A stretch of DNA of 44,085 nt from Lachnospiraceae bacterium (lineage in GTDB: Bacteria > Bacillota > Clostridia > Lachnospirales > Lachnospiraceae), in NCBI GenBank assembly GCA_017460885.1, contig JAFUAB010000028.1:1-44085 (forward strand), read 5' to 3'. Positions 1 to 44,085 of this stretch are shown here, one piece after another (within the stretch, counting starts at the first letter, position 1; each line of letters begins with the position of its first letter). The notes beneath the pieces were generated by a model. That model saw only the letters and a program-made list of their open reading frames with translations. It was not told the origin of the DNA and searched no databases. The position numbers and the translations under genes are program-made.

Positions 1-23
1 GATAAATTAGAAGGATAGTGGGT

Positions 24-178
24 AGCCCCCATAGGGGGCAGCCGGTAACAGTGGTATTGCGAAGCCCCGCCTTAGGCGGAACCGGTACAATGCAGCGGAG
101 CTGCAAATAATAAACCCCCATTTGAAATGGGGGTTGCTAACTTCGGCACCCTACAACAATGCGGTTTCGGTAGCAACC
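24..178 (+). repeat. Cluster of short GC-rich hairpins with two mutually exclusive stems
   Basis: Five small inverted repeats follow each other: 25-30 with 34-39, 67-71 with 75-79, 91-96 with 100-105, 113-120 with 128-135 (AACCCCCA/TGGGGGTT), and 132-139 with 171-178 (GGTTGCTA/TAGCAACC). The last two share bases 132-135 and cannot form together. The cluster occupies the place where the N-terminal part of the downstream remnant gene should be. It may be an intergenic repeat that replaced coding sequence, or a leader. The stems are read directly; any role is inference. Confidence 0.6.
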
Positions 179-652
179 ATGGATCAGTTCTTTGCGGACA
201 CGACCACGGTAGAACTCAACTGGTTCTCGGAGGAGAAGGATCCTGAGAAGCTGACGGAGGAATACGGCAACCTGACCTATGACAAAGAGAAGGGCTATGA
301 TATCAAAGAGGCGGATGCCGATACATTGCGTCATGTCGGCCATACCAGGGGAGTGACGGTCAGAAAGTCTTTCGACAGGATGCCTGAGGGCTGGAACGAT
401 GTTGTACAGTCCATCTATATCCCGAACAGCAAGCTGAAGGTTGAGACCGTTGAGATGGATCAGTTCATGAAGTCCGTCAAAGGCTGGAAGGAAAAGGTGG
501 ATGACATACGTAAACGATCCAATGACGGAAGGATGGACAAGAAGAAGGCCGAGAAGGATATATCGGAGCTGTGTAAATATGCTCCGGAGGATGTTCTGAT
601 CGGAGGAGAACGGTCACCCCTTAGGAGGATAATCAATGTCTCAGGTAAATAA
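122..652 (+). pseudogene. Truncated remnant of a papain-like giant protein (C-terminal tail only)
   Basis: The frame is open from a TTG at 122, but neither that TTG nor the ATG at 179 has a ribosome binding site. From about residue 17 the product aligns with the end of the papain-like domains of the two giants downstream. MDQFF...VELNWF matches VSQLF...IELVWL, EKLTEEYGNLTYDKEKG matches EKIADEFNLNFNEETG, and DVVQSIYIPNSKLKV matches DVVLNTVYVPKKIKV. The parts carrying the catalytic Gln, Cys, His and Asp are absent, so no peptidase activity is expected. About 70 charged residues follow this region. Its stop overlaps the start of giant A by 17 bp, so it may still couple translation. I read it as the decayed 3' end of a third papain-type giant; a small functional protein is less likely. 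Confidence 0.7.
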
Positions 653-3600
653 TCAGGAGCTTTTTAAGGAAAATAAAAATGACTCCCAACAGAAGAATCC
701 AATAGTCTTCACCTCTGAAAATAAGGAGATCGATCAGCAGATCGGCCTCAAAAGCAATGTGTCCTTACCTTCGGTAAACGGCAATGCCGGAGCCGATGTG
801 GGTGACATGAAGACAGAAGAAAAGAAGTCCGGCAGTGCAGACTCCCAACAGAAAGCGCAAAAGGAAAATGAGCTTGTCAATGTCGCTCCCAGGGTCATAC
901 GCGAGATAAAGAATGTCGCAAATAACGCGGCCGGCGCAGAACCGCAGGATGCGGACGAACAGCATCTGACCCAAAAGCAGCGTGCGCAGAAAAAGCGCAA
1001 TGACGCCAAAGAAAAGATAAAGTCTTACCGTGAAGGCCTTCAGTCGATGGAGAATATCATCCTGACCGGAACCGCGGGCGCCCGCCTGCAAAGGGAAAGC
1101 TGGAGCCGGCTCGGAAGCATCAATAAGAAAAAGCGTATAGACGCGGCTCTTGAACGCGAAAATAACGCAGATCGCATTAATGAGTACTTACACAGCGCAG
1201 ACAGGGACAAGGGCGTTTTTTCGGAGGTGCATAATTCCGAGGAGGTGAAATCCTTTGTCAGCGATTTTCTGAACAATATCCAGGATGTGGAGTCCGATAT
1301 CGCCTCCGACGACAAATTTGTCAGCTCCCTTAAGTATAACTATTATCTGACCAGATATGCCGCCTGGATGAAGACGGTCATTACCGATGCGGCGGATAAG
1401 GGCTATCTTCCGGAGGGGATCGATCTGGATGCCGTTCAGCAGAAGATCGCTCATTTCGAGGAACTGAAGAAATATCTGGATGCCAGAGTGAAGGTCGTAA
1501 CGAGTCCTTATTATAAGTATTTCAGCAGTGAAGATGTGAATTACAGTGACGTACAGCTGAAGACCCTGATAGAGAATTACGATAAGCCCGAGAATGCTTC
1601 CACAAGGAGCGAGCATAGGGAGCTTTATGATTATCTGACGGCAGTCCGGGAACTCAGGGACATCGGGGTCAATCGTAAAAAGGGCATCGGATCCAGGGAA
1701 AAGATCATAGAGCAGCGGGCAAGGCATGAAGTCGAAATGATGCGTACCCGCACGGAGAAGAAGCACATCATCGCCGGGCTGACAGAGCAATCCCGGCGTA
1801 TCGTAAATGAAGGCGCAGCCGGCGCAAGGGATTATGCTAAGAGCTATACAACCGAGAGATTCAACATCCTCAAGGAGGAATTTGACCGTATCGGTATCAG
1901 CGATATCAGCTTCGGCAGCTTAAAGGATATGACCGACAACTATGAGGTTAACGCCGGTCTCTTCGAGCAGGCGCGTGAGATGCGCAGTATGTTTGAGACG
2001 GCGGGGCAGCGCGGAGATCTGAATGGCTGGAATGAGAACGATATCCTGAAGCTCAGAGCCAAGCTGCGCAGCTTTGATGCCATGGAGAAGTTATTTAATA
2101 ATCTCCGTGAACGCGTGATATCAAATCCTGCCGATATGGTCGAAAAATACACTTATGATGAGATACTCTCACAGGCTGTCAATATGACCAGAGAGGCTGA
2201 TCAGGCAGCCGATATCAGAGATTATCCCGGGTTCGGTTCCAATCTGGAGAAGCTCTATAAGTCCATCCTTAAGAATTATAAGGATGAGCGGAAAAAGAAC
2301 AAAGCCGGAAATAAGCAGGCTCAGAACGAAGCTGTCGCTGCCGGTCAGGAAGCTGTACATGAAGGAGCTCAAAATGCAGTCGCCGGTCATGAAGAAGCCG
2401 CAGCGCACGTATATGTTCCGGGCATCAACGAACTGATCGGCCGCTTGGGCAAAAGCTTCAGGGAGAAGAAGATCAAAGTTCATGACAGAGAGGATATGCT
2501 GACCAGAGCGGGCACCGACCAGCAGCATAAATATACTGTCAGAAATACCTTTGTCCTCAACCGGGAAAAGGTGGCTGATGATGTATTCGGGATCAAGAAC
2601 AGTCTGCCTCTTGAAACTAAGATGAAGCTTTCCGATGAAGCCCTGAATGATCTTGCTGCGCTTATGAACGGGATGTTTAAGCAGACCACTGCCGAGAGCG
2701 CCGGTAAGATGCGGGATTTTGTTGAGAGCTATGCCAATGACCGGGAACGGGATAATGCCATGGACCGACTGACTGAATCCATCCTGAACCTCCCTGTTGA
2801 GATCCGGTCGGTGGGCCCCTCAGGTGATGCTGTGATCGCCAATAACGCGATCATGCTCGAAGATGTCTCACGCAAGGCTTATGCCTTTAGAAGGCTCCTT
2901 GCGGATGAATCGAATTCGGAATATGTTAAGAAGCTCAAGAGCAGGCTGTCAGAGGGCGGGGTAAGTGACTATGACAAAGTCACGGCCAAGCTGGATCAGA
3001 TGTTTGCGTACTCCGATTATTATCGTGCATGTAAGCTGCTGATGACAGACAACTATTATATCCTTCATGGCAATGACGAGATAGGTATGTCAAATACACG
3101 CAGTATGACTCCCGAACAGCGCAGGGTCTATCAGCTGATCAGGCTGACCGAGGCTTACGCGAGGCGGATCAGGAGCGGAATGTTTGAGGGCAGAAGCACT
3201 GAGACCGGACAGGACAGATTACTGGACAGATATGAAAGGGAAAATGCGGGACAGGCGTTTCTGACCGGTCGTTCGGATATGTCAAAAGCGGATTGTTCGG
3301 CCGTTAAAAAATCACATCAGGATTTTTCCGACTTCCTGGACTGTGTAAGAAAAGAGGCAAACCCTGAAAATATTAAATATTTTCTGGTGCACTATGATCC
3401 CCGGCAGTGTCCGGGCGCTGAGAAATACCGGACTGAGGATGTTGAAAATATACTGCAGGCGATCAGGTTCCATTTTGCGGGGAATGATTTTGAAGATCCG
3501 CGCGTCAGGGAGAACTGGACGGCAAAAGAGATCAGGGTATATAAGAAGCTTATGCCATTCGGCTTTTTTACCGAGATCGGTGCTGACGGTAAGCCGAAAA

Positions 3601-6600
3601 CGGATGAGGACGGCAAACTGGTCAATACCAATGTGGAGATCCCGTATATGAGTATGACGCCTCAGGTGGTAAAAAACGGAAAAGTCGTGAACCAGGCTCC
3701 CGATGTAAAGGAAAACCTGTATGTAGCTCCTGCCATCCCCAGGTATATCAAATCTCTGTCACATTCGCTTTCAGATGAACTGCCGGAAGAAGAGCTGGCC
3801 GATATTTTGGACGGACTGACTTTTGTTATCAGGCATAAGCCCGATATGAACAATGCGGCTGTCAAAAAGTATGCCAGGGACAGATGGCTGAGATCCATAA
3901 AGAAGGTGTTTGATCTCTGGTACAATTCCCTCAAAAGCTTTGAACGTACCTACGGCAGTCTGAGCATGGATATGCCGGTATCCCTTTTTCTGCATACACT
4001 TGGAAAGGGACAGAAGGATTATATGTCAAGATCAGAATTTGCACAGGATATAACCCAGCTTGCGGGTGAACAGTCCGCTGTCTATGAAGGCGAGCCAATG
4101 TCGTTGGGTCAGATACTTGTGAAGGAGAAGCTTCTTGACCAGTCGGTACTGGATGATATGATCCGGAAAGGTGCTCAGTTATATCAGCTGGATGCCGGAT
4201 CATTGCATAATTATTATCAGATGTTTGATCTGAATTTCTCGGTTCCCGATGGTAATAATCTAACTATGTTACTTTCAGGCGGGAAGGATGCAATGGCTAT
4301 TAAGGATTATACCCGCAGGAATGTCACTATAGACGGTCCGGCTCTGAAACAGTCGGATCAAAGGAAATACTGGAAGCAGGCCATGGCTTCGGGATACAAG
4401 GGATTAACGGCTTCAAAGGAAAGGATGGATAATGTAAAAAAATCCCTTAAGCTGTTAAGCACTGCCGAACGCAATGATCTAAAGAGACAGAGAGAAAAGG
4501 ACAAAAACATTTACAATAATACCTGCAAGGTCTTAGGCGTCAGAGCAAAAAATCTGTATAACGAAACCATCGACAGATTAAGCGCTCATAATCTTTCGGC
4601 TGCGGACAAGGCGCTGGTCAGAAAGATGGTGGCATTCCATCCCGGACTCAATAAGGATGCCGATGATACCAAGGCCGGATACGTCAAGGACAGAGATGAG
4701 TTTATGACCAATTTGACGGGCTTCCTCGGACTGGGAGAGCAGGATGCCGCTAAGATAAAGGAAAACAAGGCTAAGGCATTTGAGTATTTCTGCGCAAAGG
4801 CTTCGAAGCTTGCTAATTATTCAAAAGGTGTTGTCGCCTTTGACAGCGAGGATATCATGTCCTCGGATAATGTCAGGGAAATCAATGATGTGGTACTGGA
4901 CAGCAAGCTGGTCAAAATGGAAGCCTGTCATATGATGTTTGACGCGCTGCAGGATATGGCATCCGACAGAAAGGAACTGAACTGGACTACGCCAAAGCTG
5001 AAGAGGCAGTTTGACAGAGGACTTCTGGAAAATCTGAGAATTGAGATCATACGCAGTACCATGACCGACAGCTATTACCTGAATCTGGGGGATCTGGGAG
5101 ATGAACACAGGACATTAAAGGGCTGCAGGTACAACCTGCTTCAGGGTCTTGGGGAATATAAAACACAGTATATGATGTATACGCTGGAGAAGGACGTGCT
5201 CGGCGATCCCGAGACCATGGATGCCCTCAGGGAATTCGGAATCACGATCAGGCCCATGACCGTCCCGGAGGAGAAGCAGGAGGAAAAGAAGGAAGAGAAG
5301 AAGGAAGAGAAGCAGAAGGCCGAGGGCGCCGATGATGAGAAACAGGATGATAAGTCCAGTCTGATGGATATAGACGATCTTCTAAATATGAGCGGCGGAG
5401 AAGAGGATATTCAGGATGCTGCACCGAATACGATAAATACGAATGCGGAAAAATTAAAGACCGGGAATGCCGGCGACAATAAGATCAACGTCGATGAAGA
5501 GATAGCGGAACAGATCAATAAGAAGCTGTTCTATGAGCTTCCTGCGGTTAAGTATGATGAAAATGTGACCGCTCCCATTAACTGGAAAAATAAGCCGGTT
5601 GCTTATGAAAGTCAGGGTAAGGGCAAGGTATATTGCTGGGCATGCGTGATGTCAGGGCTTATGAACTCCTATGCGGGAACCAAAGTCACATCACTTGGCG
5701 ATATCCTGAAACATCCCTTTAAGATCCCTTCATTTAAGGATTCGGGCATAAAGGATCGTAAGACCTATGATGAGGGTGTCAGCCTTATCAAAAAGATGTA
5801 TGCGGGCAAGGAGTACGGCAATCCCGTGATCCTGGGCGATTATATACAGGAGAAGCTTCCCGACGCGGCAGTCAGGACTGCGATGATCTCGCGGGAGGAA
5901 GGCAGACTTCCCTATTGTAAGCGCAGGTTCCTCGAGACCCTCAGCAGCAATCTGAAGAAGGGTCCGATAGGTATGCTGGTGGGCGGCCATTATGTCATGA
6001 TCCGGGAGCTTCGGGGAGATGTACTCATGGTGAATGATTCCATGGGCAGAGACCCCGATGCGCTGGTTCCGTACTACAGCACGGTATCGCAGCTATTTGG
6101 CAGGGTCGGAAAAGAGATAGAGCTTGTATGGCTTGAGAATACTGCGAACCGCGAGAAGGAGGTTGCGGAGGAGTTTGACCTGGGATTCGACGAAAAGACC
6201 GGCGAATATTCCTTCAGGGAAGCACTGCCTCAGGGTAAGCTTGCACCGGGGCAGGTTAAATTCGATCAGGTTCACAACTCGGAGACGATCCTGCACAAAA
6301 ACGGTATCGAAGCCTCGGCTAATCTGGTCGACGACGTGGTATTCAATTTCGTTTACCTGCCCAAAAAGAAGAAGGATGACAAGAACAGGATCAACGATAA
6401 CCCTTCCATATACCCGGCATCCTCATACATGCAGATATCGCCCGAGGAGGACAAGATCGGCCACGGTCAGATCACGGTACAGGAACTGGAAGCCTTTTTG
6501 GGAAAGGATACCATTACCGAAAGGCTCTCAGATCAATACGAAGGATTTACCAAACCGGTCAATGCCATACTGCCGGATATACAGGGTGATAAGGCGGAAA

Positions 6601-9600
6601 CCGTTAAGGCCAAAAATGATATTCGGGAGCATTTGCTAAAGGAGCAGAGAGAATATATCAGATATCGAAAAGAAAAATCGGCTCATACCGCTCCGTATCT
6701 TCATACCGCACCATTTCGCGAGCAATACATCGATGGTGATCAGATGGATCATCATCATAAGAATCCGAAACTCAGAGCGGCATTTCGTGAGCTCATGATC
6801 TCACGCAACAGCATTTCACAGAGTATTACTGCGAATTCCGCAATGCTGACCCATTTCTTTGCCATGGAATTTATGAATGGTGTTGTAAAACCTCTGGCGG
6901 AGCTTGATCTTAAGCAGTTTGAGATCAGGGATGATGCCGGGTTTGTAAGCCGTTTTGGCGAAAAGTATGATCAGCTATGCAAAATCGAAGCTTATGAGGA
7001 ATACTGCAGGTTATATTGCGATGGATTGGACAAACAACGCGGAGGCAACAATCTCTGCGCTTTCAGGGCCAAACTCGAATTGATGAAGTCGATCAGGACA
7101 GCTTATGAGGACAGGATGAAGCTGATATCATCCCCGTATTATACCCTGCTTGGAGCCGATTATATGAAGTCATTTGCCGGAAAAGGAGGCGAGGATCGCC
7201 TGGAGGCATCAGACCTGGATGCGGGTATTAAGGATTATATCAGGCTTTATAACAGGGTCATGGCAAATCCTCTGACAGCGAATGGGATCAATAAGGAATA
7301 CCGGACTGTTCTGGACAGGATCCAAAGAACCGAGGGCGAGGCGGATATAGCCAGAGTAAAGGCCTTCCTTAAGGGGATAAAACCGTCACTGTCTAATGCA
7401 GAGATACTTGAAAAGGCATACAGCAAGGCGGCAAAGGCAAATCTGAAGGCAATCGAAAAGGATGATATTAAATTCCTTAGAACCGGAAAAGTATTTGGCG
7501 TTCTGGAGATACAGGCATTAACTATGGAGGAGAAACTCGCATATAACCATGAGCTTGCGGATATCCTCGAAAAAGGAACATTCAGAGGAACCAGACTGAG
7601 TGAGGCCGTTCTTAAAAAGCTGAGACCGATGATCCATCAATATGCCGAGAACAAGAGAAAATATGATGCGGCTGATATTGCAAAAACCGGCATAGACAAT
7701 CTGACCGGATACGCTTTGGGATGTGATACTAAGAACCCCGTGTATGCGGATTCGGATACCGGTAAGCTCATAAAGCGTTTGAGCGACGACGATGCTTCAG
7801 TGCTTGAGGTCGACCGGATCATTACAGCAAAGAATAAGGTGCTTTTTGATAATGCATACAATTCCAGGTGCAGTCTGATCGATATCTTTGACACCATTAT
7901 ACAGAGCAATGTCACTTTTAATGCCGGGCTTCAGGATAAGATGAATGATAAAGAACTCAGCGATGCGGCATTGAACAAAGCAGTTGGGGAACTTGAAGTA
8001 AAGTCGATCCGTGTCAACGGTGAGAAATACCAATTGTATTTTGCCGATAATTTCCTGACGGGGCTGGATGAACTCGATATCAGGATGAAGGCGTCGGACC
8101 AGGCCAAGCTCTCCGGACTGATAAACGGGATGATCGAAAACGGGAAGAAGATGTCTGTAGTATCCGGCTTATATTCCCAAAAATCCGGCGACAGTATAAT
8201 GCTTGACAGGATACATTTGAGACATTTTAAGGACACAAACAGGTCCGATATGGCCAAGGTCATGAAGCTCCTGAGTAAATACGGGGTCGATGCCTCGGGT
8301 GAGATTCCCGTCAAATACCGCATGATGAAACAGGTGGGACCGTACAATAAGTCCTTTAATGAAAAATTCGTCGGAACCTTCAGTATGCTTGAAAAGGAAA
8401 TATCAGAGTATGTTGAGAAGAACGGAAATGATAAATTAGATACGGGCAACAGGCTCTACACAAGCCTGGCTTCCTGCATGTATCATCTGAACCAGGTGTC
8501 ATTGGATGGCTGCAGGCGTATGGCTGAAAGTCTTTCCATTAATAACATCAATTGTACGACTTATGAATTGAATGCCAAGGCCCGGGCATATGATCAGATA
8601 TTCCATGCGGTCATGCAATTTAACCTGTCCAGGTTCCGGATAGACAAGCTGGATGATATCCTTGATCCGAAGCATATGGAAGCGAGACTTATGGTCACGA
8701 TGATGAGCAATTTTGATGAGGCGCGTTTCAGGGAATATGAGGATCTTATCGATAATAAGGAGGTTAAGTGTGCACTGACCAGGGAACAGCTTAATGAGGT
8801 AAGGGCTCGATACAGACTTTTTGCCGATCTTCGTATGTTTGGTACCTATGCCGATTTATATGAGAAGGCAAAGGATCTGAAGGTTGACATCAAAGCAGAA
8901 CTCAAAAAAAGCTCCCAAACGCTGATGGAGGAATCCGATGCTAATCTGCCGGAGGAAATGGAGAGACTCAATTTCCTCGCTGATCTGGGCGCATTAAAGC
9001 GGGACATCGAAGAAGGCGCTTTCAGATTCGGCGAAGATCCGGCTATGGCTCTTGAACGCGTACGTACCAAAGATTACAAGCTCGGTCCGGGTCATGAGAA
9101 TATCGAAGAGGCCAGAGAAAATCTTGAAGCGAGAATAAGAGTGGCGCCTTCGGATGATTTTGAGAAATACGAACCCTCGGAGAAGACAAATTATAAGCCT
9201 GCCGTAAGTCAGACTCCTCACGCCGATAAACTGCGGAAGCTGTATGAGAAGATCGATTTTGAGTTTGCGAACAGCGGACTTTCCAAAGAGAAGCTTCAGG
9301 AGATGAAGGATAACCAGAAGGAGTTATTTGAATATAACCTTACCTATACCTACAATGTGGATGCGGAGCTGCTGAACGAGTTGGGCAAAGACAACAGTGT
9401 GGATTCCAGAGGCATTATGATGCTGCTCAGACCGGTACATGTTGATGAACAGGGGCAGCCTTTGACCGATATTGACAGGAAAAACAAGGAACTCAATAAT
9501 GAAGATGCCAGAAAATTCCTGTCAGGTTCACTCAAGGAAAGAAAGCCGCTGCTGGACAGATTTGCCGAAGAGGTCGACAGACTGGTCTTTACCGATGCGG

Positions 9601-10310
9601 AACTACGTGATCCCGCATTCATACGCAGAAATAAAGAGAGAGCGCTCAGATTCCTGACATTCTGCTTCAATATGGAAAACATGTATACGAGTCACAGGGA
9701 ATATTATCAAAAACATGCGGATAAAAAGGTAAAGGCAACTATGTATACCTTCTTTGAAGCAACGAATTATAATGCATATGCCGCGTATCATATCCTGCAT
9801 GCCCTTCAGACCGACGGAATGGGTAATGAAGGCTTCAATGCCGGCGGCTCCAGCATGACTGTAGTAGCTCACATTCCGTTTTTCAGGGGAGCTGACTATA
9901 ATGAGATCATGAAGCAGAACAACGATGCATTTGAAAAACTTGATTATGAGACAGCTTCGTTATATCTGTCGGATTACTCGAGCCAATATAAATCAATGCT
10001 TGAACCGTTGGACAAGGAAGGTCTGGAACAGTCAAAGCAGGTAAATTCCGTGGGCTACGCCAGTATGAGACTTCCCGAGTATACCGAACTCAAAAAAAGA
10101 TTCGGCAAGAACAAGGACATCAAAAAAAGGGAAAAGTTTACTCCTGATCAGCGTGTAACCAATATAGTCGAATTAACAAACGAATACTATGCCGGCCGGA
10201 ACAACGAGGAATATCTGAACAGGATGGAGCAGACCATCAACGATTACAGGGAAAATCTTGCCAGGCCCAATGATATCATAAACCACAGCTCCGTCAAAAA
10301 CGACCTGTGA
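636..10310 (+). CDS. Giant A: 3224-residue helical protein with internal papain-like cysteine peptidase domain
   Basis: The start is an ATG preceded by AGGAGG at 623-628. Residues 1-130 are polar and disordered-looking. A recurrent helical unit ending in SPYY lies near 224-292 and again near 2098-2168 (D..FV...Y......Y......L..K......Y.DR.K.ISSPYY). A Lys/Glu-rich linker (about 1545-1580) leads into a clan CA papain/C39-like domain at about 1640-1920. Its likely oxyanion Gln is 1660, Cys is 1667 in YCWA, His is 1785 in GGHYVMIREL, and Asn-Asp is 1800-1801. The C-terminal 1200 residues are helical with no recognised family. No signal peptide or membrane helix is seen, so the protein is probably cytosolic unless exported by an unknown route. 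It is paralogous to giant B over most of its N-terminal two thirds. The peptidase fold is inferred from motifs; the substrate is unknown. Confidence 0.85.
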   Translation: MSQVNNQELFKENKNDSQQKNPIVFTSENKEIDQQIGLKSNVSLPSVNGNAGADVGDMKTEEKKSGSADSQQKAQKENELVNVAPRVIREIKNVANNAAGAEPQDADEQHLTQKQRAQKKRNDAKEKIKSYREGLQSMENIILTGTAGARLQRESWSRLGSINKKKRIDAALERENNADRINEYLHSADRDKGVFSEVHNSEEVKSFVSDFLNNIQDVESDIASDDKFVSSLKYNYYLTRYAAWMKTVITDAADKGYLPEGIDLDAVQQKIAHFEELKKYLDARVKVVTSPYYKYFSSEDVNYSDVQLKTLIENYDKPENASTRSEHRELYDYLTAVRELRDIGVNRKKGIGSREKIIEQRARHEVEMMRTRTEKKHIIAGLTEQSRRIVNEGAAGARDYAKSYTTERFNILKEEFDRIGISDISFGSLKDMTDNYEVNAGLFEQAREMRSMFETAGQRGDLNGWNENDILKLRAKLRSFDAMEKLFNNLRERVISNPADMVEKYTYDEILSQAVNMTREADQAADIRDYPGFGSNLEKLYKSILKNYKDERKKNKAGNKQAQNEAVAAGQEAVHEGAQNAVAGHEEAAAHVYVPGINELIGRLGKSFREKKIKVHDREDMLTRAGTDQQHKYTVRNTFVLNREKVADDVFGIKNSLPLETKMKLSDEALNDLAALMNGMFKQTTAESAGKMRDFVESYANDRERDNAMDRLTESILNLPVEIRSVGPSGDAVIANNAIMLEDVSRKAYAFRRLLADESNSEYVKKLKSRLSEGGVSDYDKVTAKLDQMFAYSDYYRACKLLMTDNYYILHGNDEIGMSNTRSMTPEQRRVYQLIRLTEAYARRIRSGMFEGRSTETGQDRLLDRYERENAGQAFLTGRSDMSKADCSAVKKSHQDFSDFLDCVRKEANPENIKYFLVHYDPRQCPGAEKYRTEDVENILQAIRFHFAGNDFEDPRVRENWTAKEIRVYKKLMPFGFFTEIGADGKPKTDEDGKLVNTNVEIPYMSMTPQVVKNGKVVNQAPDVKENLYVAPAIPRYIKSLSHSLSDELPEEELADILDGLTFVIRHKPDMNNAAVKKYARDRWLRSIKKVFDLWYNSLKSFERTYGSLSMDMPVSLFLHTLGKGQKDYMSRSEFAQDITQLAGEQSAVYEGEPMSLGQILVKEKLLDQSVLDDMIRKGAQLYQLDAGSLHNYYQMFDLNFSVPDGNNLTMLLSGGKDAMAIKDYTRRNVTIDGPALKQSDQRKYWKQAMASGYKGLTASKERMDNVKKSLKLLSTAERNDLKRQREKDKNIYNNTCKVLGVRAKNLYNETIDRLSAHNLSAADKALVRKMVAFHPGLNKDADDTKAGYVKDRDEFMTNLTGFLGLGEQDAAKIKENKAKAFEYFCAKASKLANYSKGVVAFDSEDIMSSDNVREINDVVLDSKLVKMEACHMMFDALQDMASDRKELNWTTPKLKRQFDRGLLENLRIEIIRSTMTDSYYLNLGDLGDEHRTLKGCRYNLLQGLGEYKTQYMMYTLEKDVLGDPETMDALREFGITIRPMTVPEEKQEEKKEEKKEEKQKAEGADDEKQDDKSSLMDIDDLLNMSGGEEDIQDAAPNTINTNAEKLKTGNAGDNKINVDEEIAEQINKKLFYELPAVKYDENVTAPINWKNKPVAYESQGKGKVYCWACVMSGLMNSYAGTKVTSLGDILKHPFKIPSFKDSGIKDRKTYDEGVSLIKKMYAGKEYGNPVILGDYIQEKLPDAAVRTAMISREEGRLPYCKRRFLETLSSNLKKGPIGMLVGGHYVMIRELRGDVLMVNDSMGRDPDALVPYYSTVSQLFGRVGKEIELVWLENTANREKEVAEEFDLGFDEKTGEYSFREALPQGKLAPGQVKFDQVHNSETILHKNGIEASANLVDDVVFNFVYLPKKKKDDKNRINDNPSIYPASSYMQISPEEDKIGHGQITVQELEAFLGKDTITERLSDQYEGFTKPVNAILPDIQGDKAETVKAKNDIREHLLKEQREYIRYRKEKSAHTAPYLHTAPFREQYIDGDQMDHHHKNPKLRAAFRELMISRNSISQSITANSAMLTHFFAMEFMNGVVKPLAELDLKQFEIRDDAGFVSRFGEKYDQLCKIEAYEEYCRLYCDGLDKQRGGNNLCAFRAKLELMKSIRTAYEDRMKLISSPYYTLLGADYMKSFAGKGGEDRLEASDLDAGIKDYIRLYNRVMANPLTANGINKEYRTVLDRIQRTEGEADIARVKAFLKGIKPSLSNAEILEKAYSKAAKANLKAIEKDDIKFLRTGKVFGVLEIQALTMEEKLAYNHELADILEKGTFRGTRLSEAVLKKLRPMIHQYAENKRKYDAADIAKTGIDNLTGYALGCDTKNPVYADSDTGKLIKRLSDDDASVLEVDRIITAKNKVLFDNAYNSRCSLIDIFDTIIQSNVTFNAGLQDKMNDKELSDAALNKAVGELEVKSIRVNGEKYQLYFADNFLTGLDELDIRMKASDQAKLSGLINGMIENGKKMSVVSGLYSQKSGDSIMLDRIHLRHFKDTNRSDMAKVMKLLSKYGVDASGEIPVKYRMMKQVGPYNKSFNEKFVGTFSMLEKEISEYVEKNGNDKLDTGNRLYTSLASCMYHLNQVSLDGCRRMAESLSINNINCTTYELNAKARAYDQIFHAVMQFNLSRFRIDKLDDILDPKHMEARLMVTMMSNFDEARFREYEDLIDNKEVKCALTREQLNEVRARYRLFADLRMFGTYADLYEKAKDLKVDIKAELKKSSQTLMEESDANLPEEMERLNFLADLGALKRDIEEGAFRFGEDPAMALERVRTKDYKLGPGHENIEEARENLEARIRVAPSDDFEKYEPSEKTNYKPAVSQTPHADKLRKLYEKIDFEFANSGLSKEKLQEMKDNQKELFEYNLTYTYNVDAELLNELGKDNSVDSRGIMMLLRPVHVDEQGQPLTDIDRKNKELNNEDARKFLSGSLKERKPLLDRFAEEVDRLVFTDAELRDPAFIRRNKERALRFLTFCFNMENMYTSHREYYQKHADKKVKATMYTFFEATNYNAYAAYHILHALQTDGMGNEGFNAGGSSMTVVAHIPFFRGADYNEIMKQNNDAFEKLDYETASLYLSDYSSQYKSMLEPLDKEGLEQSKQVNSVGYASMRLPEYTELKKRFGKNKDIKKREKFTPDQRVTNIVELTNEYYAGRNNEEYLNRMEQTINDYRENLARPNDIINHSSVKNDL
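5550..6370 (+). other. Papain-like (clan CA, C39/AvrRpt2-type) peptidase domain in giant A
   Basis: Gln1660 is encoded at 5613-5615, Cys1667 at 5634-5636, His1785 at 5988-5990 and Asp1801 at 6036-6038. The CWA box after an upstream Gln, a His in a hydrophobic strand and a following ND turn are the classic papain-fold arrangement. The Cys-His distance (118 residues) and His-Asp distance (16) are exactly the same in giant B, which argues for selection on the active site. A Glu-Phe...GEY hairpin and a V[FY].PKK strand close the domain. Confidence 0.75.
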
Positions 10311-10320
10311 TGCACAGGTA

Positions 10321-10362
10321 TTGTGTCGCCGGGACGGTTCTGCTGACACACTGGCGACACAA
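10321..10362. repeat. REP-like palindrome between giant A and GNAT1 (copy 1)
   Basis: A perfect 10-bp stem, TTGTGTCGCC (10321-10330) with GGCGACACAA (10353-10362), encloses the loop GGGACGGTTCTGCTGACACA. The 27-nt core at 10323-10349 reappears in inverted orientation at 11221-11247 with 25 of 27 bases matching. Elements with the GGGACGGTTC core are, as far as I recall, scattered through Firmicute genomes and linked to REP-associated transposases. No transposase is present here. Confidence 0.7.
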
Positions 10363-10379
10363 AATGAGAAAGGGGAAAA

Positions 10380-11201
10380 ATGAACGTAACAAGGATAACC
10401 GAAGAAAACATAGATTATTTCAGTCCTCTGATACCCGAAGCCGTCTATGAAGACAAAGAACTGCTGCATCTCGGAGCGGTCACGGATGAAGGAGAAGCGT
10501 GCGCGGTGATGTCCGTGAGCTTCACCGGTAATATGGCGGTCATCGAGTGGATATACACCGCCGGATCCATGAGGGAGCAGGGTGCGGGCACAGCTCTTGT
10601 TGATCTGTTGAGGACAATGACGGATCAGCTGGGGCTTGAAGGGATCGAGGTCGATTTTGATGACGAAGCCGACGAACTCGATTTCTTTCTGAAGGATTAC
10701 GGTTTCCTGGTCGGTGAAGATAATGACGTATATGAGGTGCCGATAAAGGATATAGTCTATGGTGACCTGATCAGTCAATTAGTAGAGGCCGAGAATTATT
10801 CCCGCGGGATACGTAAGATCACGGATATATCCCTGAAGGACAGCCTTGCCGAATATGCCGGGAGTATTGGCATTGACCGGGACGGTCTGTCGGAATTGTC
10901 CGATAAATACAGCTTTGTTGTAACGGATGATGAGGGTGGTATCAACTGCAGTATACTGATCAGTGAGGAAGGAGAGGATGACCTCAGGATACATTATCTT
11001 GACGCCGGTGGAGCGGCGCATATGGCAGGTGCCCTTATATGTGAGGTTTATGTTGCCATCATGGAAAATGAACATACCGAGGGGAAATTCCTTTTCACCG
11101 ATCGTGACGGACAGTCGATCGAACTTGTAGAGAAGCTGACCCGGGAGGAACGTGAGAAATACCGCGTTCCGGGGCTTTGGCGCGGAGTATTGTTATTGTG
11201 A
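10380..11201 (+). CDS. GNAT1: tandem GNAT-like acetyltransferase, 273 residues
   Basis: The start ATG follows AAAGGGG. The N-terminal half is a GNAT fold: a strand MAVIEWIYT is followed by REQGAGTALVDLL, which fits the acetyl-CoA-binding R/Q-x-x-G-x-G/A motif and its helix, and then a DDEADELDFFLKDYGF region like GNAT motif B. The second half (from about residue 130) looks like a degenerate GNAT repeat without the binding loop. It begins with ITEENIDYF..LIP, a signature shared with the other three GNATs in this cluster. It sits between giants A and B, bounded by inverted REP-like elements, which suggests it partners one of them, perhaps by acylating lysines. That is inference; the acceptor is unknown. 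Confidence 0.75.
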   Translation: MNVTRITEENIDYFSPLIPEAVYEDKELLHLGAVTDEGEACAVMSVSFTGNMAVIEWIYTAGSMREQGAGTALVDLLRTMTDQLGLEGIEVDFDDEADELDFFLKDYGFLVGEDNDVYEVPIKDIVYGDLISQLVEAENYSRGIRKITDISLKDSLAEYAGSIGIDRDGLSELSDKYSFVVTDDEGGINCSILISEEGEDDLRIHYLDAGGAAHMAGALICEVYVAIMENEHTEGKFLFTDRDGQSIELVEKLTREEREKYRVPGLWRGVLLL

Positions 11202-11206
11202 TTTCA

Positions 11207-11249
11207 CGGCGACACAAAATGTGTCGGCAGAACCGTCCCGGTGACACAC
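11207..11249. repeat. REP-like palindrome between GNAT1 and giant B (copy 2, inverted)
   Basis: GGCGACACAAAAT at 11208-11220 precedes the 27-nt core at 11221-11247, which begins GTGTCGGCAGAACCGTCCCG and ends in GACAC. This is the reverse complement of the element at 10323-10349 with two mismatches. The core ends pair (GTGTC with GACAC). Together the copies bracket GNAT1 as an inverted repeat about 870 bp apart. Confidence 0.7.
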
Positions 11250-11264
11250 AGAAAGAGGTAGATT

Positions 11265-14200
11265 ATGGATTCAAAGAATATTGAGCAGAACAGACAGGCG
11301 CAGAAGACATCTGAGATTAAAAAGAATATTGAGGCAGCAGACCCTCAGCAGATCAGGAGAACGAAGCCCCTTGCGGAGATTACGGGGGCTCTGAATCCGG
11401 GTTCCGAAGAAAAAAAGAAAAAGGATACCAAACCGGACGTTAATAAGCTGAAGTCTAAGAAGCTTCCCGATGAGGAACTTAAGAAGATCACCAACCGGAT
11501 CCCCGTGATGCACCCAAAGACGTCCTCCAAACCGAAAGAAATACCCGATAAACCCCTTACCGCCAAGGAGCTCAGACAGCAGGAGATCGCCGGCGAGGTG
11601 GAGATCATCAAGCAGATGCACAAGAATCTGGTTGAGCAGGAAAAGAAAAGCTTAACAGACGAACAGTTCAGTGAGGTCAAAAGATATTACTACGACACCC
11701 GGACAGCAGAGGAGATCGCCGGCAGCAAAGCGAAGATCGAAGCCGGTGAGGAATATGCCCTTGCCCGCAAGAAACTGTCGCAGAGCGACCTTGAGAAGCG
11801 CGCCGAGGAAGCTATTAAGCGCAAAGCCCGCGGACAGCGCATCATGGAATACGAAGCGACTCATCCCGTGAATGAAGAGAAGTACGAGCATCTCGACAAG
11901 GAGGGTCTTGCTCTTAAGATCAAAGAATTTAAAAAGATGAGATCCATACCCTACGATATGGATAATGATGAGAAGTTTGTCAGTAATATGGCTCGTAATT
12001 ATGAACTCTGCGACAAGGCGGAGCATATGAAGAAGTGGCTCAGTGAGGCCGTTGACGGTGGCTATATGCCCAAGGGAGAGGATATGGCTGCCCTCCAGGA
12101 GAAGATAGCGACCTTTACAGAGGTAAAGGAGTATTTGGATGCCCAGAAGGAGCTGATGAAGAATCCCTATTACCGGTATTTTGCAAAAGAGGACATGACA
12201 TATACCGATTTTGAGATCGGCCAACTCCTTGATGGCGCTGACGACATGCAGCTTAAAGGATATTTAACCGCAGTTTCCACCATAAGATCGCTTCATTTCG
12301 TCAGACGAAAGGGAATGAAATCCGCCAACAGCTATGCAGAGGAACGGGGCAAGAGAGCGGCCCGGATAATGGCGACCAGAGAGGAGAAACGTCTTCTGCT
12401 GGATAAGATCTCGGATAATGTATTGAATTTATCCGGCAACAGACGATTCCTTGACAGGGATTATGATTCACGTTTTACGCCGGAGCTCTTTAATGAGACC
12501 CTGGCAAGGTTCGGGGAATTGAAGATAGAGGACCTGCACTTTGGCAGTCTGAATGACATTGTGGAGCACTTTGAGGAAAACCAGTATATATTTGAGCAGG
12601 TTCACGATATGGAGCATCTGCTGTTCGTGGCAGTACAGAGGGGGCTTGCTCCCGCTGATAATGAGCTGCTTAAGCTTCATGCAAAGATAGAGGCTTTTAC
12701 CATGGCGGAAAGTATGGCATCCCAGGTTCAGAATGCAGCTATTGTGAATGCCGACAAGTTTATATATGACAAAACCTATGAAGAATTGGAAGATGGGATA
12801 TACATTGATGCCAAGAAAGAAACTGATGGGCAGCTGAGACATGAACCACCCAGGATCGGCTGTGATCTGAAGAAATACCTTAAGTCTGTTACAAAGCATT
12901 TCCAAAAAGAGGATAAGAAAAAGGCAAGGATGATACGTATGATGTACGGTATCACCCATCCTGCAGTGGTACCGGAAACCGGCGAGACGACATTTGGTGA
13001 GATCAGTGAGGAAGAGCTTGAGAAACGCAAGGCAGCGTATCGGAAAAATTCATATACTTCAGATTATTTCCGCAACTCGGAGTTTTACATTGAAACTATA
13101 TACGGAAAGCATCTTGTAACGATTGCAGCTGCCCATGCCAAAAGAACCGGCAGACCGGCATTTACACAATTTGGCCGCGTATTGACTCCTTATCTGACCG
13201 GCAAGTCTGCGGAGGAGATCGTAAGGGTTATAGACATCCTCCAGACAGGAACGGACAAGGAGAAGGAAGAACTGTGGAGATCCATCGCGGATGAGGCCAA
13301 TAATATAAGTATGTCCGAACTGGATGTCCATAAAAGCAAGGATTTTTTCAGGAATGTACTGTACAGGCAGCGAATGGAAAAGATGCTGGGCAATCTGGAT
13401 CGCAATGCCGCTGAACTCAGTGTTATAAAGGACAGAGCACTGGTAAACAAATATGGGGCATTTCATAATGCCGCCTGCTCGTCGCTTTACTGCAGTTCAT
13501 ACGCTCAGGCATCAAAATTCAGCTGGATGGCTGCTGTTGATTTTGATGAATGGGCTAAGATCGACACTGTCAAAATGACGGAACTCGCCGAAGCGATCGA
13601 CAGTGGTGATGATATCAGTGAATTTTCGGTCGGAGACGAGGAATATTCTGTTACGAAGGCGTTTACTTCGCTTCTTTCCAAAAGTGTGGAAAGAATTGAG
13701 TTTATGAAGATCTCCCATAATTCGGCCATACATCCCGAGCGTGCAGGAAAGGGTATCCTGGACACCGCTCAGATCATGCTCTATGATGAGCTGAAGAAAG
13801 CAGGCACCGTCAAAGCCGTATCCACCGAAGACCTGAAGGAATTGTCCGAATATTACGAGACCTTTGAGAGAGGGCACAAGACCTCGCGCGATTCCCTGCG
13901 TGACGACATTGTCAATGAGATCAGGAAGACCGATCCGGACTATCAGCACAGCGGAGCCGTCAGAATAGATTTCATCAGTAATATGGATCTGCTTAACACA
14001 TATGATAATGAGGTGGAGAAATGTACCTCTCTGTACAGGAGTCTTATCGTCAATGGCAAAAAGACCGACAGGGAGTCCAAACAGGAGAAAGCCCTTGCCA
14101 TAGAAGAGATTTTCAGGACAGTACTGGCTTTTGATCTGAAGCGCTTTGATTTCAAGTCCTATATGGATCTGATCAACAATACGAAAAACGATCCCAAGAG

Positions 14201-17200
14201 GTTTCAGGACTGTTATGCCGTGACACACCTTGCGGTGGAAGCCGTAAACTATATGGATGCGTACAAGGCTCTGCGGATGGATGAAGAGGTGAGGTGCCGT
14301 CTGAGCCAGGTACATCTGGATGAGATACACGCACGGATCGATCTGTTGATGAATGCCGCGCTTTTCTTTGATGATAATTTCCGGACGCTCATATCCCTCG
14401 GGGATACCATGGAGAAGGCCGGAATTGACCTTGGAGATGTCCTGCATCTGACTACAGAGGAGCTGGATGCAAAGATCGCGGATTCAACCAAAAAGGGAGA
14501 TGCGGATCTCACTACGCTGTGGTCTACCGCATTGATGGTCCGGGAATCCCTGGGCGGCGTTGACATCAATGTACCGCTTAATCTGCTCGAGAACAAGGTA
14601 AGACATGACCGGGGATTAAACGGCGTATCCCGTGCCGCGGAAGCACTTAATATACTGAACGGCAATGTGAGAGTGCTGAAGGAAGCGGGAACCGAAGAAA
14701 TCAACTTTACCGTAAATACGATCGAGGCATTCAGGGGAGGATTCGCGCAAAGCTTCAAGGATAAGGATTATACCGTATCCGAAAGGGAGTCGAAGCTGGG
14801 TAACCGTGACTCCAGACTGTATAAGAAGCTCAAGACCTCCGAAACACTGACTCAGGGAAGCCATATGACAAGGGATCGGATCGCCTTATACCGTCGTACG
14901 GTAAGCCTTGAGAATCGTATCGCGGTGGGAGAAAAGACTCTTGAGTATCTGAGCGCTTTTATGGATTATAACGAGGATCAGCCATATGAGGGGTTTGTTG
15001 ACGTTTACAAGAACCAACTGGTGAGTGACTATGCCGATGAAAAGAAGCGTTTTGAGACTCTCGATGTGCTGACCGTCAAAATTATGGAATATACCGATGA
15101 GAGGTTTGATGTCTCCTCTGATGAAGATTTTGCGTCCAGGGCAGATGATATGGAAATGATCAGCCTAAAGGCCATAGCCTATGAGAAACTGCTGAAGGCC
15201 AACCCCGAATATGAGGATCGTCTCAGGACAAGAAAACCCGGTGCAAAATATTCCGACCTTGAGCTGGTGCATCAGAAGCTTGACCAGATGCTGGCCATCT
15301 CGGATTATTACAGAGCACGCAAGGCTCTGATAACGGATACTTATTATATCCTGCATTATAATGATGAGATTTCCGCCAACAGGGATAAGTCGGCCGATAC
15401 TGATGACAAAAAGAGGATAGCGGATCTGATCAGCCTGGTAGCGCAGTGTACGAGACGTCTGGCCGGCGGGGAATACCGCTCCAGAGAGGATTCCGGTATT
15501 GAACGTATACTCGATCGAGTGGAAGCGCAGGGCAGGCAGAATGCATTTCTGACCGGTCGTCCCGATCTCAAGAGGGCGAAGCCTTCCGCTGTGCACAATG
15601 CCAATAAGGAGATAGAGATCTACGCCAGGGAGGCAGATGTAGGAGAGGAAACCACAGCTGAAGAGATGGCCGGACTGAATATGGAGAAGCCCTACCCTAA
15701 GGCTCAGAAGTATTATACGGAATCCGTAAAGAATTATGTTCAGTCTGTCATAACCTACAACAGGATCAAAAATGCGACCGGTCTTGACAAGGTGCTTACC
15801 CGCAAACAGAAAGAGCTCTATGACAGATTGAAACAGTTATTGAGGGATAAGAGCGGTAAACCGATCTATCATCCGACACTTAATGATACGGTCGAAAATG
15901 AAAAATGGGTATTCAGCATCGATATATCCAGAATGGTTTTTGAAGCATGCACCATATACCACGAGGGCGTATCGGATGATGAACTGGTAGAGATATTTGA
16001 GGGTCTGACACTGACCGAACGTACCGGTATCGATCTGAACCAAAAAGATCAGAGACTTTACGCCCGGGAAAGATTTCTTGACAGCGCCGCCAAACTGTTC
16101 CGTCTGCAGCGGGATGCCCTGAAGAGATACCAGAATACCTACGGAACACTCCCTGAAAATCTGCCCTACGGGGTATTTATGGAGTCCCTCGGCAGCGGAC
16201 AGACAGACCATATTATAAGGAGCTATTTTGGACAGGATCTGGCTCAGATCAGTGATGAAAGAGCCGAACGTAAATCGGAATCCGGGGGTGAGAAGCTTAC
16301 GCTTGCGGAGATACTGGTTAAATACAATAAGATCACCCGGGAAGAAAAGGACGAAGCAGTCCTGATGAACTCAAATTACTATCAGGGATACATGTCAGCA
16401 GGAACTAAAAGGATCTCATCATTTACGAATTATTCTCCGGACGCGAACGAATGGTCAACCGACCTGTTTACGGCAAATGTCCTGAATGATATGACCTACA
16501 CTTCTGCCGGTCACAAGATAAAAGGACCTTCGATATCCAGGGCGGATGCAAAAAACATATGGCAGCAGACCGTAAAATACGGCACCGATGGTAATCTGAC
16601 CGGTGGTAAATTCATGCTGAACTATTATAAACCGAAACTGGATCTGTATACCTCGAGGGAAAAGTCGGCTATCAGGGCGCAGAGACAGAAGGATGCCGGG
16701 TTAGTGGCTTTTTACAGTTTTTCTCTGGAAGAGCAGAAGGAGAGCCTCGTACAGTCTGTCAAACCGCTGATCGGTCCCGGGATATCTGATGAACTATTGG
16801 GTAAGCTCATCGTATTCCATCCGGATATGCTTAAGCATGCCAAAAAAGCGAATGATCCTATGGCCGAAAAAAAGGCGGACGCAGATAAGGTAAATGCTTT
16901 TATTGAGAATGTGAAAAAATATTCCGGAGCAGGTATCGCCGAGGATCATAAGGCAGAGGCCAGGAAAGAGGCATCAAAGGTATTTCTGGATCAATGGCTC
17001 GGATTGTTCAAGGGAGGTATTTCGTCCGACATCGAGAAGATGATGAACGGAGACCGGCCCGGCAGACAAAATGAACAGGCCCGGGCAAACGGAAATGAGA
17101 TAGTCGATGGTTCCTATCTGATGATCGCCGAGGTAAGACACCAATGCTTTGATACGATAAAATACCTGAACAATACCCCGGGGATGGGTCTTGTCCTGAA

Positions 17201-20200
17201 CGATGCGGATCGCGTGAAGCTGGAATCCCATGTTCGATCCCAGCTTCATCAGGAGATCCTGAGAAGCCTGATAAATAACAGCTTCTATAAGGAGTTAAAG
17301 GACATAGGCTCCATGAACCGTTCTTATCCGGAAAGGATGCATCTTGAATTAAGCCGCATTATGTATAAACTGGGCAATCAGGATGAGGGTTATGATCTGA
17401 ACTGGATACTTAACAATCGTGAAGTACGTGAGGTACTCGATCATTATGGGATCAAAACCTCGGAACTGGATGTGTTCCTGAATGCCGCTGCGGAAAAGAA
17501 GGAGGAGAAAAAGACCGAAGAAAAGAAGGCCGAAAAGAAGTCTGGTGTTGCGGAAAAGACCGGTGAGAAACAGGCTGCTAAGCAGGAAGAGAAGAAGACT
17601 GCTGCTGCGGTAAAGAACGACGAAAAGAAAGAAGAGAAGAAGACCGAAAAGAAGGACGCTAAGCAGGAAGAGAAAAGGGCCGACGCTACGGTAAAGAAAG
17701 AAGATAAGAAAGAAACCAAAGCGACTAAAGAGAAAAAGACAAATAAGAAGAAAGAAGAAAATCTCAACAGGATCAATATCGAAGAGGAGATAATTGCCCT
17801 GCAGGAACAGAAGCCTCTGATAGAGCTCCCTCCCATCGCTTACAAGACTAATGTTAAGGCTCCGGTACCGAGCGGGTTCAAATATGACTTCCAGGGAGAG
17901 TATGTTTCTTATTGCTGGGCAAGTACCATGGCCGGACTCATGAACAGCTTCGCGGGCAAGCGGATCACCTCGAAGACGGATATTGTCACTGACCGGCTTC
18001 CTATGCCGCCATTGGAGGAATTCGGCGAAGAGAAAATGGCCGAATATTTTGACGCCGAGGATTACATTAATGAGATCTATAATGGTAATCATTACGGTAA
18101 TCCGGTCATATTCGCCGATTACATACATAAGCTTCTGCCCAATGCCGCAGTCCGTTCGGCCATTATCGGACGTGACGACAAAAGGAATCAGTACTGTAAG
18201 CGCAGATTCCTCGAAACGCTCAGTAAGAGACTGGAGAAGGGACCGGTAGGAATGACCGTTGACGGACATTTCGTACTGGTCAGAGAACTTCGCGGCGACA
18301 CGATCATGATTAATGATTCCCTGAATAAAAAGGCTAGTAAGGTCGTGCCCTATGACAAGACGGTTTCACAGCTGTTTAAGGAGAGGGATCCCTTTGAGGC
18401 TCCGGGTTCCAAATTATACGAGGATGGAGGCAGGAATATAGAGCTTGTCTGGCTTGAGGATATGACCGGTCAGGAGGAAAAGATAGCTGATGAGTTTAAC
18501 CTTAACTTCAACGAAGAAACAGGGGAGTTCACCATTAAACCCGAAGCCGGTATTGATGCAGCCGATATGATCCAGGTTAACAGTAAGGAAACCATCCTGC
18601 ACGTAAACGGACTTGAGGCCACCTCACAGACGGGTGATGATGTTGTCCTTAACACTGTATATGTTCCCAAAAAGATCAAGGTCAGATCTTCATCAAAGAA
18701 GAAAAAGTCCCAGCCCGAGGTAAAGAAGACCGAGGTCAGGCAGTCGGAGGTTAAGAAATCGGAGATCAAGAAGTCGGAAGTCAAACAGCCGACCGTGACC
18801 AATAAGCAGATGCTTGATACGATGTACCGTGAGCCGAATGCACAGAATGAGATCATCGAGAACAGCATAAATGAAAACAGGATCATCGAGAACAGCATAA
18901 ACGAGAATAAGATAATCGTGGAAGAAAAGGCTGCAAAAGAAAAGTGGGATCTTGACCTCGATGACGAGAATTTAGATATCGAATACACGGATGACGTACA
19001 TGATCTGGAGTTCGAGGCAGAGTATCTCGATATGTTTGATTTCGAGCAGAAGAATAAGCCCAAGGGAGAAACCGTTAATATGGCGGAAGCTTATTTCCAG
19101 GGTATTGAGGACCGGCTTGTAGATGAGAATAGGATCAATGAGATAAAGGAAGATGAAGAAATAGATATCGAACTCCGTAACGATAAAGCGGAGTTTGAAT
19201 ACGAACGTGATTACAGCTGGAATCATGTCGCGGGTATATCCGTTTCACAGGAGTTCCGTGAGACTTCAGCTGTTGAGAAAGCCATGAAAGGGAAATTTAC
19301 ACAGAGGTTCTTAAAGTCTTCAGGTGAATTCATAAAGAGCATTGAGGAATTTCTGCAGATCCCTCCCGAGCAGGCCTCGTTATATAAGGAACTGGAGATC
19401 GAGGATATATATGATTTTGTCAGTGTCGGAGATATGTCTTTGAAAGAGTATGTAAGATCAAATTATAAGTATGACGGCAATGACGCGGAGATTTTAAATT
19501 ATTATATTGCTCTGATCTCGGTCACAACCAGAGAACCTGTACTGCTTTTTACGGTCGAGGAGAATAAGTCGGCGGGAAGGCTGGAATACAAGCCGAAGAA
19601 CCTTGACCTGGAGATCCGAAAGGGCAATTTAAAAAACAGGGACAAACAATACAGGGTGGCCGGAGTTAAAAGAGTTCACAACTACCGATTGGATGGTGCC
19701 CCCGGATATATAACCGAAAAGGGCGGAAGGGCTTACAGAAAGAGCAGACATATCACTGACACCAGACTCGAAGGGGCAGAGAGTCTGGCCGACAGGATCA
19801 GTACGACGAAGGCTGATAAAAACCAGTTATATGATCTTGCCGTTGGATCGTTTAAGAATTATTACGACTCAATTGAAAGGTATTATGATAAAAAAATATA
19901 TATGCATACCTTTGTTGAAATACTGCATACCCTTGACGAGACCATCAATCTGCTGGATGTAATGATGGAAGACAAAAAGGCGATGGAGAAGCTGGAGAAG
20001 GAAAATCCCTATGGTGATATTCCGTCTGTATATAAGAAGCCTAAAAATGAGGCTCAGCAGCTGGCCCTCGATGCCATAAAGGAACTGTCGGAACACAGAA
20101 AACTCCTGCAATACGCCCTGTATGACAAAAAGGGAATGCTTTATAATCCCAAATATAAAGACGAAATTGCTGCGGAATATGCCCAGATTCCCGTAAGCTT

Positions 20201-20264
20201 CCGGGAGATCTTCGGCCAGAAGATCGATCCGAAGTGGAAACTTCATAAGAGGACCGAAGGCTAA
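11265..20264 (+). CDS. Giant B: 2999-residue helical protein with papain-like cysteine peptidase domain
   Basis: The ATG follows AAAGAGG. The protein is paralogous to giant A: the SPYY/NPYY-type helical unit is at about 233-302. Shared blocks include KLDQM...SDYYRA(R/C)K.L.TD.YYILH.NDEI and AFLTGR.D. Residues about 2075-2165 form a very long Lys/Glu/Ala linker. The papain-like domain follows, with Gln2210, Cys2217 (YCWAS), His2335 (DGHFVLVREL) and Asn-Asp 2350-2351. After it come short degenerate KKSE/VRQSE repeats, two IIENSINEN repeats, an acidic stretch (about 2565-2660) and a helical C-terminus. The C-terminal third of giant A is missing here and its place is taken by this acidic and helical tail. 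No signal peptide or membrane helix is visible. The function is unknown; protease activity is predicted from motifs only. Confidence 0.85.
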   Translation: MDSKNIEQNRQAQKTSEIKKNIEAADPQQIRRTKPLAEITGALNPGSEEKKKKDTKPDVNKLKSKKLPDEELKKITNRIPVMHPKTSSKPKEIPDKPLTAKELRQQEIAGEVEIIKQMHKNLVEQEKKSLTDEQFSEVKRYYYDTRTAEEIAGSKAKIEAGEEYALARKKLSQSDLEKRAEEAIKRKARGQRIMEYEATHPVNEEKYEHLDKEGLALKIKEFKKMRSIPYDMDNDEKFVSNMARNYELCDKAEHMKKWLSEAVDGGYMPKGEDMAALQEKIATFTEVKEYLDAQKELMKNPYYRYFAKEDMTYTDFEIGQLLDGADDMQLKGYLTAVSTIRSLHFVRRKGMKSANSYAEERGKRAARIMATREEKRLLLDKISDNVLNLSGNRRFLDRDYDSRFTPELFNETLARFGELKIEDLHFGSLNDIVEHFEENQYIFEQVHDMEHLLFVAVQRGLAPADNELLKLHAKIEAFTMAESMASQVQNAAIVNADKFIYDKTYEELEDGIYIDAKKETDGQLRHEPPRIGCDLKKYLKSVTKHFQKEDKKKARMIRMMYGITHPAVVPETGETTFGEISEEELEKRKAAYRKNSYTSDYFRNSEFYIETIYGKHLVTIAAAHAKRTGRPAFTQFGRVLTPYLTGKSAEEIVRVIDILQTGTDKEKEELWRSIADEANNISMSELDVHKSKDFFRNVLYRQRMEKMLGNLDRNAAELSVIKDRALVNKYGAFHNAACSSLYCSSYAQASKFSWMAAVDFDEWAKIDTVKMTELAEAIDSGDDISEFSVGDEEYSVTKAFTSLLSKSVERIEFMKISHNSAIHPERAGKGILDTAQIMLYDELKKAGTVKAVSTEDLKELSEYYETFERGHKTSRDSLRDDIVNEIRKTDPDYQHSGAVRIDFISNMDLLNTYDNEVEKCTSLYRSLIVNGKKTDRESKQEKALAIEEIFRTVLAFDLKRFDFKSYMDLINNTKNDPKRFQDCYAVTHLAVEAVNYMDAYKALRMDEEVRCRLSQVHLDEIHARIDLLMNAALFFDDNFRTLISLGDTMEKAGIDLGDVLHLTTEELDAKIADSTKKGDADLTTLWSTALMVRESLGGVDINVPLNLLENKVRHDRGLNGVSRAAEALNILNGNVRVLKEAGTEEINFTVNTIEAFRGGFAQSFKDKDYTVSERESKLGNRDSRLYKKLKTSETLTQGSHMTRDRIALYRRTVSLENRIAVGEKTLEYLSAFMDYNEDQPYEGFVDVYKNQLVSDYADEKKRFETLDVLTVKIMEYTDERFDVSSDEDFASRADDMEMISLKAIAYEKLLKANPEYEDRLRTRKPGAKYSDLELVHQKLDQMLAISDYYRARKALITDTYYILHYNDEISANRDKSADTDDKKRIADLISLVAQCTRRLAGGEYRSREDSGIERILDRVEAQGRQNAFLTGRPDLKRAKPSAVHNANKEIEIYAREADVGEETTAEEMAGLNMEKPYPKAQKYYTESVKNYVQSVITYNRIKNATGLDKVLTRKQKELYDRLKQLLRDKSGKPIYHPTLNDTVENEKWVFSIDISRMVFEACTIYHEGVSDDELVEIFEGLTLTERTGIDLNQKDQRLYARERFLDSAAKLFRLQRDALKRYQNTYGTLPENLPYGVFMESLGSGQTDHIIRSYFGQDLAQISDERAERKSESGGEKLTLAEILVKYNKITREEKDEAVLMNSNYYQGYMSAGTKRISSFTNYSPDANEWSTDLFTANVLNDMTYTSAGHKIKGPSISRADAKNIWQQTVKYGTDGNLTGGKFMLNYYKPKLDLYTSREKSAIRAQRQKDAGLVAFYSFSLEEQKESLVQSVKPLIGPGISDELLGKLIVFHPDMLKHAKKANDPMAEKKADADKVNAFIENVKKYSGAGIAEDHKAEARKEASKVFLDQWLGLFKGGISSDIEKMMNGDRPGRQNEQARANGNEIVDGSYLMIAEVRHQCFDTIKYLNNTPGMGLVLNDADRVKLESHVRSQLHQEILRSLINNSFYKELKDIGSMNRSYPERMHLELSRIMYKLGNQDEGYDLNWILNNREVREVLDHYGIKTSELDVFLNAAAEKKEEKKTEEKKAEKKSGVAEKTGEKQAAKQEEKKTAAAVKNDEKKEEKKTEKKDAKQEEKRADATVKKEDKKETKATKEKKTNKKKEENLNRINIEEEIIALQEQKPLIELPPIAYKTNVKAPVPSGFKYDFQGEYVSYCWASTMAGLMNSFAGKRITSKTDIVTDRLPMPPLEEFGEEKMAEYFDAEDYINEIYNGNHYGNPVIFADYIHKLLPNAAVRSAIIGRDDKRNQYCKRRFLETLSKRLEKGPVGMTVDGHFVLVRELRGDTIMINDSLNKKASKVVPYDKTVSQLFKERDPFEAPGSKLYEDGGRNIELVWLEDMTGQEEKIADEFNLNFNEETGEFTIKPEAGIDAADMIQVNSKETILHVNGLEATSQTGDDVVLNTVYVPKKIKVRSSSKKKKSQPEVKKTEVRQSEVKKSEIKKSEVKQPTVTNKQMLDTMYREPNAQNEIIENSINENRIIENSINENKIIVEEKAAKEKWDLDLDDENLDIEYTDDVHDLEFEAEYLDMFDFEQKNKPKGETVNMAEAYFQGIEDRLVDENRINEIKEDEEIDIELRNDKAEFEYERDYSWNHVAGISVSQEFRETSAVEKAMKGKFTQRFLKSSGEFIKSIEEFLQIPPEQASLYKELEIEDIYDFVSVGDMSLKEYVRSNYKYDGNDAEILNYYIALISVTTREPVLLFTVEENKSAGRLEYKPKNLDLEIRKGNLKNRDKQYRVAGVKRVHNYRLDGAPGYITEKGGRAYRKSRHITDTRLEGAESLADRISTTKADKNQLYDLAVGSFKNYYDSIERYYDKKIYMHTFVEILHTLDETINLLDVMMEDKKAMEKLEKENPYGDIPSVYKKPKNEAQQLALDAIKELSEHRKLLQYALYDKKGMLYNPKYKDEIAAEYAQIPVSFREIFGQKIDPKWKLHKRTEG
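17470..17765 (+). repeat. Degenerate Lys/Glu-coding repeat (linker before the peptidase domain of giant B)
   Basis: A run of about 100 codons is dominated by GAA/GAG and AAG/AAA, with repeated GAAAAGAAGG-type units encoding EEKK, AEKK and TEKK blocks. A shorter version sits at the same place in giant A (about 5263-5345). The length difference suggests slippage-driven expansion of a flexible or single-helix linker. Confidence 0.75.
17820..18680 (+). other. Papain-like peptidase domain in giant B
   Basis: Gln2210 is at 17892-17894, Cys2217 at 17913-17915, His2335 at 18267-18269 and Asp2351 at 18315-18317. The Cys-His gap of 118 residues and His-Asp gap of 16 match giant A exactly. The KRRFLETLS and GP[IV]GM blocks just before the His are also conserved between the two, and the C-terminal part matches the remnant at 122-652. 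Confidence 0.75.
18851..18910 (+). repeat. 30-bp in-frame tandem repeat in giant B
   Basis: GATCATCGAGAACAGCATAA begins at 18851 and again at 18881, giving two 10-residue repeats (IIENSINENR/K). They lie in the low-complexity tail after the peptidase domain. Confidence 0.85.
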
Positions 20265-20294
20265 AACCGGACGACACACTGACACCAGGATTTA

Positions 20295-20303
20295 TGTTAT
20301 ACT
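20295..20303 (+). promoter_or_regulatory. Possible extended -10 promoter upstream of GNAT2
   Basis: TGTTATACT fits the extended -10 form TGnTATAAT, 54 bp before the GNAT2 start. No good -35 lies 17 bp upstream. If real, it gives GNAT2 and the later genes their own transcript. Confidence 0.4.
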
Positions 20304-20356
20304 AAAAAGAAGCATGTGATTTTATCAACAGTCTGAGGTAAGGAAAAGGAAACCAA

Positions 20357-21334
20357 ATGGAGTACACAGCGATCACAAAAGAAAACATTGAGGGGTTTAA
20401 GTTTACGATGATCCCGGAGGTGGCTGCGGCGATCAAAAGAGGCGAGGATATAGGCGCCATCGGCCTGATAGACGATTCGGGCGAGATGCCCGCGGCAGCA
20501 GGCTCGATAGTCGGAGCCGCCATGGACGGAGCATTCCATATCCTTTCGATATATGTTGAAAAGAAATACAGGAGTCATGGCTACGGCAGCAGACTCCTGG
20601 AACTATTTGAGGAGCATGTCGAAGAGTATGACCTTCCCATCAGCCTGGATTTCCTGTCTACGACCTATGAGCATGTGGGACTCGAGATCTTTCTTCTGAA
20701 CAGAGGTTACGAAGAGCTGGATCCCGAATACCAGATGGTCAGGTTCTTCTTAAGCGGCTTCAGTGAAACTCCCACGGAGGATCCCGCAGATGCGCCATCC
20801 CGGATCATGCATTACGTCGATCCGGAGCCTGATGATGCCGACGACGGGGATGAAGCGCCGGCACCTGTTACACCGGCATCAGAGGATGATTTCAGGATAT
20901 GCTCCTTTGGCGAGATACCGGAGGAAAGTCTGCGGAATGCGTCCGTCATGGCGCGGGATGAGGATCTGCCCAGACCTGAGGGAGGTCTCCTCTCGGAGAG
21001 CGTCAGCCGTGAATGCAGCATGGGAGTTATGGTTGGAAATGAACTGAAGGGATATGCGACAGTGGAGCTTTTGTCCGAAAAAAAGGTGCTTATCTCATCA
21101 GTCTGGTGCGAAGCTCCGGGTACACAGCTGGAGCCGATGCTTCTTAAGCTCCTGTCCGCGCTGAAGGAACGGTTTGAGCCGGATACATATATATATTTAT
21201 CTGTTGATTCGGATCCGGTCGGTGAATTCGCGGGACGTTTCTGCGGCAGTCCGGAGTTTCTGTCGCGGGTATTTATCAAATATCCGGACAGGATGCCTGT
21301 GTTGTCTTTTACGGACCCGGGTAAGGAACTGTAG
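20357..21334 (+). CDS. GNAT2: tandem GNAT-like acetyltransferase, 325 residues
   Basis: The ATG is preceded by AAGGAAAAGGA. The N-terminal half is the most canonical GNAT in the cluster: FHILSIYVEKKYRSHGYGSR has the strand and then the R-x-x-G-x-G acetyl-CoA loop, and FLLNRGYEEL resembles the C-terminal GNAT strand. It starts with ITKENIEGF..MIP, the family signature. An acidic linker rich in Asp, Glu and Pro (about residues 150-172) leads to a second, degenerate half with GYATVELL and VLISSVWCE strands. It sits between giants B and C, with the giant C start 22 bp beyond its stop, so it is very likely co-transcribed with giant C. The target is unknown. Confidence 0.8.
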   Translation: MEYTAITKENIEGFKFTMIPEVAAAIKRGEDIGAIGLIDDSGEMPAAAGSIVGAAMDGAFHILSIYVEKKYRSHGYGSRLLELFEEHVEEYDLPISLDFLSTTYEHVGLEIFLLNRGYEELDPEYQMVRFFLSGFSETPTEDPADAPSRIMHYVDPEPDDADDGDEAPAPVTPASEDDFRICSFGEIPEESLRNASVMARDEDLPRPEGGLLSESVSRECSMGVMVGNELKGYATVELLSEKKVLISSVWCEAPGTQLEPMLLKLLSALKERFEPDTYIYLSVDSDPVGEFAGRFCGSPEFLSRVFIKYPDRMPVLSFTDPGKEL

Positions 21335-21356
21335 CAGATTAAGAAGGAGTATAGAA

Positions 21357-24300
21357 ATGGCAGAATTATATAAGGAACAGACATTTGAGGAATGGAAGGC
21401 TGAGGAGAAGCGTAAAGAGCAGCATTTTGCCGCGGTAGACGAATCCCTGCTCAGACAGAAGGACGAGATCACCAAATGGATGGACACATTCCAGAATCAG
21501 GAAGATTACATGACCTCAGTCAGGCAGAAGACGGATGATGTCAACCGGAAGCTTGCATCGGAGATCAAGGGCCTGTTTGGGGTCAACAGCGCCGTACCGC
21601 TCAAGAGGAAGGCACCCGATCAGACCGTGCCCGTTGCCAAATACTGGTGGCTGTCACGTCACAGAGAGGCGAGCCGGCTTAAAAAGGCCCAAAAGAAATA
21701 CGGTCAGTACATATCCGTCAATTCCCTCCGTGAGCGGAAGGATATGAACAGCTACGAAAAGATCCGTGAAATGCAGCGGAATGAAAGCGACAGTTCAAAG
21801 CGCACCTACTGCAAGAAGGCAAAGTTCGAGGTCAAAGGTTCATCCATGTTGGCTAAGGATCTTAAGCTCGGAGTTGAGATCGATGGCTACGACAGACTCG
21901 TCAAAAGATATAAACTGGATGATGCCGAGAAATATTATATAAGGACCGATGAGATAGAGAAGGGGCTTACTCCCTTTATGGCCATGCAGAAATCCAGATG
22001 GCTCTTCTGGAAAAAGACCGTGGGAGCTCTCGGTACCGAGACCAGAGAGGAAAAAAACGACGCTGCTGAATATAACAAGAACCTTATGAAGCGATATACC
22101 AAGAGTAAGGAGGGATCTCCCGAGAGGACAGCGGTTCTGGACGAGCTCAGAGCCAAGTTCCAGAATTTCAGGATCACGCCCGAGATGCTGACGGACAGAT
22201 ATCTGGCCGACAACAGCATACAGCTGCGCAGATTCGCGGAAATGACACAGGCCTTTCGCATACTGATAGCGACCAATCCCGGTTATCTCGAGACGCTGAG
22301 TGAGGAAGACCGCATCATGCTGGGCAATACCCTCAACTATACAGGTCCGCTGATCCTGGATTTTCTTGAGCAGCATCAAAGGTACAAGCATATTACCATG
22401 TCGGGGCGCAAAGCCGTCTTCAGGGACAAAGCGGACGATGATCTCTCCAAAGAGAACGATCAGCTCAGAGTGGACACATGGAATAAGATTCACGCGGCCG
22501 ACATAGCGGAGCAGGCTAAGATCGGGCTCAGCAACAAAAGAGTGCAGAAATATCTTACGGATATTGAGGATGAAGCTAAGGCGCGCAGGAAGAATGAGGA
22601 ACTGCCCGCTTATGCCATCACTCTCAAATATGACAATATCGGATATGATGAGGATCGTCTGCTCACCGTTCAGAATAAGATCCGTGATGAAAACGGTGCC
22701 TACGAGCTGGTCGGAGCCGATATGGAGAAGCTTTTCGGTCAGTATTCAAAGGATGTCATAACCATGAACACACTGAGTGCCAGGATAACGGCACTCTCAA
22801 AGGCCAAGGAAGACCACGAAAAGGCCCTGAAAGAGAGCAAGGGCAAAAAGGGAAATGTCCGCAGATACAGTGCGTTCATTGATTATGCCGAGGCCGAGAT
22901 AAATAAAATGAATCAGGATAAGACCACTCTGCAGCAGCGGTCCAATGAGTATGAGCTCGCCCTTGATTATGTCACAGGTATCAGACTGACAGATGATGAT
23001 ATGCAGATCCCCGGGATAGAGGAGAAGTATAAGGATACTGTCGCAAAGGTCCTTAAGAACGAGGATCTCTCATTCCTGCTCCGGCTTGAAGACTGCCGCT
23101 TCTATGCTAAGGAATTTACCGAACTGACAGGAGGCGAGTTTAAGTTCCGCACGGTCATGAAGGATGCCATCGCCAGAGGCAGGGGCGAGGAGATGCGTAT
23201 CCATACGGAGAAGTTCGAGAAACTCGAAAAGGATTTCGGCGACCACAAGCTGGAAAATTACCAGATATTTGCGCTTAAGCCCGAGGCACTGGAGAAATAC
23301 AATTTCAACGGTTTCATGGACAGGAACGGAGTTATGCATAAGGGAGCCCTGGATCTGACGGATGAAGAGAACTTCAAGCATATGATGGAGCTTAAGCATA
23401 TCGCCGAGGCTGACTACAAGGAACTGAGAATAGCATGTACAAGGATGTGCATGGATAATGGGTATTCGGATGCCGAGCTCCTTGATCATCACGATGATCT
23501 TGAGATCAAATATAATATGCTCAAGGACTATTACCAGAAGTGGAAGGGGGCATATGATGCCCTCAATAGTGAGTCATACAAGTTCCTTGCACAGGTTCCG
23601 GATATGGAGGGACAGAACGGTATATTCAAGGATCCCAAGGTGTTCGCGGGCTACAAAGATACCCTGCAGAAAAAGTTGGATAAGGTAAAGAAGGATGATC
23701 CCGGTTCGGCCGATGTGAAGCGCTATGAGGATATGATCAGGCTGATGAACGGCATGATGCTGCGTAACGGCATGTTCTCCGAAAATGACGAGGATGTCAG
23801 GGTGTTGAATGCGGAGACTTATCATGCACGGATAAAGCAGCTTAAATATGATCGCCGTCTCGAGAAAATGATAAAGTTTTTTAAAGAATCCAGAATGCTT
23901 GATATAGAGAAGGACAGACTGATCAAGATGGCACAGGATGTCATACTGTATGAGGACAGATATGCCAAACTCGCCGAAAAGCACGGAAAGACTCTGGATG
24001 ACAATCTGATGCAGGCCGAGCTGGACAAGAAGCTTGCAAAGGCCAAAACAGAAGATGATAAAAACGCGGTTAAAAGTGAATATCTGGCAGGCAAGGCTGT
24101 GGAGATACTGGAACTGCGAAACAAGCTGACTCCACAGTTCTTTACCGAAGATTATATACATGATAATTTCGAAGAATTTGCAGAGACCGCACTTACTATC
24201 AGAGATTTCGGTAAACTGGTCAAAAACCAGGAGGATTTTGATCTGATGGAGCAGGGGCTGTCGGAGGAAAAGAGAGATGAGTTAGCCGGAGCCGTAGATG

Positions 24301-26816
24301 TGATGCTCCAGATCTCAAATGATATGGAACTGCTGCTTTATTCCGCGTTCTCAGCTCATTCCGTAGATTTCATGACAGGCAAGATCGGTGCCAAGGCGGA
24401 TATTATCCGCAAAATGTTCAAGATACTGCCGGATGATAAACTGGCACAGGAGTATCGGGACGGCGTTAAGGAGATCAACGAAATTCAGGATAAACGGAAT
24501 GCCAGAGCCAACAAACAAGTGACTCTGGATGAGGCCAACAGGCAGCTTAAGCTGGCTGCTCAGGACAAGGAACTTTACATGCAGGCATATACGAGCGAAA
24601 GTGAACTTGCGGAGGATTATCTGGACAAGACACTGACCGATCGTCTGCAGAAGCTTCGCAGCCGCGATTATTTTGCCCCCGACAGACGCAGGATGCTCGA
24701 TCTTCCCAATTCCCCTACAGAGGAGCTCTACCGCTATCTGTATGAGGATAAAGAGTTCGGTAAGCTTAATCTGTCCTACGAAGGTAACAAAGAGGGATGG
24801 GACAAGGCACTTGAAAGCGCATTTAACAAGACCAGCTCCTACATCTTCTTCAGGGGTCTGTCACAGGAAGCCAGAAATGTGGCTAAGGATATGATGAAAA
24901 ATCCTCAGAAGATCGAGGATTATCTGCAGTGGAGGGCACGTCAGGATTCCAGAGTCTATATGAACGAGCGCAGCAAGGCGCTGGGTATCAAAGAGTCCGT
25001 GGAGGACACTGCGATCGCTTATGAGATCATGAATTCCATGGAGGAGACCCATACCTCGGTACACAATTCGGCTAACAGGAAGATGCGCCTTACGGTATTC
25101 CCCGAACTGGAGAAAAAGGGCATCGATCCCGAACAGTTCATGCATCTGCTCCGCGTGGTACACCGCAACACCTCGGGTCTGGCCGGTCGTTTGGTTGATA
25201 TTACGAACCAATCCGTCAATATGAAGCGGTCCATGCAGTATCTGAGCGCCGAAAACAAGAGTGAATTCATACTTCAGGCTACGACCGAGGTAATGAAGTT
25301 TGAACTCGAAGATAACATGCTGTCCGAGGAATATTTAAAGCAGCCGGGCAATTTCAGCTATATGTATTTCATGGCGCAGAAATTGAAGGCTTATGAACAG
25401 CTCTATATGAAGGACAGGGAGTCGGTTGAGAAGGCTCTTACAAAAGACACGGATCACAAGGCACTCTTCCAGAAGGTTCATGAACGGTTCGGTACCTTCT
25501 ACGGCAATATCTCGGATCAGGTATACAGGCTTGTCATGAACTTCGCAGCCAAATACGGTGTAAACCAGCAGGGTGTCCGCACCTTCGGCCTTGATGAAGC
25601 CGAATATGAGCAGCTGACACAGGAGGGCCAGACGAAGACCTTTGCATCCAGATCCAAAGAGAATATGAAGCAGGCCGATAAGGACTTCAATGACAACGTG
25701 ACCGGGATACGCAAACGTAACGCGCAGCGTAAAGCCGCTATCGGGGGTGTCGATGCGATACATAAATACGATACCTATGGATTTGAAAAGTGGCTTACCG
25801 AAAAACCGAAGCGCAGCAAAGATATCGTAAAGAATATCAGCGCTGACCAGCAATATGCCGACAATAAGATCGTGACCGGCGGCATGGAGAAGGCCATGCT
25901 CATGGAGGATAGATCTACTGCCCGCAAGAATGCCAAAAAGAAGGTCGAGAAGCTTGACAACCGTTTCCGTGTCGGAGATGTGGCGTATCTGCTGACAAAG
26001 GAAAACTATGTGGAGAATCTGAGATCAGACAGGGAGCAGGGAGAGAGAAACGACGGCGTACTGCGACTGATGGATCTGTTCTCCGACAACAGTGTGCTCC
26101 AGATGAATTTCCTGCTGGACAGAAACCGTCTGGATGACTATCTCGAAACATTTGAGAGGAACGAGAAGCTCCTGTCGGACGCGGGGAAAAATATGGCTTC
26201 GGAGGAATTCCTGGAGAAGAATCTGACCGAGCAGTTCTTCATTGATGCCAGAACAATGGCCGTTGTGGCACTTTTGCCCACGATCATCCCGAACCTGTTT
26301 AAGGACAGCTTTATCAAGCAGGCCGGACCTACCGAAAAGTCTGTCAAAAACAGTACGGAATACGAAGACCGGGATAATGCCTTCAATATGCTGACGCAGC
26401 AGAGTGATCTGATCAGAAAACAGGCTATGGACGACTTTAAGAATGACAAGATCACCAAAGAGCAGTTTGACGATATGATAGGACAGGCAAATGCGCTTCA
26501 GAAGCAGGCTTATGTGAATGAAACGGACCGAGACCGCCTTTTGCCCAAATTGAAGGATACAAACAGGGACGGGGTAATTGCCGGTATCGCGAAGCTTAAG
26601 AAATACATAGGCACCGAAAAGCAGCGCGAGCTCTACAAGAATCTCGGTAATTTTGTGCAGAAATATGTCCGCGTATGCGGAGTGAACCTGGATTCTCCGG
26701 ACAACAGTATCGGAGCTCTTGTTTCGGGGATGAATGAAGACAAGCTGAAGACAGCTCAGGAGAATATTGTCCTTGATTTCAAGGACAGCATGAATGCGCT
26801 AAAGTCATCGATATGA
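21357..26816 (+). CDS. Giant C: 1819-residue helical protein, no catalytic domain recognised
   Basis: The reading frame is open from 21174, but the ATG at 21357 has AAGGAG 7 bp upstream and follows the GNAT2 stop, so I use it. The product is highly charged and predicted almost wholly helical, with few cysteines and no signal peptide. A weakly conserved helical unit recurs at about residues 262-360, 921-1010 and 1303-1400, with the pattern F.[IL]..E.L...Y......F......[LM].AF/Y..L. It resembles units in giants A and B (for example FDFKSYMDLI...F..CY....AVEAVNYMDAYKAL). There is no papain, kinase or nucleotide-binding motif. It could be a scaffold or structural partner of the catalytic giants. 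The function is unknown. Confidence 0.85.
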   Translation: MAELYKEQTFEEWKAEEKRKEQHFAAVDESLLRQKDEITKWMDTFQNQEDYMTSVRQKTDDVNRKLASEIKGLFGVNSAVPLKRKAPDQTVPVAKYWWLSRHREASRLKKAQKKYGQYISVNSLRERKDMNSYEKIREMQRNESDSSKRTYCKKAKFEVKGSSMLAKDLKLGVEIDGYDRLVKRYKLDDAEKYYIRTDEIEKGLTPFMAMQKSRWLFWKKTVGALGTETREEKNDAAEYNKNLMKRYTKSKEGSPERTAVLDELRAKFQNFRITPEMLTDRYLADNSIQLRRFAEMTQAFRILIATNPGYLETLSEEDRIMLGNTLNYTGPLILDFLEQHQRYKHITMSGRKAVFRDKADDDLSKENDQLRVDTWNKIHAADIAEQAKIGLSNKRVQKYLTDIEDEAKARRKNEELPAYAITLKYDNIGYDEDRLLTVQNKIRDENGAYELVGADMEKLFGQYSKDVITMNTLSARITALSKAKEDHEKALKESKGKKGNVRRYSAFIDYAEAEINKMNQDKTTLQQRSNEYELALDYVTGIRLTDDDMQIPGIEEKYKDTVAKVLKNEDLSFLLRLEDCRFYAKEFTELTGGEFKFRTVMKDAIARGRGEEMRIHTEKFEKLEKDFGDHKLENYQIFALKPEALEKYNFNGFMDRNGVMHKGALDLTDEENFKHMMELKHIAEADYKELRIACTRMCMDNGYSDAELLDHHDDLEIKYNMLKDYYQKWKGAYDALNSESYKFLAQVPDMEGQNGIFKDPKVFAGYKDTLQKKLDKVKKDDPGSADVKRYEDMIRLMNGMMLRNGMFSENDEDVRVLNAETYHARIKQLKYDRRLEKMIKFFKESRMLDIEKDRLIKMAQDVILYEDRYAKLAEKHGKTLDDNLMQAELDKKLAKAKTEDDKNAVKSEYLAGKAVEILELRNKLTPQFFTEDYIHDNFEEFAETALTIRDFGKLVKNQEDFDLMEQGLSEEKRDELAGAVDVMLQISNDMELLLYSAFSAHSVDFMTGKIGAKADIIRKMFKILPDDKLAQEYRDGVKEINEIQDKRNARANKQVTLDEANRQLKLAAQDKELYMQAYTSESELAEDYLDKTLTDRLQKLRSRDYFAPDRRRMLDLPNSPTEELYRYLYEDKEFGKLNLSYEGNKEGWDKALESAFNKTSSYIFFRGLSQEARNVAKDMMKNPQKIEDYLQWRARQDSRVYMNERSKALGIKESVEDTAIAYEIMNSMEETHTSVHNSANRKMRLTVFPELEKKGIDPEQFMHLLRVVHRNTSGLAGRLVDITNQSVNMKRSMQYLSAENKSEFILQATTEVMKFELEDNMLSEEYLKQPGNFSYMYFMAQKLKAYEQLYMKDRESVEKALTKDTDHKALFQKVHERFGTFYGNISDQVYRLVMNFAAKYGVNQQGVRTFGLDEAEYEQLTQEGQTKTFASRSKENMKQADKDFNDNVTGIRKRNAQRKAAIGGVDAIHKYDTYGFEKWLTEKPKRSKDIVKNISADQQYADNKIVTGGMEKAMLMEDRSTARKNAKKKVEKLDNRFRVGDVAYLLTKENYVENLRSDREQGERNDGVLRLMDLFSDNSVLQMNFLLDRNRLDDYLETFERNEKLLSDAGKNMASEEFLEKNLTEQFFIDARTMAVVALLPTIIPNLFKDSFIKQAGPTEKSVKNSTEYEDRDNAFNMLTQQSDLIRKQAMDDFKNDKITKEQFDDMIGQANALQKQAYVNETDRDRLLPKLKDTNRDGVIAGIAKLKKYIGTEKQRELYKNLGNFVQKYVRVCGVNLDSPDNSIGALVSGMNEDKLKTAQENIVLDFKDSMNALKSSI

Positions 26817-26883
26817 CCGGTGACGGCAGTTCACACTGTCATCGCGCAGGGTGCAGCCTGTATTGCTGTGACTGAATAAACTT

Positions 26884-27744
26884 ATGAAACTCAGAGAAAT
26901 AACAGAGGAAAATATCAAAACCTATAGTGATATCATCCCACCGGATTTTGTGGTCGAGATCAGAAGGGAATACTGCAGAGGACTGGCAGGCCTGAGTGAT
27001 GATTCCGAGGAACTGACGGCTGCGGTCTTCTGGGATCTTAAGAATACCGAGGATGAGAATGTCCCGACAGAGATCGAGATATTGTGGTTCTATGCTGTCA
27101 ATCCCGAGGACGGGGCGGGCATACTACAGGCGCTTGAACTCAATACCGAATACGACGATACGGGCAGGATATTCTTTGAACTGCCCGGGCTCAGCGAAGC
27201 TGAAGAGCAGGCCATGACCACAGCCGGATACTCGATACAGAGCGCCGAGAGCCGTGATGTCTATGTGACCGTCGGAGAGATGGCCGCCCTTAAGCTATCC
27301 AAAGCTCCGCCACCGGACTACGTGAGACCGCTGTCCGAGATTACATCGCGCAATTTCAAGACAGGTATAATGACCAGCGTTTTTCATGGCAAATACGGAT
27401 TGCTGGACGACCTGCCGTTTTTGCCGATGACACGTTATGATCCCGAAGTTTCCTGTTGCGTCCAGACGGATGACAAGCTTAACGGTTTTCTGCTGGTGCA
27501 CAGGATGGAGTCGGGTGTATACAGGGTCGAGCTGTTTTACGCAATGGAGCCCGATGCAAATGTGAACCTGCTCAATATGCTACGGTTTTCGGTTCAGGCA
27601 GCTGCTACGCACAAATCGCAGGATGACCGGATATTGCTCAGAAGACACAACAAAGCTACCCTTCAGCTGATCGGAAAGCTCTTTCCGGGCAGAAAGGGAG
27701 AGAATGTATTACGAGGTGAAAGGAGAGTAACCAATGATCTATGA
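26884..27744 (+). CDS. GNAT3: degenerate tandem GNAT-like protein, 286 residues
   Basis: It begins MKLREITEENIKTYSDIIP, the signature of the cluster's GNATs. The acetyl-CoA loop is reduced: FYAVNPEDGAGILQALEL keeps G-x-G but has lost the leading Arg/Gln. The second half (from about residue 143) repeats a GNAT-like pattern, YVRPLSEIT...NGFLLVHRMESGVYRVELFY. It lies 67 bp after giant C and its stop overlaps the GNAT4 start by 11 bp. No strong ribosome binding site is visible, so translation may be weak. It may have lost catalysis and work as a binding subunit with GNAT4; that is inference. Confidence 0.7.
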   Translation: MKLREITEENIKTYSDIIPPDFVVEIRREYCRGLAGLSDDSEELTAAVFWDLKNTEDENVPTEIEILWFYAVNPEDGAGILQALELNTEYDDTGRIFFELPGLSEAEEQAMTTAGYSIQSAESRDVYVTVGEMAALKLSKAPPPDYVRPLSEITSRNFKTGIMTSVFHGKYGLLDDLPFLPMTRYDPEVSCCVQTDDKLNGFLLVHRMESGVYRVELFYAMEPDANVNLLNMLRFSVQAAATHKSQDDRILLRRHNKATLQLIGKLFPGRKGENVLRGERRVTNDL

Positions 27745-28741
27745 AGCGATCGACAATGAGAATCTGGAATATTATCAGGATCTGATACCGGGGCCCTTCA
27801 AGCATTTTGCCCATTTCGGGGCCGAGACCGTGATAGGCGCGGCAGCGGAGGCTGAGGATATCAAATATGCGGCCGAAGATCTCGGAGAGCTGAAGGAGGC
27901 ATCCGGACCGGACAGTGTTATACCCTGCGGGATCATCATGTTCAGTCTGGCTGATCCGTTTAATATCACCATTGACTGGCTCTATGTGGATACGCCTTTT
28001 CGAGAGCAGGAGGTTGGCATTGATCTGCTGAATGCTGCCTACGAGATGGCTCAGAGTGCCGGTTACGGATATCTGCGTATCAGGGTCCCGGATGATGCCG
28101 TGGCCGACTATATGACACTGCGTGGGTTTGAACCCGACAGCGGCAGGCACAGGGAATGGTTTGCAGAGATAAAGGATATCGCGGGCATCACTGTTCCGCA
28201 GGATGATGAGTCATATCTGTGCGGTGCCTTCCGTGAGCTGACCAGGGATGTGGTGGAGTCCCAGATCGATAAGCTGGTCAGGACAGAAACACCCTTCCCG
28301 ATAGTTCCGTATCAGATAGATCCCGATCACAGCTTTATCTGCTCCAAGGGCAAGACCATAGTCGGTGTCCTGATCGTGGAGAAGGTAGACGGTGTATACT
28401 GTCTGGCAGCCCTGACCGGGGAGGATAAGGTGCGCAGGACACTGATAGCACAGGCTCTGGATTCCTTTAAGGGTATCGATGCGGAGGATGAGTACCTGCA
28501 CATCAGATCCTGGTCGGATGAGGGAGATGCACTTGGCGATGAGCTGATCACCAACATCGAGGCTGACAGCTACATTACCCTCAGAGCGCTTCCGAACGGT
28601 CTTGATTATGCCTTAGAGGATATGGAGGAAACGGAACGGCTGGCAGATGAATGTGCGGAGGCTGAAGAAAACTTCCCTAAGGAGCTGGTCATAACGGATG
28701 TGGAATATTACAGCGGAATGATGGTTGAGGATGAGGCGTAA
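27734..28741 (+). CDS. GNAT4: tandem GNAT-like protein, 335 residues
   Basis: The ATG has GAAAGGAGAG upstream and overlaps the end of GNAT3, indicating translational coupling. It starts IYEAIDNENLEYYQDLIP. A GNAT core follows: ITIDWLYVDTPFREQEVGID, where the loop is R-E-Q-E-V-G instead of R-x-x-G-x-G, then a YLRIRV strand and YMTLRGFEPD, as in GNAT motif B. The second half (from about 160) has FRELT...IVGVLIVEKVDGVYCLAALTG, close in pattern to the second half of GNAT3. The first Gly of the loop is Glu, so acetyl-CoA binding is uncertain. It lies directly upstream of the kinase-like giant D. Confidence 0.75.
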   Translation: MIYEAIDNENLEYYQDLIPGPFKHFAHFGAETVIGAAAEAEDIKYAAEDLGELKEASGPDSVIPCGIIMFSLADPFNITIDWLYVDTPFREQEVGIDLLNAAYEMAQSAGYGYLRIRVPDDAVADYMTLRGFEPDSGRHREWFAEIKDIAGITVPQDDESYLCGAFRELTRDVVESQIDKLVRTETPFPIVPYQIDPDHSFICSKGKTIVGVLIVEKVDGVYCLAALTGEDKVRRTLIAQALDSFKGIDAEDEYLHIRSWSDEGDALGDELITNIEADSYITLRALPNGLDYALEDMEETERLADECAEAEENFPKELVITDVEYYSGMMVEDEA

Positions 28742-28780
28742 AGCATATATTTCTGAGAAAACAGTAGGAGGAGATAAGAA

Positions 28781-31700
28781 GTGTCACAATTAGATAACAG
28801 TTATGATAATAGTTATGATGATAGTTTTTATGATAACAAACAGAGAGACAGCTATGCGTCCAATAACAGCTACAATGATAACGAGATCAATACAAACTCC
28901 AATCAGCTGCGCGAAAGTCTGGACCGCAAGAATCTGATCGAAAGAAATAATAAAAAAGCTCCTCGTGTTGTCGAGGATGAACATGGGATCATAAAACTGG
29001 ACGATGAGGAACAGGAGGAAGAGCTTGATGAAAATATAAATATCAAAAAATCCTCCAAAAAGTCATCCCAAAAGTCCAAGTCCGCCAGGAAACAGACTGC
29101 CGCCGAAAAGTACAAGGCCACGAGAAAACCCTTCAATCCCAAACTCAACGAAGCGCTCAGAAGGACGGTCAGTTTCCATATTACCAGGGAGGACGAGTTT
29201 GAGGAACAGAATGATGCAATATACAGATCCAAAACCTTCGATGCGAGCATGAAGAGGCTTCGCAAGTGGGAGAGCAGGACTGAGAGTGAAAGTGAACGTT
29301 TGAGCTATCTGGACAGGGTGAAGCTGCAGAAGAATGCGCTCAATGTACAGCTCTCCCGTGTGAATCGTGACAAGAAGCACAGATTCTTCGGCCTCGGGGA
29401 GATGGAAGACAACAAGGAGATGCAGATCGTCAAACAGCGCTCCAGGACGCTGCAGAATGTTCTTCGCTGCAATCGTGATCAAATGGAGGAAATGGGATTT
29501 CTCGACAAGGAGACCGGCAGATTCGATCCGGATAAATTTACTTCCGTCATAGACCAGCTTTTTGAGGCGACCATAGCTGCCTGTGACAATTATCTGGATA
29601 CCCATAAGGGCAGCCGGTGGTTCTACGGTTCCCGTCGTAAAAAGAAGATCAATGAGCTTAAGGATCGTCTGCTTAAGGAACAGGAAAAATATAAGAAGAC
29701 ATACTTTGCCATAGCAACCGGAGCCTTTCTTAATGACAGGGCAGATAATATCCAGAGCCCTCAGGATCTGATAGAGCATCTTAATGTAGTCACGATCAAG
29801 GATCCGGACTATCAGAGACAGGGTAATTCGACGGACGTATATCTGGTCACGGTAACGGGAGTTGACGGTAAGCAGGAAACGAAACGGTATTATATGAAGG
29901 AGAATCTGCCGCTGCTCCACAAGGATATGGACGGTTTCCTCAAGAGAAGATCCAACCAGCTCTCAAAATCCTGGGAAAACAGGCAGAACGTCGAAGCGCT
30001 CAAAAAGAAAGCAGCAGGTAAAAAGAAAAAGACCAGGGAAGATGCCGTAAAAACTCTGAACACACTTAAGTCCCATCAAAGAGAAGAGCTGCGCATGGAG
30101 AGCGCTCACGCCGATGAGACCGATTACCAGAACGGTCAGGAGCTCCTTAAGCTGATGCAGGACAAGATCGACGGTGCAGGCCTGGAGGAAGCCAATGTAC
30201 TCAGACAGAAGTATGCTGAGTTCTTTAAGCATGACTTTGACGAATTGTTCAAAAAACTGCCTAAGATAAACGAAGAGATAGCCAAGCGTAATGTCGGCTA
30301 TATGCCTATAGGTCTGGATGAATGGGAGGAAAAGACAGATGATGTCTCTGTGGAGATAACCAAAATACTGAAGACGAATAAACTTGATCCTATGAAGATC
30401 AGGGAGATCCCTCTGTATACTCCCGCAACATTTTTGATATCGGAGCTCAATCTTACCCCGGCAGCTGATTCCGAACTGATCGATTTCATTAACAAGGTAG
30501 CCGGACAGAAAGTCAATACCCAGATGAAGACGGAGGTAATTGACGATACGGCTGCAGATGCCGAAAACCTTATACAGGATGGAGATAAAAAGAAGGCAGC
30601 TAAAACCAGATTTGTACAGACGAGCCGCCTGGAGGCACTCTTCAGGATCACCATGGGTAAGGAGGTAGAGCTCTATGGCCAGGTAATGAAGAACAAAAAT
30701 AAAGAAGAGGCCGAGATGGCTCAGTACAACACCCTGGCAACCAGTCTGCTGGCACAGGATTACGGCTTCTCCGAGGAGGTGGTCAACACACATGTCTCAA
30801 CGGCAGAATTCGAGCGCTGGGACGGAACGAGAGCCAATGACGTGGTCACCCTCCAGGAGATCGCCGAGGGAGAGGAATGGATCGAGGTCTGCAAAAAGGC
30901 AAAGAGGATGGGCAAGAGTGTCAGACTCAGTCCGGAGGCTACCAGAAAGCTGGTTCGTCTCCAGATGTTTGATACACTCTGTCAGCAGCAGGATCGTCAC
31001 GGCCGTAACTTCAAGTGTAAGACCAAAAAGGATAAGGATGGCAATCTTGTAGTATATGACATCAAGTCATATGACCACGATCAGAGCTTCGCAAGCGGAG
31101 GTCTCGGTGACAACTTTAAGGAAGCCAGGGACGAAGACGGCAAACTGGTCAGGGCCGAGAAGAACCGCTTCCTGCCTACGACGCTTAAGGTGATCAAGAA
31201 AACGGATCCGGAGTTCAGATATATTGCAAATAAATACTTCAATATAAATGTTCCGGCACCAAAGGATCTGATGAAGGAGATCAAGGAACCAAAATACGAT
31301 ATCAAGCTCAGCAGTCATCTCAAATCATATCTGCCGATACTCGGTTTCGGAATGAAAAAGGTAGAAATAACCGAAAAAGTCATGCATGATGGAGAATGGA
31401 TCAGAACTAAGCATGATTGCAGAGCTAATCCCTTCGGGATCCATTGGGGTGATGAGGCGAAGAATGGAAACGCTATTATTGCCAGTGACTTTAAAAATGA
31501 TAAAAACTCCTGGATCAAAAAAAGAGATTCGGATAAGGAACGTGTCTCAAAAGGCGAATTTGACAGAATTCTTAGGAATGTCGCTAAATGCGCGGTCATA
31601 CTTGAGGATCTCTTTATAGGAGATAAGTATGCACCCGGTGAAACAACAGTCCAGGAAGTTACGTCCATTAGAAAGAAAAAAAATGCACCGAAGGAGTTTA

Positions 31701-33022
31701 GCCCGAAGAATTATGAAGCGAAGAAGTTTGTCATGGGAAAATGTCTGCGCACTCAGGCAGAAATGAAGCAATGGAAAAAGGATCATCCCGACCAGTTTAA
31801 GGAGGTAGCCAGGGCATTCAAGGAATTGGCGGAATTGAATTCCAAATATGATTTTTCCGAGCTTACGGTTAATGTTGAAGAAGCGGAAAGAGTTTGCTTC
31901 TCGCATTTAAGTGATAAGGAGCAGGAGTATTTTAAGGGCTTTAATCCGCCAAAAGATGATTATGATGCAGCATACAGAATGGGTCAGGACAGAAAGAAAC
32001 TGTTTCCGGCATGGATAAATGAGACGCTCTGGAGCTTTAAGCAGGCATTTCCGGATGATGCGGACGTTAAGGAGGCGATGGTCGACAAGGTTGATTATAA
32101 GCCAAGCATGAAGGAGTTTATGAATAAAAACGGAGATCTGGAGATCCCGGGACTGCTCCATGCCGATAAGGCGGCTTATGATAATATCCTTAAGATCATC
32201 AAGGATTACGAAGACGGTATCCTCAAAAATAAGCTTGATGGAAAGAAGCTGCCTGTTGACGCCCAGGAAGGCATGTATAAACGCGCTGTCGAGATGAGGG
32301 ATCGCTATAAGTATATGCAGGAGAGGGCGGAGAAGTTCCTTAAGATCAAGTACTGGAATAAGCCCGAGAATGATCCGCACCGCAGATTCTTCCTGAATCC
32401 GGAGGACTATAGTAAGCTTACGGATGTATCGGATTACGCCATAGATCCGGGTGACAGCTACCTCGTACAGGATAACGAACAGTACTTAAGCGCACAGCCG
32501 GACTTCCAGGAGTTCATGACAGCCGAAGAGAAGAATACGAGACTGGAGGCCCGTCAGGCCGTAATGTCGGACAGCAAGCGCTGGAAGGACGTGGCTCCCT
32601 CCAAGCTGGAAACCGTTGTATCCGGTTCCATCTATGATGAGGATGAAGAGGATGAACTGGAGGAATTCCGGTGGTCTTCGGAGGAGGACTATGTCCAGGA
32701 AGCCAAAAAGAAAGGACTTCTGACCGACGGACTGATCCTGAAGGACAATAAGGGTAATCTGATCCAAGAGGATAATATCATCCAGGAAGAGATCCGGCAG
32801 AACGGCGAAGTGTTGTTGAATTATAAGAATAAGGACGATAAGGAAGAAAAACTTTTAATCGACACTATAAATAAAAAGGGTAAGAAGAGCAGCACCAAGA
32901 GCACATCCAAGAGCAAAACCGCCAAATCAAAGACGACCGAAAAGGATAAGAGCAAGAACGCCAAGTCCAGGAACAGCAGGAAGGTAATCTCAAAAACGAT
33001 CACCAACGATGACGACGACTGA
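28781..33022 (+). CDS. Giant D: 1413-residue protein with a kinase-like (PI3/4K-, HipA- or FAM20-like) core
   Basis: The GTG start has GGAGGAG 8 bp upstream. Residues 1-60 are Asn/Tyr/Ser/Asp-rich low complexity; about 75-115 mix acidic and Ser/Lys runs. A possible N-lobe strand with an invariant-type Lys is at about 355-376 (YLVTVTG...RYYMKENLPLL, Lys373). A hinge-like VVTLQEIAEG is near 690. DRHGRN (738-743) is followed by YDHDQSF (Asp765, Asp767), the catalytic-loop and metal-binding arrangement of PI3/4-kinase-like, actin-fragmin-kinase and HipA/FAM20-like folds. About 310 residues, much of them helical, separate the Lys from the hinge, so there is either a large insertion or a different Lys. 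The C-terminus is a basic Ser/Lys/Thr tail ending in four Asp. No TM or signal sequence is seen. Phosphotransfer to protein or small molecule is a prediction. Confidence 0.8.
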   Translation: MSQLDNSYDNSYDDSFYDNKQRDSYASNNSYNDNEINTNSNQLRESLDRKNLIERNNKKAPRVVEDEHGIIKLDDEEQEEELDENINIKKSSKKSSQKSKSARKQTAAEKYKATRKPFNPKLNEALRRTVSFHITREDEFEEQNDAIYRSKTFDASMKRLRKWESRTESESERLSYLDRVKLQKNALNVQLSRVNRDKKHRFFGLGEMEDNKEMQIVKQRSRTLQNVLRCNRDQMEEMGFLDKETGRFDPDKFTSVIDQLFEATIAACDNYLDTHKGSRWFYGSRRKKKINELKDRLLKEQEKYKKTYFAIATGAFLNDRADNIQSPQDLIEHLNVVTIKDPDYQRQGNSTDVYLVTVTGVDGKQETKRYYMKENLPLLHKDMDGFLKRRSNQLSKSWENRQNVEALKKKAAGKKKKTREDAVKTLNTLKSHQREELRMESAHADETDYQNGQELLKLMQDKIDGAGLEEANVLRQKYAEFFKHDFDELFKKLPKINEEIAKRNVGYMPIGLDEWEEKTDDVSVEITKILKTNKLDPMKIREIPLYTPATFLISELNLTPAADSELIDFINKVAGQKVNTQMKTEVIDDTAADAENLIQDGDKKKAAKTRFVQTSRLEALFRITMGKEVELYGQVMKNKNKEEAEMAQYNTLATSLLAQDYGFSEEVVNTHVSTAEFERWDGTRANDVVTLQEIAEGEEWIEVCKKAKRMGKSVRLSPEATRKLVRLQMFDTLCQQQDRHGRNFKCKTKKDKDGNLVVYDIKSYDHDQSFASGGLGDNFKEARDEDGKLVRAEKNRFLPTTLKVIKKTDPEFRYIANKYFNINVPAPKDLMKEIKEPKYDIKLSSHLKSYLPILGFGMKKVEITEKVMHDGEWIRTKHDCRANPFGIHWGDEAKNGNAIIASDFKNDKNSWIKKRDSDKERVSKGEFDRILRNVAKCAVILEDLFIGDKYAPGETTVQEVTSIRKKKNAPKEFSPKNYEAKKFVMGKCLRTQAEMKQWKKDHPDQFKEVARAFKELAELNSKYDFSELTVNVEEAERVCFSHLSDKEQEYFKGFNPPKDDYDAAYRMGQDRKKLFPAWINETLWSFKQAFPDDADVKEAMVDKVDYKPSMKEFMNKNGDLEIPGLLHADKAAYDNILKIIKDYEDGILKNKLDGKKLPVDAQEGMYKRAVEMRDRYKYMQERAEKFLKIKYWNKPENDPHRRFFLNPEDYSKLTDVSDYAIDPGDSYLVQDNEQYLSAQPDFQEFMTAEEKNTRLEARQAVMSDSKRWKDVAPSKLETVVSGSIYDEDEEDELEEFRWSSEEDYVQEAKKKGLLTDGLILKDNKGNLIQEDNIIQEEIRQNGEVLLNYKNKDDKEEKLLIDTINKKGKKSSTKSTSKSKTAKSKTTEKDKSKNAKSRNSRKVISKTITNDDDD

Positions 33023-33047
33023 AAAATATATAAACAGGAAATGAAGA

Positions 33048-33182
33048 TAACTTCGAGGCAGGGTGAGATTCCCGACCGGCGGTCAGGATCCGTAATTGCA
33101 CGGCTCCTTACAGTCCGCAACCCGCTGCCCGGCGGTGGATCCGGTGAGATTCCGGAACCGACAGTATAGTCTGGATGAAAGG
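33048..33182 (+). promoter_or_regulatory. FMN riboswitch (RFN element)
   Basis: The conserved blocks are CTTCGAGGCAGGGTGAGATT, CCGACCGGCGGT, CAGTCCGCAACCCG, GGATCCGGTGAGATTCCGGA and CCGACAGTATAGTCTGGATG, in canonical order. The ribU Shine-Dalgarno (AGGAGG at about 33181-33186) directly follows the P1 region, so FMN binding probably blocks translation initiation. No T-run is seen between aptamer and gene. It lies 25 bp after giant D with no terminator between them, so giant-operon readthrough could enter it. Confidence 0.95.
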
Positions 33183-33190
33183 AGGACATA

Positions 33191-33913
33191 ATGGGTACTT
33201 TATTTGAGTCCGTCAAGGACAACGTCTTTTTTGTGCTGCAGTTTCTTGCGATCAACATTGCCATCTTTGTCATAGCTGCTCTGATACAGCAGTGGGAGAG
33301 GAGGCGGGCCGGTACCACCGGTAAGATTATGACTACCCGGATGATCGCCGTGACCGGCATCTTCTCGGCGATATCGGCAGTGCTGATGCTCTTTGAGCTC
33401 CCCGTGATCTTTGCTCCCGGCTTCTATAAGTTTGATTTTTCGGAGCTGCCCGCGCTGATCGGAGCCTTTGCCTTCGGCCCGGTGGCGGGAGTACTGATCG
33501 AATTTATCAAGATAATCCTCAAGCTGATGATAAAGGGAACATCAACGGCTTTTGTCGGAGAGCTGGCGAACTTTATCGTAGGCTGCTCACTCGTGCTGCC
33601 GGCTTCGGTTATCTACTTCAGCGGAAAAAGCAAACGAAGTGCGATCGCGGGCTGCGTGACCGGTACGATCATCATGACGGTGGTCGGCTCAGCGTTCAAT
33701 GCGATCTATCTGCTGCCGAAGTTTGCGCAGATGTACGGAATGCCCCTGGACGCCATAGTCGGAATGGGAACGGCGGTCAACAGCCACATTACCTCGGTAT
33801 CGACGCTCGTGCTGTTTGCGGTGGTACCGCTTAACCTGCTGAAGGGCGGAGTGGTGAGCCTGATCACGATCTTTGTATACAAGAAGATCAGCAGGATCCT
33901 GAAGGCTTCATGA
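33191..33913 (+). CDS. ribU: Riboflavin ECF transporter substrate-binding subunit RibU
   Basis: RibU is the membrane S-component that binds riboflavin and docks with the shared ECF module (EcfA/A'/T) for uptake. The signature YKFDFSELPALIGAFAFGPV is the RibU family motif, and the rest forms about six hydrophobic segments. The protein (240 residues) is longer than typical S-components because of an extra N-terminal hydrophobic helix and a basic linker (QQWERRR). The FMN riboswitch immediately upstream confirms the assignment. The ECF energising genes are not in this window. Confidence 0.95.
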   Translation: MGTLFESVKDNVFFVLQFLAINIAIFVIAALIQQWERRRAGTTGKIMTTRMIAVTGIFSAISAVLMLFELPVIFAPGFYKFDFSELPALIGAFAFGPVAGVLIEFIKIILKLMIKGTSTAFVGELANFIVGCSLVLPASVIYFSGKSKRSAIAGCVTGTIIMTVVGSAFNAIYLLPKFAQMYGMPLDAIVGMGTAVNSHITSVSTLVLFAVVPLNLLKGGVVSLITIFVYKKISRILKAS

Positions 33914-33952
33914 TCCGGGAATGATCCGGGGAAGTAACTCACATCGAGAAAA

Positions 33953-34021
33953 AAGAGAGGGACGGTTTACGCCATTCCTCTCTTGGTTTACATAATACTA
34001 TACTGAAAACCGTCCCATTTT
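33953..34021. terminator. Bidirectional terminator between ribU and the convergent membrane gene
   Basis: GGGACGGTTT (33959-33968) pairs perfectly with AAACCGTCCC (34007-34016) and is followed by ATTTTT on the plus strand; on the minus strand it is followed by a TCTTTTTTC tract. An alternative stem, AAGAGAGG (33953-33960) with CCTCTCTT (33977-33984), overlaps it. The ACGGTT core resembles the REP-like elements around GNAT1. Confidence 0.75.
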
Positions 34022-34051
34022 TGCCGGGAACCGTCTCCGGATCACACAAAA

Positions 34052-34489
34052 TTATGCCTGAGTAGTGCCTGCTCCCTCAACATCCTTCTTGATAGTGTTG
34101 GCTGCATAGAAGATAACAGCATTAAGCGCTATGGAAAGGATTCCGCTGAAGAATGATCCACTCTTCAGATTGGTCAGAAGTGAAATAACCGAGAATACAA
34201 CTCCGATGATCGAAAATACCCATGCGGGCTTGATCTTGGTTGTATCCTTGGCAGCTCTTGTTGAGAAAATACCGTTTATCAGACTGACAATACCTGAGAC
34301 AAGGATAACGATACCTCCCAGTATTGCAATGCCACCGGCTGCTGCGGTATCTGCATCTTCACCTGCGACCGAGGCTACCATTCCGCCTCCTGCTAAAGCT
34401 AAAATTCCCAGAATGATGGCCAGAATACCGGCCACGATATTGATGATACCGAATATCTTCAATATCTTTTTGCTTGTGTCTAAACTCAT
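34052..34489 (-). CDS. Small four-helix membrane protein of unknown function (145 residues)
   Basis: The start follows GAAAGGAGAG on the minus strand. There are about four hydrophobic segments: IFGIINIVAGILAIILGILA, GGIAILGGIVILVSGIVSLI, AWVFSIIGVVFSVISLL and FFSGILSIALNAVIFYAA. A short acidic loop (GEDADTAAAG) lies between the first two. I do not recognise a family with confidence; it resembles small DUF-type Firmicute membrane proteins. It is the only protein gene in the window on the minus strand, with its own promoter and a shared terminator, so it is an independent unit. Confidence 0.85.
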   Translation of the reverse strand: MSLDTSKKILKIFGIINIVAGILAIILGILALAGGGMVASVAGEDADTAAAGGIAILGGIVILVSGIVSLINGIFSTRAAKDTTKIKPAWVFSIIGVVFSVISLLTNLKSGSFFSGILSIALNAVIFYAANTIKKDVEGAGTTQA

Positions 34490-34587
34490 GTTTCTCTCCT
34501 TTCAGATTAACCCGAATACGTTTACCTGATGAAGCTGTCGGGATGACCGCATCAGTCAAAGCAACATTCTTTTGCCTTCGACTAAAC

Positions 34588-34615
34588 ATTTTAACATATA
34601 TTTGTTATTTTACAA
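34588..34615 (-). promoter_or_regulatory. Promoter of the minus-strand membrane protein gene
   Basis: On the minus strand TTGTAA (34615-34610) is 16 bp from TAAAAT (34593-34588). The latter is preceded by TGT, giving an extended -10. The surroundings are very AT-rich. The leader to the start codon is about 95 nt. Confidence 0.55.
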
Positions 34616-34654
34616 TAATTTAATAATTATTTAGAGGTGCCTCAGCGGATCATT

Positions 34655-34683
34655 TTGCAATTTGACCGGATCTAAAGTATAAT
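34655..34683 (+). promoter_or_regulatory. Promoter of the YcxB-like gene
   Basis: TTGCAA (34655-34660), a 17-bp spacer and a perfect TATAAT (34678-34683). It diverges from the promoter of the membrane protein gene 40 bp away and is the only clear promoter for the YcxB-like gene and possibly the t6A gene run. Confidence 0.75.
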
Positions 34684-34766
34684 GTTAATAACTATGTTTA
34701 TGTCTTGTGGTGAGTGGAATATATATTTTCGATCACTACAAGCTTTGCACGGATGAGGTTTGCTCC

Positions 34767-35258
34767 ATGGAAGTGGAATTTGATGTAAATATAACTCCGG
34801 GCGTGCTCTATGACTATTTGTTGAGCCACACCTACAGGAGTCTGTCCGGGATCATCGGAGCGGTGGTCGGGGCACTGTTGATAGTGGCGTTTGCGTCGAC
34901 GCTCAAGGTACCTTATCTGATCGCGGGAATCGTTATCATAGCGTATCTGCCCTGGACACTTTTCATCAGATCCAGACAGCAGTATCTGGCGAATCCGGGA
35001 TATAAGCTTCCTCTTCATTTCAGAATGGATGACGAGGGTATCGAGGTCAGCCAGGACAAGAGCGATGCGGAGAGCGCGCGAATTCCGTGGAGTGATGTGT
35101 ATAAGGCCTGCAGCAGCTCCGCCAGTATCCTGGTATATACGAACAAGGTCAACGCCTTTATGCTTCCCAAGAAGGATCTGGGAGACAAAAAGTCCGCAGT
35201 GATACAGGCGATCTCCACGCACCTGGATCCGGCTAAGGTAAAGATCCGGGGAAACTGA
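34767..35258 (+). CDS. YcxB-like membrane protein
   Basis: The frame is open from a GTG at 34707, but ATG 34767 has a GAGG element 8 bp upstream and gives the usual N-terminus for the family (MEVEFDVNITPG), so 163 residues are chosen. The order is a short N-terminal strand region, two adjacent membrane helices (SGIIGAVVGALLIVAFA and PYLIAGIVIIAYLPWTL), and a cytosolic C-terminal domain with IPWSDVYKACSSSASILVYT, the typical YcxB C-terminal pattern. The function of the family is unknown. The gene is followed after 72 bp by tsaE. Confidence 0.8.
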   Translation: MEVEFDVNITPGVLYDYLLSHTYRSLSGIIGAVVGALLIVAFASTLKVPYLIAGIVIIAYLPWTLFIRSRQQYLANPGYKLPLHFRMDDEGIEVSQDKSDAESARIPWSDVYKACSSSASILVYTNKVNAFMLPKKDLGDKKSAVIQAISTHLDPAKVKIRGN

Positions 35259-35330
35259 AAAAGGGGAAGCACCGAACGCGGTATTCTTACATATTACAAT
35301 ACGGTTGTGGGAACGGACATAATTAAGGAA

Positions 35331-35759
35331 ATGATTTACGACAGCAGCAGTCCCGACGAAACATACAAAATAGCATATGAAATGGGAACCCGGGTAACTC
35401 CGGGAACCGTTCTTGCCATGAGCGGAGACCTGGGAGCCGGAAAGACTCTGTTTACCCAGGGACTCGCCGCCGGGCTCGGGATCGGCGAACCGGTCGTTTC
35501 GCCCACCTTTACGATACTTCAGATATATGAGACAGGACGCATTCCTCTCTATCATTTCGATGTGTACAGGATAGAGGAGCCCGACGAGATGCAGGAGGTC
35601 GGACTGGATGATTTCCTGTTCGGACGGGGTGTGTCGGTCATCGAATGGGCTCCGTACATTCGTGAGCTTCTGCCGGAAAAATATACCGACATACGGATCA
35701 CGAGGAACCCGGAACGCGGACCGGATTACAGACGGATCGAGATATCTGAGATTGTATAG
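35331..35759 (+). CDS. tsaE: TsaE, ATPase of the tRNA t6A synthesis complex
   Basis: TsaE is the P-loop ATPase that works with TsaB and TsaD to place threonylcarbamoyl on A37 of ANN-decoding tRNAs. Walker A is GDLGAGKT; the family motifs SPTF and LYHFDVYRI follow, and EWAPYIRELLP ends the domain. Length (142 residues) is normal. A GTG at 35307 could add eight residues, but neither start has a well-spaced ribosome binding site; the ATG at 35331, with AAGGA close by, matches the usual TsaE N-terminus better. Confidence 0.9.
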   Translation: MIYDSSSPDETYKIAYEMGTRVTPGTVLAMSGDLGAGKTLFTQGLAAGLGIGEPVVSPTFTILQIYETGRIPLYHFDVYRIEEPDEMQEVGLDDFLFGRGVSVIEWAPYIRELLPEKYTDIRITRNPERGPDYRRIEISEIV

Positions 35760-35833
35760 ATATAACGAAACCGGATGTCAGGAACATCCCGACGGTGTTT
35801 ACATACATCATCCGGTGATGAGAAAGGCTTTAC

Positions 35834-36625
35834 ATGAGGATTTGCGCTATAGATTCGTCCGGTCTGGTGGCAGGAGTGGCGGTCTCAGACAACGGAATAT
35901 GCACAGCGGAATATGACGTACAGTACCAGGTGACTCACAGCCAGACACTGATGCCGATGCTGGAGCAGGTAATGAACAGACTCGGGCTCAGGGTGAATGA
36001 CATCGATGCCTACGCAGTGGCCGCCGGTCCCGGTTCCTTCACGGGGCTCAGGATCGGGATAGCTACGGTCAAGGGCCTCGGACTTGCCGTCGACAGACCG
36101 GTAGCTGCGATCCCTACGTTGGAGATGCTGGCTTACAATGCCGTGGGTTTCGACGGACTGGTGTGCCCGATAATGGATGCCCGCAGAAACCAGGTATATA
36201 CGGGAATATACAGATTTGACCGCATCAGTCAAACGACGGGATCATCAGATCAGGGAAGTTCCCCTGATTTCGGCACTGTAAGACATATACTCAGGGTGAT
36301 ACAGCCACAGAGAGCCGAAAGCTTTGATGACCTCTGCGGTCAATTGAATGAACTCGGGGCCAATGTCCTTTTTATCGGAGACGGAATACCGGTATTTGCG
36401 GATCGTATGAAGGAGTTGCTTGAGGTCGGATATGAACCCGCTCCTCTGCATATGAACAGACAGCGTGCAGGCAGTCTGGCAGCATTGGCTGAGCATTACT
36501 TTGGCATGACCGAAGCGGATCGTCTGGAGAGAGGTCTGGAGGGCAGCATAACCGATACGGACGGACTGACTCCCGTTTACCTCAGGCTTTCCCAGGCAGA
36601 ACGGGAGCGAAATGAACGGACTTGA
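35834..36625 (+). CDS. tsaB: TsaB, scaffold subunit of the t6A complex
   Basis: TsaB is the inactive TsaD paralogue that binds TsaD and TsaE. The N-terminus MRICAIDSSG and the GPGSFTGLRIG block are diagnostic, and PTLEMLAYNA and CPIMDARRNQVYTG follow. Length (263 residues) is slightly above usual. The C-terminus (YLRLSQAERERNERT) runs into a 48-bp tandem duplication that contains its own stop codon, and it overlaps rimI by 14 bp. Confidence 0.95.
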   Translation: MRICAIDSSGLVAGVAVSDNGICTAEYDVQYQVTHSQTLMPMLEQVMNRLGLRVNDIDAYAVAAGPGSFTGLRIGIATVKGLGLAVDRPVAAIPTLEMLAYNAVGFDGLVCPIMDARRNQVYTGIYRFDRISQTTGSSDQGSSPDFGTVRHILRVIQPQRAESFDDLCGQLNELGANVLFIGDGIPVFADRMKELLEVGYEPAPLHMNRQRAGSLAALAEHYFGMTEADRLERGLEGSITDTDGLTPVYLRLSQAERERNERT

Positions 36626-36691
36626 AGAAACGGCCATATCCGGGCAGAACGGGAGCAAAATGAGCGGAATTGAAGCAGCGGCCATATCCGA
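36596..36691 (+). repeat. 48-bp tandem duplication spanning the tsaB stop and rimI start
   Basis: The units 36596-36643 and 36644-36691 both contain a CGGGAGCRAAATG start region and end in CGGCCATATCCG or a close variant. Copy 1 holds the tsaB stop codon and rimI ATG at 36612; copy 2 supplies a second ATG at 36660 in the same frame, each with a GGGAG ribosome binding site. Confidence 0.9.
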
Positions 36692-37199
36692 CCCCGTACA
36701 GTCAAAGTCCGGCGGCCGGGAGCGCACAGCAGGCATGAGTGAAACCGCACAGTCCTCAGTGAATTTCAGAACCATTACAAAGCGCGACATAGATGCCGCG
36801 ACAGCCCTTGAACGGGAGAATTTCAGCGAACCCTGGCCGAGGAGCGCTTTTGAGGAGATCGTGGATAAGGGAAACGCCGATTATTATCTGGCAGAGGATC
36901 CCGGCACCGGCGAGCTGATAGGCGGATGTGTGATATTCAGAGTATTGGACGAGGGCGACATTACCAATGTGGCCGTCAAAGAGGAATACAGGAATCGTGG
37001 GATTGCCACTGAACTTATTCAATATGCGACAGCTCATTCCGAATCGCTCGGGACGGAGGACTTTACGCTGGAGGTCAGGGCATCGAATGCTTCGGCCATT
37101 AGAGTATATGAAAAATGCGGTTTTGTCTCTGAGGGAATACGCCCCGGTTTCTATTCTAGGCCGCGCGAGGATGCAGTAATAATGTGGAAAAGGAAATAA
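36612..37199 (+). CDS. rimI: RimI, ribosomal protein N-terminal alanine acetyltransferase
   Basis: The GNAT core starts near residue 50: FRTITKRDIDAATALERENF, then PWPRSAFEE (the FxxPW box), ITNVAVKEEYRNRGIATELI (acetyl-CoA loop R-N-R-G-I-A) and RASNASAIRVYEKCGF, all typical of RimI. The expected substrate is ribosomal protein bS18. About 50 extra N-terminal residues contain a duplicated 16-residue stretch coming from the 48-bp DNA duplication; translation could start at 36612, 36660 or even 36735. It lies between tsaB and rnz as in many Firmicutes. Confidence 0.9.
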   Translation: MNGLEETAISGQNGSKMSGIEAAAISDPVQSKSGGRERTAGMSETAQSSVNFRTITKRDIDAATALERENFSEPWPRSAFEEIVDKGNADYYLAEDPGTGELIGGCVIFRVLDEGDITNVAVKEEYRNRGIATELIQYATAHSESLGTEDFTLEVRASNASAIRVYEKCGFVSEGIRPGFYSRPREDAVIMWKRK

Positions 37200-37200
37200 A

Positions 37201-38112
37201 ATGCTTGACGTAACACTTCTCGGATGCGGAGGAATGATGCCTCTGCCTAACCGTTTCCTTACATCGCTTTTGGCAAGATATAACGGTTTAAGTATATTGA
37301 TCGACTGCGGCGAAGCCACACAGATCGCCCTCAGGAAGAGCGGGCTCAGTCCCAAACCCATCGGGATCATGTGCATCACTCATTTCCATGCGGACCACAT
37401 ATCCGGACTGCCGGGAATGCTGCTGACGATGGGCAATGCCGAGAGAACCGAACCTCTATTGATCATAGGCCCCAGGGGATTGACCAGAGTGGTTTCTTCA
37501 CTCAGGGTCGTGGCTCCGGAGCTCCCTTTTGAAGTGATCTGCAGGGAGATCGAGGGTCCCGGGCAGACCTTTGAATTCGACGGAATGTATATAGATGCCT
37601 TTAAGGTCAATCACAACGTGCCCTGTTACGGATACAGTATCCGCATCCCGAGGCAGGGAAAGTTTGATCTGGAGGCGGCCAGGAAGCTTCCCATAGAACG
37701 CCGAATGTGGGGGATCCTGCAGAGCGGCGAGAGCGTGACCGTGGACGGAGTGACTTATACGCCGGATATGGTGATGGGACCTGACCGTGCCGGTATCAAG
37801 ATGACATATACCACCGACACGAGACCGACACAGTCAATCATCGAGCATGCTTCCGGAGCAGACCTCTTTATATGTGAGGGAATGTACGGAGAGGAGGAAA
37901 AGGCCGAAAAAGCCGTGGCAAACAAGCATATGACTTTCGATGAGGCTGCGGGACTGGCAGCCAAGGCGCGGCCGAAAAAGATGTGGCTAACGCATTTTTC
38001 GCCCTCGCTCATCAAGGCGGAGCCTTATATGAAGAGTGTGAGAAGGATCTTTCCCAATGCGGAAGCCGGCAAGGACGGCAAGCATATGGATATAATGTTC
38101 AGCGAGGAATAG
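37201..38112 (+). CDS. rnz: RNase Z, tRNA 3'-end processing endonuclease
   Basis: A metallo-beta-lactamase-fold nuclease that cuts tRNA precursors lacking an encoded CCA, which fits the two CCA-less tRNA-Ser genes in this window. Metal site: THFHADHISGLPG; later TYTTDTRPT and the C-terminal LTHFSPS supply further ligands. The N-terminus VTLLGCGGMMPLPNR is family-typical. The length of 303 residues is normal. It begins one base after the rimI stop with AAAGGAAA upstream. Confidence 0.93.
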   Translation: MLDVTLLGCGGMMPLPNRFLTSLLARYNGLSILIDCGEATQIALRKSGLSPKPIGIMCITHFHADHISGLPGMLLTMGNAERTEPLLIIGPRGLTRVVSSLRVVAPELPFEVICREIEGPGQTFEFDGMYIDAFKVNHNVPCYGYSIRIPRQGKFDLEAARKLPIERRMWGILQSGESVTVDGVTYTPDMVMGPDRAGIKMTYTTDTRPTQSIIEHASGADLFICEGMYGEEEKAEKAVANKHMTFDEAAGLAAKARPKKMWLTHFSPSLIKAEPYMKSVRRIFPNAEAGKDGKHMDIMFSEE

Positions 38113-38113
38113 G

Positions 38114-38749
38114 ATGGCGCAGACCGGAGCTAAAAAAAGTGCAGGAGCGGCTCTGAAGTCGGTTATCGTGGTAGCGGTACTGGCTCTGCTTATCGTGCTC
38201 GCATATTATAACGTGGCCAACCGCAAAAAGCCTCTTAAGGAGGAAACCGCCACGATAACTCCGGTCCAGGAGATCCTTTTGCGCAATCTGGACAAGAACT
38301 ATCCGCCGTCTCCCAAGGAGGTCGTGAAATATTATTCGGATCTTACGCGGGTTCTTTATAATGAGAACTGTTCCGATGAGGAGATAGAAGAGCTGGCGGA
38401 GAGGGCACTGGAGATCTACGATGACGATCTTGCGCATAATCAGGAGTGGAACAGATATATAACCGATCTCAAATCCGAGATAGCCACCAAGAGATCTCAG
38501 GAATATGCGATCATGAGCTACAATATTTCGGCCAGTACCGACGTGAATTATTTTACAAAGGATCAGTACGAATGCGCGAGCCTGTACTGCACCTACAATA
38601 TCAGAAACGGAGCTGTCCCGGGTACGGTTGAGGAGCTTTTTATCCTGCGAAAGGATACCGAGGGACACTGGAAGATCCTCGGATGGGATCTGACCGGCAA
38701 TACGGATGAGACAGCCGGGAATTCGGAGGTTATGCTTTTTAATGAATGA
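38114..38749 (+). CDS. Membrane-anchored protein of unknown function between rnz and tsaD
   Basis: A basic N-terminus ([10 protein letters not shown]) and one membrane helix ([19 protein letters not shown]) are followed by an outside-facing domain of about 175 residues with [27 protein letters not shown]-like helices and a final WKILGWDL strand. The latter resembles small lipoprotein/SnoaL-like stress domains, but I do not assign it. It starts one base after the rnz stop and overlaps tsaD by 8 bp, so it is co-expressed with the t6A genes. Confidence 0.85.
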
Positions 38750-39770
38750 CAGAAGGGTAAGGATACTTGCCATAGAGACTTCCTGTGACGAGACCGCCGC
38801 CGCCGTGGTATGTAACGGCAGGGAGGTCTTGTCTAATGTTATATATACTCAGATCCCGATACACACCGAATACGGCGGAGTGGTTCCGGAGATCGCCAGC
38901 CGCAGTCATGTTGAAAAGATAGTTCCCGTGGTCCGTAAGGCACTTAAGGATGCGGACATGACCATCGAAGATGCGGATGCGGTGGCAGTGACTTACGGTC
39001 CGGGGCTTGTGGGACCGCTGCTTGTGGGAGTAAGCTGTGCCAAGGCTCTTGCTTATGCAGCCGATAAGCCGCTGGTGGGTGTCCACCACATAGAGGGTCA
39101 TATCTCCGCAAATTATATCGAGCATCCGGATCTTGAACCGCCGTATATATGCCTGGTAGTATCGGGAGGGCATTCACATCTGGTGGAGGTTAAGGATTAC
39201 GGCAGCTACGAGATCATAGCAAGGACCAGAGACGATGCCGCCGGAGAAGCCTTTGACAAGGTGGCGAGAGCCATAGGCCTGGGATATCCGGGCGGCCCAA
39301 AGATCGACGCGGCCGCGAGGGAGGGAGATCCCTTTGCTATAGATTTTCCCCGGGGAAAGGTCAGGGACTCCGAATATGATTTTTCGTTCAGCGGGGTCAA
39401 AAGTTCTGTCCTGAACTATATCAACTCCTGTAAAATGCAGGATATCGAAGTAAATGTTAATGATGTGGCGGCATCCTTCCAACGGTCCGTTGTAGAGGTG
39501 CTGACCGAACATGCCATGAAGGCGGTGGACGAACGAGGTTTACATAAGTTCACGCTCGCGGGTGGAGTAGCCTCCAACACTGCACTCAGGGAATCACTAA
39601 AAAAGGCCTGTGATGAGCGAAATGTGGACTTCTGCGTACCTTCGCCGGTCTTTTGTACCGACAATGCCGCAATGATCGGTGCGGCTGCGTATTACGAATA
39701 CATATCGGGAGTGCGCGACGGGCTTGACCTTAACGCGGTTCCGAATCTGATGCTTGGAGACCACAGATGA
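38742..39770 (+). CDS. tsaD: TsaD, catalytic subunit of tRNA t6A synthesis
   Basis: TsaD transfers threonylcarbamoyl from TC-AMP to A37 of tRNA. The frame opens at 38706, but ATG 38742 gives the standard start ([20 protein letters not shown]) with GGAGG upstream, making 342 residues. The metal site HHIEGH, the ASHK-fold blocks [20 protein letters not shown] and FSFSGVKSS, and the C-terminal [14 protein letters not shown] are all present. Its ATGA stop overlap with azlC suggests coupling. Confidence 0.95.
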
Positions 39771-40498
39771 ATCCTGACAGAAAACAGGCATTTTTAAACG
39801 GAATGAAGGTCGGAGTTCCGATCGGACTCGGATATTTCGCGGTATCCTTTTCACTGGGGATCATGGCCAGAAATGCCGGCATCACTCCTGTGGAGGGCTT
39901 TATCACCTCGGTGCTGGCGCTTGCAAGTGCCGGAGAGTACGCGGGATTTTCGATGATACTCTACCAGGCGTCGTTCGTGGAAACTGTTCTCGTGGCGCTG
40001 ATAACCAATGCAAGGTATATGCTGATGACCACTGCGCTGTCGCAGCGTTTCTCGCAGGACACATCCTTGGGTCACAGGATCGCGGTCGCTCTGTTCACCA
40101 CCGATGAGATATTCGGAGCAAATATATCCCGTCCGGGAGATCTGGTTCCGCAGTATACATATGGTATGGCTGCCGTGGCGGCTCCGCTCTGGGGCCTCGG
40201 TACATCGCTTGGGATCATAGCCGGCAACGGACTGCCGGTGCGGGTGGTAAGCGCGTTGTCCGTAGCCCTGTACGGTATGTTCATCGCGATCATCGTTCCC
40301 CCCTGCAAAAGCAGCAGGACCGTGCTGGCCGCGGTGGCGGTGAGCTTCCTGTTAAGCTATCTGTGTTCTCCCGGAAGCATCATCAGTGAACTGATCCCGG
40401 CTATCACGTCGATCTCGTCCGGAACTAGGATCATCATCCTGACCGTTGTGATCTCTGCAGTGGCTGCTTTGGTCAGGCCGGTGGAGTCTCAAAAATGA
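39767..40498 (+). CDS. azlC: AzlC, branched-chain amino acid exporter large subunit
   Basis: An integral membrane protein of the AzlC/LivE family. The block [20 protein letters not shown], then [23 protein letters not shown] and [10 protein letters not shown], are family-typical. Seven or so hydrophobic segments are visible in 243 residues. It overlaps tsaD by 4 bp (ATGA) and azlD by 4 bp, so the AzlCD pair is translated together. Export of branched-chain amino acids is the known role of the family; the substrate here is unproved. Confidence 0.92.
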
Positions 40499-40797
40499 AC
40501 AAATACATCTACTTAATAATAATGATATCGGTGATCTTCCTGGTAAGGGTGCTGCCCGTTACCCTGATCAGACGTAAGATCGACAACAGGTTTATCCAGT
40601 CGTTTCTGTATTATGTGCCGTATGTTACCCTGGCGGTAATGACGTTTCCGGCGATAATGGAGGCGACATCCGTGCCCGCGGCCGGCGCAGTGGCGCTTGT
40701 TCTGAGTATAATCGCGGCATGGTTCGGACTGGGACTGTTTCCTGTATCGATCATATGCTGTGTGAGTGTGTTTATATTGGAGTTCTTCATGATATAA
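40495..40797 (+). CDS. azlD: AzlD, branched-chain amino acid exporter small subunit
   Basis: A hundred-residue protein with four hydrophobic segments. VRVLPVTLIRRKI near the N-terminus and YVPYVTLAVMTFPAI are typical of AzlD. It forms the two-subunit exporter with AzlC, whose stop it overlaps. Confidence 0.92.
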   Translation: MNKYIYLIIMISVIFLVRVLPVTLIRRKIDNRFIQSFLYYVPYVTLAVMTFPAIMEATSVPAAGAVALVLSIIAAWFGLGLFPVSIICCVSVFILEFFMI

Positions 40798-40855
40798 ACG
40801 TGCCGTATGATAGCGGAGACTGGAAAGTAATGAACGATTCAGGAGATGATGATTG

Positions 40856-41221
40856 ATGGAACTGAAAAAGATAGAGCATAAGCTGACAGTATGCAAATTG
40901 AAATCTGTTGCCGATATCGACCTGACCCGGGAGTTTTACTTTGTGGGGAAGACCGATGAGGAACTTTCTCTTGTATGTAAAACCGAAGATACGCCGGCGG
41001 ACACATTGGAACGTGAGGATGGATGGCGCGGGTTCCGTATACAAGGGATGCTGGACTTTTCGCTGATCGGTATTCTGTCGAAGCTGTCAGCCATTCTTGC
41101 GGATAACCGCATCGGGATATTTGCTGTGTCCACATACAATACGGACTATATTCTGGTGAAAGAAGAAAATTATGAGAGGGCATTGACGGTACTCGCAAAT
41201 ACAGGATATATAGTGGTATAG
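40856..41221 (+). CDS. ACT-domain protein (121 residues)
   Basis: The ATG at 40856 has AGGAG about 10 bp upstream; a TTG one codon before it is less likely. The layout MELKKIEHKLTVCKL...EFYFVGKTDEELSLVC and IQGMLDFSLIGILSKLSAIL, then IFAVSTYNTDYILVKEENYE, matches the small two-ACT Firmicute family (ACT_7-like) thought to bind amino acids. The position directly after AzlCD suggests a sensor of amino acids; that is inference. Confidence 0.85.
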   Translation: MELKKIEHKLTVCKLKSVADIDLTREFYFVGKTDEELSLVCKTEDTPADTLEREDGWRGFRIQGMLDFSLIGILSKLSAILADNRIGIFAVSTYNTDYILVKEENYERALTVLANTGYIVV

Positions 41222-41236
41222 GAAAGAGAGGTAAGT

Positions 41237-41677
41237 ATGAATCAGACTATCAAAGGGGATAATTGCGGTTACTGCCGGGGCGGGGAGCTGCTGGCCAAAT
41301 TCGGGATCTGGATCTGCGATCTGGACGTAAGTCAGCTGATCCTTTTTAAGGAGCAGAGCAAGCGCGGCAGATGCATCGTCGCCTATCAGGATCATGTCAG
41401 CGAGATCGTGGATATATCCGATGAACAGAGAAACAGGTTCTTCGCGGATGTGAACCGGGCAGCCAAAGCGATCCACGAGGTATTCCATCCCGACAAGCTC
41501 AACTACGGTGCATACGGTGATACGGGCTGCCATCTGCATATGCATCTTGTTCCTAAATATAAGGATGGCGACGAGTGGGGCGGAACCTTCCAGATGAACC
41601 CCGACAAGGTGTTCCTTACGGATGAGGAATATGATCAGATGATAAAAGACATCAAGGAAGCGCTTGACAGAGTATAA
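41237..41677 (+). CDS. HIT-family (histidine triad) nucleotide hydrolase-like protein
   Basis: The triad is seen in GCHLHMHLVPKY (H-x-H-x-H), preceded by a LNYGAYGDTG strand. The N-terminus carries CGYC, the remains of a zinc site. At 146 residues it is a normal-sized single-domain HIT protein, expected to hydrolyse nucleoside phosphoramidates or dinucleotides. Its stop abuts the ispD start with no gap. Confidence 0.9.
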   Translation: MNQTIKGDNCGYCRGGELLAKFGIWICDLDVSQLILFKEQSKRGRCIVAYQDHVSEIVDISDEQRNRFFADVNRAAKAIHEVFHPDKLNYGAYGDTGCHLHMHLVPKYKDGDEWGGTFQMNPDKVFLTDEEYDQMIKDIKEALDRV

Positions 41678-42370
41678 ATGAAGACATCAGCGATAGTCCT
41701 GGCGGCCGGAAGCGGTTCACGGATGGGATCGAACGTAAAAAAACAATATATCGAGCTGAACGGTCATGAGATACTCTGGTATTCGATCAAGGCTTTTCAG
41801 GAAAGTGAAGTCGACGGGATAATACTCGTATGTTCGGAAGACGATATGGAAAAGAACGGCAGTTACCGGACAGAGTTCAGCAAGCTGTCGGCAATAGTTC
41901 CCGGAGGACGGGAAAGATATAATTCGGTCCACTGCGGACTTATCGCCGCCGATCCCTGCAAAAAGGTGCTGATACACGACGGCGCGAGACCATTTGTGTC
42001 GGTTGAACTGATAAACAGATGCATCTGCGAATTGGATAATGAGGATGCGTGCGTTGCCGCAGTTCCCTCCAAGGATACAGTGAAGATCATCACTCCCGAA
42101 GGATATGTGAAGGAGACTCCTGACAGAAGCCTGGTCTGGAATATGCAGACTCCGCAATGCTTCAGATATGATGTCGTAAAGGAAGCGTATGATATCCTGA
42201 TAAAAAAGGAAGAGAATGAGGGCTTAAATGGGTTGAATGTGACCGATGATGCTATGGTGGTTGAATATTTCGGAAATGCCCGGATCAAAATGATACGTTC
42301 GGATTATGATAATATCAAAATAACCACCCCGGAGGATCTCAGGTTCGCGGAGTGGAAAGAGCGGAACTGA
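41678..42370 (+). CDS. ispD: IspD, 2-C-methyl-D-erythritol 4-phosphate cytidylyltransferase
   Basis: Third step of the MEP isoprenoid pathway: MEP + CTP to CDP-ME. The nucleotide loop is VLAAGSGSRMGS.VKKQY; HDGARPFV and PSKDTVK, with WNMQTPQCF, are family motifs and include the catalytic Arg/Lys region. The length of 230 residues is normal. Its final codons (E-R-N-stop) lie in the first unit of a short tandem repeat, so the stop is duplicated downstream. Confidence 0.95.
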   Translation: MKTSAIVLAAGSGSRMGSNVKKQYIELNGHEILWYSIKAFQESEVDGIILVCSEDDMEKNGSYRTEFSKLSAIVPGGRERYNSVHCGLIAADPCKKVLIHDGARPFVSVELINRCICELDNEDACVAAVPSKDTVKIITPEGYVKETPDRSLVWNMQTPQCFRYDVVKEAYDILIKKEENEGLNGLNVTDDAMVVEYFGNARIKMIRSDYDNIKITTPEDLRFAEWKERN

Positions 42371-42454
42371 TCTGAGATCGGAACAATAAAAAGCAGAGCT
42401 GATCTGAGATCGGGACAAAAGAGCGGAACTGATCTGAAATCGAAGCAATAAAAA
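42359..42454 (+). repeat. Three-copy tandem repeat over the ispD stop codon
   Basis: Units of 28-34 bp at 42359, 42393 and 42421 each contain a GAGCGGAACTGATCTGARAT-like stretch and an AAAA tail; the middle unit is shorter and more diverged. The first holds the ispD TGA. Confidence 0.85.
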
Positions 42455-42488
42455 TCTGCCGTACCGGTTATCGGTACGGCAGATTTTT
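42450..42488. terminator. Bidirectional terminator between ispD and tRNA-Ser(GGA)
   Basis: A 16-bp perfect stem, AAAAATCTGCCGTACC with GGTACGGCAGATTTTT, around a 7-nt loop. A T run follows on both strands, so it ends both the ispD transcript and the minus-strand tRNA transcript. Confidence 0.9.
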
Positions 42489-42491
42489 GAG

Positions 42492-42581
42492 CGGAGAAGG
42501 AGGGATTTGAACCCTCGCGCCGCTATTAACGACCTACTCCCTTTCCAGGGGAGCCCCTTCGGCCAGCTTGGGTACTTCTCC
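42492..42581 (-). tRNA. tRNA-Ser (anticodon GGA)
   Basis: On the minus strand, acceptor GGAGAAG, an anticodon arm CTCCC-CTGGAAA-GGGAG (anticodon GGA), a long variable arm typical of class II tRNA, and GGTTCAAATC in the T arm. The discriminator base is G and CCA is not encoded, so RNase Z and a CCA-adding enzyme are needed. Confidence 0.95.
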
Positions 42582-43085
42582 TCGTCGTCGCAAACTTCGC
42601 TACAGGTCGTCCCTCGTAAACTCAGGACTCCCGACGCTCCGTTGCTCCTCCTCTACCCCACAAAGCAGGCTTTGCGGGGACCCCGAAACGTTGCGCAAAC
42701 TTCGCTACAGGTCGTCCCTCGTAAACTCAGGACTCCCGACGCTCCGTTGCTCCTCCTCTACCCCACAAAGCAGGCTTTGCGGGGACCCCGAAACGTTGCG
42801 CAAACTTCGCTACAGGTCGTCCCTCGCAAACTCGGGACTCCCGGCGCTCCGTTGCTCCTCCTCTCAGCCGAAATCAGGATTTCGGCTGTTGAAGAACGCT
42901 GCGCGTTCTTCCTGCGGAAACTACGGTAACGCTCCGGTACTACGTCGCAACTCATCTACCCCACAAAGCAGGCTTTGCGGGGACCCCGAAGACGCTGCGC
43001 GTTCTTCCTTGCGGATACTACGATAACGTTACGTTGGTGTGTACTGTAATGCTTTCCAAATATATATAACCGATATTCGGTTGAG
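42582..43085 (-). repeat. 105-bp modular repeats in the spacer between the two tRNA-Ser genes
   Basis: This 504-bp stretch holds no credible gene; open frames in it exist only because the 105-bp unit is a multiple of three. Units start at 42589, 42694 and 42799 (CGCAAACTTCGCTACAGG), the third truncated after about 66 bp. Each full unit holds CACAAAGCAGGCTTTG within a CCCC/GGGG hairpin (42656-42679, 42761-42784; a further copy at 42959-42982). In the third unit this hairpin is replaced by GCCGAAATCAGGATTTCGGC. A hairpin around 42889-42911 has GAAGAACGC/GCGTTCTTC arms. On the minus strand the repeat reads straight into the tRNA-Ser(GGA) 5' end. Confidence 0.85.
43068..43082 (-). terminator. Small hairpin just 3' of tRNA-Ser(TGA)
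   Basis: AACCGA with TCGGTT around a 3-nt loop, followed on the minus strand by ATATATATTT. It is a weak terminator at best and might instead be a processing signal between the two tRNAs. Confidence 0.4.
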
Positions 43086-43171
43086 CGGAGAGAGTGGGAT
43101 TCGAACCCACGCGCCCTTGCGGACAAACGGTTTTCAAGACCGCCTCGTTATGACCACTTCGATATCTCTCC
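43086..43171 (-). tRNA. tRNA-Ser (anticodon TGA)
   Basis: On the minus strand, acceptor GGAGAGA, anticodon arm GCGGT-CTTGAAA-ACCGT (anticodon TGA), a long variable arm and GGTTCGAATC in the T arm. The discriminator is G and no CCA is encoded. Confidence 0.95.
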
Positions 43172-43360
43172 TCGTCGTCGCAAACTTCGCTGCAGATCGT
43201 CCCTCGTAAACTCGGGACTCCCAACGCTCCGTTGCTCCTCCTCTACCCCACAAAGCAGGCTTTGCGGGGACCCCGAAGACGCAACGCAAACTTCGCTACA
43301 GGTCGTCCCTCGTAAACTCAGGACTCCCAACGCTCCGTCGCGACTCCTCTCGGATAATAG
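43172..43360 (-). repeat. Two more copies of the modular repeat, forming the leader of tRNA-Ser(TGA)
   Basis: TCGTCGTCGCAAACTTCGCT at 43172 is identical to the sequence following the other tRNA at 42582. A CGCTCCGTTGCTCCTCCTCT block, the CAGG hairpin (43246-43269) and a second, partial unit follow (from about 43279). It contains no gene and lies between the minus-strand promoter at 43382-43410 and the tRNA. Confidence 0.85.
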
Positions 43361-43381
43361 CTTTTATCGCTACAAGTGAGA

Positions 43382-43410
43382 AGTATATCAAATGAGAACA
43401 TGACTGTCAA
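43382..43410 (-). promoter_or_regulatory. Strong minus-strand promoter for the tRNA-Ser genes
   Basis: On the minus strand TTGACA (43410-43405), 17 bp, TATACT (43387-43382): near-perfect sigma-A promoter. It points at the repeat leader and the two tRNA-Ser genes. Its -35 lies in one arm of the inverted repeat around the 31-bp tandem repeat. Confidence 0.85.
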
Positions 43411-43482
43411 GTGAAAGAATTGAAGATCAAAATGCTTGACAGTGAAAGAATTGAAGATCAAAATGCGAAAGAATCGAAGACC
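43405..43482. repeat. 31-bp tandem repeat between tRNA and rRNA promoters
   Basis: GTGAAAGAATTGAAGATCAA starts at 43411 and again at 43442, and a decayed third copy (CGAAAGAATCGAAGACC) at 43466. The inverted pair TGTCAAG (43405-43411) and CTTGACA (43435-43441) flanks copy 1. No gene lies in 43361-43748. Confidence 0.8.
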
Positions 43483-43546
43483 GGTAATTGAAAATTACTT
43501 TTAATATGTAGAAAAAAATATTCTCAAAAAAAACTGAAAAAAGTTC

Positions 43547-43575
43547 TTGACGAAGATGCACGCAGGTGTTAATAT
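43547..43575 (+). promoter_or_regulatory. rRNA operon promoter
   Basis: TTGACG (43547-43552), 17 bp, TAATAT (43570-43575). The A-rich stretch just upstream (43511-43541) looks like an UP element. The leader to the 16S gene is about 165 nt. Confidence 0.8.
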
Positions 43576-43748
43576 ATCACTTGCGTCACGAAAAACGGCG
43601 CTTAGAACCTTGACATTTTAACAGCAGTGCGACCTTGAACAATTCTAAGAAATTATTCAAAGCAAGAAGAAGAAAACTTCTATAAAAACGAACTCATTAT
43701 TCGGAAAAAGCCAGAAGGTTTTGTTCCAGGATGATAACCAAAACAATT

Positions 43749-44085
<337 letters not shown>

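What the first reader, a model, noticed from the sequence alone, without database searches (positions are those of the whole stretch)
636..33022. Giant-protein / GNAT operon: four giants alternating with four small tandem-GNAT proteins
Over 32 kb holds only giants (3224, 2999, 1819, 1413 aa) and tandem GNATs, all on one strand, with short gaps or overlaps. The catalytic motifs differ (papain-like twice, kinase-like once, none in giant C), but the giants share charged helical architecture and lack signal peptides. I know of no described system like this. Hypotheses: an effector/conflict system with protease and kinase activities, with GNATs acting as modifying or activating enzymes (compare the GNAT-like toxin-activating acyltransferases); or a large cytosolic assembly. 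Both are inference.
Basis: partly seen in the sequence, partly recalled or inferred. Interest (0 to 1): 0.92.

Follow-up and report, generated by a model that had tools for sequence, protein, structure and literature searches.

The report
Giant injection-system cargo with GNAT partners
This stretch of a gut-type bacterium's genome holds giant proteins with small acetyltransferase-like partners, and relatives show that such pairs belong with a phage-tail-like injection machine, so they are probably its oversized payloads.

Summary
In detail: four giants (3224, 2999, 1819, 1413 aa) and four tandem-GNAT genes on one strand. It is one of many such loci in this genome. Full-length tandem-GNAT proteins occur in 9 of 299 sampled family genomes; [quoted passage not shown]). 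In the own genome, two sister species and another genus, GNAT and giant genes adjoin an eCIS cluster. Two relatives of B lie in a sister's eCIS-linked run, and a paralog of D sits just upstream of the own genome's eCIS.

In loci chosen by GNAT alone, 23 of 28 GNATs adjoin an ORF of at least 500 aa, against 8 of 63 control ORFs. GNAT and cargo similarities co-vary. Cargo N-termini are polar and Q/N-rich. PF13699, the known eCIS effector-linked domain, is absent from these genomes.

Best reading: the giants are eCIS payloads (A and B papain-like; D an atypical kinase) and the tandem GNATs are cargo-specific partners acting before loading. Cargo identity is supported but indirect; adaptor versus enzyme is open. 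No structure could be predicted: the queue was full at 14 tries.

The parts
122..652 (+). 3' end of an upstream giant, whose other pieces lie on contigs C26 and C24; the sequence before it carries short inverted repeats like the ends of an insertion element
   Evidence: 59% identity to C24 giant residues 2471-2623; C26 piece ends at 2470 of the same giant; contig ends do not overlap exactly; end sequences printed
636..10310 (+). Giant A, 3224 aa: shared N and M modules with B, then a papain-like domain, then a long C-terminal part
   Evidence: no Pfam family over cut-off
5496..6386 (+). Papain-like domain of A (residues 1621-1917), with Gln, Cys-Trp, His and Asp/Asn-Ser positions
10380..11201 (+). 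Tandem GNAT 1, acetyl-CoA loop REQGAG kept in the N-half
   Evidence: PF00583 over cut-off
11265..20264 (+). Giant B, 2999 aa: N and M modules, papain-like domain
17784..18689 (+). Papain-like domain of B (residues 2174-2475)
20357..21334 (+). Tandem GNAT 2, loop RSHGYG kept
   Evidence: PF00583 over cut-off
21357..26816 (+). Giant C, 1819 aa, no detected relative
26884..27744 (+). Tandem GNAT 3, acetyl-CoA loop lost (VNPEDG)
   Evidence: no Pfam hit
27734..28741 (+). Tandem GNAT 4, loop altered (REQEVG)
   Evidence: PF00583 just over cut-off
28781..33022 (+). Giant D, 1413 aa: atypical kinase with a polar, repetitive N-terminus and a Lys/Ser-rich C-terminus
29786..31270 (+). Kinase-like core of D (about residues 336-830): GNSTDVY, YYMKEN, DRHGRNF (738-744), YDHDQSF (764-770)

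Best explanation
The locus is a cargo (payload) locus of an extracellular contractile injection system made by a Lachnospiraceae lineage. The giants are loaded, probably by their disordered N-termini and an AAA+ ATPase, into a phage-tail-like particle encoded on contig C51 of the same genome, and are injected into a target cell, where papain-like (A, B) or kinase-like (D) domains act. The tandem GNAT beside a cargo gene is its dedicated partner in the producing cell: it binds the cargo and keeps it soluble, inactive or competent for loading. About two thirds keep the acetyl-CoA loop in the N-half and may also acylate the cargo. Shown: gene pairing, linkage and co-occurrence with the eCIS, motifs. 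Inferred: loading, injection, target and GNAT action.
For: (1) Full-length tandem GNAT in 9 of 299 family genomes; 8 of 9 have eCIS Pvc16_N, present in 25 of 299, p=6.4e-9; without the own genus 6 of 23 against 1 of 274, p=7.4e-7; without genomes that gave rows to the profile 5 of 22 against 1 of 274, p=8.2e-6. (2) eCIS tube PF06841 in all 7 genus genomes and in 0 of 18 controls chosen for lack of a giant-B match. (3) GNAT and giant genes adjoin the eCIS in G000:C51 (both sides), G001:C4 and G003:C7 (upstream) and G216:C1 (downstream, interleaved with AAA+ genes); also one GNAT next to eCIS genes in G244, G012, G165, G313. (4) B relatives (43% and 38%) in G001's eCIS-linked run; D paralog C51:55789-59115 (28%, E 2e-66) ends 76 nt before the first eCIS ORF. 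(5) GNAT-chosen loci: 23 of 28 adjoin an ORF >=500 aa against 8 of 63 controls, p=2e-10. (6) GNAT/cargo similarity correlation r=0.54, 0 of 5000 permutations. (7) Cargo N-terminal 50 aa: hydrophobic 0.244 against 0.370 (50 against 471 ORFs, p=2e-20); eCIS cargo is reported to use 50-70 aa disordered N-terminal signals and the AAA ATPase Pvc15 (abstract and passages of PMC11495950). (8) PF13699 in 0 of 13 genomes of this lineage and in 11 of 17 GNAT-negative eCIS genomes.
Against: No biochemical evidence of loading. The window's own contig is not shown to be linked to the eCIS contig. 17 of 25 eCIS-positive genomes lack tandem GNATs, so the link is to one eCIS lineage: Pvc16_N identity to the own protein 69-78% in GNAT-positive against 31-38% in the six GNAT-negative genomes compared. 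Papain or kinase giants without detected eCIS exist (G008, G115, G196 and others); papain association is weak (3 of 25 against 5 of 274, p=0.02; kinase 5 of 25 against 5 of 274, p=5e-4). G029 has GNAT plus a 2704-aa ORF but no Pvc16_N hit (60% complete). Within G216 alone the GNAT/cargo correlation is not significant (r=0.29, 377 of 5000, 8 pairs). Co-duplication of gene pairs alone would also give a correlation. Part of the N-terminal bias is general to the cargo (0.300 against 0.358 at residues 100-300), and the comparison set includes membrane proteins. 3224 aa is very large for a tube cargo. C has no relative to link it.
Confidence: 0.65

Rival explanations
1. The GNATs are mainly enzymes: acyltransferases that modify their cognate giant, as a switch that activates, silences or marks it for loading.
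For: 41 of 63 N-halves keep [QR]xxGx[GA] at the aligned place; unaligned motif count 46 of 63 against 5.9 in shuffles.
Against: 22 of 63 lost it, including both GNATs beside D; C-halves have it in 2 of 63. No substrate is known.
Confidence: 0.3
2. The GNATs are immunity or antidote proteins that protect the producer from its own protease or kinase cargo.
For: One partner per cargo, co-variation of the pair, location beside the cargo gene.
Against: The same family partners papain-like, kinase-like and unclassified cargo, which one antidote fold would have to neutralise; known eCIS cargo as a class is not described in the passages seen as needing it.
Confidence: 0.15
3. The giants are not cargo but structural, scaffolding or assembly proteins of the eCIS or of another cytosolic assembly.
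For: Long charged helical proteins (31-37% K/R/E/D), several per genome.
Against: They vary between species while the structural genes are conserved (C has no relative in 6 other genus genomes); conserved catalytic motifs; several loci are away from the eCIS.
Confidence: 0.12
4. The giants act inside the producing cell (for example in phage defence or signalling) and the eCIS link is a shared genomic island.
For: Sensor kinases, response regulators, STAS and SpoIIE-type genes lie among them; giants with related domains occur without detected eCIS.
Against: Pairs at unlinked sites still co-occur with the eCIS across genera.
Confidence: 0.12

Closest known systems
eCIS-associated toxins/effectors (PVC, Afp and others)
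   Same: Variable, mostly non-homologous ORFs near or away from a tail-like gene cluster, polar N-termini, AAA+ ATPase in the cluster.
   Different: Up to 3483 aa here (G001), many per genome, each often beside a tandem GNAT; no PF13699.
PF13699 (eCIS_core, DUF4157) in cis or in trans
   Same: Suggested as an effector chaperone beside or within effectors (discussion passage of PMC11297309).
   Different: A different fold; absent from the 13 genomes of this lineage, where tandem GNATs take the place beside cargo.
Toxin-activating lysine acyltransferases (HlyC type; name recalled)
   Same: GNAT-like fold beside a large effector gene (recalled).
   Different: No match to such a family in Pfam or among 57 PDB hits; two GNAT halves; loop often lost.
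HipA / PI3K-PI4K / FAM20 kinases
   Same: DRHxxN and DxDxSF motifs; weak matches PF00454 in 3, PF07804 in 3, PF06702 in 2 of 8 members.
   Different: D itself reaches only HipA_C at E=0.004, below cut-off; activity untested.

Membership tests
eCIS (the machine on C51) | Sheath, tube, baseplate, spike and cap genes in one cluster | tested here: met
   Of 20 proteins scanned: PF04984+PF17482, PF06841, PF19266 twice, PF04717, PF04965, PF04865, PF09684, PF14065, PF14107; PF05954 below cut-off
eCIS (the machine on C51) | Loading-type AAA+ ATPase in the cluster | tested here: met
   PF00004 in C51:103498-105948 and 105953-108208; PF22977 just below cut-off
eCIS (the machine on C51) | No phage head, portal or terminase genes | tested here: inconclusive
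   None among the proteins scanned; several ORFs of the cluster have no family and no dedicated search was made
eCIS cargo (the giants) | Gene near an eCIS cluster | tested here: inconclusive
   Relatives of B in G001 and of D in G000 are near one; the window's own contig is not shown linked
eCIS cargo (the giants) | Disordered N-terminal loading signal | tested here: inconclusive
   Composition fits; no structure or loading test
eCIS cargo (the giants) | Physical presence in particles and delivery | not testable with these tools
   needs purified particles
PF13699-type eCIS effector | PF13699 in or near the effector | tested here: not met
   No match in G000 or the other 12 genomes of the lineage
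GNAT family | GNAT domain with acetyl-CoA loop | tested here: met
   GNAT1 and GNAT2; GNAT3 and GNAT4 have the fold by profile but not the loop
Toxin-activating acyltransferase | Match to that family | tested here: not met
Papain-like peptidases | Gln, Cys, His, Asn/Asp in order | tested here: met
   Q40, C47-W48, H165 invariant and D/N before S182 in 7 of 7 rows; weak PF12385 in 2 of 6 scanned, none in A or B
PI3K/HipA/FAM20-type kinases | Catalytic DxHxxN and metal-binding Asp | tested here: met
   D, R, H, N and DxDxSF invariant in 8 of 8 rows; fold not predicted

The most novel reading that the evidence does not exclude
Tandem GNAT-fold proteins are a new class of cargo-specific loading chaperone or adaptor for contractile injection systems, replacing PF13699, and they let one eCIS lineage load and inject single polypeptides of up to about 3,500 residues with protease or kinase activity, probably into eukaryotes or microbes of the rumen.
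Probability: 0.35. Interest if true: 0.9.

Novelty: new variant of a known kind. Interest (0 to 1): 0.8.

Why it matters
If right, it shows an injection lineage in gut-type Lachnospiraceae that carries many very large payloads, gives a sequence handle (tandem GNAT) for finding cargo that no domain library names, and offers a testable answer to how injection particles recognise diverse cargo without PF13699. Six full-text searches of a 5.39-million-paper library found no paper joining eCIS with GNAT, and none in their listings describing an eCIS in Lachnospiraceae or the rumen; subscription journals and preprints are mostly not held.

Tried and rejected
Toxin-activating acyltransferase: rejected. 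Prophage remnant for the window: not pursued, no structural gene in the window. Pfam and NCBIfam on the giants: nothing over cut-off. PHROGs on eight neighbours: only generic ABC and ATPase hits. PDB profiles of the papain and kinase domains: nothing significant (best E 0.74 and 0.096). First scan of the named genome collection with D: no relative; the second, with the papain alignment, gave 6 loci. Relatives of C: none in the own genome, 6 other genus genomes or the gathered ORFs. Limits: family and class samples are drawn from larger groups; the genome search scored only the best few candidates per genome (3, 8 for most), so absences are lower bounds; my ORF caller takes the longest ORFs and can pick wrong starts or spurious ORFs.

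Full report
Observation. The window is contig C6 of a 3.6-Mb, 55-contig genome. The order is A, GNAT1, B, GNAT2, C, GNAT3, GNAT4, D. Downstream of 33191 the ORFs look like ordinary housekeeping genes by their sequence (recalled names). A and B share an N module, an M module and a papain-like domain; C and D match neither. The second half of each GNAT is a degenerate GNAT.

One of many. Giant B has relatives on contigs C5, C35 (a duplicate of C5), C47, C24, C55, C26, C41 and C51 of the same genome, and D has two paralogs on C51. Fifteen distinct full-length tandem-GNAT genes lie in the own-genome stretches fetched (C35 and C5 counted once). Among 79 relatives' genomes B has matches in 7, all of its genus (own included), and in none of 72 others (three candidates scored per genome).

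The machine. C51:59192-105948 encodes sheath, tube, two CIS_tube proteins, spike, gp25, baseplate J, Tail_P2_I, Pvc16_N cap and DUF4280, with AAA+ ATPases. The sheath's best PDB matches are contractile sheaths, among them Pvc2, Afp3, 7b5h, 7adz and 8bky; the tube gives a similar list. The cluster is syntenic in G001, G003, G216, G165 and, as far as fetched, G012 and G002. Giants and GNATs lie on both sides of it in the own genome, upstream in G001 and G003, downstream in G216.

Association. PF06841 was found in 10 of 37 chosen genomes: all 7 of the genus, G216, G165 and G012; in 0 of 18 controls without a giant-B match; and in 0 of 9 others with a papain or kinase hit. PF14065 is in 25 of 299 family genomes (24 over cut-off). 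Tandem GNAT matches at E<=1e-8 are in 29 of 299, of which 9 span at least 200 of 280 positions: G000, G003, G012, G029, G116, G165, G216, G244, G313. Eight of the nine have PF14065 (p=6.4e-9). The ninth, G029, is 60% complete. At class level 4 of 391 genomes have full-length matches: G000, G216, G550 and, in another family, G063; both new ones pair GNATs with ORFs of 512-2843 aa, but their eCIS was not tested. Pvc16_N is 69-78% identical to the own protein in GNAT-positive genomes and 31-38% in six GNAT-negative ones, so the module goes with one eCIS lineage. PF13699 is absent from 13 genomes of the lineage (a GNAT was seen in 12; the G006 pieces fetched hold none) and from G029, and present in 11 of 17 GNAT-negative eCIS genomes (p=0.003 for the 8 sampled).

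Pairing. Loci fetched because of a GNAT match alone hold 28 full-length tandem GNATs; 23 adjoin a same-strand ORF of at least 500 aa (10 of at least 1000), against 8 of 63 control ORFs (1 of at least 1000) in the same loci. The large ORF may be upstream or downstream: over 63 GNATs, 37 of 56 downstream and 35 of 50 upstream neighbours reach 500 aa. GNAT and cargo similarities correlate over 53 pairs (r=0.54, 0 of 5000), in the own genome (13 pairs, r=0.62, 1 of 5000) and in other genera (24 pairs, r=0.41, 0 of 5000), but not in G216 alone (8 pairs, 377 of 5000). Pairs that duplicate together would give this too.

Catalytic parts. The papain-like domain keeps Gln, Cys-Trp, His and Asp/Asn in 7 of 7 aligned rows. 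D keeps DRHxxN and DxDxSF in 8 of 8 rows; members weakly match PI3_PI4_kinase (3 of 8), HipA_C (3 of 8) and Fam20C (2 of 8). The N-half acetyl-CoA loop is present in 41 of 63 GNATs: kept in GNAT1 and GNAT2, lost or altered in GNAT3 and GNAT4. A function shared by all members therefore cannot be catalysis through that loop; binding is the simplest common denominator (inference).

How it may work. Known eCIS cargo carries 50-70 aa disordered N-terminal signals read by the AAA ATPase Pvc15 (PMC11495950, abstract and passages). Here the cargo N-terminal 50 residues are polar (hydrophobic 0.244 against 0.370) and rich in Q and N (0.152 against 0.076; 50 against 471 ORFs), with the caveats given under evidence against. 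A rough volume check: a 3224-aa protein needs about 430 cubic nm, a 4 x 110 nm lumen offers about 1380 (the lumen size and density are recalled), so one giant could fit. The target is unknown. Named relatives of the papain domain come from goat rumen, goat omasum and red deer, among six MAG loci titled Lachnospiraceae, Butyrivibrio or Eubacterium; three of them are the same contigs, by length, as G002:C31, G004:C30 and G006:C7.

What was not shown. No structure prediction ran. The link of the window's own contig to C51 is unproven. Giants with related domains but no detected eCIS or GNAT exist in G008, G115 and G196, and C55:40676-45628 in the own genome has no neighbouring GNAT.

Noticed in passing
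window 1-121, and G000:C24 end, C26 both ends: The upstream giant's pieces stop and resume at the same homologous residues at contig ends that carry short inverted repeats, as if mobile elements interrupt the gene or broke the assembly.
   Followed up: partly
window 42589-42864: A 105-bp tandem repeat (2.6 copies, 98% match) between two tRNA-Ser genes (42491-42581 and 43085-43171, minus strand); a 32-bp repeat at 42356-42452.
   Followed up: no
G000:C41:32599-41790 (-): A 3063-aa ORF with a signal-peptide-like start directly beside a giant and a half GNAT.
   Followed up: no
G000:C51:39053-41075, G001:C4:110645-112731, G003:C7:68064-70147, G216:C1:100001-101508, G008:C26:7221-9305: A recurring sensor histidine kinase plus response regulator pair next to giants or the eCIS, in G008 without detected eCIS; families confirmed for the G003 pair only.
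   Followed up: partly
G000:C51:65921-79053: Three large ORFs (1243, 1349, 1776 aa) with signal-peptide-like starts inside the eCIS cluster, plus a MORN-repeat ORF and a STAS protein, suggesting an envelope-linked and stress-regulated particle.
   Followed up: no
G000:C51:163132-163425: A 97-aa Peptidase_C39 fragment beside a GNAT and a kinase-like giant.
   Followed up: no
G000:C5 and C35: Near-identical stretches on two contigs; with 6.6% estimated contamination this suggests a redundant assembly.
   Followed up: no
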